Part shown: piece by piece, positions 1 to 51,541 of the stretch | Position numbering within the stretch: the stretch's first letter is position 1 | Layout of the letters: each line of letters starts with the position of its first letter | Origin: Planctomycetota bacterium | GTDB lineage: Bacteria; Planctomycetota; Phycisphaerae; Sedimentisphaerales; Anaerobacaceae | DNA: 51,541 nucleotides | Assembly (NCBI GenBank): GCA_014384025.1 | Contig: JACNGQ010000219.1 | Span: 1-51,541 of the forward strand | Direction of reading: 5' to 3' | Translations under genes and position numbers: made by a program | Notes under the pieces: model-generated | Told to the model about the DNA's origin: nothing | Databases searched by the model: none | What the model saw: only the letters and a program-made list of their open reading frames with translations

Positions 1-183
<183 letters not shown>

Positions 184-270
184 GGGATAACTAGAACGAT
201 GCCTGCTTTTCGAGGCAGGCAGCGATTAGTCAGGCCTTTCGCTGCTATGGCTTAACTGTTCTTGATACTA

Positions 271-307
271 AAAGCCCTGCGTTTCGACGCAGGGCTTTTT
301 TTGTTTT
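271..307 (+). terminator. Intrinsic terminator after 16S rRNA
   Basis: An 11-bp perfect stem (271-281 pairing with 288-298, core AGCCCTGCG/CGCAGGGCT) with a six-base loop is followed by a T-rich run to 307. It ends the 16S transcript before any 23S gene, which supports an unlinked rRNA arrangement. A smaller GC-rich hairpin (201-206 with 215-220) lies between it and the rRNA end and may be part of the precursor. Confidence 0.85.
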
Positions 308-797
308 AAATTTATGATTTTGAACCTTTGATATTGTTTCGGATTTAGAGCTTAGAATTTCGTATTTCCGGCCAAAGGCCGGTGTCGGGCCATTTTTGGA
401 GTTTACCCTGAGTTTATCCCCGGTGATTGCTCTCTGGCTTTTCTGCCGGGGAATGTTAGCTCACATGCTTTGGCGTTTACCCTCGGGTGTGCTTACCTGT
501 TTTTCTGCCGGGGGTCGGGGGCTTCACGAGATGCGAGATACGCGGCCTTTGGCCGACACGGAGCGTTTTTTTTATGTGCCAGTCTTTCTAACCGTTTTTG
601 TTATTGTGTAAATTAGAGCAGACAATGTGGTTAGAAAACCTGCTCTGGGGATGGTTGCGTATGGGTTGTCTGTTTTAGTGCAAAATTCAATGCTGAAACC
701 TTCTAACACTTGAACTCACCCGCTAAAACCGCAGGTTTTAGTCGGGTGGAGTGAATTGTTATGAGCTTTTATTTTGTTATTAATGTCTTCAAGATAT
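308..797. other. Intergenic spacer with a long imperfect hairpin
   Basis: No convincing gene is visible. The clearest structure is a hairpin at about 717-747: CACCCGCTAAAACC, a GCA loop, then GGTTTTAGTCGGGTG, pairing over 14 bp with one bulged base. It lacks a T-run on either side, so it is a poor terminator and looks more like a REP-type palindrome. The motif GGCCAAAGGCC near 370 and a GGCCTTTGGCC-like string near 546 are short inverted relatives of each other. Confidence 0.5.
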
Positions 798-1682
798 TTA
801 ATCGATTCCTAACTCTTGATGCATTGCTCGCCATGCTTTTCCAAATTCAATTATTTCTAATGCTGTTTTTCGCTTGTCTTCAGGTAAACAATTGATACAA
901 GTTGGATAAGTTACACCTTTATAATATTTTTTACATTTTGGACATAGTTCAATATTGTTTAAGTCAAAGTTAAAAGCACATTTTTTACATGCCGTGATTG
1001 TGTCATCAAATGAGAGATATTTTATATTGTCATTTAAGTAGAGCAAGAACGCTTCTTTCCCAATATTATCACTAAATTTAGTTTTAGCTTTTTCTCTTTG
1101 CAACCAATACTTCACTTGCGATAAATTTTGCTGATTCTTCCATTTGTCTTTTGATATAAAGCATTTATCATGAACCGCCGCGACATCTTCGTCTAAGTAA
1201 AATATTCCAATAAGTTCCTCAATTGTTTTATATATTGGTTCATCAAATTCTAGTCTACATTCTGTGCAAAGATATTGTGGCTTTTTTCTCATTCTCTTAT
1301 TAGGATATCTGCAATTACATTTCGGGCATAATGGGACGGGAGCATAATCAAAGTTTTTTCTCACGTGGTCAATAAATTCTCGTTATTCAACAGAAGCGTT
1401 AAGATCTCTAAAAAGTCGAGTATATTTTTGGGTCACCTCTCGTTCGTACTCATTGTATTTTTTTGGGTGGGAACGATGCTGTAATGTTAATGTTTCTAAG
1501 CCTCCACATATTTCGCATTTATTTTTAATAATTTTATTTCTTCTTTCTTTCCAATCTTTTGTATGCCACGATCTTTCCCCATCTTTATAATCATTCCAAT
1601 ATATTTCTTTTGCACGGTCTTGAGTAATCTCTCCATTAGCTAATTTTTCCTTTAATTCGATAAGTTCTATAAATGTCAACAT
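798..1682 (-). pseudogene. Cys-rich HNH-like protein, interrupted by an in-frame TAA
   Basis: Read on the minus strand from ATG at 1682 the frame is open for 99 codons, meets TAA at 1385-1383, then continues in the same frame for about 194 codons to 798. The first part holds CEICGG followed by LTLQHRSHP, a Cys pair and a His that resemble an HNH or zinc-binding fold. The second part has further zinc-ribbon pairs (CPKC, CTEC, CKKC, CPKC, CINC). Composition and style continue across the stop, so I read this as one protein of about 294 residues with a nonsense codon rather than two genes. A GTG at 1364 could restart translation of the second half (188 residues). The function is unknown; a nucleic-acid-binding role is a guess from the Cys/His pattern. 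Confidence 0.6.
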
Positions 1683-2177
1683 AATCCACCTTAACCTTAT
1701 TTTTTAATTATTTTTTCTCATAACTATGTATATATGGTTTCCAGATAAGAACCCACAAGCGCCTGATTGTCGGTATAACACCCCTTTGTTCAAAGTCCAT
1801 AAGTAATTCCTTGTCAATGACTTAAATCAGTTCTCCTTCTTATTATGGGGCTTATATGGTTTCCTTATAACATCTATAACTTCTCGTCATTCAGATAAAT
1901 CCTAGCCGCTTTTGCATACATTCAGAATATAAACACATTAAAATCTGTCAAACATAAAAATAATAGGCGACGGTTTACTGAACCGTGGTTGGTTTTATGT
2001 AACTATGTACAGATAAGCTGCTTATTAACCTGTATTATACTTGATTTCTTCTGAGTCACATACTCTGATTAAAACTTTTTTTTGTTACATAATATTGTCT
2101 TTTAAGACAATCTCCAGTAGAATTACAAAAATGGATAAAGCAATGATCAAGCGGATAAGAAAGGTTCTGTCATAGGT
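1683..2177. other. Intergenic spacer, no gene seen
   Basis: An AT-rich stretch of about 495 bases between two divergent genes. It must contain both upstream regions, but I could not single out a convincing promoter. TATATGGTTTCC occurs near 1730 and again in a similar form near 1853; I attach no function to it. Confidence 0.4.
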
Positions 2178-3890
2178 ATGGAGAGAGTAAAGGAAATTCT
2201 GCGAATTATAATATCACCATCTGGTGCAACTATTGCTATCTGCGCGACCTTGATTATCCTTCGGAATTCTATAAATGGTCTCACTGAACGACTAATCACA
2301 TCTAGACGTGGCAAGGCTAAGTTCGGGCCTGTTGAAGTTGATTTTGAGGAACCGCCTGAGCAAATCCAAAGGGATGTACCGAAATCCAAGGAGCCAGAAC
2401 CCGAAAGCTCAAAAGAGACAGAAACTCCCGTTACCGAGCAAGAAGCAAAACCACTATTGAATCAGGTTTTCGATCTATTATACGCCGAGAATAACTACCA
2501 AGAGGCACAAAAGTTTTTTCATGAACAGGTAGAACCGAAACTTGATGAGGATGAAAAACTTGTGTGGAAAGCTGTTATTTTGAGGATTTCAAGTGAAATA
2601 GGTGATTCAAACGCACTTGATAAACTTAAAACAATCGTTAAGGAAAATGAAACAAATCCGAAATTGATTAGACAACTTGCGCTCCGGTATAGAGACATGG
2701 GATTATTTGAAAAATCTAAAGAACAGTTTTTACTCGCAAAGGATAACCTAGATATTAATGACAAAAGCCAAAGAGACTTGATAGTTGATTGTTATATTGG
2801 TTCAAGCATGTGTTTAGCTAATAACAATGAATATATTGATGCTATAAATATGCTTAAGCAAACACTAAGAAAGAATGAATTTCAGGCTCAAAGAGCTAAG
2901 ATATTAAGAGCAATGGCAAATATTGCAAAAGATAATAATGAATCGGATGACTTTATTTGTTATGCTGAACTTGCATTGAATACAAATCCGCTTGATATAG
3001 ATATTAGATTCAGTATTGCTTATGTTTATAATGAAATGGGCAATGGAAAACTAGCGCTATTGCACTATAAGCAATTATTAGACATATCGACAAATCATGC
3101 TGTTGCATTGAATAACCTTGGCGTTTGTTACAGCAATTTGAAGCTGAAAGCAAAGAGTATTAACAGCTATCTTAGATCCGCGGAAGAAAAAGAAACTCTT
3201 GCTATGAGCAACCTGGCTTTTAATTACTTGGATGCTGGTTTTATAAAAAATGCTAAAGAACTAATAGATAGAGCTAACAAACTATCAGCGGAAGGCATTG
3301 AAGTAAATCCTAGAATCGGAAGTGTTTCAGGGAAACTCAAAGATTTGAAAGAAGAAGAGGAAAAAGGCGAGACTAAGTTCTTGAAAGAAGCAGAACGAGA
3401 AAGAAAATTCAGACTTAAATATTCAGAAGCGAAATTGAGTGAAAAAACCATAAGCAAAAGTGACTTGCAAGGGCCTTGGGATACTCCTTGGGGAGAAGCT
3501 AAAATAATCCTTTATGAGAAATCAGAGTCTTTTAAAATCAACCTTCATACAAAAGAGGAAGATAAAATCGCATCCGCTTTGAGTCATTCTCTTTCTTCAT
3601 CTTATGGTTTCGCAAAACCAGCTAAGATATACAAAGAAAGGTATATTGTAATCAATGGGAGTATAATTGGCCTAACCAGTAAATACAGCATACAAATTGA
3701 TGATACAGAAAAAACTACAATACTTGGTGGTGGAAAAATATATAACGCAACAGGTTATATGATCATAAATGAAAGTTGTGATCGCATAGAAATAATGGAA
3801 AAGACGTCGGATGATAAAACAGAGTTCAAAGAGTGGATAAAAGTTGATGGTGTCGAACCAGTCAAATCTGAAGTGAAAAACAGCGACTAA
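2178..3890 (+). CDS. Membrane-anchored TPR protein of unknown function
   Basis: A protein of 570 residues. An N-terminal hydrophobic segment (about residues 10-30) suggests one membrane anchor. A charged linker rich in Glu, Pro and Lys follows (about 55-90), then helical repeats of TPR type from about 95 to 400; LALRYRDMGLFEKSKEQF and ALNNLGVCYSNLKLKAKSI are clear repeat units. A Lys/Glu-rich helix (about 390-430) leads into a C-terminal beta-rich domain of about 140 residues (from GPWDTPWGEAKIILYE) that I do not recognise. The gene is AT-rich with no visible operon partner. No strong Shine-Dalgarno precedes the start, so the exact start is uncertain. TPRs bind proteins, so a scaffold role is inference. 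Confidence 0.8.
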   Translation: MERVKEILRIIISPSGATIAICATLIILRNSINGLTERLITSRRGKAKFGPVEVDFEEPPEQIQRDVPKSKEPEPESSKETETPVTEQEAKPLLNQVFDLLYAENNYQEAQKFFHEQVEPKLDEDEKLVWKAVILRISSEIGDSNALDKLKTIVKENETNPKLIRQLALRYRDMGLFEKSKEQFLLAKDNLDINDKSQRDLIVDCYIGSSMCLANNNEYIDAINMLKQTLRKNEFQAQRAKILRAMANIAKDNNESDDFICYAELALNTNPLDIDIRFSIAYVYNEMGNGKLALLHYKQLLDISTNHAVALNNLGVCYSNLKLKAKSINSYLRSAEEKETLAMSNLAFNYLDAGFIKNAKELIDRANKLSAEGIEVNPRIGSVSGKLKDLKEEEEKGETKFLKEAERERKFRLKYSEAKLSEKTISKSDLQGPWDTPWGEAKIILYEKSESFKINLHTKEEDKIASALSHSLSSSYGFAKPAKIYKERYIVINGSIIGLTSKYSIQIDDTEKTTILGGGKIYNATGYMIINESCDRIEIMEKTSDDKTEFKEWIKVDGVEPVKSEVKNSD

Positions 3891-4577
3891 TTAAGAACAT
3901 ATAGATTTCTTCTTACAATTGTATACTCAACCGTCGTAAAACCTCTCAAAAACCCAAAAAAACTACCAAAAACCATCAAAATCAACCACATTTTCACCCA
4001 AAATCCCCAATTTCCAGCAAAAACCACTCAAAACCACCAAATATCCCCATCAATAATACGCAATACGCATCACGCAATACTCAATACGGCTGAAAATTCT
4101 TCGAACTTTCAGCCAAAAACGCGCATAGTAAAAAACAAAAATAAAATATTTCCAAAATTTTTATCTCCTTCCATAACAACGACTTACGAATAATAAGCCC
4201 AAAAAAATGGCCGAATTTTCGGCTCAAAAGTGCACACTCGTCTAATTATAGAGGGACTACTTTTCTGCCCCCACCGAGACAATATGAAATATGAGATCTG
4301 AGATATGAAATACCCAATAATCAATCTAAAAATCCTCTATATTTGTAGAGATAGCTCTACACAATCAAATTGTATCTGCAATCCTTGATATGAAAAGGCT
4401 TTTTGATTAAACTGTGCTGGTCAGAATACTGATCTGCATACATGGTTTAGAAAGCTGGATCCGGTGATTTATGTTTAAGTCAGTAGTAGGATTTATTTAT
4501 CGCGAGCTGACTCTTAGCAGAAAAGCACTATAACAAAGATATAGGATGCAGCCATGGCCGTCTCAGAAGGAGATATT
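3891..4577. other. Low-complexity A/C-rich spacer upstream of the saccharolytic locus
   Basis: From about 3945 to 4055 the plus strand is almost only A and C with scattered T. This is followed by short direct repeats of the type ACGCAATAC (about 4057-4087) and a hairpin GGCTGAAA/TTTCAGCC (4088-4095 with 4107-4114). A second purine-biased stretch near 4280-4315 repeats GAAATATGAGAT-like words. No gene is seen. Such strings look like slippage-prone intergenic DNA; a regulatory role is not shown. Confidence 0.5.
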
Positions 4578-6773
4578 GTGAAAACATTAAGCCAACAGAT
4601 TCTACTTGGAGCATTGCTGTGTTCTACTTTCACCTCTACAACAATGGCAAGGAACACGACAGTACCCGTCCCATCGAATGCTGGCCGAACCATCGAGACT
4701 GAGGCACCATCAGACTACATGATAGATCGCCGGGCATTAGTCAGGCGGCATAACATTACCCTCAACAAACCCGACCCATTGACACCACTCAGTATCGGAA
4801 ACGGTGAGTTCGCCTTTACTGCTGACATCACGGGACTTCAGACATTTCCAGAATACCATCAGCAGGGCATGGCTCTGGGTACGCAGTCTCAATGGGGCTG
4901 GCACTCGATGCCGAATCCAAATGGATACAAGCTGGCAGATATTCTTGACGACTATGCAGTGGCAAGGCGCAAGGTCCCCTATGCCTCGGACAAAGACTAT
5001 TCCCGCGTGTATTCTCCTGCTGCAACCTGGCTTCGTGAAAATCCTCACCGTTTACACCTTGGACAAATCGGATTTCGAATTACCAAAGCCAACGGCTCGT
5101 TAGTAGGTATAGATGATCTCACAAATACTTTTCAGACCTTGGATTTGTGGACGGGATTGCTTACGAGCAGATTCGAAATTGAAGGCCAGACGGTGAAAGT
5201 ACAGGCCGTGTGTCATCCGGATCGCAACATCCTTGCGATCCGTGTTGAATCGTCACTCTTGCGAAATGAACACTTGTTGGTATCTCTTGCATTTCCATAC
5301 GGCAAAAGCGACTGGAGCGATGCAGCGGATTGGAACAATCCGCAAAGCCATACAACGCGACATCGGGTCGAGCACGGAGGGGTTGATTTTGTCCGGACAC
5401 TCGATGATGACCGATACTATGTACGTATTAGCTGGTCATCGGGAGACAATATCCGAATCGAATCACAGCATAAATATGATATCTTGAGCAAGGACGGTCA
5501 ACCTCTGGAGATTGTATTTGACTTTTCTCCAAAAGAGATTGCCGAGCTGCTACCTGATTTTCAGACAGTTCGTGCAAAAGCCAGTCATCACTGGAGGCAG
5601 TTCTGGACGAGCGGCGGTGCGATAGATTTTTCTGAGTGCTCCGATCCGCGTGCTGCCGAACTCGAGCGCAGAGTAGTGCTGTCACAGTATCTGACTGCCA
5701 TCCAATGTTCGGGAACCTGCCCACCGCAGGAGACAGGATTAGTTCGCAACAGTTGGTACGGTAAGTTTCACCTGGAAATGCATTGGTGGCACGCAGTTCA
5801 TTTCGCCTTGTGGGATAGATTGGAGCTTCTGGAACGCAGTCTGCCCTGGTACGAATCGATTCTCCCTGTGGCGAAAGCTACTGCAAAACTCCAGGGCTAT
5901 AGAGGTGTTCGTTGGCCAAAAATGGTTTCACCGGATGGACGGGATAGTCCGAGTACGGTCGGCGTATTCCTTATCTGGCAGCAGCCACATCCGATTTACT
6001 ATGCCGAGTTTTGTTACCGTGCTCACAGAGATCGGGTAATCCTGGAGCGATTCCGGCAGATTGTCTTTGAGACAGCAGAGTTTATGGCTTCGTATCCGGT
6101 CTGGGATGAAAGCAACCAACGTTTTGTGCTTGGCCCGGCGTTGATCCCGGCGCAGGAAAGCTATGGAAACGACCGCGCACGAAACCTCAATCCCACCTTC
6201 GAACTCGCCTACTGGTACTGGGGACTGGAGATCGCACAAAAATGGCGAGAGCGGCTCGGCTTGGAACGTGACATCAAATGGGACAAGGTAATGCGATTCC
6301 TTTCCCGGCCGACGATTCGAAACGGCGTCTATACCGGAATAGAAACACCTCCCTATACAATCTTCCGTGACCACCCTACTATGGTGGCTGCGCTCGGATT
6401 CGTCCCTGAGACTCCACTAATCGATCCAAACACAATGAAACGAACTCTGGAGCACGTACTACGGACATGGGATTGGGCGAGCACGTGGGGCTGGGACTAC
6501 CCGATGCTCGCGATGACTGCTGCTCGACTCGATGAACCGGAGAAAGCGGTCGATGCGTTGTTTATCAAATCACCGAAGAACCGGTATCTTGCTAACGGAC
6601 ATAATTTTCAGTCATACCGGCTGCCTTTATATTTGCCGGGCAACGGCGGCTTGCTAACCGCCGTTGCGATGATGACGGCGGGATGGGATGGCTGTCCCGA
6701 CCGTCCGTCACCCGGATTCCCGGACAACGGAAAATGGAATATACGCTGGGAGGGACTCAAGCGTATGCCCTGA
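4578..6773 (+). CDS. Secreted six-hairpin glycosidase-like protein
   Basis: I place the start at GTG 4578 because AGAAGGAGA lies just upstream and the product then begins with a normal signal peptide (MKTLSQQILLGALLC, cleaved near ALLCSTFTSTTMA). An in-frame ATG at 4554 would add eight polar residues. The mature protein of about 705 residues has an N-terminal beta-sandwich-like part and a C-terminal helical barrel. The stretch GKFHLEMHWWHAVHFALWDR and later GLEIAQKWRERLG and TWDWASTWGWDYP are typical of (alpha/alpha)6 'six-hairpin' glycosidases related to GH65/GH95. The exact CAZy family and substrate are not clear to me. It is the first gene of a pectin-directed cluster, with the acetylesterase gene 97 bases downstream, so it probably acts on a plant polysaccharide side chain. 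Confidence 0.8.
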   Translation: MKTLSQQILLGALLCSTFTSTTMARNTTVPVPSNAGRTIETEAPSDYMIDRRALVRRHNITLNKPDPLTPLSIGNGEFAFTADITGLQTFPEYHQQGMALGTQSQWGWHSMPNPNGYKLADILDDYAVARRKVPYASDKDYSRVYSPAATWLRENPHRLHLGQIGFRITKANGSLVGIDDLTNTFQTLDLWTGLLTSRFEIEGQTVKVQAVCHPDRNILAIRVESSLLRNEHLLVSLAFPYGKSDWSDAADWNNPQSHTTRHRVEHGGVDFVRTLDDDRYYVRISWSSGDNIRIESQHKYDILSKDGQPLEIVFDFSPKEIAELLPDFQTVRAKASHHWRQFWTSGGAIDFSECSDPRAAELERRVVLSQYLTAIQCSGTCPPQETGLVRNSWYGKFHLEMHWWHAVHFALWDRLELLERSLPWYESILPVAKATAKLQGYRGVRWPKMVSPDGRDSPSTVGVFLIWQQPHPIYYAEFCYRAHRDRVILERFRQIVFETAEFMASYPVWDESNQRFVLGPALIPAQESYGNDRARNLNPTFELAYWYWGLEIAQKWRERLGLERDIKWDKVMRFLSRPTIRNGVYTGIETPPYTIFRDHPTMVAALGFVPETPLIDPNTMKRTLEHVLRTWDWASTWGWDYPMLAMTAARLDEPEKAVDALFIKSPKNRYLANGHNFQSYRLPLYLPGNGGLLTAVAMMTAGWDGCPDRPSPGFPDNGKWNIRWEGLKRMP

Positions 6774-6870
6774 ATGGTCGCACAAATGGAGCACTGTTGG
6801 CACACAAGCTACGAGCAAAAGTCGTACGGTTGATTGAGTAAGAACATTAGAACCGAAGGAGCTATAGAAG

Positions 6871-8553
6871 ATGGAGAATACACGAACTACCTTGAAGAGC
6901 CGGTTTACTTTCCTGGTTTTATTGCTCGGTTGTGCTACGACACTGAGTGCGGCAAGGACACAATTGCGTTTGGCAATCATTGGTGATTCCACTGTTTGTG
7001 AATATCCCCTTGAACATGCCTGCCGTGGCTGGGGACAATATATCCAGGGCTACTTCGAGGACACAGTCCAAGTGATCAACCTCGCCAAGAGCGGCAAGAG
7101 CACCAAAACATTTATCAACGAAGGTCTCTGGGGTAAGACACTGGAGGCCAGGCCAAACATTATGCTGATTCAGTTCGGTCATAATGATTCGCATGCTCCG
7201 GATAGACCGGAGTCAACTGATGCCGACACAGATTTCCACGACTATTTGCGGAAGTATATAGACGAGGCACGAGCGGCAGGTGTAACACCTATCCTTGTGA
7301 CACCTGTGCAACGGCGGACTTATGGTTCGAACGGCAAGTTGAATAACAGTTTACTTCCGTATGCAAATGCAATGAAAGCCATGGCCCTGGAGAAAAAGGT
7401 GGACGTTGTTGACCTTAATGCTTCAAGCGGAAGGTTATATGAGCAACTGGGAACCGCCCCTAACAAAGTAGTAGCAAACGCTCCACATGATCGCACGCAC
7501 TTCAATGAGGAAGGCGCCCGCATGATGGCGCATCTGGTCATGCAGGAGTTGATGAAAATTGAACCGCATCTGACAAACGAACTGGCACCGGATGGACCAC
7601 TGTCACTGGGTAATATAGCTTCGAAGCCGCTTTTTCGCGATCCGATACATGATGGCGCTGCAGATCCAGTGCTCTGTTGGAATCATGCCGAAGGAAAATG
7701 GTTTATGTTTTATACTAACCGAAGGGCAAACATACCTGAAACATCAGGTGTGACTTGGGTCCACGGCACAAAGATCGGCATTGCAGAGTCTTCAGATGGC
7801 GGCGCCAGCTGGAAATATCGGGACACAGCAAGCATTAAGTACGGCAAGGGCGAGTATAGCTACTGGGCGCCGGAGGTGATTGAGCACGACGAGACTTATC
7901 ATATGTACTTGACCTTCGTACCGGGTATCTTTGCCGATTGGTCGCATCCACGTGATATCATCCATCTGACAAGCAAAGATTTACTGGATTGGAAATTCGA
8001 GTCCACTCTGAAGCTTTCATCCAACAGAGTTATTGATGCCTGCGTAATTCGGCTGTCGAATGGCACCTGGCGCATGTGGTATAATAACGAGGTTGATCGT
8101 AAATCAATCTATTATGCCGACAGCTCCGACCTGTACAAGTGGCATGACCGCGGCAAAGCAATGGGCGAACGTCCCGGCGAGGGTCCAAAGGTTTTTTACT
8201 GGAAGAACCGATATTGGATGATTGTGGATGTCTGGCAGGGCCTCGGGGTCTATGATTCTGATGACTGTGTGACCTGGACTCGACAGTCCAGGAATTTACT
8301 CGAAGAGCCTGGAAAAGGTCCCGATGATAAAGTAAAAGGAGGGCATCCGGATGTGGTTGTAAGTGGCGGCCGCGCCTACCTGTTTTACTTTACGCATCCT
8401 GGAAGGCGTAATGACAATCCGAAAAGTGATCTTTACGATCAGCGGCGCAGCTCGATTCAGGTTGTCGAGCTCACATATACTAACGGTCAAATAACCTGCG
8501 ATCGTGATATGCCGACATACATCCGATTGCACCCAATCGGAAAGGGATCATGA
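6871..8553 (+). CDS. Rhamnogalacturonan acetylesterase (CE12) fused to a GH43-like propeller
   Basis: A secreted two-domain protein of 560 residues (signal peptide about 1-28, LVLLLGCATTLSA). Residues 31-230 form an SGNH hydrolase of the CE12 type: GDST with nucleophile Ser40, the GHND block, and the C-terminal catalytic Asp207-x-x-His210 in DRTHF. Residues 250-555 read as a five-bladed propeller of clan GH-F style: GAADPVL supplies the base Asp, VIDACV the second acidic residue and GEGPKVF the likely general acid. The first domain should remove acetyl groups from rhamnogalacturonan; the second may cut an arabinose- or galactose-type linkage. GH43 versus GH117-like cannot be settled by eye. 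It sits between two glycosidase genes of the same strand and is probably co-transcribed with them. Confidence 0.85.
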   Translation: MENTRTTLKSRFTFLVLLLGCATTLSAARTQLRLAIIGDSTVCEYPLEHACRGWGQYIQGYFEDTVQVINLAKSGKSTKTFINEGLWGKTLEARPNIMLIQFGHNDSHAPDRPESTDADTDFHDYLRKYIDEARAAGVTPILVTPVQRRTYGSNGKLNNSLLPYANAMKAMALEKKVDVVDLNASSGRLYEQLGTAPNKVVANAPHDRTHFNEEGARMMAHLVMQELMKIEPHLTNELAPDGPLSLGNIASKPLFRDPIHDGAADPVLCWNHAEGKWFMFYTNRRANIPETSGVTWVHGTKIGIAESSDGGASWKYRDTASIKYGKGEYSYWAPEVIEHDETYHMYLTFVPGIFADWSHPRDIIHLTSKDLLDWKFESTLKLSSNRVIDACVIRLSNGTWRMWYNNEVDRKSIYYADSSDLYKWHDRGKAMGERPGEGPKVFYWKNRYWMIVDVWQGLGVYDSDDCVTWTRQSRNLLEEPGKGPDDKVKGGHPDVVVSGGRAYLFYFTHPGRRNDNPKSDLYDQRRSSIQVVELTYTNGQITCDRDMPTYIRLHPIGKGS

Positions 8554-8619
8554 AGAAAACATATTCTGATGTTCAAAAACAAACTATAACCAAACTTTGC
8601 GAATAAGGATTTTGATGCC

Positions 8620-11520
8620 ATGAGAATGAAGAATATATTTCAGAAGATTTGGCCTTTGACTACGCTTGGACTTTGTCTCCTGGCTGCCGGTGTTTACGTA
8701 GAAACTTCTATGTCAATAGGTGCAGAAGTATCCTCTCCATCCGGTCGTACAGTATTGAACTTCAATAATCACTGGAAGTTTGCCAAGGGTGATATGAATG
8801 GAGCCGAGAGGCCGGATTTCGATGACTCGTCGTGGAAGGCAGTTCGTTTGCCGCACGACTGGGCGATAGCCGGGCCGTTCAATCCCAGGGAGAATGGCTA
8901 CGCCGGAAAACTACCGTGGAAAGGAGTGGGCTGGTACAGAAAGACATTCACGCTCAATAGTCTATATAGCGGCCATCGAATTTACTTTGATTTCGACGGA
9001 GTGATGGCCTTCCCTAAGGTCTATATAAATGGCAAATTGGCGGGCCAATGGGACTACGGGTACATGTCATTCCGCATCGATGCCACAAAACATGTGAATT
9101 TCAGTGGCACAAATGTGATTGCGATTTACGTTGATACACGTCAACAAGGTACCCGCTGGTATCCCGGCGCGGGGATATATCGCAAAGTAACGATGACTAT
9201 CTGTGAACAAGCACACATAGCACACTGGGGCACATTTGTCACCACCCCGGAAATTAGCGATTCCTCGGCAACGGTTCGAGTGCAATCAAAGATTGAGAAC
9301 CATTTCGATGCCGAATCTGAAATTGGCGTTGAAGTCATACTGCACGATCCTGACAGCCGAAAAATTGCTACCATAAAACAAGACAACACTGTGCCTGCCC
9401 ACGGCTCGTGTGAGCTGCATCAGTCATTCGTAATTGCCAATCCTCAGCGATGGGACATTACCGGTCCGAAGTTATACACGGCTAAGACAATTGTTAGTAT
9501 TGGTGATAAAATCGTCGATTCAGAAATCACTCCCTTCGGAATCCGTACATTCCGGTTTACCGCCGATGACGGATTTTACCTCAACGGCCGGCGGGTTCAG
9601 CTATATGGCGTGAATCTACACCATGACCATGGACCTCTCGGAGCCGCTTTTTATACTCGTGCGATGGAGCGTCAGTTGGAAATCATGCGCGACATGGGTG
9701 TAAATGCCATTCGTACAAGCCACAATCCTCCGGCGCCGGAATTGCTTGATTTGTGTGACCGGATGGGATTTGTCGTATGGGATGAAGTTTTTGACAAATG
9801 GGATGACAAGGCCGGCCGCATTAGAGGTGAGCCGCCGCTAGAAGAGTACGGAGAAAAACAGATTAGAAATCTGGTATTGCGCGACCGAAATCACCCCTGT
9901 GTTGTCATCTGGTCCATCGGCAACGAGATTGGCAACCAACCTTATGATAGAGAAGGCAAATCACCCGAGAGAGTGAAATATATGAGTGATTTCGTGCGAA
10001 AATACGATCCGACGCGACCAGTTGGAATCTCCTGTCATATCCCCGGCACTGCTGACGAGCCTATCCTTGATTCGATGGATCTTACTGGCTGGAATTACGC
10101 CCGCAGGTATAGCCGGTACAGGCAGCGCTATCCCGACAAACCCATTATTTACAGCGAGTCAGCTTCGACGCTAAGCACACGTGGTTTCTACGAACCGATG
10201 CTTCCAAATGAAAAAACTCAATTTTCGAAACATTTGCAGGTATGCTCCTATGACCTAAATTCCGCGGCATGGTCTGACATACCAGATGTGGAATTCAAAC
10301 TGATGGAGGACGACAGCTTTGTCGCCGGGGAATTCGTCTGGACAGGATTTGATTATCTGGGTGAGCCGACACCGTTTGCACAGGAAGCTCGGAGTTCATA
10401 CTTCGGTATTGTAGATTTATGCGGTATCCCCAAAGATCGGTTTTACCTGTATCGCAGTTATTGGCGGCCCGACACCACAACCGTGCATATCCTGCCCCAT
10501 TGGAATTGGCCCGACAACATTGGCAAGAAAGTTCCAGTGTTTGTTTACACCAATGGCGATTCGGCAGAACTACTGTTGAATGGTAAATCGCTTGGCCGAC
10601 GGACAAAGGGCCGGCTACCAGAAAAGCCGGCCAACTTCGCTCTCGCAAAAGCTACGTTTGCCAGTTCTGTGGAAACGGACAAAAGCAATGTTTCTGCCAA
10701 CGCCAATGATGCCGACAATTCCACGCATTGGTGCGCCGGCTCCGCGGACTCCGGCCAATGGTGGCAGGTTGATCTTGGTGAGGTCATGCCTGTCGGCTAT
10801 TTGGCGATCGAGTTCGAAAAAGAGGCAAAGAACTATGGGTATCAGATCAAAGCCTCACCTGATGAGTCAAATTGGACTACTCTTGTGACCAAGAATACAA
10901 GCAGAATTCCCAGGTGGGGTGGACCAAGACATGTATTTCATGAAGTGAACGCGCGGGCAAGATTCTTACGTATTGAGTTCACTGCTATGCGAGAAGACAC
11001 AAAGGCCGGCATTCGCGAGTTTGGTGCCTACCCGGAGAAAGTGGAATCAACATACTACGATGTGACCTATCAGTATCGACTACGGTGGAACGAAGTGATC
11101 TATGAGCCAGGCGAGCTCAAGGCTATTGCCTATAAGGACGGCCAAAAGATTGGTCAGACGATCATGCGCACGGCGGGTGAACCTGTTGTTATTCACTTAA
11201 CACCCGATCGAAAAGAACTCTCTGCTAATGGAGAAGACCTTTGCTATATCTTGGTTGAAGCTCAGGACAAGAAAGGCACATTTTGCCCCTTGGCTATCAA
11301 TCTTGTTAACTTCGAGATTGATGGCCCGGCAGAGATTATCGCGGTTGGCAATGGCAATCCCCTTTCATTGGAACCTTTCCAGGCGGATTATCGAAAGCTG
11401 TTCTATGGTAAAGCGATGTTGGTCGTGCGAACGAAAGAGGGTCGAGGTGGTCAAATACGAGTTAGTGCAAAAAGTGTCGGCTTGCGTGGAGCGGATATTG
11501 TAATCCGGTCTTCAAAATAG
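8620..11520 (+). CDS. GH2 beta-galactosidase with discoidin (F5/8 type C) domain
   Basis: A 966-residue secreted protein (hydrophobic signal near residues 12-35). The order is GH2 sugar-binding jelly roll (PHDW and GVGWYRKTF, about 50-220), immunoglobulin-like domain (220-320) and TIM barrel (320-620). The acid/base is Glu436 in SIGNEIG and the nucleophile Glu513 in IIYSESAS; NLHHDHGPLG and NAIRTSHNPPAPELLDLCD are standard GH2 blocks. After a short DUF4982-like segment, residues about 670-810 form an F5/8 type C domain (WWQVDLGEV, RFLRIEFTA) inserted before the C-terminal Ig-like domains. It should release beta-linked galactose, for example from pectic galactan. The discoidin domain is probably a carbohydrate-binding insert. 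It belongs to the same strand cluster as the two preceding genes (66-base gap). Confidence 0.93.
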   Translation: MRMKNIFQKIWPLTTLGLCLLAAGVYVETSMSIGAEVSSPSGRTVLNFNNHWKFAKGDMNGAERPDFDDSSWKAVRLPHDWAIAGPFNPRENGYAGKLPWKGVGWYRKTFTLNSLYSGHRIYFDFDGVMAFPKVYINGKLAGQWDYGYMSFRIDATKHVNFSGTNVIAIYVDTRQQGTRWYPGAGIYRKVTMTICEQAHIAHWGTFVTTPEISDSSATVRVQSKIENHFDAESEIGVEVILHDPDSRKIATIKQDNTVPAHGSCELHQSFVIANPQRWDITGPKLYTAKTIVSIGDKIVDSEITPFGIRTFRFTADDGFYLNGRRVQLYGVNLHHDHGPLGAAFYTRAMERQLEIMRDMGVNAIRTSHNPPAPELLDLCDRMGFVVWDEVFDKWDDKAGRIRGEPPLEEYGEKQIRNLVLRDRNHPCVVIWSIGNEIGNQPYDREGKSPERVKYMSDFVRKYDPTRPVGISCHIPGTADEPILDSMDLTGWNYARRYSRYRQRYPDKPIIYSESASTLSTRGFYEPMLPNEKTQFSKHLQVCSYDLNSAAWSDIPDVEFKLMEDDSFVAGEFVWTGFDYLGEPTPFAQEARSSYFGIVDLCGIPKDRFYLYRSYWRPDTTTVHILPHWNWPDNIGKKVPVFVYTNGDSAELLLNGKSLGRRTKGRLPEKPANFALAKATFASSVETDKSNVSANANDADNSTHWCAGSADSGQWWQVDLGEVMPVGYLAIEFEKEAKNYGYQIKASPDESNWTTLVTKNTSRIPRWGGPRHVFHEVNARARFLRIEFTAMREDTKAGIREFGAYPEKVESTYYDVTYQYRLRWNEVIYEPGELKAIAYKDGQKIGQTIMRTAGEPVVIHLTPDRKELSANGEDLCYILVEAQDKKGTFCPLAINLVNFEIDGPAEIIAVGNGNPLSLEPFQADYRKLFYGKAMLVVRTKEGRGGQIRVSAKSVGLRGADIVIRSSK

Positions 11521-11691
11521 GCCTGCTTAATCGTTTCCGGGTATAGTAGCGCCACAATGGCAAAACTCTGAGTAGATATTATTTCTGCCTGAATGACAGA
11601 CGAATTTTCATGAGAACGTGACTTATACTGATTGATTCATTATTGCGATTGCTGATTTCAACAAAAGAGCCTGTATGAACGCCTAAGTTTT

Positions 11692-11720
11692 TTGCAATGT
11701 GAAGAAGGTTTTGGTATTAT
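11692..11720 (+). promoter_or_regulatory. Candidate sigma-70 promoter before the GH51 gene
   Basis: TTGCAA (11692-11697) and TATTAT (11715-11720) are separated by 17 bases, about 94 bases before the GH51 start. A GC-rich inverted pair (GCCTGG...CCGGGC near 11735-11755) lies between promoter and gene and could be a leader hairpin. The 293-base gap 11521-11813 holds nothing else I recognise. The call rests on consensus resemblance only. Confidence 0.4.
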
Positions 11721-11813
11721 GGTCTAAATGGAATGCCTGGCTTTGTAACCGGGCTTTTAATACCATCGATATGAGGCAGAAAAACCTGCCTTCAGCCTAA
11801 AGGAGGTTATGAA

Positions 11814-13826
11814 ATGATAAATATAGCACAACTCGGTCAAAAGAAAAACGAATCGACAATCATGAAGAAAATATTGATTGTATCTACTATTCAGTTTGTA
11901 GTGTTGGCTTTTGTCTTGATTCCGGTTCAGGTGCAAGGATCCACAGTCAGCGTTAATCTCAATCAAACAGGTGAGCCCATTTCCAAATATATCTATGGCC
12001 AGTTCATCGAGCATTTAGGCCGGTGTATTTATGGAGGTATATGGGCGGAAATGCTGGAGGACCGGAAGTTTTATTACCCCGTTGACGGGCAGGCCCCGGC
12101 GTGGACTATGTATAAACCCGGTATGAGATCTTATGATGGTGAAGGCCATCCTTATGAGTTGTTGACCAGCTCACCCTGGATGATTATCGGTGACAAGAAG
12201 GCCGTATCAATGATGATGGAAAATTCTTATGTGGGTGAACACACCCCGAGAATCACTTTGACCGGAAACGGCCAGCCAGCCGGCTTGCTTCAGGAACGTC
12301 TGGGAATTCTCGAAGGCGAAAAATATACGGGTCGAATCGTACTGGCGGGGAATCTGCAAGCTGCGCCCATTGAAGTCAGTCTCGTATGGGGTGGTGGAGC
12401 GAGTGACCGCGAGACTGTGACGATTGATAAAATCGGAAAAACATACACAAAGTTTCCGTTACGTTTTGCAGCCAAAGGCTCAACTGATAACGGCCGTCTT
12501 GAGATTGTAAGCAGAGGCAAAGGGTACTTTATGATTGGCACCGTCTCGCTCATGCCTGCGGATAATATTCTGGGCTGGCGTGAGGATACGGTGGCACTGC
12601 TTAAGCAGCTTAATTCACCGGTTTACCGCTGGCCGGGCGGCAATTTTGTCAGTGGTTACAACTGGAAAGATGGTATTGGTGATCCGGACCGGCGTCCTCC
12701 TCGTAAAAATCCGGCATGGAAGGGCATCGAACATAATGATGTAGGTATCCATGAATTTATGGAGCTATGCAGTGAAATCAATACCGAAGCCTTTATAGCC
12801 GTGAACACCGGGCAGGGAGATGCTAAGGCTGCGTCCGAGGAAATTGAATATGTCAATGGCGACCCGGACACCCCTATGGGCAGATTGCGGGCTCAAAACG
12901 GCCATTCCCAACCCTTCGGTGTTAAATGGTGGGCCATCGGTAATGAAATGTACGGCAACTGGCAGCTTGGCCACATGCCGCTTGAAGAATATATGAAAAA
13001 GCACAATAGCGTGGTTGACACAATGCGCCAAGTGGATCCGACATTCAAACCCATCGCGGTCGGGGCCCGGGGACGCTGGAGCGAACAAATGCTTACTACA
13101 TGTGCCGATCACATGAGTCTTATCAGCGAGCACCTGTACTGGCAGGACAGAGACGATGTGATTTCACATGTTACGCAAATTTCCGACAGAATCCGTGATG
13201 TGGCCGAAGCTCATCGTGGATATCGCAAGACGATTGCCTCGCTTGCAGGCAAAGACATTCGTATTGCAATGGACGAGTGGAATTATTGGTATGGTCCGAA
13301 CGAATATGGAGAGCTGGGCGTGAGGTACTTTCTTCAGGATGGCCTTGGAATTGCGGTTGGCCTCCATGAGTTCTTCCGTAATAGCGACATTTATTTCATG
13401 GCCAACTACGCACAGACCGTCAATGTTATTGGTGCCATCAAAACTACAAAGACTCAAGCCGAATTCGAAACCACAGGTCTTGTATTAAAGCTTTACCGGG
13501 AATGTTTCGGCGAAATACCGATTAAGGTAAGCGGTGACTTCAAACCACTCGACGTTGCCGCTGCTTTGTCAGGGGATCGTGACGTTTTGACTGTTGCCGT
13601 CGTTAATCCGGGCGGAAAATCTCAGCCCATTACTTTGAAGTTGAGTGGTGGAGAGCTGACCGGCCGGTGGCAAAAGTGGACATTTACAGGCCCGAACAAA
13701 TGGTCATACAACGCGCCTGGAAAATCGCCTCAGGTTGAAATTACTCCTTCCTCATTTACAGGACTTTTGGGCCGGTTGGAAGCTGTTCCACTAAGCGTAA
13801 CTCTTTACTCATTTTTCTTGCGATAA
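11814..13826 (+). CDS. GH51 alpha-L-arabinofuranosidase
   Basis: A 670-residue retaining arabinofuranosidase. AAAGGAGG (11799-11806) fits ATG 11814 with 7-base spacing. A second ATG, 16 codons in (MKKILIVSTIQFVVLAFVLI), begins the recognisable signal peptide, so the chosen start adds a short polar leader. GH51 hallmarks are ISKYIYGQFIEHLGRCIYGG at the N-terminus, the acid/base Glu378 in WAIGNEM and the nucleophile Glu488 in MDEWNYW. PVYRWPGGNFVSGYNW forms part of the subsite. A C-terminal beta-sandwich follows the barrel. It removes alpha-L-arabinofuranosyl groups from arabinan, arabinoxylan or pectin side chains. Here it complements the GH127 gene, which takes the beta-linked sugar. Confidence 0.95.
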   Translation: MINIAQLGQKKNESTIMKKILIVSTIQFVVLAFVLIPVQVQGSTVSVNLNQTGEPISKYIYGQFIEHLGRCIYGGIWAEMLEDRKFYYPVDGQAPAWTMYKPGMRSYDGEGHPYELLTSSPWMIIGDKKAVSMMMENSYVGEHTPRITLTGNGQPAGLLQERLGILEGEKYTGRIVLAGNLQAAPIEVSLVWGGGASDRETVTIDKIGKTYTKFPLRFAAKGSTDNGRLEIVSRGKGYFMIGTVSLMPADNILGWREDTVALLKQLNSPVYRWPGGNFVSGYNWKDGIGDPDRRPPRKNPAWKGIEHNDVGIHEFMELCSEINTEAFIAVNTGQGDAKAASEEIEYVNGDPDTPMGRLRAQNGHSQPFGVKWWAIGNEMYGNWQLGHMPLEEYMKKHNSVVDTMRQVDPTFKPIAVGARGRWSEQMLTTCADHMSLISEHLYWQDRDDVISHVTQISDRIRDVAEAHRGYRKTIASLAGKDIRIAMDEWNYWYGPNEYGELGVRYFLQDGLGIAVGLHEFFRNSDIYFMANYAQTVNVIGAIKTTKTQAEFETTGLVLKLYRECFGEIPIKVSGDFKPLDVAAALSGDRDVLTVAVVNPGGKSQPITLKLSGGELTGRWQKWTFTGPNKWSYNAPGKSPQVEITPSSFTGLLGRLEAVPLSVTLYSFFLR

Positions 13827-13840
13827 TCTTTTAGACGTAT

Positions 13841-13859
13841 AGTTTCTGCCGCAGAAACT
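13841..13859. promoter_or_regulatory. Perfect 9-bp inverted repeat between GH51 and pectate lyase genes
   Basis: AGTTTCTGC-C-GCAGAAACT is a perfect palindrome with a one-base centre, 15 bases after the GH51 stop and 116 bases before the pectate lyase start. There is no T-run after it, so it is not a good intrinsic terminator. An operator for a dimeric regulator is possible but unproven. Confidence 0.35.
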
Positions 13860-13974
13860 CGTGATTAAAATATTTGTCGAATTTTACAACTACATTCGCT
13901 TGATGCTACAGGGGCGTTGAAATCAATTTATATTGTGCTACTTATATAGGCCGCAGCGTTTAAGAGTACTGTTT

Positions 13975-15459
13975 ATGAACTCACATTGGAAATATCGGCG
14001 CTTTTGTTTAAGCCTATTGGCTACTGTCGTCGTGATTACTGTGTTCCCCGGTACCAGAGCAGATACGGGTATCCTGGAAAAAGCTGCAATTCCTTCCTTT
14101 CCAGGCGCCGAAGGTGCCGGAGCGTTTACACCCGGAGGCCGCGGTGGGAAAGTTTTCGAGGTGACCAATCTAAGAGACAGCGGCCCCGGTAGTCTTCGGC
14201 AAGCCATAGAAGCAGAAGGGCCGCGTATCGTAATCTTCCATATCTCGGGTATTATAATACTGGAGAAACTTCTTACAATTTCCAATCCATATATAACAAT
14301 TGCCGGCCAGACCGCCCCTGGCGATGGCATTTGCATACGCGGCCAGACAACTGAAATCAATACTCATGATGTGGTGCTGCGTTATCTGCGTTTTCGTCGA
14401 GGCAATATAAGAGACCGCAACGATGCGCTGGGCGGCTACCCTGTGGGCAATATTATCGTGGACCATTGCTCCGCAAGTTGGGGATTGGATGAAAATCTCT
14501 CCCTTTACCGGTATATGAAGAAAATGCCCGAAGGCCCGGATAAAAAAATGCCCGTCGAAAATTTGACCATTCAATGGTGCATATCCAGCGAAGCTCTCGA
14601 CTTGAACAATCACGCCTTCGGTGCAACTTGGGGCGGGAAAAACTGCTCATTTCACCATAATCTGTTTGCATGCAATACGGGCAGGAATCCCAGTATCGGC
14701 TGGGGGGACCATTTTGATTTCCGTAACAACGTCCTGTTCAACTGGCGACACCGTACTGTCGATGGGGGTGATGCAAGCTCAATGGTCAATATAGTAGCCA
14801 ACTACTATAAACCTGGACCCGCTGTTGACGAAGGTGCTATTCGTTACCGCATTTGCAGACCTCAACACCTTGACATGTACAGCGAGGCTAATCGCGAAGG
14901 TAAATGGTATGTAGCGGATAATTTTGTTGTTGGTAACCCAAAGGTCTCAGCAGACAACTGGGATGGCGGTGTGCAGTTTGACAACTCCCCAACGCAGGCA
15001 AAGATTAAAGCTCTCATAACGAAGGTGCGAGCAAGTGTTCCAGTTCCGGCACCACCCATCATCCAGCAAAGCGCCGAGCAGGCTTATGAACTCGTGCTGG
15101 CCCATGCCGGCGCCACTCTGCCACAGCGTGATCCTGTTGACAGACGCATTATCAGTATCGTTCGCACCGGCAAACCCACCTTCAAGAACGGTATTATCGA
15201 GATCCCCTCCGATGTTGGTGGTTGGCCGCAGTATAAGTCCTCACCTGCGCCAGCCGACAGCGACCATGACGGAATGCCGGATACATGGGAAAAGAAATTC
15301 TCCCTCAAATGGAACGATCCATCTGATGGTACTACAGATGCAGATGGTGATGGCTACACGAATGTCGAGGAATGGCTTAATGGCACTGATCCAAAGCAGT
15401 TTGTGAATTACCGTAAGCCTGACAATAACATGAACACTCTGTCAATCGGTTTTGAATAA
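13975..15459 (+). CDS. Secreted pectate lyase-like protein (PL1 type)
   Basis: A right-handed beta-helix lyase of about 494 residues. I start it at ATG 13975, giving a signal peptide (RRFCLSLLATVVVITVFPG, cleaved near TRA); a TTG 14 codons upstream is less likely. The mature N-terminus AIPSFPGAEGAGAFTPGGRG with VTNLRDSGPGSLRQAI is the classic pectate-lyase opening. ITIAGQTAPGDGICIRG and IIVDHCSASWGLDE are helix rungs around the calcium/active-site groove. The C-terminal stretch DSDHDGMPDTWEKKF...DADGDGYTNVEEWLNGTDP is a thrombospondin type 3/EF-like calcium repeat often found at the end of such enzymes. It should cut polygalacturonate by beta-elimination and supply the endo-activity in this locus. 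Confidence 0.9.
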   Translation: MNSHWKYRRFCLSLLATVVVITVFPGTRADTGILEKAAIPSFPGAEGAGAFTPGGRGGKVFEVTNLRDSGPGSLRQAIEAEGPRIVIFHISGIIILEKLLTISNPYITIAGQTAPGDGICIRGQTTEINTHDVVLRYLRFRRGNIRDRNDALGGYPVGNIIVDHCSASWGLDENLSLYRYMKKMPEGPDKKMPVENLTIQWCISSEALDLNNHAFGATWGGKNCSFHHNLFACNTGRNPSIGWGDHFDFRNNVLFNWRHRTVDGGDASSMVNIVANYYKPGPAVDEGAIRYRICRPQHLDMYSEANREGKWYVADNFVVGNPKVSADNWDGGVQFDNSPTQAKIKALITKVRASVPVPAPPIIQQSAEQAYELVLAHAGATLPQRDPVDRRIISIVRTGKPTFKNGIIEIPSDVGGWPQYKSSPAPADSDHDGMPDTWEKKFSLKWNDPSDGTTDADGDGYTNVEEWLNGTDPKQFVNYRKPDNNMNTLSIGFE

Positions 15460-15572
15460 CGAAAACAAAGCAGGTAATAAAGAGGTCTGCAAAAGGTATG
15501 ATATCGTCCTGTGTTTTAAGATGCGGCCAACAGGATGAAAAGCAAAATACAAGTAATCAGTTGGAGGCTTCT

Positions 15573-17126
15573 GTGTCCAGGAGATTGATTTATCTGATAG
15601 TTGGCATGGTCTTAGTGGGGACCGTAAGTGCACGTAATGAACAGAGCCAAAGTGGTTCGATGTTTGTCCTTGATGCAGGTACTTTTAAATATCACGTTGA
15701 TTTTTTCAACACGATGGAACCGGAAAACATCGTTAATTATATCTCGAATAAACGGTCGTGGGCATGGATGACCACAAATATTCCTTTCTTTGAGTGTCCC
15801 GACAAAAGCTTCGAGCAGATTTATTATTTTCGATGGTGGACGTTTCGTAAGCATATAAAGAAAACACCGGACGGATTTGTTTTTACTGAGTTTCTCGATA
15901 AGGTTGGTCATAGCGGCAAACACAACACAATAAGCTGTGCGCTGGGGCATCATATCTATGAAGGTACATGGCTGCATGACAAGCGTTATATTGATGATTA
16001 TGCCCGATTCTGGTTTGTCGGTAACGAGGGCGATTTGCAGCCGCATTTTCATCAGTACAGCAACTGGGGGACAGAGGCACTCTATCGCAGGTATCTGGTA
16101 AACCAGGATAAAGCATTTGTGACAGGATTGCTCGATGCTTTTATACATGATTACCAGGCTTGGACAAAGGAGCAGAGTCTTAAGAACGGATTATACTGGC
16201 AATACGACGTACGGGATGGGATGGAGGAATCTATCAGTGGTTCACGAAAAACTAAGAACGCCCGGCCTCCTCTAAATAGCTATATTTATGCAAATGCAGT
16301 GGCTATATCTAAGGTTGCAGAAATGGCCGGCCGGCCGGCGGTTTCGAAGGAATATGCTCAAAAGGCAGCCGAGCTAAAGTCGCTCATTCAACAGCTAATG
16401 TGGGACAAAGAGGCCCAATTCTTTAAAGTACGACATCCGAATGGTGAACTGGCCGACGTGCGTGAGGAGATTGGATTCATCCCGTGGTATTTCAATCTGC
16501 CGGAGCCTGGGCACGAACACGCTTGGCAACAGCTCATGGATCCGAAAGTATTCAAGGCCCCAATGGGGATCACCACTGCAGAACGAAGGCACCCTCAGTT
16601 CAGAAGTCACGGCGTTGGGACGTGTGAGTGGGACGGTGCAGTCTGGCCATACGCGACGAGCCAGACACTGGTCGGATTGGCAAACGTCCTGCGAAACTAC
16701 AAGCAGCAGTATGTTAGTGAGACAGACTACTTCGATGCGCTTATAACATACGCTCGATCTCATCGGTACAGAGGTAAGCCGTATATCGGGGAATATCTCG
16801 ATGAGGTAAGCGGTAAGTGGTTGAAGCCGGACTCAGATAGGAGCCGATACTACAATCATTCGACTTTCTGTGACTTGGTTATTAGCGGGCTTGTTGGACT
16901 TGTGCCTCGACAAGATGAGACAATTACGGTTAATCCCTTGATCCCGCGGGATGCTTGGGACTGGTTCTGCCTAGATAATGTGCTTTATCATGGGCGGGTA
17001 CTCACTATTCTGTGGGACAGAAGTGGTCAGAAATATCACAGGGGTAAAGGATTTAGCATCTTTTCAGATGGTAAAAAGATTGCTTGGTCGGATGAGCTGA
17101 CACATATCACAGGTGCGCTTCCTTAG
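15573..17126 (+). CDS. Secreted MGH1-like (alpha/alpha)6 glycoside hydrolase
   Basis: I choose GTG 15573: GGAGG lies 5 bases upstream, and the product then starts with a clean signal peptide (RRLIYLIVGMVLVGTVSA). An upstream in-frame ATG at 15498 would put 25 polar residues in front of it. The mature protein (about 500 residues) is an (alpha/alpha)6 barrel of the mannosylglycerate-hydrolase-like/GH63-like type: YFRWWTFRKHI, WQYDVRDGMEESISG (likely catalytic acidic residues), NSYIYANAVAIS, CEWDGAVWPYATSQTL and the C-terminal YNHSTFCDLVISGL all sit where barrel helices carry active-site residues in that superfamily. The substrate is unknown; context suggests an exo-acting enzyme on a pectic oligosaccharide. 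It converges with the GH127 gene. Confidence 0.82.
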   Translation: MSRRLIYLIVGMVLVGTVSARNEQSQSGSMFVLDAGTFKYHVDFFNTMEPENIVNYISNKRSWAWMTTNIPFFECPDKSFEQIYYFRWWTFRKHIKKTPDGFVFTEFLDKVGHSGKHNTISCALGHHIYEGTWLHDKRYIDDYARFWFVGNEGDLQPHFHQYSNWGTEALYRRYLVNQDKAFVTGLLDAFIHDYQAWTKEQSLKNGLYWQYDVRDGMEESISGSRKTKNARPPLNSYIYANAVAISKVAEMAGRPAVSKEYAQKAAELKSLIQQLMWDKEAQFFKVRHPNGELADVREEIGFIPWYFNLPEPGHEHAWQQLMDPKVFKAPMGITTAERRHPQFRSHGVGTCEWDGAVWPYATSQTLVGLANVLRNYKQQYVSETDYFDALITYARSHRYRGKPYIGEYLDEVSGKWLKPDSDRSRYYNHSTFCDLVISGLVGLVPRQDETITVNPLIPRDAWDWFCLDNVLYHGRVLTILWDRSGQKYHRGKGFSIFSDGKKIAWSDELTHITGALP

Positions 17127-17193
17127 ATACGCAGGGCAGATGTTGTGTTAATCCTTGGAAGGCTACAAAGTGCATATATTTTTGTGTAGGCCG

Positions 17194-19557
17194 CTATTTC
17201 TCTTCTTTTAATATACGAACCCCGCATACGCTACCTGTCCTCTGGTCTTCCCTTGCTGCAAACTTAACGGTAATCTTGTTCTTGTTTTTGATAAGTTCTT
17301 TAGGCAGCTTATAATCAATATTAAAAAGGACACGCCTTTGATCACGCTCAAGCTTCTCTAGTTTCTGCTCAGCGATTTTTTGGCTGTCAACCTCTAAGTC
17401 AAATATAGCCTCATTACGGTCGCCCACGTAAGAAACCCTTAGTATCAATGGCCCATCCGGCACTATTGTAAAATCATAAGAAAACCAACCGCCATCAAAT
17501 GCACTCCGATTTCCGAAACCCTGAAGCTTGGGGTCAGCGTTTGAACTCTCGAATTGTAAATTATGGCCCACTTCTGATTCTTGCTCACCGGGCTGAACAA
17601 AATCAACTGTTCTGGCCTCGATCTTAAGTTTTTCCTGTTGAATCCTTTCATACTCATTTTTCTTTTCGTTCCATTCCTGAAGAGTAAAGATATCCCAAAA
17701 AATCGTATAACGTTTGTCATGCATATTATAGAATGGATAGAGTACAACGTCCCTGGGTTGGCCTACATTTGACAGCTTAAAGGTATTCGGCTTGTCGGAA
17801 AAAGGAACGATCCATTGCTCGATCGGTTTATGGGAAGTAAGCAATACCGGAACATACACCAACTCTCGAGCCTTAGGATCGTCAACAGGGCCTAATTCGC
17901 CTGCTAAAACAAGCGGTCCGAACATAACTGCAACGCGCTTGGGATTGTCGGGCATTGTCTCAAGCCGAAGAGTCATCGGAATACGTATATCAACAACATC
18001 GCCCTCCTTCCACCGACGTGATAGCCTGATGTAACTTGAGGATATGGAGGTCACCTGCTGTTCTTTACCATTTACTTTTACTTCAATTCCCTTCTGTGCC
18101 CAGTAGGGATAACGAATATTGAGGGCCAACTCGATAGCACTTTTACAGCTGAATGTCAGCTTTATTTTGTCCTCGTCAGGATATCCGGTGTTTTGTGTTA
18201 TCTTCAAGCCCTTATTTTTCCAGTTTAGCTCTGAAGCAATAAACAGATTGACATATAATTCTTTATCATTGTGGTAATAAATGGAATTTCCATATTGTGA
18301 ATGATTTTCCATGCCGCTACCGACACAACAGGTAAACCAGAAAGGGTCTTGATAGTTTTTGAAGCCGCCCATCTCCAGCGTCAAATTGTAAATTAATCGT
18401 CCATCACGGGGATGCTGTGATGAAAGGATGTGATTATACAGAGCACGTTCATAGAAATCTGCTACGCTTGCACGGGGGTTCCAACAGAATAAATGGCCAG
18501 TAAGTTTAAGCATATTATAGACATTGCAGGTCTCGGTTGTGTTCGTACCAAGACGTTCGTTTAACATGTCAGGCGAACCGAAATATTCATTAAAGCAATG
18601 GCCGCCGGTAACATAGGAATGATGATTGACTACCCTGTCCCAAAAGAACTCCGTGCCTATTTTACTGGAAATGTCACCCGTTAGCTCATGGATTCTTGCT
18701 AAGCCCACAAATTTTGGTATTTGTGTATTGGCGTGATAACCGGACAGGACATCTCTCCCATTGATCATCGGATCCATAATTTCTTTATGGTGGAATTTCT
18801 TAGCCATTTCCAAATATTTCTGCTCACCTGTATCTGCACTAAGGCCCGCTAAGGCCTCGGTGATTCCACCATGCTCACAATACATAACTTTCTGCATCTG
18901 CTCATCTGTTAGGTCATCAATTATAGTATCAAACCAATCAGCAAGCCTTCGTTCAACCTGCAAAGCTTTTTTATTTGAGCACAAACGGTATGCGTCCCTG
19001 AGTCCTGACATTTCCTTATGCAGGGTGTAAATAGGTACCCAGCAGCCGTTAAGATTAAATCTCTGCGTTGTAATTTTCCCTTCTGAAACTTCTTTGAAAA
19101 GCTCTTTGCCGCGGGGAACACACATCGCATAGCCATTGCCATTTCCCTGTTGACAGGCTTCAAGCTCATCAACAATATAATCAACTCTTTCCTTGAAAAG
19201 TTTGTCTCCAGTTGAGGCATACATAATTGAGCACGCACTTAGATAATGCCCAAGAGAATGACCGGCAATGCCCTGGGCTTCCCACCCTGAATAAGGCTCT
19301 GCTTTTTGTTCAAGGCCGGCTGTTGTACGGAATTTTGATAACAACCGGTCAGTCTCATAGTTTAATAGAGACCTGCGGTTTAAATTCTGGGCGTGTTTGA
19401 ATGGGCCGTTAAGCAATCGCACCTGAGATAAATCAAATGGTTTAACCTTAAGAGCTTTTTCCTCAAAAGCCTTCATTCGAGGATCTTCCACATTAGCCAA
19501 TGCCTGAATACGTAGCATTACAATAAGCGACAGAAAGAAAATAAATCGCATCTTCAT
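17194..19557 (-). CDS. GH127 beta-L-arabinofuranosidase
   Basis: The start is ATG 19557, preceded by AGGAGG at a good distance. It gives a signal peptide MKMRFIFFLSLIVMLRIQALA; an ATG 10 codons upstream would translate the ribosome binding site itself. The product (787 residues) is a GH127/DUF1680 protein: FDLSQVRLLNGPF start, GWEAQGIAGHSLGHYLSA, HCFNEYFG (Glu equivalent to the general acid), ETCNVYNMLKLT and FTCCVGSGMENHS. In characterised GH127 the E-x-C and CC motifs bind zinc and a Cys of the CC pair is the nucleophile; all are present. A C-terminal beta-domain of about 130 residues follows. It releases beta-L-arabinofuranose and is the only minus-strand gene of the locus, so it is regulated separately. 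Confidence 0.93.
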   Translation of the reverse strand: MKMRFIFFLSLIVMLRIQALANVEDPRMKAFEEKALKVKPFDLSQVRLLNGPFKHAQNLNRRSLLNYETDRLLSKFRTTAGLEQKAEPYSGWEAQGIAGHSLGHYLSACSIMYASTGDKLFKERVDYIVDELEACQQGNGNGYAMCVPRGKELFKEVSEGKITTQRFNLNGCWVPIYTLHKEMSGLRDAYRLCSNKKALQVERRLADWFDTIIDDLTDEQMQKVMYCEHGGITEALAGLSADTGEQKYLEMAKKFHHKEIMDPMINGRDVLSGYHANTQIPKFVGLARIHELTGDISSKIGTEFFWDRVVNHHSYVTGGHCFNEYFGSPDMLNERLGTNTTETCNVYNMLKLTGHLFCWNPRASVADFYERALYNHILSSQHPRDGRLIYNLTLEMGGFKNYQDPFWFTCCVGSGMENHSQYGNSIYYHNDKELYVNLFIASELNWKNKGLKITQNTGYPDEDKIKLTFSCKSAIELALNIRYPYWAQKGIEVKVNGKEQQVTSISSSYIRLSRRWKEGDVVDIRIPMTLRLETMPDNPKRVAVMFGPLVLAGELGPVDDPKARELVYVPVLLTSHKPIEQWIVPFSDKPNTFKLSNVGQPRDVVLYPFYNMHDKRYTIFWDIFTLQEWNEKKNEYERIQQEKLKIEARTVDFVQPGEQESEVGHNLQFESSNADPKLQGFGNRSAFDGGWFSYDFTIVPDGPLILRVSYVGDRNEAIFDLEVDSQKIAEQKLEKLERDQRRVLFNIDYKLPKELIKNKNKITVKFAAREDQRTGSVCGVRILKEEK

Positions 19558-19735
19558 ATTGAACCTCCTAAAACCGATATTTCCCATATAAAACGCTTAG
19601 TTATTTTATCAAACTTCTTTATTTTCTTCATCATTCAAATGAAAAATCCTATAGAGACTTTGTTAATATAGCATGCGAGGTGTTTTATACACAAATATAT
19701 CAAGAACAAATACACTCTTATAGCCCATTTTATTC

Positions 19736-19765
19736 TTGACGCGATACTGGCTAATTTGGTACAAA
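19736..19765 (+). promoter_or_regulatory. Candidate promoter for the LamG protein gene
   Basis: TTGACG (19736-19741) and TACAAA (19760-19765) are separated by 18 bases in the 285-base divergent region between GH127 (minus) and the LamG gene (plus). The ATG at 19843 is preceded by GGAGGAGG. A consensus match only. Confidence 0.35.
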
Positions 19766-19842
19766 GGAAGTGAATTTAATGTGCGGATTCTGGTCCTTTT
19801 GGTTGAGGAATATGAGTAGTTTTTAGATGGAGGAGGACTTAC

Positions 19843-22722
19843 ATGTGTAAAAAATTGACTCATTTATTCTGTCTTGTTCTACTATTTAACCTGATCGGTG
19901 GTATTGTTGGGATTAACGTGACCGTTGCCCAGGATCTGCTGGTTGATTTAAGGGCAGAGGATTTACAAGATGGCACGAGTGTGACGATTTGGCCCAATCG
20001 TGGAGCACTCGATGATTTCATAGCTGAAGGTACACCTGTTGTTGAGGAGGTTGATGGAATTAAAGCTGTAACATTCAACGGAACCAGCTGGTTCGAAGGG
20101 CCGACATCCATTGAAGGCATAGAGGGAGCCGGCACTCGTACGATCGAAGTGTGGGCATACAATCCGGAAATACCCAGCGAAGAAACAATTGTTTCCTGGA
20201 GTCACCGGGGAGGCCCGACAGGTACCAATATCGCCTTCAACTATGGTAATAACGGTTCATTTGGCGCAGTTGGGCACTGGAGCACACCTGACATGGGATG
20301 GTGGGGAAGCCATTCACCTGCCCCCGCTGCCAACACGTGGTGGCAATTGGTTTATACTTATGACGGCTCTTCCGCTCGTGTATATATAAATGGTGAACAG
20401 GAAAGTGTCGTTGTGGTTGAGCTGAATACCCACGCCGGCAATATAATTAGAGTTGCCGCACAGGCTGACGATACCGGTGCGGGCGTGGCTTCGCAATTTA
20501 ATTTTACCGGATCGATTTCATCAGTGCGAATCTACGACCGCAGCTTGACAGCGGCTCAAGTACAGGATTTGTTTCAAGGTATTCTTCCTACGTGGCTTAA
20601 AGCCGAGAAACCCACGCCGGATGATAGCGCCATACACTTGGATACATGGGCGAACCTTGGCTGGTCGCCGGGAAATTCCGCTGTCTCACACGATGTGTAC
20701 TTCAGTGATAATTTCGATAGTATCAATGACGGCACTGAAGAAGCATTTCAGGATAACCAGACAACAACTTTCTTTGTTGTTGGCTTCCCCGGATTTCCTT
20801 ATCCGGATGGTCTGATTCCCGGCACAACTTACTACTGGAGGATTGATGAGGTCAATGATTTAGATCCGGACAGTCCATGGAAAGGTGATATCTGGAGTTT
20901 TACGGTTCCACCCAGGAAAGCCTATAATCCTACGCCGGCTGATGGTACAAAATATGTGGATACAGATGCGGAACTTGGCTGGACAGCCGGTTTCGGTTCC
21001 AAATTACACACCATATATTTCGGTGATAATTTTGACGATGTCAGCAATGCCACCGGAGGGCTACCTCAAGGTACTACAAGCTATGTCCCCGGCCCACTCG
21101 AAGTAGGGAAAACTTATTATTGGCGAGTTGATGAGTTTGATGCCGTCACTACATATAAAGGTAACCTCTGGAGTTTCGAGACGATACCTGTTATATCCGG
21201 TACTGATCCCAACCTTGTCGGCTGGTGGAAATTTGATGAAGGATTTGGCACTAAGGCCCTTGATTGGTCGGGACAGAACAATCATGCCGATCTCGTTGGC
21301 CGGCCACAATGGATGCTTGGCTATGACGGCGGTGCGCTGAAGCTCGACGGCTCTGATGACTATGTGGCATTACCCATCGGCTCGGTCATCGATTCACTGA
21401 CCAGCTCGACCTTCACAATATGGGTTGACTTTTCGAATGCCGGGGGGGCCTGGCAGCGCATCTTCGATTTCGGTACCGGCACCACAATCAACATGTTCCT
21501 TTCTCCCCGAATAGGTACGGACGGCCAGATGCGTTTCGCTATTACAACTGGTGGTAGTGGAGCCGAGGAACTGGCTACTGCACCGAATACTCTGCCCAGT
21601 GGTTGGCACCATGTGGCCGTGACTATTAATGCGGACGTTCGCGACATTAATCTGTATCTTGATGGTGTTGTTGTTGCGAGCAACAACTCTGCTACGCTCA
21701 ATCCGCAAGCCCTCGGAACAACCTCCAACAACTGGATTGGTCGTTCTCAGTACGCCGCTGATGCGTACTTTAGCGGTTCTGTGGATGATTTTAGAATTTA
21801 CAACTATGCCCTGTCACAGGATGAGGTTCAGGATACTATGCGAGGTGACGTCGCACTTGCCTGGGATCCCAGCCCAACTGACAAGTCAACAAAGGACATC
21901 GATGAAGTATTGCCCCTTAGCTGGTCACCGGGAGATAACGCATCACAGCATGATGTGTACTTCGGTGCCGATGAAAATGCCGTGGATAATGCCGATGCAT
22001 CAGACACAACCGGAATATACCGCGGCCAACAGAGCGCTGCAAGTTATAATCCGCCGGAAGGTGTTGAATGGGGCGGTGGGCCTTACTACTGGCGGATCGA
22101 TGAGGTTAATGCCGCGGGAACTATCAACAAAGGCAGAATCTGGAGATTTACAGTAGCCGATTATCTTACTGTAGACGACATGGAGAGCTACAACGACATT
22201 AATGAAGGTGAACCCGGCAGTAACAGGATATATCTGGCCTGGCTGGACGGATTCGACAATCCGGCGATAAACGGCTCTGTCGTTGGTTACCCTAATCCTC
22301 CATTTACCGAGCAAACTATAATTCACAGTGGTAATCAATCGATGCCTTTTGCATACGATAACGCTGTAGGGAAATCTGAAACCCAAAAGACCTTGACCTC
22401 CCGGCGAGACTGGACCCGGGAAGGTGTTGGTATACTGACTATCTGGTTCATAGGCGATGAAGCTAATGCTCCTGAGCCGATGTATGTTGTTCTAAATGGC
22501 AGCGCTGCAGTCACCAATGATAATCCTAACGCGGCACAGGTAACTACCTGGACCCAATGGAATATCGACCTCCAGGCATTTACCGGCCAAGGTGTGAACC
22601 TTGGTAATATCAATTCGATTACACTTGGCCTTGGTAACAGAAGTAATCCTGTAGCCGGTGGTTCGGGTATGATGTACTTCGACGATATCCGTCTGTATGC
22701 ACCGGAGCTGGAAATCCCGTAA
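19843..22722 (+). CDS. Large secreted protein with two LamG domains and Fn3-like repeats
   Basis: A 959-residue exported protein (signal peptide MCKKLTHLFCLVLLFNLIGG). The order by eye is LamG/concanavalin-like domain 1 (about 30-245, ending SSVRIYDRSLTAAQVQDL), two beta-sandwich repeats (about 250-455) of the form PTPxDxxxxxDTWxxLGWxPG...HDVYFxDN...GTTYYWRIDEVN...WSFTV, LamG domain 2 (about 460-660), a third repeat (about 665-780), and a C-terminal module of about 170 residues (DDMESYNDINEGEP...MYFDDIRLY). The last module recurs in the next gene and in the gene at 41617. LamG domains bind sugars or proteins. No catalytic residues are evident, so a surface substrate-capture role beside the pectin enzymes is inferred. 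Confidence 0.88.
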   Translation: MCKKLTHLFCLVLLFNLIGGIVGINVTVAQDLLVDLRAEDLQDGTSVTIWPNRGALDDFIAEGTPVVEEVDGIKAVTFNGTSWFEGPTSIEGIEGAGTRTIEVWAYNPEIPSEETIVSWSHRGGPTGTNIAFNYGNNGSFGAVGHWSTPDMGWWGSHSPAPAANTWWQLVYTYDGSSARVYINGEQESVVVVELNTHAGNIIRVAAQADDTGAGVASQFNFTGSISSVRIYDRSLTAAQVQDLFQGILPTWLKAEKPTPDDSAIHLDTWANLGWSPGNSAVSHDVYFSDNFDSINDGTEEAFQDNQTTTFFVVGFPGFPYPDGLIPGTTYYWRIDEVNDLDPDSPWKGDIWSFTVPPRKAYNPTPADGTKYVDTDAELGWTAGFGSKLHTIYFGDNFDDVSNATGGLPQGTTSYVPGPLEVGKTYYWRVDEFDAVTTYKGNLWSFETIPVISGTDPNLVGWWKFDEGFGTKALDWSGQNNHADLVGRPQWMLGYDGGALKLDGSDDYVALPIGSVIDSLTSSTFTIWVDFSNAGGAWQRIFDFGTGTTINMFLSPRIGTDGQMRFAITTGGSGAEELATAPNTLPSGWHHVAVTINADVRDINLYLDGVVVASNNSATLNPQALGTTSNNWIGRSQYAADAYFSGSVDDFRIYNYALSQDEVQDTMRGDVALAWDPSPTDKSTKDIDEVLPLSWSPGDNASQHDVYFGADENAVDNADASDTTGIYRGQQSAASYNPPEGVEWGGGPYYWRIDEVNAAGTINKGRIWRFTVADYLTVDDMESYNDINEGEPGSNRIYLAWLDGFDNPAINGSVVGYPNPPFTEQTIIHSGNQSMPFAYDNAVGKSETQKTLTSRRDWTREGVGILTIWFIGDEANAPEPMYVVLNGSAAVTNDNPNAAQVTTWTQWNIDLQAFTGQGVNLGNINSITLGLGNRSNPVAGGSGMMYFDDIRLYAPELEIP

Positions 22723-22766
22723 GCAGCAAATTCACAATTTGAAGGGTTAGGTTTTTATACCTGTTG

Positions 22767-22793
22767 AAAAAAATCCCGAGAGATCGGGTTTTT
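22767..22793 (+). terminator. Intrinsic terminator between the two repeat-protein genes
   Basis: An A-run, CCCGA (22775-22779), a GAGA loop, TCGGG (22784-22788) and then five T residues. It lies 50 bases after the stop of the first gene and before the AGGAGG of the second, so the second gene may have its own promoter or depend on read-through. Confidence 0.65.
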
Positions 22794-22842
22794 GGCACGT
22801 GGCCAAAGTATGGTAATTTTGCTTTTTATAAGGAGGATTGTT

Positions 22843-24897
22843 ATGTGTAAAAAATTAATTTACTTGGTTTCTTTTGTTTTAGTGCTGAGCGCAGCAAGTA
22901 GAGTTCAGGCAGAGCCATTCAGCTTGGGAGCCATGGAAGATATTACGCTTGGTAACGATGCGCGATACGGACCGGATTCAAGCAGCAATGGCTCTGGTCT
23001 GGAAGCACGCAACATCCCTTCAAGACGCCACGTGGTGTTAATTAGCTACGATATCTCGGAGCTTAAAAACGAAGGAATATTTTCAAATGTGAGTTTCACA
23101 CATTTCAGTCATGACCTGCATGGAGAAACAAATGTTTATGGTGTCATCGAGAGCTTAGATCTCCTCGAAGTTGAGTCCTTGACCTGGAACACTGCACCCG
23201 GTGTTCAGAATAATCCTACTCCGGCTCTTGACGCCCCGATAGAACTGGACTTCGCTGACCTGACAGATGTCTTATTAACATTTAGCGGGCCTGGACAAAT
23301 TGGCGTAAGATTCTCAACCGATAAGAGCGATGCATTAGCAGATTTTCTCAACAGCGATTCGGATGGGGTTGTGACATTTTTATTGTCAGCAAGTGCAGAG
23401 AATAATCAGTTAATCGTCCGTTCAAGGGAGCACGCAGAGGGCGGTTCATTCCTTGAGGGTGAAATTGGGGGTTTTTTAGAAATGGCTCGGAGTCCTGAGC
23501 CTGCTGATGGTGCTTTACTTGCAGATACATGGGTAACCCTTGGCTGGAGGCCGGGAGATTTTGCCGTTTCGCATGATATCTACATAGGCGAGAATTTCGA
23601 CGATGTAGATAATGGAAAAGGTGACACATTCCAGGGCAATCAGACAGAATCATTTATAGTTGTTGGTTTTCCCGGGTTCGCTTTTCCTGATGGCCTGGCT
23701 CCAGGTACGACATACTACTGGAGAATTGATGAAGTAAATGACACCGAACCTAACAGTCCGTGGAAGGGCCCAGTCTGGAGCTTTAGTGTACCACCGAAAA
23801 CTGCCTATTTCCCTGAACCGGCTGATGGAGCCGAGTCTGTAGATTTGGACGGTGTTCTTAGCTGGACGGCGGGTTACGGTTCCAAATTGCACACTATTTA
23901 CTTCGGTGACAATTTTGACCAGGCGGAAAATACTGTCGAAGGGATTACTCAGGGAATAACGACATATAATCCCGGAAAACTTAAAATGGCTAAGACTTAC
24001 TATTGGCGAGTTGATGAGTTTGATGCTGCCCAAACATATAAAGGCGATGTCTGGAGCTTTACAACCGAAGGTGCAGTCGGAAACCCGAGTCCGACTAAAG
24101 GTGCAGTGGATGTCACTCAAACGCCTGTTTTAACCTGGACAACCGGATTTGGTGCTTCACATGAAGTTTACTTCGGCAGCGATGCAAGTTCACTTGAACT
24201 TAAGGGCACCGGGAACCTTGGTTCCGAGAGCTTTGAACCCGGACAGCTTGAGTGGAATACTATGTACTACTGGCGGATTGATGAGGCTAATAATGCAAAC
24301 GCTGACAGTCCCTGGACAGGCCCCCTCTGGAGCTTTACCACTGCCAACTTCCTTATTATTGATGATATGGAGAGCTACAATGACATTAATGAAGGTGAGC
24401 CGGATTCTAACAGGATATATTTGGCGTGGCTTGACGGATTCGACAATCCGACAATAAATGGTTCTACAGTCGGTCATTTAGATCCTCCCATTGCAGAGAG
24501 GACCATTATTCACAGCGGTAATCAGTCGATGCCTTTTGCCTACGACAACACTGTCGGCAAATCCGAGGCTACTTTGACACTGACTTCCAATCGTGACTGG
24601 ACTATAAATGGTATCAACACCCTGACAATCTGGTTCAGAGGTAATTCAGATAATGCATCTGAGACACTGTATGTTGCTCTCAATGGCAATGCTGCGGTCA
24701 ATCATGATAATCCTGATGCTGCACAGATAAATAAGTGGACCCAATGGAATATCGACTTACAGATATTTGCCGACCAGAGCGTAAATCTTGCCAATGTCAA
24801 TTCGATTACTCTTGGTCTTGGTAATAGGAATAATCCGATTGCAGGAGGCTCAGGTATGATGTACTTCGATGATATTCGTCTGTATAGATTACCGTAG
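22843..24897 (+). CDS. Secreted CBM96/DNRLRE-type protein with Fn3-like repeats
   Basis: Start ATG 22843, preceded by AAGGAGG; the signal peptide MCKKLIYLVSFVLVLSAASRV is nearly the same as in the preceding gene. An in-frame ATG 17 codons upstream would translate the terminator flank and is rejected. The mature protein has an N-terminal DNRLRE-like module (about 22-205: DITLGNDARYG, VVLISYDISEL, LTWNTAPGVQN) of a type linked to carbohydrate binding, three copies of the HDVYFG/YYWRIDE repeat (about 210-505) and the same C-terminal module (DDMESYNDINEGEPDSN to MYFDDIRLY). Parts are close to the previous gene even at DNA level, so the two arose by tandem duplication with N-terminal domain exchange. 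A polysaccharide-binding role is inferred. Confidence 0.87.
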   Translation: MCKKLIYLVSFVLVLSAASRVQAEPFSLGAMEDITLGNDARYGPDSSSNGSGLEARNIPSRRHVVLISYDISELKNEGIFSNVSFTHFSHDLHGETNVYGVIESLDLLEVESLTWNTAPGVQNNPTPALDAPIELDFADLTDVLLTFSGPGQIGVRFSTDKSDALADFLNSDSDGVVTFLLSASAENNQLIVRSREHAEGGSFLEGEIGGFLEMARSPEPADGALLADTWVTLGWRPGDFAVSHDIYIGENFDDVDNGKGDTFQGNQTESFIVVGFPGFAFPDGLAPGTTYYWRIDEVNDTEPNSPWKGPVWSFSVPPKTAYFPEPADGAESVDLDGVLSWTAGYGSKLHTIYFGDNFDQAENTVEGITQGITTYNPGKLKMAKTYYWRVDEFDAAQTYKGDVWSFTTEGAVGNPSPTKGAVDVTQTPVLTWTTGFGASHEVYFGSDASSLELKGTGNLGSESFEPGQLEWNTMYYWRIDEANNANADSPWTGPLWSFTTANFLIIDDMESYNDINEGEPDSNRIYLAWLDGFDNPTINGSTVGHLDPPIAERTIIHSGNQSMPFAYDNTVGKSEATLTLTSNRDWTINGINTLTIWFRGNSDNASETLYVALNGNAAVNHDNPDAAQINKWTQWNIDLQIFADQSVNLANVNSITLGLGNRNNPIAGGSGMMYFDDIRLYRLP

Positions 24898-25033
24898 CGA
24901 GAAGAAGCACCGAAGACGTCAGGTGGATTCTCGAAGGCCGGGACTATCTCAGACTGTAGTGGGAACTAATCCCTGAGAATTGATCTGCGAATATTTTTAT
25001 AGCATCCTATGTGTAATTAACTGGAAGCTTATC

Positions 25034-25348
25034 TTACAGCCAGTCACCGGCCGGTATTTGATCCATCGCATGGCGCAGTACAGGATCAACATTCGTATAT
25101 ACCTTATTTGTCAGATCTGGTGAAGAATGCTCCAATAACTTCTGTGTGACAGCTGTGGATACGCCGTTCTGGGCAAGTACAGAGCCAAAGGTCTTGCGTA
25201 AATCATGAAATTTGAAATCATCCAAGCCAAGTTTCCGGCGTATCTGTTTCCATCTGTACCGGCTGAAATTATTATTAAATATGTTTTCTTGTTTAGCATC
25301 CAATCCGGAAACATATTTCTTCAGCTCAGTTGAATATAAGCATATATT
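25034..25348 (-). pseudogene. Tyrosine recombinase C-terminal fragment (copy 1)
   Basis: Only the last third of a phage-type integrase is present. The frame runs from just after a stop at 25351 through LKKYVSG and IFNNNFSRYRWKQIRRKLGL to the end at 25034, with TTG 25303 as the only plausible start. FHDLRKTF carries the HxxR box, LLEHSSPDLT the second His and NKVYTNVD the nucleophilic Tyr. The first catalytic Arg, the Lys and the whole N-terminal DNA-binding domain are missing, so it cannot recombine DNA alone. A nearly identical fragment lies at 40629-40895. Confidence 0.8.
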
Positions 25349-25535
25349 TTACAAAAGGTTATGTGATTAATAGAATATTTTTCGCCGTATACTTAATCCG
25401 ATAGAAGTAAAAAATTTCTGAGAAATGTTTAGATATTTGTAAAAAAATGACATTTATTCGGACTTGATATAGGCAAAACTTACATTTGTGGTGTCATTTT
25501 AGTGACAAGATGTCACTTGAAAATTGGGGGTGTTT
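25034..25535 (-). repeat. Dispersed element, copy 1: integrase tail plus conserved non-coding segment
   Basis: The integrase fragment and about 230 bases on its 5' side (25304-25535) recur together at 40629-41135. The distal non-coding part recurs alone at about 47743-47935. Shared landmarks are ACTTAATCCGAT (25392-25403), a GGACTTGATATAGG-type string, GTGGTGTCA and TGTCACTTGAAAAT. The segment contains AGTGACA-AGA-TGTCACT (25501-25517), a perfect 7-bp inverted repeat. All three copies point the same way. Confidence 0.8.
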
Positions 25536-25635
25536 TTCCGCTTCTGAAAGAGGTGAATATTCCTTCAGACTATCAATATGACTGCTTCCAAAATACTGAT
25601 ATTTCACCAAATATCCTGTCAGGTAGCTCGAATTT

Positions 25636-25722
25636 AAAAAAAGGCAAGAAGATAGAGGCAGATGCATAGTGTCTTATTGCAGGACATTATCTCATTTCGC
25701 CTTCTATCTTCTACCGCCTGTC
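25636..25722 (-). terminator. Long-stem terminator after the ECF/TPR operon
   Basis: On the minus strand, downstream of the TPR gene stop, GGTAGAAGATAGAAGGC pairs with GCCTCTATCTTCTTGCC around an inner arm and is followed by seven T residues (A-run at 25636-25642 on the plus strand). A degenerate copy without the T-run lies at 35378-35455. Confidence 0.7.
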
Positions 25723-25738
25723 TGCTAATCTTCAGATA

Positions 25739-26986
25739 CTACTTGACCTCAGCCTTGATTTTCTCCATACGTTTGCGTACGTTCTTAAGCCGGTACTGAT
25801 CCGGCTCACGTATACCTTCACATATATCAAGACATTTCTCATAAGCCTCCAGGGCCTTTTCGATTTGCCCTAATTCTTCATAAGCACGTCCAAGACAATA
25901 ATGAGCATCATCGGATCCCTCCAGATGGCTAAATTCGCTGATATGTTTCAGGAAAGTGTCCAACATCTTGTCGAATTGCCCGATCTCCGGATAACACATT
26001 CCCACCATGTATAACATCTCCGCGCCAACCCGGCCGTTGTCCAGAGAACCATACTGTTCATAGCCCTGTTGATAGAGTTTCAATGCTTCGGTGTATTTCT
26101 TCTCCACGAACAACTGTCCGGCACGGTTGTATAGGGCTCGGCTTTCCTCGATGGCTTTTTCGTCGACGATGTTATAATCCGCCGGCACCTTAAAGGCATC
26201 AGAGGGAACCTCCTGATTGTATGTAAATGCCTGTGCATTCACACAGGGGTGCCCCTTCAACAACATCGTCGCTGTTTGAATCAATTTACTCTCATCATCA
26301 ACGACAATGGAATATGATGTATCAGAGGGATAGCTGCAGGTCACAAGGATCTGCTTCTTACCGGTGCTTGGATCATATTGAACTACCTGCTTCCAGTCGT
26401 CACTAAACTGTCGCAGAACCCAGAACATCTTACCAGTCAGCCAGGGACTGAACTCTGCACTCTTGTACCAGATTTGCAGTTCGGCAAAGTCAGAACCATT
26501 TACGATGTTGACGGATTTTTCTTTAGGTCGACACTCATACGCTGTTTTCCCCTCGACTATGACGATCCGTTTATCACATTCAAATCGCATCTTGAGTTCC
26601 TCAGAGTCCTCGGCGGGAAATTGGACCCAAAAGTCAAAATCCAAAATCTCAGGATCGGAGTCAGAACCCCAGAAACACTCTCCCTTTACGTGCAGCGTCT
26701 CAAGTTTCTGAATCGCTTCTATTGTCTGTTCGACCGCCCAAACCTCATTAGTCCCATGCATCCAAATTCCCAGCGTTACAGTCAAAATGACTAAGGCGGC
26801 TACGCTTGTTTTTATAATCCGGCTATTCATGGCTATTCTCCATACATTTAAGTTATTAACATTTTGTTGGTTTTTTCGAAATAGTTCTAATGCAGTCTCA
26901 AGAACCTGGTCATCCCTTTCAGGACAGGTTTGAAGCTCGGGTCCTCTGAGATACTGTTCCAGTTGTTGCTTTTTTCTGGATATCAT
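25739..26986 (-). CDS. Membrane protein with C-terminal TPRs, partner of the ECF sigma gene
   Basis: A 415-residue protein encoded 3 bases after the stop of the ECF sigma gene, so the two are translationally linked. A short cytoplasmic part (residues 1-55), a single membrane helix (about 57-76, TSVAALVILTVTLGIWMHG), then an extracytoplasmic domain (about 80-285) resembling the LolA/outer-membrane-lipoprotein-sorting fold seen in planctomycete sigma partners, and TPR-like repeats (about 290-405: ALYNRAGQLFVEKKYTEALKLY, AHYCLGRAYEELGQIEKALEAY). Position and topology suggest it restrains or informs the sigma factor, in place of a classic anti-sigma; this is inference. The last 12 codons (ending RMEKIKAEVK) recur as isolated remnants at 29661 and 35461. 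Confidence 0.8.
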   Translation of the reverse strand: MISRKKQQLEQYLRGPELQTCPERDDQVLETALELFRKNQQNVNNLNVWRIAMNSRIIKTSVAALVILTVTLGIWMHGTNEVWAVEQTIEAIQKLETLHVKGECFWGSDSDPEILDFDFWVQFPAEDSEELKMRFECDKRIVIVEGKTAYECRPKEKSVNIVNGSDFAELQIWYKSAEFSPWLTGKMFWVLRQFSDDWKQVVQYDPSTGKKQILVTCSYPSDTSYSIVVDDESKLIQTATMLLKGHPCVNAQAFTYNQEVPSDAFKVPADYNIVDEKAIEESRALYNRAGQLFVEKKYTEALKLYQQGYEQYGSLDNGRVGAEMLYMVGMCYPEIGQFDKMLDTFLKHISEFSHLEGSDDAHYCLGRAYEELGQIEKALEAYEKCLDICEGIREPDQYRLKNVRKRMEKIKAEVK

Positions 26987-26989
26987 TTC

Positions 26990-27529
26990 TTAAACCTCAC
27001 CATTCAGCAAAATTCGTAATTTCTCTAAGCTGTACCGGTACCGGCTTTGTACTGTATTGATCGATAAACCTTGTAGCTTTGCAATCTGTTTAAACTTCAG
27101 ATTGCCCCGTAAGTGCAAGGTAATGACTATACGCTGCTCATCTGGTAACTCATACAAAACCTGATGCACATGCCTTAATTCATCATTAAGCAGGACCCAT
27201 TGATCAGGCCTGTGTTCAGGTGAGCACACTTCTTGACACTCAGACAGCCTTTTGGTTGGTTTGGCGCTTTAGGCTTTTTTTAGGTTGTGCACTCGATTAA
27301 TCAGGCTTCTTACTAAATAGCCCTTGAGATTACCGTCCAAACGCAAGCGCGGAGCAGATTCCGCCAGGGATACAAAGATATCCTGTACAACATCTTCTAC
27401 TTGCTCACTGTTATTCACCAGGGCATAGGCAATTTTGAGCAGGTAATTCTTATACTTAACATAGGTGCGTACTAATACCTGTTCCTGTCCGTTCTTCAGT
27501 TTCCAAATAAGCAGCATATCCTCTATCAC
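26990..27529 (-). pseudogene. ECF RNA polymerase sigma factor split by an in-frame TAA
   Basis: Read from ATG 27529, region 2 is complete (LLIWKLKNGQEQVLVRTYVK, VEDVVQDIFVSLAESAPRL, LKGYLVRSLINRVHNLKKA). TAA follows at 27271-27269. The same frame goes on without a shift (SAKPTKRLSECQEV) into a full region 4 (LYELPDEQRIVITLHLRGNL, FKQIAKLQGLSINTVQSRYR) and ends at 26990. The stop falls in the flexible linker between the sigma-2 and sigma-4 domains. As one polypeptide it would be 179 codons, a normal ECF length. A GTG at 27229 could start region 4 alone. I read it as a nonsense mutant; read-through or two separately made halves are less likely. Confidence 0.75.
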
Positions 27530-27599
27530 AACGATCCTTTGAAAAGAATGATCATTCCTCTTAGTTATTACAATTCAAATGAATTTTTAGTCTAAACTG

Positions 27600-27905
27600 T
27601 TCAAAAAATTCCATTAAGGAAATCCGGTGATGCCGGCAGCAAAATACGTCGAGGTCTGATTGCACCTGAACGTATCTTCCGTGCCGGCCTCTACATCGGC
27701 AGCATTCTCACCGAAGTATATTCATGTGAGACAGCCATAAGTCCGGCCTTCCAGCTCATACTGGCCCACGTATCTTCATGTATGCCTCGATCAGCCGGAG
27801 CCCGCCTGGAGAGGCGTTTGGCTGCTCATCAAGTAATCTTATCTCATTCTGCGATACCGCCCTGCCGTAGATTCGGACAAAGTAACGATTAATTTTCCGG
27901 TACTG
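27600..27905 (-). pseudogene. Decayed LamG/Fn3-repeat protein fragment
   Basis: No long frame exists here, but minus-strand translations stitched across frameshifts give FVRIYGRAVSQNEIRLLDE (the usual end of a LamG domain). This is followed by APADRGIHEDTWASMSWKAG, AVSHE, then YFGENAADVEAGTEDTF and NQTSTYFAAGITGFP. That order matches the repeat domain in the genes at 19843 and 22843 (HDVYFGDN...GNQT..FVVGFPGFP). It is therefore a relic of a fourth member of that family, with at least two frameshifts and a stop. The rest of the spacer to 28049 shows nothing else. Confidence 0.7.
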
Positions 27906-28049
27906 TTTGTCCAGATCCTGCCGCTCTTATTCATCATAGTCCGCACTTCATTCGGTCCTTTCTGACAATTTGGCAAAAACAGGACAGTCCTTCTGGTTCT
28001 ATATAGTCCTCTCAATTACTGATCCAGCTCAGACTCCAAAAGCGCCCTA

Positions 28050-29633
28050 TTAGTTCAGATCAAAATTCTTATCAGTATCATTGTCAACTTTCTTGATTCT
28101 GTAGTTTTGCCAGGTGAGCTTGGGACCACGAAGGTCAAGACACTTTCCGGTGGGAGTGAAGAACAGGCCCGGCAGATACTCATCAAGTCGGCCACCATCA
28201 TCATCGTGATATACGTGGCTGTCGACATAAAGGTACCCATCTTTCTCGAAAACCTTTACATGCAGATTCCTGTTCGTTAAACCAAGGGCCAGTGCGATCC
28301 TCAGAGAGGTGCTAAACTTCCAGCCGCTCATAAAATATTTATAGGTACCGATGTACTTTTTCCATTCTGGTTTGAATGGTGTGAAGGTGTTGGGATCAGG
28401 TGGCTGCCAGGCCTGATATTCGCCGGATGGTATCTCGAATGATTCGTTTTTCTCAATGAGATTCTCACGCATCAGATCATAAAAGATATCACAACAACCA
28501 GAAGCCCATCCATATCGATCATAATTAAACAGAAACACACCACCTATATCATATTCAGGAAGCCAATGGATACCTGCCCCAAAGCCAAACCCTCCGCCAC
28601 CATGACCTAATACGTACTGTTTGAAATTTGGGAAACTCTGGATTCCCAATCCATATTCCTTGTTACGTATCGATGGGGGAAACATGCTCGTAATGAGGCT
28701 TTCATCAAGAACTGTTTGGCCGGCCACCTTGCCTCCATTGAGAAAAAACTGCACGAATTTGGCTAATCCTTTAGCTCCAGCATACACACTGCCGGCTCCA
28801 CCATAAGGTATATCCATCAACATGGGCACTTGCTTGACATAGGGTATATGGCCCACGGCCTTGTTGGGATGGTTCCTGATGAACTCTGGATCTACCGAAC
28901 AGTTGGTCATATTCAAGGGAGTAAAAACCTTGTCCTCTAAGTATTTGGCAAACGGTTGGCCTGATTGGACCTGCAATATATACGCCACCAGATCATACCC
29001 CAAGCCGGAATAGCTCCATCTTTCACCGACCTTGTGCCTGAGCCATGTATCGCAGACGCTCAGAACATGTTCTTCGAGCGAACCACAAGATGGATCCCTG
29101 CCATTGCCGACAGGGGCTTCAAACGCAATACCTGACGTGTGAGACAACAAGTGACGCAGGGTTATCTTCTTCTCCGGATCCTCTTCGAATCGGCTATTGA
29201 CCGTGAACTGTGGCAAATACTCGATGATAGGAACGTCCAGTTCAACCAGTCCATCTTGAACCGCATCCATCACCGCCGTGGCCGTGAAGGTCTTGGATAT
29301 AGAGCAGATTGCAAATATAGTGTCGGTTGTAACAGGTGTCTTTCGGTTATAATCGGTATAGCCAAATCCGACTGCCCACAGGATGCCGTCACGATCGACC
29401 AATGCAAACGATAGGCCAGGTACCTTGTCCTCGGCCATTTTCTTAGGGATGAGTTGGCGGTATTTTTCAAATACACTACACACACCCTGACTTAAGCCAG
29501 GCCTTATGTATTCATCCTGTAATTTCGGACTGATGGTGTTACAGCCCGAGCCAAACAAGACCAACAGAATAGCGAAAACAACGATTAATTGTGCAGTACA
29601 CTTGTTCCAGATATTACAGCTTTTAGTTGTCAC
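28050..29633 (-). CDS. Class C beta-lactamase-related serine hydrolase (copy A), membrane-anchored
   Basis: A 527-residue protein with a hydrophobic N-terminus (about 14-31) ending in GSGC, a weak lipobox. The beta-lactamase/DD-peptidase domain (about 55-390) has the Ser111-x-x-Lys114 motif (SISK), the second motif as YSGLGYDL (Tyr208-Ser-Gly rather than the usual Tyr-x-Asn) and a late GHGGGG. A C-terminal domain of about 120 residues starts near FKPEWKKYIGTYKY and is shared with the paralogue at 32723. Family members hydrolyse esters, peptides or D-amino-acid bonds; the substrate here is unknown. It lies downstream of a remnant of the TPR-gene tail and is separated from the methyltransferase gene by 230 bases. 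Confidence 0.88.
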   Translation of the reverse strand: MTTKSCNIWNKCTAQLIVVFAILLVLFGSGCNTISPKLQDEYIRPGLSQGVCSVFEKYRQLIPKKMAEDKVPGLSFALVDRDGILWAVGFGYTDYNRKTPVTTDTIFAICSISKTFTATAVMDAVQDGLVELDVPIIEYLPQFTVNSRFEEDPEKKITLRHLLSHTSGIAFEAPVGNGRDPSCGSLEEHVLSVCDTWLRHKVGERWSYSGLGYDLVAYILQVQSGQPFAKYLEDKVFTPLNMTNCSVDPEFIRNHPNKAVGHIPYVKQVPMLMDIPYGGAGSVYAGAKGLAKFVQFFLNGGKVAGQTVLDESLITSMFPPSIRNKEYGLGIQSFPNFKQYVLGHGGGGFGFGAGIHWLPEYDIGGVFLFNYDRYGWASGCCDIFYDLMRENLIEKNESFEIPSGEYQAWQPPDPNTFTPFKPEWKKYIGTYKYFMSGWKFSTSLRIALALGLTNRNLHVKVFEKDGYLYVDSHVYHDDDGGRLDEYLPGLFFTPTGKCLDLRGPKLTWQNYRIKKVDNDTDKNFDLN

Positions 29634-29660
29634 GGCTCATACTCCATTCGGTTTTAATGT

Positions 29661-29720
29661 TAAGATACTACTTGACTTCAGCCTTAATTTTCTCAATACG
29701 TTCGCATGCATTCTTACGGG
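29661..29720 (-). repeat. Remnant of the ECF-partner TPR gene tail (partial copy)
   Basis: The minus-strand translation RIEKIKAEVK followed by TAG copies the last codons of the TPR gene at 25739. It includes the downstream flank GTATCTTAACATT-like sequence and sits 28 bases upstream of serine hydrolase A. No gene body precedes it. The same tail recurs at 35461-35520. Confidence 0.7.
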
Positions 29721-29865
29721 GGTACTGAATCGATCTCCTACCTGGGCCAGCAGTGATTCAATTGTGTCATCATACAAGCATATATTCACGAGGCCGCTAT
29801 CCCTGAAGAATGTTGGTGACACCTAAATTAAAGGCCTGCCTCCTTGTTCCTTTACTTTTTACACA

Positions 29866-30708
29866 CTACAACGTTACCCTTTTGTTTTTGAAACGGACCC
29901 TAGTGATGACTGGAGGAGCATAGTGGTTCAAGATTGGCGTTGCGAATATTAAGGGAAACAGCCATCGCCCCACACCGTGCGGGAATCGCCACCACCGAAG
30001 CTCTGTTACCTCATCGAGCGTCGGCACCCAGGCTCGTAGGGTAAGAGCAATTTGGTGACGGTTGATACCCCAAGGCATCTTCGGTGTTGTGTATTGTGCG
30101 GTCTTCTTCCAGCCGCGTTTGACTGTCTTGTGCGATAACCACCTCGGGATCGTGTCAAACATAAACCACGCACCTGGAAACCGCTCCGCAAGGTTTTGGA
30201 ACAGCATACGCACCTCCTCCTCAGGCAGATACATCAACAGTCCCTGGGCAGTAATATAGACAGGCCTTTCTTCCGGGACCTCGTCGAACCACGCACGGTT
30301 AAGGGCCGACAATGCCACGTGCCGGTGTTTGTCATCCGGGGCGATGAATCGCTCCCGAATTGCTATCGCCTCCGGCAGATCAACGCTCAGCCACAGTGCT
30401 TCATCACCAGCCACGCGAAAACGTTGTGTTTCCAAACCCACTCCGAGGTTAACGATAACTCCGTTCGGATGATGACCGAGAAACTTACGTAGTTCGGCGT
30501 CAAACATTGCAGCTCTCACTGCGTTGGTCGGCTCACCGGGACCAAAGGTCTCTTCGAAGTCGTAGTCCAGTATCTGGTAAATTCGTACGGCCTCGGGATC
30601 ACGCAGAATGCCGTCATCGCGACTTGCTTCCGATACGCGATTGTGCAGCGTCCACAGCATCGTCTCCGGTACCCCAGACAGGTTTGGTCTCAATTTACGA
30701 TTTAACAT
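29866..30708 (-). CDS. LCM-type class I SAM-dependent methyltransferase
   Basis: A 280-residue protein of the leucine carboxyl methyltransferase-like (PF04072-type) family, many of whose bacterial members are annotated as O-methyltransferases. The SAM site is VIVNLGVGLETQRFRV (about 84-99), followed by VDLPEAIAIRERF (acidic residue for the ribose) and GLLMYLPEEEV, the conserved block after strand 4. No signal peptide, so it is cytoplasmic. The substrate is unknown. It lies about 320 bases beyond the S41 peptidase stop, with no obvious pathway partner. Confidence 0.85.
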   Translation of the reverse strand: MLNRKLRPNLSGVPETMLWTLHNRVSEASRDDGILRDPEAVRIYQILDYDFEETFGPGEPTNAVRAAMFDAELRKFLGHHPNGVIVNLGVGLETQRFRVAGDEALWLSVDLPEAIAIRERFIAPDDKHRHVALSALNRAWFDEVPEERPVYITAQGLLMYLPEEEVRMLFQNLAERFPGAWFMFDTIPRWLSHKTVKRGWKKTAQYTTPKMPWGINRHQIALTLRAWVPTLDEVTELRWWRFPHGVGRWLFPLIFATPILNHYAPPVITRVRFKNKRVTL

Positions 30709-31025
30709 GATGTCCTACTATATACAGCCAACGTCGGACTCAACAACCAGCGTCCCCGAGTCTATGGCATTGCCTCGTTCGATGATGTAATCTTACTCTG
30801 AACTAAGAAAAACCATAAACGTCAATTTCCCAAGCGTTGTCCTTTGCAGCCATTTGAAAAACCAGACCGTCCTTGATGTCTAACGGCTCTGCCCAGTGGT
30901 AGTACTCCGGGTACGAATGTTCCTTGTTTACGTCTGAAAAGAGTATGTTCGAAATCTACTGTTACTTAACAGTTGTCATTTTCTCATTGTAGCAATTTCA
31001 TCTCCCATAAACACAATATCTTTAT
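30709..31025. other. Intergenic spacer, no gene seen
   Basis: 317 bases between the methyltransferase start and the S41 peptidase stop. It must hold the upstream region of the methyltransferase gene, but I see no clear promoter, repeat or RNA. Confidence 0.4.
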
Positions 31026-32720
31026 TCACAATTCATCGATAACCGTTCTTATCCATTCATCTTTTAGCAAGTCTTCCTTGGTAATGCTCCTGGGCGGCCA
31101 GATGATAGGAAGCTCCACATCTGGTGGTGTGCCGAATAGCTCATTGATGCTCCCGTCCGGATTGATCACCAAATCGGTTTCCACCCTGAATGCCATGCCG
31201 CTGGCAGGCAGCATAATAATGGGTGGCGCAAGGTAACCTGCTGCACCGCCGCCAGTGTTCTGGCCTACGAGTGTGGCAAGTCCGATCCGTTTGACCGCGT
31301 TGAGGTAGTCATCTGCCGCTGACAAACAGCCTCCGTTAATGAGGATATAGAGATCGCCTTTGAAGTTGTAGCGATTGCGAGGCTCTATTTTTCGGGTGAC
31401 TTCGTAGAAGGTCCATTGATTCGGATCAAGCTCCTCCGGGGGCTTCGTTTCTGTTATACGTATAACATGGGCTTTCTGTGTTGACACCTCGTCCCGCAGG
31501 GAATCCAGAACGGATTCATCCGTATCAGCCAGGAATTTCTTCTTTACTCCAACAACCTGGCTATACGTCGCGGGCTCGTCCAGGAAGGGACTGATGAGCG
31601 CATCGTAGCCATACTGGGGGAGTCCGCCACCGTTATTTCTGAAGTCGATGATAAGTTTGCTATATTTTCCTTGAGAACGTTCAAGGAAGGTTTTGATCTT
31701 GTTCCGGTCTTTTTTGATGAATCCCCTAAACAAGGCGCTAAGCTTTCCCGGCATGCAGCTCTTGACCCGAATGTAGCCAACATCTTTCGTCAGTTCCAGG
31801 CACGTGCAATTGGCTTTGGGCTCTGTAGTGTGAACTTTTTCTGCCTTCGGGGCGGGAAAGTCTTTTACCTTGGGTACGAAGGCTCGAAGCACACTACCAT
31901 CGGGCAGGCTAAAATCGACCTGCCACCCCTTGTGTGTAGAACCTTCATCGATGATCAGCAGATACTGTTTGGTCCAATCCTTGGCGTAAGCATCATAGCG
32001 CAAGGAAGTGTTCTCATTTATGAAATTCAGATAGGCCGAACAAGTCATTCCATTGACTTTGAGTATCTCGGAGCCCCGGTGTACAGTCGTTCCGTTATAT
32101 TGCCAGTCGTCATCTGTGAGGTATTTACCTTCTCTGTGAACAATATGGAAGGGAGGATGGGCACGAGTAGAGATTTTGTCCGAGAGCCTGGCCCAATACG
32201 GCGCCCGATCAAACTGCCCAGGAGTGATGACCCACTTAATGAATCCGAAGAATGAGGCGAGCTTGAACGATTTTAACGACTCTTCGCCGATCAGGTAGAA
32301 GTGGCAGGTAGCGCTGATCACTTTAAAGTAACCGTTTACTACCTGGAAGAATTCCTCATTATTTTTTGCATTTTCTGCAAATTCCAGATACCGCGGCAAC
32401 AAAGCTTCATAGCTCGGAGCGTTCTTATATTTCTCGTTCAATTCGACAAAAGGATGATAATCTCTCGCCCAATCTGCCAGAAACTGGATGTCTCGCATTC
32501 TGTCCTCCGGCGTTAGTTTCGGTGTAGTCACACACCCAACCAGAGCCAGGATTATGAAGAACAAGGCAACCCACAGCCATATCGGGCCAAACCTTCTCAC
32601 CTTTTGTTTATACGATCGATACGTTTCTGCAAATCTCATAATCATCCCCATTCTTCCTGCGCTGACGGCTCTGATCAAATCGATCTCAAACCAACTCCGA
32701 TGTTCTTTTATAGTTGTCAT
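31026..32720 (-). CDS. S41-family peptidase, lipoprotein-like
   Basis: A 564-residue exported protein. ATG 32720 lies 2 bases after the stop of the serine hydrolase gene, suggesting translational coupling; ATGs at residues 25 and 28 after an AGGAAG are alternatives. A membrane segment (about 47-62, LWVALFFIILALVG) ends in LVGC, a lipobox. The C-terminal half has the S41 (tail-specific protease/tricorn core) signature: LIIDFRNNGGGLPQYGYDAL, then GDLYILINGGCLSAADDYL with the catalytic Ser, VGQNTGGG and the closing GTPPDVELP. The N-terminal domain is helical. S41 enzymes cut C-terminal tails of exported proteins; some members with similar layout may process small peptides. Substrate unknown. Confidence 0.85.
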   Translation of the reverse strand: MTTIKEHRSWFEIDLIRAVSAGRMGMIMRFAETYRSYKQKVRRFGPIWLWVALFFIILALVGCVTTPKLTPEDRMRDIQFLADWARDYHPFVELNEKYKNAPSYEALLPRYLEFAENAKNNEEFFQVVNGYFKVISATCHFYLIGEESLKSFKLASFFGFIKWVITPGQFDRAPYWARLSDKISTRAHPPFHIVHREGKYLTDDDWQYNGTTVHRGSEILKVNGMTCSAYLNFINENTSLRYDAYAKDWTKQYLLIIDEGSTHKGWQVDFSLPDGSVLRAFVPKVKDFPAPKAEKVHTTEPKANCTCLELTKDVGYIRVKSCMPGKLSALFRGFIKKDRNKIKTFLERSQGKYSKLIIDFRNNGGGLPQYGYDALISPFLDEPATYSQVVGVKKKFLADTDESVLDSLRDEVSTQKAHVIRITETKPPEELDPNQWTFYEVTRKIEPRNRYNFKGDLYILINGGCLSAADDYLNAVKRIGLATLVGQNTGGGAAGYLAPPIIMLPASGMAFRVETDLVINPDGSINELFGTPPDVELPIIWPPRSITKEDLLKDEWIRTVIDEL

Positions 32721-32722
32721 CT

Positions 32723-34336
32723 TTATCGCTTCTTAAGTCGGTAGTTGCGCCAAGTTGGAATTTCACCGCGTAAATCCAAGGCTGATCCTGATGCCGTGAA
32801 AAATAGACCGGGTTCGACTTCCTCAAGCTTTTCATCAACCTGAAGATAAGGATAGTGATTCATTGATTGCAATAGCTTGGATTCCGTGAGACAGAGATAT
32901 CCCTTCTTTTCAAAGACTTTGATACGAGGTGTATACTTATCGAGATCCAGTGCCAGGGCCAATTTAGCCCACCATTTGATCTTATACCCACTGAACCTGC
33001 ATTTATACCTGCCGCAGTACTTCTTCCACTCGGACTTGTACGCCGATGGTGTGTGGTCAGCCCAGCCCGTCCACTTTAGTGTGCACTGCTGGATGTCCCA
33101 TGCGGGAGCAGGATAACGGTTTTCAAGAACGCCTTCCTCAAGCAGCCTACGTCCAATGATGAGATCGCTAAGGACGGAGTGAGGTACTCTGTTGGTAAGG
33201 ACAACGGCGCCAATGCCATACTCAGGATAATACTCATACAGCGTTTGATAGCCACCGCCTCCACCACCGTGCTGAAGAATGTGAACATCCCTTTTACCTA
33301 TTTGCTTCTTGCCAAGCATAATCCCCAAACCGTAGAGCCATTGGTCTTCTTCGTAAGCAACCGCATGAGGTGTCAGCATGGCATCTATCAGGGATTCGTC
33401 AAGTAAATGCTTTCCCTCAAATGTCCCCCTGTTCATGAGTAGTCGTGTGAACTGTGCCAGGTCTGAAGCACTCATCCAGATACCACCGGCACCTAACATA
33501 CCGTGGGCAGGGGGATTCTCTGCAATGCCTATTGTGTGACCGATAGCTAGATTCGCGCTATCGTGTATGTCGTTGTGGTCAATAGTGCTTTGGAAGAGAC
33601 CGAATGATTGAAAGACACGCTCTGTCATATACTGTTGGAACGGAATACCTGAGACCGTTTGTAAAACATAAGCTGCCAGATCATAACCAGCACCGGAATA
33701 GCTATAGCCTTGTCCCACTGGACATTTCAGCCAGGTCCCGTACAGACTTCTGACCCGATCTTCAAAGGAGTCAGTGACCTCCAACATATTGCAGCCAGAT
33801 GTCTCGTGAGGTATGCCGGCACAATGGCTCAATAGATGTCTCAGCGTGATCTTTTGTTCAGGATTTGCTTCATAACGACTATATACCTTGAAGTTGGGCA
33901 AGTAGGTTGTTACAGGTTCATCGAGATCCAGCAAGCCATCCTGGACAGCCAATAAAACGGCTGTGGCTGTGAATGTCTTGGATATTGAACCGATATGAAA
34001 AAGGGTATCGGGTGTCACTGGAATCTTTCTTTTGAGGTCTGTAGTTCCAAATCCTTCCGTCCAAATGATACCTTTACGATCAAAAAGAGCAATTGCGACT
34101 CCGGGAATCATGGCTTTCTTCATTAGCTTTGGCACGGAAGTACGAAACTCGTCTATGAGCGCAGCCAGTTCGGATTTCATGTCCTCCCTTTTCTGCTGGC
34201 CTGTCTGAGGTATAGTCCTAAATGCCTGGCAACCCACACAATTAAGAAGACCCATTAATGCTAACAATCCCAGAATCCCTGTGATAATACTCCGCCATAA
34301 GTTCTTCTTGCGTATGGTTGTTTTCGTCTTCCCCAT
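32723..34336 (-). CDS. Class C beta-lactamase-related serine hydrolase (copy B), lipoprotein
   Basis: A 537-residue paralogue of the protein at 28050, with the same domain order. The N-terminal anchor (about 17-36) ends in LNCVGC, a plausible lipobox with Cys36. The catalytic motif is Ser117-x-x-Lys120 (SISK), the second motif again YSG (YSGAGYDL) and the third HGGGGGG. The region LDLDEPVTTYLPNFKVYSRY closely parallels the other copy. The C-terminal domain (from about 410, YKSEWKKYCGRYKCRFSG) is shared only with copy A within this window. Its stop is 2 bases from the S41 peptidase start, so the pair forms an operon. Confidence 0.88.
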   Translation of the reverse strand: MGKTKTTIRKKNLWRSIITGILGLLALMGLLNCVGCQAFRTIPQTGQQKREDMKSELAALIDEFRTSVPKLMKKAMIPGVAIALFDRKGIIWTEGFGTTDLKRKIPVTPDTLFHIGSISKTFTATAVLLAVQDGLLDLDEPVTTYLPNFKVYSRYEANPEQKITLRHLLSHCAGIPHETSGCNMLEVTDSFEDRVRSLYGTWLKCPVGQGYSYSGAGYDLAAYVLQTVSGIPFQQYMTERVFQSFGLFQSTIDHNDIHDSANLAIGHTIGIAENPPAHGMLGAGGIWMSASDLAQFTRLLMNRGTFEGKHLLDESLIDAMLTPHAVAYEEDQWLYGLGIMLGKKQIGKRDVHILQHGGGGGGYQTLYEYYPEYGIGAVVLTNRVPHSVLSDLIIGRRLLEEGVLENRYPAPAWDIQQCTLKWTGWADHTPSAYKSEWKKYCGRYKCRFSGYKIKWWAKLALALDLDKYTPRIKVFEKKGYLCLTESKLLQSMNHYPYLQVDEKLEEVEPGLFFTASGSALDLRGEIPTWRNYRLKKR

Positions 34337-34382
34337 AGATATTACTCCTTATCTTACATTACCATATTTACATGTAACAATG

Positions 34383-34661
34383 CTACCATGTTAAAGTATT
34401 CCACCCATATCCGGAGATCAAAGACCTGGGCAAGTCGTCTTCAGAAAGCCTTTCCAGAAGTGCTTTCTTGGCCTCTTCAGCGCCCGTCGCAGGCTCAAGT
34501 GCTTTCTTGATGATACCCCACATCAGACAACACTGCTCGAATTTCTAGCCGCAGGCATCACATATCTCTGTATGCCTATTGAACTCAGTTAACTGCACAT
34601 CGGCTATAGTGCCCTGTTTGTATTGCTCAATATAATCTCTGCATACTTCACAAGTGATCAT
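34383..34661 (-). pseudogene. Zinc-finger anti-sigma-like gene with an in-frame TAG
   Basis: A short gene starting at ATG 34661. The first 38 codons read MITCEVCRDYIEQ...FNRHTEICDACG: Cys4-xx-Cys7 and His30-xxx-Cys34-xx-Cys37, the zf-HC2/ZAS pattern of anti-sigma factors. TAG follows at 34547-34545, after which the same frame continues for 53 codons (KFEQCCLMWGIIKKALEP, ALLERLSEDDLPRS) to a stop at 34383. No sigma gene is adjacent. The H-x3-C-x2-C arrangement is strong; the rest is too short to assign. Probably a relic of a sigma/anti-sigma pair. Confidence 0.55.
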
Positions 34662-34705
34662 GATCTCATCTTTCTACAAACACTCGAATGAGGGTTGAAT
34701 TTCAG

Positions 34706-35347
34706 TTAATAAATTCCCGGAATAAACCGATACTTCACTTGTTTTATGTACTCCACATATGAATCATCGTATGACATAATATCTTCTTCAAACCTTGCTC
34801 GTCTGTCGTAAAGAATTATAACAGCAACTAAGAGCGCAAAGTTGTAAACAGAAGGATTCTTCAGGACATATCCCAGTTTGATGATAATTGACGATGCGTA
34901 CATGGGGTGCCTGACAATCTGATAGACACATTTCGTTTTTACATGCCTTAACGCAGGTAAAAAATCATAACTCCTGTCAAGTATGATTGCTGTCACAATT
35001 CCTAAAAGAATCGCAAATACTATGAGAACTTCAGCTGTCAGCAATAATATCGGCTTACTGTCAGCACCTACCATGAAAAAGAAGCCGGAGAACGATGTAA
35101 TCAGAGCCACCGCCCAATGAAAGGGATTCATGCTTACCACGGAGGGGCTTACTCGAATCAGGAAAAGAAACGAAATTGTTACATTATAGATAAGCCATAA
35201 CAATTCAATAAACTCAAATCCTTTTAGAAGTGCCTGTATATGAATAAAAGTGAAATATCCCCAAAACAAACATAACAAAAAGCTAAAGTTGCGGCTCTTG
35301 AGAAACGATTCAATTGTACGGTTTTTTATCTCCAAAGCTATCCTCAA
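34706..35347 (-). CDS. ICMT/PEMT-like membrane methyltransferase
   Basis: A 213-residue protein with about five hydrophobic segments (around 22-40, 45-65, 75-95, 103-122, 160-178). The C-terminal block CVYQIVRHPMYASSIIIKLG and the final RARFEEDIMSYDDSYVEYIKQVKYRFIP are the signature of isoprenylcysteine carboxyl methyltransferase-like and phospholipid N-methyltransferase families: the RHPMY motif and the Glu in the RFEE segment. These use SAM to methylate membrane-embedded substrates. The bacterial substrate is unknown. It lies next to a CPBP protease gene, another family tied to CAAX processing in eukaryotes. Confidence 0.85.
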   Translation of the reverse strand: MRIALEIKNRTIESFLKSRNFSFLLCLFWGYFTFIHIQALLKGFEFIELLWLIYNVTISFLFLIRVSPSVVSMNPFHWAVALITSFSGFFFMVGADSKPILLLTAEVLIVFAILLGIVTAIILDRSYDFLPALRHVKTKCVYQIVRHPMYASSIIIKLGYVLKNPSVYNFALLVAVIILYDRRARFEEDIMSYDDSYVEYIKQVKYRFIPGIY

Positions 35348-35377
35348 TTCCCTTCAAGGCGGACCGAATGCCGGAAG

Positions 35378-35520
35378 GCAAGAAGATAGAGGGAAATGCA
35401 TAGTGTCTTATTGCAGGACATTATCTCATTTCGCCTTTATCTTCTACCTCCTGTTCTAATGTTAAGACACTACTTGACCTCAGCCTTAATTTTCTCAATA
35501 CGTTCGCGTGCATTCTTATT
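35378..35520 (-). repeat. Second copy of the TPR-gene tail plus degenerate terminator hairpin
   Basis: 35461-35520 on the minus strand reads KNARERIEKIKAEVK then TAG, matching the end of the TPR gene at 25739. The following 35378-35455 matches the long-stem terminator behind that gene (GGCAAGAAGATAGAGG, TAGTGTCTTATTGCAGGACA, TTCGCCTTTATCTTCTACC), but lacks its T-run. It sits between the CPBP and ICMT-like genes with no gene body attached. Confidence 0.8.
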
Positions 35521-35540
35521 CTCTCATATTTCCCTTTTCT

Positions 35541-36224
35541 TCAGTTGATGAGATACCATTGGACTAGAGAACTACCAATTGCAATGAGATTGGCAAACGA
35601 ATGCCAGACAATAGTAGTCAGTATTGAGCCACTCTCAATATAAGCCCATGCAAAAATGCATCCGTACAGAAAGCTAATGATTATTGTGAAAATTCCAGCA
35701 CCGTAAACTGCATGTAGGATTGAAAACACAATGCTTGAAACAATTATTGCCCATCGATGCCCCAATAGCCATAGAAAGGAAGTACATAAAACAAAACGAT
35801 ATAGTAGTTCTTCCTCAATAGCATGGCAAATACAGAACTCAGGAATAGCTCTTAGCAAGGATATAGGAGACATGCCTGAAAACTTCACATCTAATTTCAG
35901 AGATATCAAAAAAACGAGAACTATTATAACCAAATCACAGATGACAAATATCATTGTGCCTTTTATCCAATATCTTAAGCCCTTATTTGGACGAATGATT
36001 AAACCTGTTAGCTTGTACTTACCATCACAAGCAAACCATATTAGACAAAAAACTGCCAAGACCGAAAACATTATTCTGTAAAGATGAAAGTATTGGCTTT
36101 TATCATGGATGAGTAAGAAATCAACACCTATTGATATAATGGCAAGAGTTAAAGCAAGAAGTTGCCTTGTTCTTGAGATTGGTTTTGTTGATTCGTGTTG
36201 ATTAAAGGGCATTTTATTCATCAA
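35541..36224 (-). CDS. CPBP-family intramembrane metalloprotease (CAAX protease-like)
   Basis: A 227-residue polytopic membrane protein with about six hydrophobic segments. The Rce1/CPBP motifs are all present: Glu138-Glu139-x-x-x-Arg143 (in EEELLYRF), a later SSIVFSILHAVYG supplying the first His, and TTIVWHSFANL with the second His and Asn. Eukaryotic Rce1 removes the -AAX of prenylated proteins. Bacterial members act in bacteriocin self-immunity or unknown processing. The neighbouring ICMT-like gene makes a combined membrane-processing role worth considering, but no substrate is visible. Confidence 0.88.
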   Translation of the reverse strand: MMNKMPFNQHESTKPISRTRQLLALTLAIISIGVDFLLIHDKSQYFHLYRIMFSVLAVFCLIWFACDGKYKLTGLIIRPNKGLRYWIKGTMIFVICDLVIIVLVFLISLKLDVKFSGMSPISLLRAIPEFCICHAIEEELLYRFVLCTSFLWLLGHRWAIIVSSIVFSILHAVYGAGIFTIIISFLYGCIFAWAYIESGSILTTIVWHSFANLIAIGSSLVQWYLIN

Positions 36225-36726
36225 ATGGGCATCACCTTGGAAAACAGTTGTGCTTACAAAGAACGTAACAAATCATCGCCTTCGATCGCGCAAACTCCGT
36301 CCCCGTGGGATGCCATAGCTCCGTTTGATCCCTTCTCTGCCAGTTGGCAATCAACAACATAGAAAGCCCTCTGGATCCTTCTAAAGAACCTTTGTTTCCA
36401 TATCTTGTTAGATCAGCAGGTTCAACCTGTGACGCCAGCGGTCCATTTAAGCATATCCATTCGCTATTTATTAACCTGTAAAAGAACACCTGTTGTGACT
36501 GAAAAAATTCTCAAGTTTCTCAAAAAAAGCATGTTTGATCTGGAATGTACGTGAAAAAAGGTCGATTGGACTGATCAGTGTTATCTAAGAATGTAAGACA
36601 CCATAGAAAACAACGAGCCATAATGGACCTTTGACACTAACCAAAGGCCGCGTCAAGGAGCATCAAAATAGAAACTCTATGTGTGCGATAAAAGATAAAC
36701 AGTAATTTAATTTGTTAATTTAACCG
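36225..36726. other. Intergenic spacer, no supported gene
   Basis: About 500 bases between the divergent CPBP and ECF genes. A minus-strand frame of 85 codons at 36232-36489 exists but starts with GTG without a good ribosome site and resembles nothing I know. Confidence 0.4.
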
Positions 36727-36755
36727 TTGAGGCACCTTATCTCCCTTTATATAAT
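36727..36755 (+). promoter_or_regulatory. Sigma-70-like promoter for the ECF/kinase operon
   Basis: TTGAGG (36727-36732) and TATAAT (36750-36755) are 17 bases apart, about 46 bases upstream of the ECF start. This is the best promoter match in the window and suggests housekeeping rather than autoregulated transcription. Confidence 0.5.
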
Positions 36756-36801
36756 AAATTAACAGAAGTTTTCTCTGCTTTTTTAGGTAATTTGCATAGG
36801 A

Positions 36802-37434
36802 ATGATGAATAAGAATAGTGAATCAGCAGAGTTACATGACCTTTTACAAAAGGCGCGAACTGGCGATGCCGAAGCATTCGAGCAGTTATTCCAATGCCAT
36901 CGGAATACCTTGCGGCAGATCGTAGCCCTACGTATGGACCCACGCCTCAGTAGTCGAGTTGATGCCTCGGATATTATCCAAGACGCGCATGCAGTAGCGA
37001 CACAGAGATTCCCCGACTACCTGGAGCATCAACCGGTTTCCTTTCGCGTGTGGCTGCGCCAAATTGTCCAGGATCAATTGCTGATGGCCTACCGCAGGCA
37101 CATGCGTGCTGATCGACGTACGGTCCATCGTGAAATTCCGCTGCCCGAACAGTCCTCTGTGGCCTTAGCTGAGCAACTGACCGCACACGGTCCTGCACCC
37201 AGTCAGCAGGTTGCTCGGGCCGAGCAGATTCGACGTATCCGTGCAGCCTTGGGGCAGCTAGTTGATGAAGACAGGGAAATCCTGTTGCTGCGTCATTTTG
37301 AGCAGTTGTCCTACAAGGAGATTGGTTATATATTACACTTAGAATCGGCTGCAGCACGCAAACGCTACGGTCGAGCACTGATCCGACTTGGTAACGTAAT
37401 GCGTGACATGGGCATGACGGAGTCACAGCTATGA
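36802..37434 (+). CDS. ECF-type RNA polymerase sigma factor
   Basis: A complete 210-residue sigma-70 family protein of the planctomycete ECF type. Region 2 covers about residues 12-100 (GDAEAFEQLFQCHRNTLRQI, SRVDASDIIQDAHAVATQRF, VWLRQIVQDQLLMAYRRH). Region 4 covers about 145-200 (LVDEDREILLLRHFEQLSY, KEIGYILHLESAAARKRYGR, the helix-turn-helix). Start ATG 36802; a second ATG follows immediately. Its stop overlaps the kinase start by four bases (ATGA), so the two are translated together. The kinase presumably controls the sigma factor or its partner, as in other ECF groups tied to Ser/Thr kinases. Confidence 0.92.
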   Translation: MMNKNSESAELHDLLQKARTGDAEAFEQLFQCHRNTLRQIVALRMDPRLSSRVDASDIIQDAHAVATQRFPDYLEHQPVSFRVWLRQIVQDQLLMAYRRHMRADRRTVHREIPLPEQSSVALAEQLTAHGPAPSQQVARAEQIRRIRAALGQLVDEDREILLLRHFEQLSYKEIGYILHLESAAARKRYGRALIRLGNVMRDMGMTESQL

Positions 37435-40322
37435 CACAAGAGTCCTCGTTTTTCGACAAAGATGCCGAATTGCTCGTGGCAGAGGTAGCCGAAGACTTTC
37501 TACGTAGGATCGAACAGGGAGAAAACCCGGAGGTGGCCGATTATGCCGCACGTTATCCGTCGATTGCCGAAAATCTGCGTCAGATTCTGCCGGTGTTGAC
37601 AATGGTAGGCGCTTCGCAAGACGTTTGGCTTGGAAGGGATCAAGTCTGTGATAAAGGCATGCCGCAAGAGCGGATTCTGGGTGATTTCAAGATTTTACGG
37701 GAAGTCGGACGCGGTGGCATGGGTGTGGTCTATGAAGCGCGGGAACTGTCCTTGGGACGGCGTGTCGCGTTGAAGGTGCTGCCCTTTGTGGCGGTCCTCG
37801 ATCCACATCAGCTCAAGCGTTTCAAAATGGAAGCACAGATAGCCGCATGCCTGCACCATACGAATATTGTACCCGTGTTTTCTGTTGGGTGTGAGCGAGG
37901 CGTTTACTATTATGCTATGCAATATATTGAGGGACACTCTCTGGCCTCAATAATTCACGAATTGCGTCAGTATGCTAATAATAAGACACCCGTAAATGAG
38001 AAAAAAAGCCGTTTCCTGAAGACAGGCTTGAGCGATTGCGCTAAGTGTTTGTTGACCGTCCGCTCAACCCACAGTTCTGAATTTGTACGTTCCGTCGCCC
38101 AGCTATGCATTCAGGTTGCTGAAGCCTTGCAATATGCACATGACATGGGAGTAGTCCATCGTGACATCAAACCATCCAATATCATGCTTGATGAGCGAGG
38201 TCATCCGTGGATTACGGATTTTGGTTTGGCCCAGTATCGAACGAATACGGCTACTGTCCTTACCAGGCCAGGAGATGTTCTCGGAACGATACGCTATATG
38301 AGTCCCGAGCAGGTTGCTGGAAACACCACCATGGTGGATCATCGTACGGATATCTATGCGCTGGGAGCCACGCTCTTTGAGTTGCTGAGCCTTGAGCCTG
38401 TCTTCGCACATCAGGAGCGTCATAGACTCATGAACAGTATCGAGATGGATGAACCGCGGTCATTGCACCTGCTTAATCCGGCGGTACCAAAGGATTTAGA
38501 GACGATTGTGCTTAAGGCAATGGCCAAGGATCCGGTCCGTCGTTATACCAGCAGTAAGGCATTAGCCGAAGATCTACGACGATTTCTTGATCATAGAACA
38601 ATTGAAGCCAGACGCCCTTCAATGGGCGAGTGTTTGGCCAAATGGGCTCGTCGACATAGAGCACTCGTAAATGCTGTTGCGGGAGTTCTGGTAGTGGCTG
38701 TTGTTGCTTTATCTCTCAGTACAGTGATTATTTGGCAAGAGAAGGCTCGTACAGAGGCAGCTCTGACACAGGTTGAGGCGGAACGCCAAAGGGCCCAGAC
38801 CCATTATGAACAGGCCCGCGAGGCGATGGATGAAATAACTTATATCGTGGAGCAACAGTCGACAAATTTTGCGGCAGTAAAGGAAACTCGCAGAGAACTG
38901 CTCCAGAAAGCTCAACGATTCTATGAAGGCTTGCTTGAAACGAACAGCCAAGAACCTAATGTGATGAATGAAATGTGCCAATCCTACCATCGCATCGGTT
39001 CCATCCATATGCAGTTGGGCCAATATGACGAGGCTGAGAAGGCCTATACTTCAGCCATTGACATAGGCAATAGAGTCCACAAAATAAAACCAGACCATCC
39101 ACATATGCAAAGCCTTCTGGGAGACTGCATCGAGGCTCTTAGTGAGGCCTTAAGGGAACAAGGCAAGTTGGCCGAGAGCGTGGAGAGGCAACGGCAGGCC
39201 ATTGAGATCTTCGAGCAGATTTGTGTTCAGAGGCCAAATGATCGGAACCATCAAGATAAATTGCTCAATACATACAAACGTCTGGCAGAAACACTTAAGT
39301 GGATGGAAGAACCCGAGCAGGTCATTCAGGCAACTGAGCAGGTTATGGAACTTGAGAGGGAATTCATCGGTCGATATCCTGACCAAATTCTCTACCAGAC
39401 GGAACTGGCGATTCATCAAGCCGAATTGGCCCAGATCATCTGGGTAACAGGCCAGCGAAACACTGCCGTGGAACAAGCATATGAAGCTGTCGAGCGAATG
39501 GAGCACATTGCCTCGAAATGTCCAGATCAGCTTAATCTTCAATACTCCCATGTCCGTGCGCGAATTATACTAGCAGATCTGCTTCGACGCAGGGAGCGAA
39601 CACAAGAGGCCGCCGAGCATTATGCTAGGGCCAAGGAATTTCATGAACACTTGTTGTCTCTACCAGTCGAAGATTCATCCCATTTGTGGTTGCGGAGTTG
39701 GAATGAGATGGTGTTAGCATGTTTCCAACTAACCAATGGTCAGACTGATGAAGCCCTCGAGATATTCCTGCAAGCGAATCAACACAAAGAGGAGGCCATT
39801 GCACTAGAGCCTCACAACCACGATTACCTTCGCAGTACCGCCGCAGACTGCTTCCGTCTGGGCTTTCTTCTGGCCGAACAAGGCAGATTTGATGAGGCTG
39901 AACAAACCTATGTCAGAGCAAAGAGCTTATGTGAACAACTCGCATTAGAGACACCGGACTACTTTGAACAGAAAGGCATACTTGTAAGTGTGCATATCGG
40001 GCTTTGCAACCTTCAGCAAAGAACGGGCCATCACGAGGAAGCCTTGAAGTCAATTCAGCAGGCGATGAAACTCCAGGAAGAGTTTGTTCGTACCTGCCCA
40101 ATATCAAGCCCCTGGGGTCGGCGATTAGGATGGGGGCCAGGGTATCTTGTTCTAAGGCATCTCTACATACTTATGGGCAGAATGTTGGCTGAGTTGGGTC
40201 AAGCCGAGGAGGCTAGTGAAACACTTCAAAAGGCTGCGGATATTGACATAAACGAAAACGATGCGCCGATACGTGAGTTCCTCATTTCCGCTTTCGGCTG
40301 GTCACTATATGATGGCAAATAA
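37431..40322 (+). CDS. Membrane Ser/Thr protein kinase with TPR sensor region
   Basis: A 963-residue protein. The N-terminal block (about 15-65: DFLRRIEQGENPEVADYAARYP) is a typical planctomycete kinase leader. The kinase domain (about 83-390) has GRGGMGVVYEAR, the VALKV lysine, HRDIKPSN with catalytic Asp245, DFGLAQ and the GTIRYMSPEQVAG activation loop; an insert of about 40 residues sits after the hinge. One membrane helix (about 410-433, AVAGVLVVAVVALSLSTVII) separates it from a long outer region. That region has a coiled-coil start (ALTQVEAERQRAQTHYEQA) and about eight TPR units to the end (for example MQLGQYDEAEKAYTSAIDIG, EQGRFDEAEQTYVRAKSL). It overlaps the sigma gene by 4 bases. It likely senses a periplasmic or envelope partner through the TPRs and signals to the sigma factor. 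Confidence 0.93.
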   Translation: MTQESSFFDKDAELLVAEVAEDFLRRIEQGENPEVADYAARYPSIAENLRQILPVLTMVGASQDVWLGRDQVCDKGMPQERILGDFKILREVGRGGMGVVYEARELSLGRRVALKVLPFVAVLDPHQLKRFKMEAQIAACLHHTNIVPVFSVGCERGVYYYAMQYIEGHSLASIIHELRQYANNKTPVNEKKSRFLKTGLSDCAKCLLTVRSTHSSEFVRSVAQLCIQVAEALQYAHDMGVVHRDIKPSNIMLDERGHPWITDFGLAQYRTNTATVLTRPGDVLGTIRYMSPEQVAGNTTMVDHRTDIYALGATLFELLSLEPVFAHQERHRLMNSIEMDEPRSLHLLNPAVPKDLETIVLKAMAKDPVRRYTSSKALAEDLRRFLDHRTIEARRPSMGECLAKWARRHRALVNAVAGVLVVAVVALSLSTVIIWQEKARTEAALTQVEAERQRAQTHYEQAREAMDEITYIVEQQSTNFAAVKETRRELLQKAQRFYEGLLETNSQEPNVMNEMCQSYHRIGSIHMQLGQYDEAEKAYTSAIDIGNRVHKIKPDHPHMQSLLGDCIEALSEALREQGKLAESVERQRQAIEIFEQICVQRPNDRNHQDKLLNTYKRLAETLKWMEEPEQVIQATEQVMELEREFIGRYPDQILYQTELAIHQAELAQIIWVTGQRNTAVEQAYEAVERMEHIASKCPDQLNLQYSHVRARIILADLLRRRERTQEAAEHYARAKEFHEHLLSLPVEDSSHLWLRSWNEMVLACFQLTNGQTDEALEIFLQANQHKEEAIALEPHNHDYLRSTAADCFRLGFLLAEQGRFDEAEQTYVRAKSLCEQLALETPDYFEQKGILVSVHIGLCNLQQRTGHHEEALKSIQQAMKLQEEFVRTCPISSPWGRRLGWGPGYLVLRHLYILMGRMLAELGQAEEASETLQKAADIDINENDAPIREFLISAFGWSLYDGK

Positions 40323-40628
40323 GAACGAGGTTGTGAATTCTGCCATTCAAGGTTGAAGCTTCTAACAAATGAGGTAGACTTGGGGCGGCCTGAGACGCAT
40401 AAGCTCTACGACTTGCACTTTTTAATACCCTCGTAAAAGCGATTGAAGTACTATTTGTAGTGGTTTATATTTTAAAGTCTATGTGACATTTGTACTATGT
40501 ATAATATGGAATGTTTTTTGATGTATTTATACAATGAGCAAGATGTGGGTGGATCAGATAAGGTCTACGCCTTTTTGTCCCACTGATACCTTTTGACCTT
40601 ACTACTATTACTACTATAATGTATAAGG
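40323..40628. other. Intergenic spacer, nothing recognised
   Basis: About 306 AT-rich bases between the kinase stop and integrase fragment 2. A short ACTACTATT-type run occurs near 40600. No terminator hairpin with a T-run is obvious. Confidence 0.35.
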
Positions 40629-40895
40629 TCACAGCCAATCACCAGCCGGTATTTGATTTACTGCATGCCGCAAAACAGGATCAACATTCGTATATACTTT
40701 GTTTGTCAGATCTGGAGAAGAGTGCTCTAATAACTTCTGTGTTACAGTTGTAGAAACACCATTCTGAGCAAGTACAGAACCAAAGGTCTTGCGTAAATCA
40801 TGAAATTTGAAATCATCCAAGCCAAGTTTCCGGCGTATCTGTTTCCATCTGTACCGGCTGAAATTATTATTAAATATGTTTTTTTTAGCATCCAA
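40629..40895 (-). pseudogene. Tyrosine recombinase C-terminal fragment (copy 2)
   Basis: An 88-codon fragment almost identical in protein to copy 1 (five differences, one of them a one-codon deletion). It keeps the HxxR box (FHDLRKTF), the His of LLEHSSPDLT and the Tyr of KVYTNVD. The frame upstream of TTG 40895 hits a stop within about ten codons, earlier than in copy 1, so no larger protein can be made. About 110 bases at its N-terminal side are identical to copy 1, while the C-terminal half differs mostly at silent positions. Confidence 0.8.
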
Positions 40896-41135
40896 TCCGG
40901 AAACATATTTCTTAAGCTAAGTTGAATATAAGCATATATTTTACAAAAGGTTATGTGATTAATAGGATATTTTTCGCCGTATACTTAATCCGATTAAAAT
41001 TTAAAAATATCTTTATTTTCATCAAAAACTGATATTATTTCGGACTCGACATAGGAAAATTTAATAGTTGTGGTGTCAAAATGGTAACAAGATGTCACTT
41101 GAAAATGTGGGTATTATTTAGTAGCAGATAGAAGT
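40629..41135 (-). repeat. Dispersed element, copy 2
   Basis: The same unit as 25034-25535 in the same orientation: integrase tail, then TTCGCCGTATACTTAATCC, CGGACTCGACATAGG, TGTGGTGTCA and ACAAGATGTCACTTGAAAAT. The inverted repeat seen in copy 1 is decayed on one arm here (GGTAACA-AGA-TGTCACT). Confidence 0.8.
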
Positions 41136-41616
41136 GACTTATGGAATTTTTTCTTTCCGAAAGCATAGTGCAGGATCATTCATATTTCTTACGAAAAGTG
41201 AAGGTTTAACCTTTTTTGATGAATAAGCTCTAGTTGCTGAGACTAAGAAGGAACGTTGAAAACAGGACCTTCGGCCTGCATGGCCGATGCTTAAGATCAG
41301 TTAAGTGCCAAATAACTAGACATTTATAGAAATTATTCAATTCATATGTACTAAGTATACGTACTTAACTCCTAGTAAATGACTGAGCATCGGACTAACA
41401 ATCCGATGCTCTAAAATCTCAACTTGTTGTATTGACAGAGGTTGTAAATATCTAGAAAAGGCGATTACAAACCGTCTTACAAAAAATTCTCATAAACAGC
41501 TGAGAAGACTTAAAGAATATAGATCAAATGTCTTTGAAGTCCTTGTCCGAAGTATCTAACATCGACATAGCTACTTATGTTCCTGTCTATCATGTAATGT
41601 GAAATCAAGTTCTTTA
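41136..41616. other. Intergenic spacer with a 10-bp perfect hairpin
   Basis: GAGCATCGGA (41385-41394), a 7-base loop and TCCGATGCTC (41402-41411) form a perfect hairpin. On the minus strand the loop reads TTGTTAG, like a tRNA-Asn anticodon loop, but the acceptor, D and T arms are missing. Just before it TAAGTA-TACG-TACTTA (about 41352-41367) is a second small inverted repeat. No gene is seen. Confidence 0.45.
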
Positions 41617-44046
41617 TTATTGAATCAGCCGGATATCATCGATGTACACCGCTCCGGTTCCGGCCGTACCCGGAACACCCTTTGTGCCGACACCGATGGT
41701 GATCGTATTGACATTGGTAAGATCCGTTCCGAACGCCGCCAGGTCGATCACCCACTCCTGCCAGATTGGCGTCTGCGTCGCGGCCGGATCGTCATGGTAT
41801 TCCGGATTGCCGTCGACAGCAACAAAGACCCTATCCGGTTCACTACCGGGAGCGCCAACAAGCCACAGGCTGAGTTTAGTAACTCCGTGGGCTGTCCAGT
41901 CGCGCGGGAATTCGAGCGTCATAGTCGCCTCCGAGAACTTGCCGGTGTTGTCAAAACGCAACTTCATCGACTGGTTTCCGCCGTGAACGGTCGTCTTCTC
42001 GGCGTAGGGTGGCACATCATTAGATATAAGGGCTCCGTTATTCTGAGTCCCGAAACCATCGAACCACTTGTCCCAAATCCTGTTGCCGGGCTCACCGTCA
42101 GGAGGATCGATATCGTCGTAACCCTCGATATCGTCAACGATAAGTAGATCACCCGTATCGAAGGTCCAGAGATTGCCCTTCCACGGGCTGTCGGGATTGA
42201 GATCGTTAACCTCATCCACGCGCCAGTAGTAGACTGTGTTGAAGTCAAGCGAGCCGATATCAAGGCTCTCCTCGCCAAGCGGCTTGCTGACCTGGAACTC
42301 GGGCGAAGTCTTGGTGGCGTTAGCCACGGCATCGGCATTGGTGCCAAAATAAACATCATGCGAAGAGGCGGCATCTCCGGCCTTCCACAAGAGAGCAGAC
42401 GCCAGATTAACACCAATGATCCCATCAGCCGGACTCGGCTGTCTGGCCAGCATAGGCGGCTGCAGCGGGCCGGCGGGAATGATCTGCTCGGCCATTGTTG
42501 GCGTCGACCAGGACAACTTCTGTAGGGCATCGCGGTCCCAGTCGGCGTACTCCAGGCGCAGCGTATGTATGCCCGCTTTCAGGGGCGTCGGCTGCGAGGG
42601 ATACTTCGCGGGGACGTGGGACGCCCATACGTCAATGATCTTATTTCCATCGATCCACAGCCGCGTGCCACCTTCGCTGTTGACATCGAACGTGTACGTG
42701 TCATCGACCAAAGTCAACAGGTCCGCCGTCCACCGGGCCGACCAGCCATCGGCCGGCAATGGTGCGCCGGGACCTTCGGCACCCCAGTCAAAGTTGACCT
42801 CCGGGTCGATCCGCGTAAAGGCCGGTGTTCCGCTCAGACTTACATTGTTGAAGTACTCGCCCTTGAGGCCGCCCTCACCGGTGGTAACCGTAAAGCTCCA
42901 GACTTCCCCCTTGTGCTCGAGTGGGGCCTCATCAAGCTCATCGACCCGCCAGTAATAGGTCTTGCCGGCCTCGAGAGTGTCGAGGGCGAATGTCGTGCCC
43001 ATTTGTGAGGTTGGTCCGGTGGCATTGCTGACTTCGTCGAAATTGTCGCCGAAATACACATAGTGCAACCTCGCACCCCAGCCAGCGTTCCAACTAAGAT
43101 CCGCACCCGGATCTACGAATCGGGCGCCGTCGGGCGGATTGGGCTGCCATGCGATCTTGGGCGGAACAGTAAAACTCCAGACATCACCCACCCAGGGACT
43201 ATCCGGATTGGATGGATTGATCTCATCGATCCTCAGGTAATATGTTGTGGCGGGAATTAGACCTTCCGGGATGGGAAATTCGGGCAATCCGACAATTATA
43301 TTCGCCGCACTCTGATTGCCTACGAATGCGGCATCGGTACCGGCAAAAACATCGTCACGATTATCGCTGATATATACATCGTGAGAGAGTGCTTCTTCTC
43401 CGGGCGTCCAGATAATGTCCGCCCACGTTTCAGCATGTACGGACCCATCGGCCGGGAAGGGATCGGCAGCCTTAAAGACTGGGGTCAGCAGCTCTATCTC
43501 GGAAATCTGCATGCTGTTGGCCGCTTCCGGATCGCGAACGGCCGGGAACATGAGCTGGTAGTGCTTGTACTCCACGTTGTTGGCGAATGTGATCGGCGTT
43601 TCGTTCTTCGTATGCCGCGGCCAGGGCGTCTCGCCGGCGAAGTCGTCAACGGTACCTGAAGCAATCAGCGTGTAAGGCCCGCTGATACTGTCGTTCGAGC
43701 CGGACAGTTCCCACTCAACGGGATCGCGCTCCTCACGACGGTTCGCCGAGGTTAAACTGATCCCGGTCACTACTGTCGGACCGACAGATGGCGTCACCCG
43801 GATACCCGTGGGCTCGATCTCCCCCTTGAAGTGCAGATACTTCGTCAGTACCTGATCATCAATGATATACTGCGGCAATTCGGTGGCTGGCCAGCCAAAG
43901 TTAGTATCGCCCGGTATCCTAAGGCCGTCGTTTGGAACGCCAATGATGGCGTCCCCCGGCTTCGTAATGTCGCGCCCCGCCTGCAACGTTCCACTCAACG
44001 CCAGCATCGATGCGAGCACAATGAGAATTGAAGCGTTTCTTAACAT
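41617..44046 (-). CDS. Large secreted protein with discoidin-like, Fn3-like and PA14 domains
   Basis: An 809-residue exported protein (signal MLRNASILIVLASMLALSG, cleaved after LQA). The order is a discoidin-like beta-sandwich (about 28-190: VTGISLTSANRREERDPVEW, QISEIELL), two HDVYxxDN...TYYxRIDE repeats (about 195-395), a PA14 domain (about 400-535: LKGEYFNNVSLSGTP, FDVNSEGGTRLWIDGNKIID, AGIHTLRLEYADWD), a third repeat (about 540-635) and the C-terminal module (DDIEGYDDIDPPDGEPGNRI to GAVYIDDIRLIQ) shared with the genes at 19843 and 22843. The coding sequence looks clearly richer in G+C than its surroundings and than those two relatives. PA14 and discoidin domains commonly bind sugars; no catalytic site is visible. 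Its orientation is opposite to the sulfatase gene. Confidence 0.87.
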   Translation of the reverse strand: MLRNASILIVLASMLALSGTLQAGRDITKPGDAIIGVPNDGLRIPGDTNFGWPATELPQYIIDDQVLTKYLHFKGEIEPTGIRVTPSVGPTVVTGISLTSANRREERDPVEWELSGSNDSISGPYTLIASGTVDDFAGETPWPRHTKNETPITFANNVEYKHYQLMFPAVRDPEAANSMQISEIELLTPVFKAADPFPADGSVHAETWADIIWTPGEEALSHDVYISDNRDDVFAGTDAAFVGNQSAANIIVGLPEFPIPEGLIPATTYYLRIDEINPSNPDSPWVGDVWSFTVPPKIAWQPNPPDGARFVDPGADLSWNAGWGARLHYVYFGDNFDEVSNATGPTSQMGTTFALDTLEAGKTYYWRVDELDEAPLEHKGEVWSFTVTTGEGGLKGEYFNNVSLSGTPAFTRIDPEVNFDWGAEGPGAPLPADGWSARWTADLLTLVDDTYTFDVNSEGGTRLWIDGNKIIDVWASHVPAKYPSQPTPLKAGIHTLRLEYADWDRDALQKLSWSTPTMAEQIIPAGPLQPPMLARQPSPADGIIGVNLASALLWKAGDAASSHDVYFGTNADAVANATKTSPEFQVSKPLGEESLDIGSLDFNTVYYWRVDEVNDLNPDSPWKGNLWTFDTGDLLIVDDIEGYDDIDPPDGEPGNRIWDKWFDGFGTQNNGALISNDVPPYAEKTTVHGGNQSMKLRFDNTGKFSEATMTLEFPRDWTAHGVTKLSLWLVGAPGSEPDRVFVAVDGNPEYHDDPAATQTPIWQEWVIDLAAFGTDLTNVNTITIGVGTKGVPGTAGTGAVYIDDIRLIQ

Positions 44047-44501
44047 AACTCGTCTCCTTATAAAGATATATTATTGTGAATTTTGCTTAAACCAAGCGCC
44101 AAAGCAGCCTGCAGGTATTTCGGGCCTTATGACAGTCCAGTAGCCCCTCACGACGACTTTTCACCTGCGCGTTGTTGCTACCATCCTTCCAGAAGAAGAG
44201 GAAAATTACGGTGAATCTTCATATCGTCAAGCCTGCAAAACCTACGGAATCCACCTTCAACCAAATCTCACATATTGACTAAGATGCAATGTACCAGATT
44301 TGTGGCATACGCGTCAAGGGAAATCCTGTAAAAGCCGGGATTTGCCATTTGACTTCATAATCGGGGCTCCCAAATGATTCTGGTAATGAAACATATCAAT
44401 TGCTATAGTAATATGATTATGTGGAATCCAAGAATATACAACTACTCTGAAATATCGTTGCATTCACGCTTATCCAAGATAGATATGAGAAAGGCACATT
44501 G
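44047..44501. other. Divergent intergenic region, nothing recognised
   Basis: 455 bases between the divergent repeat-protein and sulfatase genes. Both promoters should lie here. On the minus strand an AGGAGACG precedes the repeat-protein start; GAGAAAGG (44487-44494) precedes the sulfatase. No convincing -35/-10 pair could be chosen. Confidence 0.4.
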
Positions 44502-46091
44502 GTGAAAAAGGAATTACAGAGCAGAAGAGAGTTTTTAAAAGCGACAGCGATGTCCATAGCGGTTACGGGTTTATCCGGATGCTCGGAAGATTTGCAGGAG
44601 TTTGGGAACAAAAGTAGTAAGCCTAACCTGCTGTTTATCATGACGGACCAACAGCGCTTTGATGCATTGAGTTATGCTGGCAATAACATCCTGAATACGC
44701 CGAATATGGACCGGCTTGCACGAGAAGGCGCCTGGTTCGAAAACACCCATACACAGTGCGCTGTTTGCGTTCCTGCCAGGGCTTCAATGCTTACAGGTCA
44801 CACGGTGGCAAACACCAGGGTCATTTCAAACAAACAGGCCTATGTCCCGGAGGACACCGGCGTGATGCCGATGAAAACCTACGACGAAATTCTATCGGAA
44901 AATAAGTACGAATGCGAGTATTATGGCAAGTGGCATACCCCGGTTTTCCGTGCGAGGGTCTATAACAATCCGGTGACGGCTGCGGGTATCCACAAAACCG
45001 AGTTGGGCCCCGGAAAAAAAGGCGCTTATCTCAAATACCTCGATCCGTTGTATCCCGACAGGGAGCTTAAAGAGGGGGAACTGAAAGATACGCTGACAGA
45101 GAGGCCATATGTACCGGATCCGATCGACCGGCGTTTGGACCTGAAGAACAAAGGGCTGGAATCAGATATCAAAGTTGGACAATCGGACATTCACGGGGTT
45201 ACAACCATTCCAGCTGCGTATCACATTTCAGCGTTTGAAGCAAGTAAAACGATTCAAGCATTGGAAAGACTAAAGGATAAACCCTTCAGCATTACATGTT
45301 CGTTTCATCACCCGCACCCTCCTTATCTGGCTGCGGAAAAATATACTCATATGTATCCCTCGGAAAAAATGGTTCCTCCTGTTAGTATTGATGATGACAT
45401 GGTGAACTCGCCTTATCTGAAGGTTAAAAGAAGAACCGATGAAAAATATTCCGATCCGAAAATGATTCAGCATTTCATCTCGGAATATTACGCTTTGGTC
45501 AAAGAAGTTGACGACTGGGTTGGACAGATTTTAGACAAACTCGATGAATTTGGATTAACAGACAATACCATGGTTGTTTTTACCAGTGACCATGGTGAAA
45601 TGCTGGGAAGCCACGGGATGAGGGGCAAATTCTGTTTCTATGAGGAATCGTCTCATGTCCCTATGATGATTCGGTTTCCCGGAAGAATTAAGCCGGGAAC
45701 AAAAGTGAAGGCTCCGGTTTCAAACATGGATTTGTTCGCAACTATCCTGGATTACCTGGATATGCCTGCTCACCCCTCTGATGGCAGCAGTCTTCGCGGG
45801 CTGATTGAGGGTGTCGTTAATGAAGATGATACGTATGTGGTTACGGAATGGCTTAGCGACCTGCAAGACAAGCCTTCTCACATGGTATTAAAAGGTGGCT
45901 GGAAGTTAATGCGTCCAGATCCCTCAGCTAAAAAAGTAAAAAAGGCCTTATACAATCTCAATGACGATCCGCATGAGGTAAAGAATTTACTGGCAGACGG
46001 CGCTGATTCAAAAGCATATGCCGTCAAGATGACCGAACTGGAAAACTGCTTCCAGGCCTGGATAACGCGGACCAGCGCTAACAAACCGTAA
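44502..46091 (+). CDS. Tat-exported lipoprotein sulfatase
   Basis: Starts at GTG 44502, 7 bases after GAGAAAGG; a TTG one codon upstream is the alternative. The N-terminus KKELQSRREFLKATAMS carries a twin-arginine motif (SRREFLK) and ends in LSGC, a lipobox, so it is folded inside, exported by Tat and lipid-anchored. The sulfatase core starts KPNLLFIMTDQQRFDAL. The formylglycine site is CVPARASMLTG with the Cys at about residue 89, which needs a maturase not present in this window. VVFTSDHGEMLGSHG supplies the metal ligands near the C-terminus. About 529 residues, the usual size of an S1-type carbohydrate sulfatase. Next to a glycosidase pseudogene, it probably desulfates a polysaccharide. 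Confidence 0.92.
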   Translation: MKKELQSRREFLKATAMSIAVTGLSGCSEDLQEFGNKSSKPNLLFIMTDQQRFDALSYAGNNILNTPNMDRLAREGAWFENTHTQCAVCVPARASMLTGHTVANTRVISNKQAYVPEDTGVMPMKTYDEILSENKYECEYYGKWHTPVFRARVYNNPVTAAGIHKTELGPGKKGAYLKYLDPLYPDRELKEGELKDTLTERPYVPDPIDRRLDLKNKGLESDIKVGQSDIHGVTTIPAAYHISAFEASKTIQALERLKDKPFSITCSFHHPHPPYLAAEKYTHMYPSEKMVPPVSIDDDMVNSPYLKVKRRTDEKYSDPKMIQHFISEYYALVKEVDDWVGQILDKLDEFGLTDNTMVVFTSDHGEMLGSHGMRGKFCFYEESSHVPMMIRFPGRIKPGTKVKAPVSNMDLFATILDYLDMPAHPSDGSSLRGLIEGVVNEDDTYVVTEWLSDLQDKPSHMVLKGGWKLMRPDPSAKKVKKALYNLNDDPHEVKNLLADGADSKAYAVKMTELENCFQAWITRTSANKP

Positions 46092-46137
46092 TGTACAGTC
46101 AAAATATAAATTGATATGAATTAAACAAAGAAGCGAA

Positions 46138-47466
46138 ATGAAAATTTCGAACAGTGCCCTGATCCTGACGCTTATCTGCTTCACCCTCTTGCAGACAGCA
46201 TTCGCGGAACTGAAGACCGATGTGCTTAAGCCCTATAACGGTCCCTCCGTCCTCGGTGTAGACCCGAGCACGCTGGCAGGTAAGGTAATGACCGGCTATC
46301 AGGGCTGGTTCAACTGCGAAGGCGACGGAGCCAATCTTGGCTGGACACACTGGGCCAGGGACCGCAGTAAAACGTTTGGGCCGGGGAACGTCACCGTTGA
46401 CCTTTGGCCTGATGTGTCTGAATACGATGACGATGAACTCTACGTCACCGCGTTCACCTATGAAGACGGAATCCCGGCCAAAACCTTTAGCTCGCACAAC
46501 CGTAAAACCGTGATCCGCCACTTTAAATGGATGGCTGACTACGGGATCGATGGTGCCTTCGTGCAGCGTTTTACCCATAGCCTGCATAACGAGACCATGC
46601 GCTACCATAAGGACAAGGTGTTATCAAGTGCGCGTGAAGGGGCCAACCGCTACGGGCGAACCTACACAGTCATGTATGACCTTACCGGCATACCGGATGA
46701 AAACATCATTGAGGTGTTCGATGACTGGCGTATGCTGCGAGACAAAATGCACATCACCGATGATTCCGCCTTTCAGCATCATAAGGGAAAGCCGTTAGTG
46801 GCCATCTGGGGGGTCGGTTTCAACAATAAGATCAAGCGGCGTGCCGGTCTTGAGGAGTGCAAAGAACTGATTAAAAAGTTCAAAGCAGACGAATGCAGCG
46901 TGATGCTGGGGATTGCAACCGGATGGCGCATGCAAGACAGGGATGCATTGCAGCATCCGGAGCTCCATAAAGTGCTGCTCATGGCCGATGTGCTGAGTCC
47001 GTGGAGTGTCGGGCGTTTTGGCGATCTGCCGGGCGTTCAGCGCCACGCAGAGAAATACTAGGAACAGTATGTTGTCTGGGCGCGCAAGCGTGATATCGAC
47101 TATATGCCGGTTGTGTTTCCGGGCTTTAGCTGGCATAACCTGAATGGCGCCAAACTCGGCTCGATCCCGCGGCTCGATGGACGGTTCTTGTGGTCTCAAG
47201 TCATAGCCAATAAAAAGGCTGGCGCTGATATGCTCTATATCGCCATGTTCGACGAAGTCGATGAAGGGACCGCCATCTTCAAGTGTACAAACAACCCGCC
47301 CACCAGCGATGGGTCAAAATTCCTGACGCTGGACGGCCTTCCGAGCGATTTTTATCTTCGCCTTGCCGGAGAGGCTGGTAAACTGTTTCGCGGCGAGATT
47401 CCTCTGAGCACTGAGGTGCCTGCAGCAATACTGAGCCAACTAAACACATCTTTTTATAAGGACTGA
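46138..47466 (+). pseudogene. GH71/GH99-like glycoside hydrolase interrupted by TAG
   Basis: A secreted protein (signal KISNSALILTLICFTLLQTAFA) whose frame is open from 46138 to TAG at 47059-47061 and then continues unshifted to 47466, 442 codons in all. The two parts fit as one enzyme: VMTGYQGWFNCEGDG, GIDGAFVQRFTHSL, RTYTVMYDLTG and ADVLSPWSVGRF before the stop; YMPVVFPGFSWHNL and DMLYIAMFDEVDEGTAIF after it. These blocks are typical of GH71/GH99-like (endo-mannanase-type) proteins. The stop follows HAEKY where relatives of this kind often have Trp, so TGG to TAG is likely. The lost part includes the end of the barrel and probable active-site residues. The gene is 46 bases from the sulfatase stop, so it was part of its operon. 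Confidence 0.75.
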
Positions 47467-47474
47467 ATTATGTA

Positions 47475-47621
47475 CATACCCTCCTCAAAATTGCCTTGAT
47501 TGCCAACACCATTAGCATTTCCGCGGCCGAGGTAACTCCCGACCAATTGGAGTTAAGCCGACAGGCTGGCCGACGTATGATCTTTGATTGCTCGCAGGAT
47601 ATTCTCCTTGCAAGGTTGTGA
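47475..47621 (+). pseudogene. Possible truncated start of a secreted-protein gene
   Basis: Directly after the GH71/GH99-like gene a frame without a good start reads LLKIALIANTISISAAEVTP then DQLELSRQAGRRMIFDCSQD and stops. It resembles the signal peptide and first mature residues of an exported enzyme. An ATG at 47470 is one frame off. Only suggestive. Confidence 0.3.
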
Positions 47622-47742
47622 ACCGAAAATCTTGCCGAATCTCTCGGAAATAGAATGAGGATCCCTTAAACGCTTCGGCCTGACATGTTTGTTCGATCTT
47701 CTTTCAAATTTGACGATAAATCGATTGATGCTTACAAATTAC

Positions 47743-47935
47743 ATTATTGATATATTTCCTCGTCACCGTTTACTTAATCCGATATCACACAAAAAATTCT
47801 GAAAAATATTCGGATTTTTGCAAATAATTGATGTTTTTTAGGACTCGACATGGGCAAAATCAACATTCGTGGTGTCATTTTGGAATCATCATGTCACCTG
47901 GAAATTTAGGTGTTTTTTAACTCCTGATAGATGTA
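47743..47935 (-). repeat. Dispersed element, copy 3 (non-coding part only)
   Basis: TTTACTTAATCCGAT, AAAAAATTCTGAAAAAT, GGACTCGACATGGGC, CGTGGTGTCATTTTGG and ATGTCACCTGGAAATTT follow one another as in copies 1 and 2, in the same orientation. No integrase tail is attached on either side. The inverted repeat of copy 1 is degenerate here. The rest of the spacer to 48206 shows no gene. Confidence 0.75.
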
Positions 47936-48206
47936 TCTTTACGTAACAATCCGCCACTGATGAGACTTTTGTTAAGACTGACGCCGTTAGTATTAAAAAC
48001 ATTATGGTATTTGTCAAGAATCTGTTTAGAACACTAATTCCGTCGCTGAGAAAATTGGTTAAACGGATTCGTGTATCACTGCCTTCCCCTCTTTTTTTGG
48101 GCCTATTCTCTTATCTCTTAGCCGGCCTGCCACAATGACTTTTATCCAATTGCCTAAGATTATCTAAACGTAATCTTCGGGTAAGGCTGCGGTAATGTAG
48201 TTTGGT

Positions 48207-48668
48207 GTGTATCAGGAGACCATTATCCTTAACAAAAACATCATAATCCAATCGGTGGACCCTAATGATCCTTATTATGTAGGTGGGACTATTATCGAGG
48301 GTAATGTGAATGAGCCGGTTCTGAGCCTGGGGGAGAACAGCGATGCGAGTGAAATAGCAGGAGTGACTTTTCGGGCCGGGTTGGTCGGAATTATGGGAGC
48401 CGGCACGGATGCTACAATCCATAACTGCCGTATTATTGACAACCTTACCCACGGCATCGAACTGTCCCCGGTTAGCCGCCCACATTTACTTGATTGCCTT
48501 ATCACAGCCAATGGCCAAGCAGGTATCAAAATGCACGAAACGATGAGCGGCCGATGGCATTTGCTTTGCGAGCCGGTAATTGAGAACTGCTATATTGTCG
48601 GCAATAGTGATGGCAGTATAATCGGGGGCCAGCCGGTGATTTTGAATTCGGTGATTGATGGGCAGTGA
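48207..48668 (+). pseudogene. Truncated right-handed beta-helix protein fragment
   Basis: A 153-codon frame starting at GTG just after a TAG. VYQETIILNKNIIIQSVDPN is an internal rung of parallel beta-helix proteins, not an N-terminus, and there is no signal peptide. Further rungs are SLGENSDASEIAGVTFRAG, TIHNCRIIDNLTHGIEL, HLLDCLITANGQAGIKM and VIENCYIVGNSDGSIIGG. Such proteins are secreted polysaccharide lyases or cell-surface proteins in these bacteria. Both ends look cut, so it is most likely a relic. Confidence 0.65.
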
Positions 48669-48703
48669 TTCCAAAGAATGATAAATCAAAGGGTAGCTGA
48701 CCG

Positions 48704-50209
48704 CTATATTAATGGAAGGGTCACTGTAAACGTGCTGCCTTTCTGTGGTGTGGATTCGACGTCGATATTACCTTTATGTAAACGGGCTGCGGCAAGTGCC
48801 AGGCTCAGACCAAGACCGTTACCAGCGGCGGAACGGCTTTCGTCACAGCGATAGAACCGTTCGAATATGCGGAGCAGTTTTTCGTGTTCGATGCCGATGC
48901 CATTGTCCCGAATTTGCAGAATGACGGAATTGTTTTGAGAGTTAAGCGATAGTTTTATGTTTCCATTGTGTGGTGTAAATTTGATAGCGTTATCAAGGAT
49001 GTTGGAAACCATTCGCTGTAGGCTGTTGAGGCTGCCACGCACCAAGAGATGAGGATGGGTATGTATGAATTCCAACGTCTGTTTTTTGTCTTCGGCAACG
49101 GGATAAAAGAGATCGACAGCTTGTTTTACCAACTCGACCATGTCAACGCGACCTCTACCAAGGGGGGTGAGACCGGAATCGATTTGTGCAATCTCGAGCA
49201 TTGTATTAATCATTTCAATCAAACGGTCACATTCGTTGATCGTCTCGGCCCCCATTTTTTGCAGCTCCTTATTTGAGGGGTTTGAGGCAAGTGTGGTCTC
49301 GTTGAGACCTCGAATAAATGTAATCGGGCTTCGCAGGTCATGGGCGATGTTGTTAGTGGTTTCTGCGAGCTCTTTTACAAGTGCTTCGATTCGATCCAAC
49401 ATGCGATTAAAAGCGTAAGCCATATCGGCAATTTCATGACCATGTAGTCCGGCAGTGACGCGACGGCCCAGCTCGCCTTTGTCTATACTCATGGCCGTTT
49501 GTGTGACCTGCCGCACTCCCGACATGGCACTGTGTGTGATGAAGAAGCCGAGGCCACCGCCGAGTACGAGCACGACGCTAAAGGCAATTGCCAGGACCTG
49601 TCGGTACTGCCGCATCAGTCGGTTGATGTCCCTGAGGCTGTAAACTCCTATCATTGTCATTCCATTAGGGTATATTAAATAAGCTATACGCACCTTTTGC
49701 TTCGGGTCATGCAGTGTTCTTGTTTTCAGCGCGGCAATTTGTTCTACACCTGTTGTCTTGATCAGGGTCAGTGACGGATACGCGGGCAGTTTCGCGGGCA
49801 ACGGTTTCGGTAAGTCGGCCCTGGAGGGAAGCTCGGTTAGGCTCTCGCTGATTTGGGTCAGCGCGTTTTGCCACGGTTCGATATCGGAAGAGACAATCAC
49901 ATCCCGCTGGGCAGAAAACAGCAGCCAGAGTACCTTATCGTTTCCCTCACTATTCGCTGCCCATGTGATAGAGTCGGTGATTATGCCGGGTGCTTCCTGT
50001 GGTTTATGTTCGAAGAGTGAATCGTAGTATGAGAAATCCGCGAGTTTTGCGGCAATTTTGGCATCCAGGCGGCTTATCATGATGGACCGCAGACTAAAAT
50101 CGATGGGAACGAATACGGCAACCAGCAGGAGAGTAAAAAGAACAACGAAGAGCAGGGTGAGACGGAATGTCACCGTACCGAGTAAACTATACTTTTTCTT
50201 CGAGCACAT
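48704..50209 (-). CDS. Sensor histidine kinase (HAMP, HisKA, HATPase)
   Basis: A 501-residue kinase. I start it at ATG 50209, which overlaps the end of the response regulator by 23 bases, the usual coupling for this pair; a more upstream in-frame start would overlap further. Two membrane helices (about 12-34 and 205-228) bound a periplasmic sensor of about 170 residues. HAMP follows (about 230-282), then the phosphoacceptor His290 in NNIAHDLRSPITFIRG, and the ATP-binding N (ILDNAIKFTPHNG), G1 (IRDNGIGI), F (FERFYRCDES) and G2 (GNGLGLSLA) boxes. All boxes are intact. The partner regulator is broken, so the kinase may now be orphaned or cross-signal. Confidence 0.92.
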   Translation of the reverse strand: MCSKKKYSLLGTVTFRLTLLFVVLFTLLLVAVFVPIDFSLRSIMISRLDAKIAAKLADFSYYDSLFEHKPQEAPGIITDSITWAANSEGNDKVLWLLFSAQRDVIVSSDIEPWQNALTQISESLTELPSRADLPKPLPAKLPAYPSLTLIKTTGVEQIAALKTRTLHDPKQKVRIAYLIYPNGMTMIGVYSLRDINRLMRQYRQVLAIAFSVVLVLGGGLGFFITHSAMSGVRQVTQTAMSIDKGELGRRVTAGLHGHEIADMAYAFNRMLDRIEALVKELAETTNNIAHDLRSPITFIRGLNETTLASNPSNKELQKMGAETINECDRLIEMINTMLEIAQIDSGLTPLGRGRVDMVELVKQAVDLFYPVAEDKKQTLEFIHTHPHLLVRGSLNSLQRMVSNILDNAIKFTPHNGNIKLSLNSQNNSVILQIRDNGIGIEHEKLLRIFERFYRCDESRSAAGNGLGLSLALAAARLHKGNIDVESTPQKGSTFTVTLPLI

Positions 50210-50863
50210 ATCCGAGCCCCCTAACCGTATGAATGAGCTTATCATTATGTCCCCGGTCAATTTTATCACGCAAACGACAGATGCGGACCTCAACTACGTT
50301 TGTCTGAGGGTCAAAATTGTAATCCCAGACATGCTCCATAATCATGGTCTTCGAGACCACACGGCCGGTGTTGCGCATGAGGTATTCGAGCAATGCAAAT
50401 TCCAGCGGCTGGAGTTCTATATTCTGCCCGGAGCGTTTTACCTTGCGGCGAATCAAATCTATAGTGAGCGAGCCGACTGTCAGGGTGGTAGGTTCGGTAA
50501 TTCTATTTGCTCGGCGAATCAATGCCTGGAGACGGGCCAGCAATTCTGTAAAGGCAAAAGGCTTTACCAGATAATCATCCCCTCCATTTTGCAGCCCTTT
50601 GATCCGGTCGTCAAGAGAGGCCTTGGCACTCAGGATGAGCACGGGGGTGGTGACATTTTTTTGACGTGCTGATTGAATGACGGAGAGGCCTCGAGGAGTG
50701 GGAGCATAATATCAATTATCGCCGCATCAAAGTTCTCTCTAAGCAGTAGATCAAGACCGGCGGGGCCATCAGCAACATGTACAACAACATACCCGGCCTC
50801 CTTCAATCCCTTTACTATAAACGAGGCAATTCCAAGATCGTCTTCGACTAACAGTATTCTTAT
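50187..50863 (-). pseudogene. OmpR-type response regulator with lost start and a frameshift
   Basis: The receiver domain reads RILLVEDDLGIASFIVKGL and AAIIDIMLP (phospho-acceptor Asp), then changes frame near 50688-50696: one base is missing in what should be LP-x-LDGLSVIQSARQ. The second frame continues VTTPVLILSAKAS, the DYLVKPF Lys and a complete winged-helix domain (GSLTIDLIRRKVKRSGQ, VVEVRICRLRDKI, IHTVRGLGYVLEEKV) to 50187. The expected start codon before RILLVEDD is ATA (50863-50861), one change from ATG. With two lesions it is probably dead. A frame starting inside the receiver domain (about 50642) could still express the DNA-binding part. Confidence 0.8.
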
Positions 50864-51093
50864 GGATCTTATTATAGCAGATTGGGGCTGGCTTGAGGTG
50901 AGATTTAAGATTACATTTTGGTAATGTTAGTTTTTAAAAAGCTATATGAGTGATATGGTTCATTTCATCCATAGTCGGGTCGAGGACTGGCGCGTTAGTG
51001 TAGGTCGAATTTTGTTTTCACCGTTTACTCGCCCTTTCGTTTGCGAGTGTCACAATATCTCGACCATACCACGTCTCCAGTCCCCGCCTCGTC

Positions 51094-51127
51094 AAACGCA
51101 GCATGTGGATTTCCCACACTACGCTTT
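51094..51127 (-). ncRNA. Group II intron domain V-like hairpin
   Basis: The minus strand reads AAAGCGTAGTGTGGG, AAA, then TCCACATGCTGCGTTTG. AAGCGTAG pairs with CTGCGTTT (8 bp, two G-T pairs), a 2-base TG bulge follows, then TGTGG pairs with CCACA. The AGC triad, the 2-base bulge and the GAAA-containing loop are the defining marks of domain V; the loop is one base longer than usual. Confidence 0.6.
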
Positions 51128-51237
51128 CCTATATGCTTCATATCAAGGTTTATGTGACTTATCGCGCTGGAGTTGCTTTCGCCAGTGATAAACCATTGAC
51201 TACTCCACTTCTTCCAGCCAAAGACTTTACGTTACCA

Positions 51238-51318
51238 TCAGCGCCAAGCCGATTCAGCCTTCACCTTGATATATATTCCCCGTCTCAGGTCCTGCAAACT
51301 TATGGCCGATTTTATCAT
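51238..51318 (-). pseudogene. ltrA: N-terminal scrap of a group II intron reverse transcriptase
   Basis: ATG 51318 begins MIKSAISLQDLRRGIYIKVK followed by AESAWR and TGA. This is the usual opening of bacterial group II intron reverse transcriptases, which continue WRFWGLYVHV. Here TGA replaces the codon after WR and the remaining ORF, including the YADD polymerase site, is deleted. Confidence 0.65.
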
Positions 51319-51541
51319 GTCGACCTTGCCTCCCTTTTTGTCAGAGAAATTACATATAGTAGGGTCCCTTTGCTCGGCGAGCGTTACCTCGCTTCATAGC
51401 TCCTACGTTCACGCATGTTACGGCCCGGTGACTCGCTCACCATCCCTTACGATGGCTTTGTCAATGGGCTTCAGGTCATTCGATTTCTCTCCTTCCTGCC
51501 ATCCAAGCTACGGGGTCTCTGGCTTCTGCCCCGGAAAGACT

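Follow-up and report, generated by a model that had tools for sequence, protein, structure and literature searches.

Tycheposons are small islands of environmental bacteria that bear an integrase and carry metabolic genes as cargo. The ssrA-specific islands of Dehalococcoides are tandem and bounded by attachment-site repeats, some with an integrase at one end and others without, thought to be mobilisable in cis; they carry whole catabolic operons and no transfer genes of their own. Their recombinase, DsiB, is of the serine type, and they use one tmRNA attB, with every direct repeat lying downstream of it within a stretch of 100 kb (PMC3146451). In the lambda-type integrative element KplE1 intS, the integrase promoter lies inside attL (PMC2951348), and the att architecture of lambda itself has been described (PMC4880445). 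Integrons and CALINs are treated in PMC11389934, which also mentions tycheposons and other tyrosine-recombinase islands and satellites, and the structure of attC in PMC2727003.

The window, by which we mean the whole 51,541-nt stretch of DNA analysed here, contains three direct repeats in one shared orientation (25034-25541, 40629-41121 and 47749-47918), as the initial annotation had reported. The source genome has about 60 such sites in scattered positions, and the three copies belong to this family: blastn gave about 40 matches for each copy, an iterated profile search yielded 58 matches over 41 contigs, and the 12-mer TACTTAATCCGA was counted 37 times and its reversed control 0 times. The family is found in 5/5 tested genomes of the same genus. 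These copies are probably the attachment sites for a tyrosine integrase of the lambda type (binding both arm and core), and what lies between them would be tandem, site-specifically integrated units. Like the Dehalococcoides islands, the units are tandem, bounded by att repeats, equipped with an integrase in some cases and loaded with operon cargo; unlike them, they use a tyrosine integrase and dozens of sites on many contigs, and no shared tRNA or tmRNA target was seen. With tycheposons they share the combination of integrase and metabolic cargo in environmental bacteria, but they form long tandem arrays of integrase-free units, and neither packaging genes nor a common tRNA target came to light here.

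A full site has a dyad core of 15 bp (CGNAT-ACTTA-ATCCG) and, some 100 bp further on, an arm-like motif M' (GTGWCAWWWTGGWGWCA), followed by a conserved tail. The core-to-M' spacing is 101-102 bp in 37/56 sites and 91-92 bp in 12/56, two classes that differ by one helical turn. Site 1 of the window, on the + strand like the other two, includes a P-side segment between integrase and core (25349-25385), which matches the motif-core segment of intact integrase loci. It continues with the core CGTAT-ACTTA-ATCCG (25386-25400, with TACTTAATCCGA at 25390-25401), the proposed crossover site, then M' (GTGTCATTTTAGTGACA; 25491-25507, 101 bp from the core) and the tail (25508-25551, ending in CTGAAAGA; right-module profile match 25482-25551). 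Its upstream M motif is gone along with the 5' part of the integrase gene. Site 2 comprises the core CGTAT-ACTTA-ATCCG (40978-40992), M' (GTGTCAAAATGGTAACA; 41073-41089, 91 bp from the core) and the tail (41090-41131; right-module profile match 41064-41131). At site 3, a left module (47741-47784; left-module profile match, E 9e-8) encloses the core dyad CGTTT-ACTTA-ATCCG (47767-47781) and is followed by M' (GTGTCATTTTGGAATCA; 47872-47888, 101 bp from the core) and the tail (47889-47931; right-module profile match 47862-47931), which starts the next unit. The right end of that unit lies outside the window. The third copy had initially been described as the distal 190 bases only; its recurrence stands, and its extent has to be enlarged to include the core and left module. 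A structured non-coding RNA, for which covariance modelling had been suggested, was rejected as a reading of the non-coding part, given a consensus fold of -1.8 kcal/mol with 7 pairs in 225 columns, confined to the tail (RNA energy parameters serving as a proxy), and no Rfam match at the window copies.

The same architecture recurs at a phage-type tyrosine integrase in Planctomycetota MAGs, with the motif (here M) 71-76 bp and the core about 172 bp upstream. M was found upstream of the integrase with at most 3 mismatches in 32/32 loci, 14 of them exact, against a mean best of 6.4 mismatches in shuffled controls, and it lies 71-76 bp from the integrase start in 29/32. The core dyad lies 171-174 bp upstream, a position conserved in several genera. 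M is conserved across genera and the core centres are lineage-specific (ACTTA, GTTCA, TATAT, TCAAT); within a genus, integrase and array sites have a common core. Array sites bear the centre of their own genome, ACTTA in the window genus, and those of MohnsGC08_bin187 read GGATTCAATA, with core-100 bp-M' sites there also away from the integrase. An inverted-repeat core with a central overlap is common to integrase locus and arrays, and it is duplicated at both element ends. We infer that the core is the point of strand exchange, and that M, about 100 bp to its left, and M', 101-102 or 91-92 bp to its right, are arm sites; M would be bound by Int.

The full enzyme has 331 residues and a tyrosine recombinase catalytic domain (PF00589, E 9e-24), in which R193, K218, H275, R278, H301 and Y311 (R-K-H-R-H-Y) are invariant among 11 homologues. 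A beta-beta-beta-alpha domain is predicted at residues 4-51, N-terminal to the domains for core binding and catalysis; its pLDDT is about 82-85 as far as residue 40 and lower after that. Full-length lambda Int was among the structural matches (1z1g_A, Z 13.2) and covers residues 3-309 of the model, though with an rmsd of 14 across domains that move. With lambda and KplE1 intS the system would share a heterobivalent-type integrase, core and arm sites over about 200-240 bp and an att region that overlaps the integrase upstream region; unlike them, the Planctomycetota arrays comprise dozens of units, most without an integrase, and no phage genes were seen among the proteins examined. Viral contigs gave one 27% match. 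A tRNA target was rejected: tRNA-Arg lies near the integrase in 2/35 scanned loci, but in opposite orientations. No excisionase/RDF gene was identified, which we count against the attachment-site explanation.

Most integrase copies are remnants. The initial annotation had credited copies 1 and 2 with a catalytic C-terminal piece of the integrase; the pieces do correspond to residues about 234-331 and retain H275, R278, H301 and Y311, but both are dead, since R193 and K218 are missing and copy 2 has an in-frame TAG. The first (25034-25348, - strand; tblastn 92% to the full integrase on contig C316) is open but truncated and forms the right end of the unit left of site 1; the second (40629-40931, - strand) forms the right end of the following unit. 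That integrase piece and non-coding segment make up one element, as had also been supposed, is not supported. Integrase tail and P side are 91.9% identical between copies 1 and 2 up to the core, to the right of which the three window copies are merely 68-72% alike, the background level for two sites in this genome (median 68). Most sites in the genome lack any integrase remnant. The integrase tail and the non-coding part are separate entities that adjoin at the core, and at each site the right end of the left unit meets the left end of the right unit. About 100 identical bases are common to copies 1, 2 and contig C205, and one joint among them may for this reason be misassembled; the array data come from fragmented metagenome assemblies throughout.

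Neighbouring sites are co-oriented in 44/45 pairs whatever the gene orientation (ORFs run 27 with and 32 against the site), and the units between them span 1.1-16.4 kb (median 3.8), often with several genes. Such same-direction units with shared att sites, some without an integrase, are arranged as in tandem (CIME-like) accretion. Homology between genomes ends at sites five times above expectation, with 31/72 breakpoints at most 100 bp from a site against 6.4 expected (null maximum 17 over 2000 draws). Site pairs have a common left unit in 99 cases, a common right unit in 83 and both in just 3. A dispersed, non-mobile repeat that does no more than flank genes, whether a MITE or an intergenic sequence of regulatory or terminator-like kind, would account for a tail that resembles a weak hairpin followed by T-runs. 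It is nevertheless highly improbable in view of the 44:1 polarity along contigs, the homology breaks at sites, the recurrence of the architecture at the integrase and the absence of terminal inverted repeats from the window copies. The initial suggestion that the copies are footprints of site-specific integration, by which blocks are gained or lost, is well supported by polarity and breakpoints, by complete integrases whose loci show this core and motif, and by two intact elements described below. It had allowed for chance duplications, with copies absent elsewhere and block boundaries never at copies; both were examined, and neither is the case.

Left-unit identity ends at the core in copies 1/2 and in the site pairs L091/L168 and L093/L188, and right unit L164/L197 retains the core-arm part (88% and 93%) beside a different left unit. 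An integron-like system, with attI beside the integrase and an attC-like site ending each cassette, would instead exchange strands at the GTGWCA motif M rather than at TACTTAATCCGA, the left module being accessory. M shows the strongest conservation of any part across genera, is present at the integrase and in arrays, and is targeted by group II introns, as attC is by group IIC-attC introns (PMC7923331). Moreover, some shared right units start at M': in L196/L199, L196/L206 and L073/L076/L082 the core-to-M' segment type differs while the tail is conserved, which argues for some exchange at M' rather than at the core. On the other hand, in three independent pairs, copies 1/2 among them, left-unit homology stops at TACTTAATCC, some 100 bp ahead of M'; the centre of the core dyad varies by lineage and matches integrase locus to arrays like an overlap region, whereas M is invariant; the 91/101-bp phasing fits arm sites; and the end direct repeats of both intact elements are cores. 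Since left-unit homology extends only as far as the core, crossover at M alone was rejected as the main model; it is kept as a quite unlikely rival because some right units begin at M'.

The two intact elements, E1 and E2, were found in another genus. They measure 14,398 and 20,341 bp and have the layout core-M'-operon-integrase-M-core, with the cores in direct repeat and core-M' and M-core distances of about 100 bp at both ends. E1 carries a fucose-utilisation cluster and E2 a cobalamin operon. With regard to the transfer genes (relaxase, mating-pair) of an integrative and conjugative or mobilisable element (ICE/IME), 10 E1 cargo proteins were compared with Pfam, and those that matched are all metabolic or transport proteins; 10 of about 20 E2 ORFs, compared with NCBIfam, are all cobalamin genes, the remainder being judged by eye. 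No phage structural, packaging or replication genes were seen among the examined proteins of either element. Genomes with and without blocks had been proposed for comparison, and the outcome is divided: homology breaks cluster at sites, but no clean empty site was found in any genome searched. The two flanks of E2 were found only apart in 77 relatives. A search of about 100 site contigs for occupied and empty forms returned two candidates, both rejected, one as deriving from a paralogous repeat-protein family and the other as lying within a single intron-split locus. In other genera, exact-core searches for partner ends returned integrase-linked copies only, and a scripted search of 10-kb flanks gave one weak match only; the genome bin49, a single contig, has just one occurrence of the integrase core, so that its element has no recognisable partner end.

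The arrays might also be fossils, made by the integrase long ago and now reshuffled solely by homologous recombination, introns and insertion sequences. The predominance of integrase remnants would fit, as would the introns and the short palindromic insert that interrupt many sites. We regard this as unlikely, given three full-length integrases with all catalytic residues elsewhere in the source genome, the intact elements in another genus, and the start of unit L196/L199, which one genome contains twice, at 97% identity, next to different left neighbours.

In the preferred attachment-site model, a complete unit would run, in site direction, from the core through about 100 bp, the M' arm, tail and cargo operon(s) to the integrase, reading back into the unit, and on through the M arm and about 100 bp to the next core. 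Recombination between the two cores would release a circle with a rebuilt attP (M - 100 bp - core - 100 bp - M'), which could insert anew into any other core whose central bases match; same-direction tandem arrays would result when the target is a site already present. In the window genus many units no longer have an integrase; the three full-length enzymes, which presumably act on these sites today, would move them in trans. The sites appear to be seams between one- to several-gene blocks, which one group of sediment Planctomycetota has apparently exchanged, rather as integrons exchange single genes.

As in integrons and CALINs, there is one integrase, many sites in one orientation and cassettes without an integrase of their own, and the sites are parasitised by group II introns, for which IS1111-type elements targeting attC offer a parallel (PMC7923331, PMC11187229). 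Integron membership was rejected, however, as the integrase is not IntI (41.8 bits against the TIGR02249 cut-off of 265), the sites are not folded attC, and the units, 1-16 kb in size and able to hold complete operons, are not small, mostly one-gene cassettes. It is a little short of an even chance that Planctomycetota possess an undescribed integron analogue, a lambda-type integrase that would capture whole-operon cassettes and shuffle them among the dozens of att sites of a genome. Most cassettes would have no integrase of their own, and entire pathways (cobalamin synthesis, fucose use, sulfatase sets) would travel as single units, both within a species and from one to another. The kind, tandem integrative elements, is already known; the array-forming operon-cassette form is provisionally new to the literature, no description having been found in open-access papers (subscription papers and bioRxiv lay outside the search). 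It would be a natural case between integrative elements and integrons, with one integrase, many sites, multi-gene cassettes and site-targeting introns. Marine-sediment Planctomycetota carry large, variable sets of sulfatases, glycosidases and regulators, and their assembly would be explained by a site-specific system splitting the genome into operon-sized units with recognisable seams. The core-100 bp-M' arrangement offers a simple signature for dividing any such genome into mobile units.

Applied to the window, it delimits two units on the + strand. The 6.8-kb block (unit C, 40982-47770, between cores 2 and 3) is a unit without an integrase and encodes a PA14-domain protein, a sulfatase-like protein (44499-46091) and a protein without a Pfam match (46138-47061). 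The 15.6-kb block (unit B, 25390-40981, between cores 1 and 2) is a unit whose right end carries a dead integrase; its cargo, by Pfam, comprises a TPR protein, two methyltransferases, an S41 peptidase, a CAAX protease, an ECF sigma factor, a Ser/Thr kinase and two beta-lactamase-fold serine hydrolases, the second of which (32723-34336) was named from sequence.

Sequence comparison bore out the three same-direction repeats that the initial annotation had reported in the window. Over the integrase tail and the adjoining P side, identity between copies 1 and 2 is 91.9%; to the right of a 12-bp core all three are mutually 68–72% alike, which is the background level, given that any two sites have a median of 68. 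The repeats delimit a unit end with a dead integrase left of 25390, whose own left end lies beyond the window; unit B (25390–40981), whose right end carries a dead integrase (40629–40931); unit C (40982–47770), without an integrase; and a following unit from 47771. The repeat also recurs elsewhere. In the source genome, a MAG of 6.69 Mb in 448 contigs, blastn with the copies gave 41 and 40 matches, an iterated profile yielded 58 hits spread over 41 contigs, and the 12-mer TACTTAATCCGA matched 37 times vs 0 for its reversed control. Sites are present in five of five same-genus genomes (5–23 blastn matches apiece); other genera gave weak blastn matches only.

In a full site, the left module (..ATGATTGATACATTTC..) terminates in the dyad core CGNAT-ACTTA-ATCCG. 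After the core come a segment that exists in two diverged versions, motif M' (GTGWCAWWWTGGWGWCA) and finally a conserved tail. The core-to-M' distance is 101–102 bp in 37 of 56 sites and 91–92 bp in 12, two classes that differ by one helical turn. A conserved RNA fold was rejected by a consensus-fold test of the site alignment.

The integrase is a phage-type tyrosine recombinase. It is full-length (331 aa) on C316, C413 and C137 (C denotes contigs), the other copies being remnants that end at, or adjoin, the stop codon. All six catalytic residues are invariant among homologues, and the predicted N-terminus, three strands and one helix, appears to resemble an arm-binding domain. An integron-integrase identity was rejected, as the score falls far short of that family's cut-off. 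A pattern scan of genomes of 84,980 species found 65 integrase loci, nearly all in Planctomycetota MAGs, with three labelled Desulfobacterales or Deltaproteobacteria. The arm-like motif M, to which M' is the counterpart, precedes the integrase in 32 of 32 testable loci (71–76 bp away in 29), and a core dyad lies 171–174 bp upstream in 10 loci. Core centres at integrase loci vary by lineage (ACTTA, GTTCA, TATAT or TCAAT).

Adjacent sites on one contig share orientation in 44 of 45 pairs, the sole exception being locus L163 (90–261, minus; 8355–8421, plus). Genes between sites share no direction (27 with the site, 32 against), so the polarity belongs to the sites. Units bounded on both sides (n = 44) span 1.1–16.4 kb, with a median of 3.8 kb. 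One encodes an ECF sigma factor and a large partner; another, on C356, looks like a three-gene efflux system, judged from gene lengths and N-termini only. Breaks in homology between genomes also cluster at the sites: of 72 interior ends of shared homologous segments, 31 fall no more than 100 bp from one, against 6.4 expected and a maximum of 17 over 2000 draws. A common left unit occurs in 99 site pairs, a common right unit in 83 and both in 3, counts inflated by paralogous repeat-protein genes. Two neighbouring units of G001:C252 sit apart in the window genome (C243, C356) with different neighbours. Left-unit identity extends to ..CATCCG and drops at NNTACTTAATCC (L091/L168/L205; L093/L188; window copies 1/2); this junction is therefore at the core. 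Right-unit boundaries are mixed among site pairs. L164/L197 keep the core-arm part at 88% and 93% despite differing left units, and the core-to-M' segment is exchanged in the shared right units of L196/L199, L196/L206 and L073/L076/L082; recombination between introns within M' is one idea for its source. No empty site was found at E2 flanks in 77 relatives or in an occupied/empty search of about 100 site contigs.

Two complete units, E1 (C77:1700–16098) and E2 (C54, from ~33,600 down to 13,254), occur in MohnsGC08_bin187 (G062). Both read core, 100 bp, M', cargo, inward-reading integrase, M, 100 bp, core, and their end cores are direct repeats (ATTCAATATACT; CCGGATTCAATAT). E1 carries alpha-L-fucosidase, rhaM-type mutarotase, sugar ABC transporter, dehydrogenase and aldo/keto reductase genes. 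The cargo of E2 is a cobalamin operon, whose products include CobU, CobT, CobS, CobD/CobQ, CbiB, CobB/CbiA, CbiD, CbiE, CbiF and CbiH. Inspection of E1 and E2 revealed neither transfer nor phage genes, the library search covering part of the E2 ORFs. Site anatomy and unit boundaries are observed directly; the best-supported mechanism, which is inferred, is core-by-core recombination, probably with crossover in the dyad, by an integrase that would additionally bind M and M'. It would yield circles that reinsert at other cores, and reinsertion would thus build same-direction tandem arrays; units without an integrase would be mobilised in trans. In working, the arrays are closest to the tandem integrative islands at Dehalococcoides ssrA (PMC3146451), and the attachment architecture is like the lambda-type att site (PMC4880445, PMC2951348). 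Integrons are similar in logic, but their defining tests failed here.

Sites are themselves targets of insertion. Group II introns occupy one position within M' and the integrase-proximal M. They (Rfam D1D4-2, D1D4-6) occur at L080 (C333; 1732–2347 and 9787–10342) and at the ends of L069, L077, L085, L074, L063 and L157. In M' they follow ..GGTGA; in two genomes they interrupt M beside the integrase, and several site-inserted introns are short and lack an ORF. Another intron type adjoins the core on its left. Of a different group II type, D1D4-4, intron-like sequence lies immediately left of TACTTAATCCGA on C5 and C356 (L081 726–865; L064 10323–10353), and a fragment lies at the window's right end (51413–51541, minus). 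A short palindromic insert, CTGACATATGTCAGGAAGG, breaks or adjoins the core in different genera (L074:8354(-), L203:11622(-), L236:91, L241:13284(-), L321:1062) and is perhaps the end or scar of a core-targeting insertion sequence. These parasites recall the way in which integron attC sites are targeted by introns and by IS1111-type elements (PMC7923331, PMC11187229).

At left-only sites (among them L072:165, L096:164, L097:2875, L065:14392; L061:15038, L195:8, L213:13619), other sequence families, such as ..CGTAAAAAAACCTTCGTTTTTT.. and ..GTGAAATCCATGTAATC.., replace the M' arm after the same core, as if other kinds of units shared it. Six G062 contigs (C46, C47, C80, C85, C122, C135) hold a second subfamily of the motif, GTGTCAAAAAGGTGTCA, after which a further GTGTCATTTTTCG-like stretch mostly comes; this subfamily has no recognisable core upstream and is possibly another element family. 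tRNA-Arg(CCT) lies within ~130–150 bp of two divergent integrases (L237 1724–1797; L242 7991–8066), in opposite orientations relative to them. Secreted repeat proteins (~700 aa; N-terminus like MxKKLIYLVSFVLVL) form a large paralogous family, often terminating beside a site, at window 19843–24897 and on many site contigs (L069, L082, L086, L087, L074, L084, L206), with ~66–80% DNA identity across units. The contig opens with the 3' end of a 16S rRNA gene (1–180), and Rfam called no 23S across the following 51 kb of the window; either the rRNA genes are unlinked or the contig edge produces this effect. In unit B a TPR-protein gene tail is present three times (25641–25787, 29642–29716, 35375–35518), the first and third 97% identical over 63 bp, which suggests internal duplication.

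Follow-up and report, generated by a model that had tools for sequence, protein, structure and literature searches.

The window, as we call the whole stretch of 51,541 nucleotides analysed here, quite likely carries one copy of an expanded operon family, made up of an ECF sigma factor gene and a membrane-partner gene, in which the sigma gene has acquired a recent nonsense mutation. Translation of the minus strand at positions 26990-27529 gave an ECF sigma factor of 179 residues with TAA as its codon 87. A single frame thus reads, in order, 86 residues, the TAA (27271-27269), 92 residues and the final stop. The sigma-2 half (27272-27529, minus strand, 86 aa) begins with a GTG at the usual start column of the ECF family and matches Pfam Sigma70_r2 over residues 23-82 (3.7e-11). 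The 92 codons after the stop (26993-27268, minus strand) comprise the remainder of the linker and sigma-4; Pfam Sigma70_r4_2 was recognised on 26990-27229 (8.7e-10) at residues 21-71 of a 79-residue piece, which correspond to residues 121-171 of the whole. Hence the earlier note, made from the letters alone, was right in its coordinates and frame, as the minus-strand translation confirmed, and in placing both domains in the same frame on the two sides of the stop. Because of the TAA at codon 87, the gene is not the single continuous ORF of an ECF (group IV) sigma factor. Frame slippage at the run of seven A residues preceding the TAA was considered and rejected: from codon 84 onward each of the two alternative frames, read unaltered, runs into a stop (after 12 and 34 codons, respectively), and therefore neither gets to the end of sigma-4. 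Homology to the sister gene described below keeps the original frame on both sides of the stop.

The closest relative of the gene, L016 in genome G017, shares 68% identity with it and is one unbroken frame. A maximum-likelihood tree of 48 sequences joined the two at 100/100, with end branches of 0.29 (window) and 0.24 (L016). In 89 genomes of the family, and in 161 of the order with the family counted in, L016 was the one close orthologue, and the remaining rows at E<=1e-50 showed 47-51% identity. At the stop position L016 has an arginine codon, and the codon-87 column holds a sense codon in 41 of 42 relatives without a mid-gene break and a gap in the other one. The family search at E<=1e-30 covered 61 genomes, of which 37 had a match, and returned at least 150 rows, the window included. 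Internal stops were present in 2 of the 150 matches listed, namely the window gene and G023:C73, and the latter stop sits at the C-terminal end right before the next gene; no mid-gene break other than that of the window was found among the 150 rows listed. Similarly, the own genome gave 42 matching ECF rows at E<=0.001, and the window gene was the only one with an internal stop (1/42). An intact orthologue together with an isolated broken copy, the pattern expected of a young nonsense pseudogene, was thus what we observed. Relatives in viral contigs were looked for and none was found, and a search of genome contigs gave only two distant ECFs (~30%). The PDB sequence matches of L016, 13 sequences, were ECF sigma factors and brought no gain over Pfam. 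The literature on sigma and anti-sigma factors in Phycisphaerae yielded nothing on the present subject.

The TAA might be absent from the population at large, as an error of the consensus or the assembly or as a minor variant among strains, and we consider this rather unlikely. The assembly does consist of 448 contigs with 4.39% estimated contamination, the A7 run lies right before the stop, and the remainder of the gene looks constrained. However, a homopolymer error would give a frameshift and not an in-frame stop with an unchanged flanking frame. Moreover, the next-best match in the own genome is only 49% identical, so that there is no near-identical second copy.

The two parts of the gene were further compared for signs of decay. 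On a fixed topology, the branch lengths of the window and L016 were 0.231 and 0.152 for codons 1-86, 0.343 and 0.365 for codons 88-179, and 0.288 and 0.239 for codons 108-179, and the window gene ranked 15th to 21st of 43 terminals by branch length; the post-stop values would not register a stop of very recent origin. The post-stop part thus carries no excess branch length compared with the sister, and the break therefore looks young. Window-L016 identity was 66% in sigma-4 and 76% in sigma-2; ranked by how far sigma-4 falls behind sigma-2, the pair came 8th among 199 close pairs. At nonsynonymous sites the two diverged by 0.291 after the stop and by 0.152 before it; dN/dS was 0.17 after the stop, and synonymous sites were saturated before it. 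There were no indels relative to L016 within the 179 codons, and third positions differed most (46 of the 94 differences after the stop, 45 of the 73 before). Polarised changes in the window and the sister numbered 6 and 5 in codons 1-82, 1 and 1 in codons 83-120, and 3 and 2 in codons 121-179. The six of the window in codons 1-82 include the GTG start, and two of its three in sigma-4 fall in columns that are 90% and 95% conserved. The window deviates at 10 of 49 conserved columns, the most of all 43 sequences, and the sister comes next with 7.

We did not take these figures as decay after the stop, as the higher post-stop divergence is common to both branches and the changes are too few to call decay. 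The post-stop pattern is compatible with any of three readings, a nonsense mutation of recent origin, an error in the consensus or a functional split, and it speaks against an old pseudogene. Besides the stop itself there is no positive sign of decay, which a young null allele and a working split would both predict. With L016 as the sole close orthologue found, the stop can be dated only loosely.

The earlier note had placed the stop exactly in the linker. To locate it structurally we modelled L016, the unbroken sister, with AlphaFold2 from 36 aligned members of the family (mean pLDDT 81.4, pTM 0.74). In this model a helix, which we take to be sigma-2.4, spans residues 68-89, pLDDT is below 50 at residues 90-106, and the next helix begins at residue 108. 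Codon 87 would thus belong to the final turn of this helix, about 3 residues ahead of the disordered linker. The stop does lie between the sigma-2 and sigma-4 domain matches, but according to the model it comes just before the linker and not within it. It had also been argued that most random nonsense mutations would hit a domain. Of the single-base changes that make a stop, 20-22% (window gene) and 19-21% (L016) fell within codons 83-120, and the mean over the 42 relatives without a mid-gene break was 24% (range 13-34%). About one in five random nonsense changes would therefore land between the domains, so the position of the stop is unsurprising and the argument carries little weight.

A working two-part ECF sigma factor was the other reading that had been proposed: sigma-2 would end at 27271, a restart at the GTG at 27229 would make sigma-4, and the halves would act together in this one lineage. 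Pfam recognises both domains, the post-stop part shows no excess branch length, and the possible restart codon (27227-27229, minus strand, codon 101) is in frame 40 bases past the stop. Natural examples of two-part sigma factors also exist, as described for SigO-RsoA (PMC10141391). The restart codon itself, however, proved to be nothing special. Its anti-Shine-Dalgarno pairing was -2.5 kcal/mol, close to the -2.0 that is the median of 2000 sites drawn at random from the window, as compared with -5.4 at the sigma gene's own start and -7.1 at the start of the downstream gene. In-frame ATG, GTG or TTG codons occur in the aligned stretch 88-113 of 28 of the 42 intact relatives, and a GTG at the same column occurs in 3 of the 42. 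L016 has a serine codon at this position.

The earlier note had itself said that close orthologues with an unbroken linker and no conserved restart codon would count against a split. L016, the sole close orthologue found, is of this kind, and the split is absent from all relatives examined. The stop also removes what is, in the modelled sister, the end of the sigma-2.4 helix. Passages of a study of engineered sigma factors point the same way: the split form of ECF20_992 depended on a binding pair to unite its inteins, and its halves gave output only at high expression when no interaction drove them together (PMC8566587). A functional split would mean that an ECF sigma factor needs no joined linker to work, and published passages make this unlikely. 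As we saw no clear independent sign of a working split, be it a relative that shares it, a start signal for sigma-4 or a partner that fits, we regard a two-part factor in this lineage as highly doubtful. The fresh mutation, which had been put forward as the simpler reading, is instead supported by the unbroken sister, the isolated break, the unremarkable stop position and the weak restart signal.

Readthrough of the TAA at some level, producing a little full-length sigma factor, seems extremely improbable to us. The frame is indeed open from the stop to the end of the gene, and the lack of excess branch length after the stop would suit such a product. However, TAA terminates 10 of the 22 long ORFs chosen in the window, and 41 of the 42 own-genome ECF rows manage without an internal stop.

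The downstream gene (25739-26986, minus strand) is an intact open frame encoding 415 aa, in which a short N-terminal part and one hydrophobic segment are followed by C-terminal TPR repeats (Pfam TPR). From gene order and topology, the product is a putative anti-sigma factor or sensor; Pfam and NCBIfam scans of its short N-terminal part gave no match to an anti-sigma family. At E<=2e-20, 15 of the own-genome ECF rows match, the window included. Gene order was examined at 44 loci, 15 in the own genome and 29 in relatives. At all 44, the window included, the ECF gene has behind it an ORF of 120 codons or more, whose hydrophobic segment begins somewhere in residues 48-74. The first start codon of the partner overlaps the ECF stop by four bases at 36 of the 44 loci, and the window shows a gap of +3. 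The operon in the window is one of about 15 paralogues, and its sigma gene most likely holds a young loss-of-function allele. It should be further pointed out that one of the 15 own-genome matches, at G000:C170:9588-10125, has a frameshift within its sigma-2 region and was matched as two rows (L015, L049). Hence, the window gene is not the sole broken copy in the genome.

Relatives of the partner were detected in other genomes at seven places (E<=1e-20). An unbroken ECF gene lies upstream of the partner relative at each of the six places examined (L081, L082, two in L083, L084 and L085; the seventh place is in G006). Three of these six ECFs match the window ECF at 42-46%. The other three are of a clearly different type, one being 23% identical to the window ECF and two giving no match at 1e-4, and Pfam recognised sigma-2 and sigma-4 in all three. 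The partner ectodomains also differ between the sisters: the window has TPR, and the partner of L016 (L048:5145-7862) is a protein of 906 aa in which PA14 matched below threshold. As the TPR partner has relatives behind ECFs from other clades and from a different ECF type altogether, these observations suggest that sensor domains were swapped among ECF operons. Two matches to the partner protein contain an in-frame TAG (G000:C322:6006-6821 and G069:C1:4133224-4134459).

Upstream of the ECF gene lies the palindromic element GGAATGATCATTC (27546-27558, minus strand), which is conserved in the alignment with L016. It occurs at two places in the genome, here and at C67:7408-7421, where it is found on both strands one base apart. 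The element is a possible regulatory site, such as an operator or part of a promoter. Beyond the downstream gene, at 25037-25303 on the minus strand, there is an 89-aa C-terminal fragment of a tyrosine recombinase (Pfam Phage_integrase, 1.3e-12). Genome G003 of the same genus has the neighbouring beta-lactamase-family gene, with two DNA matches of 81 and 84% that stop at window positions 28037-28045. No match to the ECF or the partner was found in the 14,001 bases read of the 21,264-base contig. In G003 the beta-lactamase-family gene is tandemly duplicated (G003:C466:15348-18605, L080), and the second copy consists of two matched pieces that meet near residue 350, apparently in different frames.

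With a recent nonsense mutation as the preferred reading, translation would end after sigma-2, and the resulting 86-residue fragment, though it may still touch RNA polymerase, would have no domain for recognising the -35 element. As a consequence, the regulon would be lost, along with self-activation if the operon has any, and the downstream membrane protein would be left without a working partner. According to passages of a review (PMC8103513), the linker of ECF factors reaches into the active site of RNA polymerase, and mutations in it impair core binding and open-complex formation to varying degrees. Since most other paralogues are unbroken, the loss of one copy is probably tolerated. As a nonsense allele the case matters little in itself; it illustrates turnover among about 15 close paralogues of one operon.

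Compared with other ECF (group IV) sigma factors that have a membrane partner, the window gene has the same composition of sigma-2 and sigma-4 only with a short linker, and the adjacent gene likewise encodes a protein with one N-terminal hydrophobic segment. It differs in that this copy is interrupted at codon 87 and the partner's N-terminal part matches no anti-sigma family. We know of no natural two-part ECF sigma factor, and full-text searches on split sigma factors or premature stops in ECFs gave no such case among the papers listed, judged by titles and the beginnings of abstracts. Two known systems nevertheless keep a two-part reading from being absurd, SigO-RsoA and phage T4 gp55 with gp33. 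SigO-RsoA resembles the window gene in having promoter-recognition regions on two polypeptides, and is described in the cited passages as sigma-2 and sigma-3 plus a separate sigma-4, in group III (PMC10141391). The window gene, in contrast, is one gene interrupted at a single point, in a single genome, and its relatives are unbroken. The T4 system is similar in that gp55, a sigma-2-like factor, functions with no sigma-4 covalently attached to it (PMC7892883). However, gp55 carries an additional helix-loop-helix, and its late-gene activation complex contains gp33 and the sliding clamp gp45.

The remaining comparison is with expanded paralogue families, in which nonsense or frameshift pseudogenes occur. 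The window gene differs from such pseudogenes in being without secondary decay yet. It resembles them in that one copy is cut, the downstream gene is intact, and another paralogue (C170) is frameshifted.
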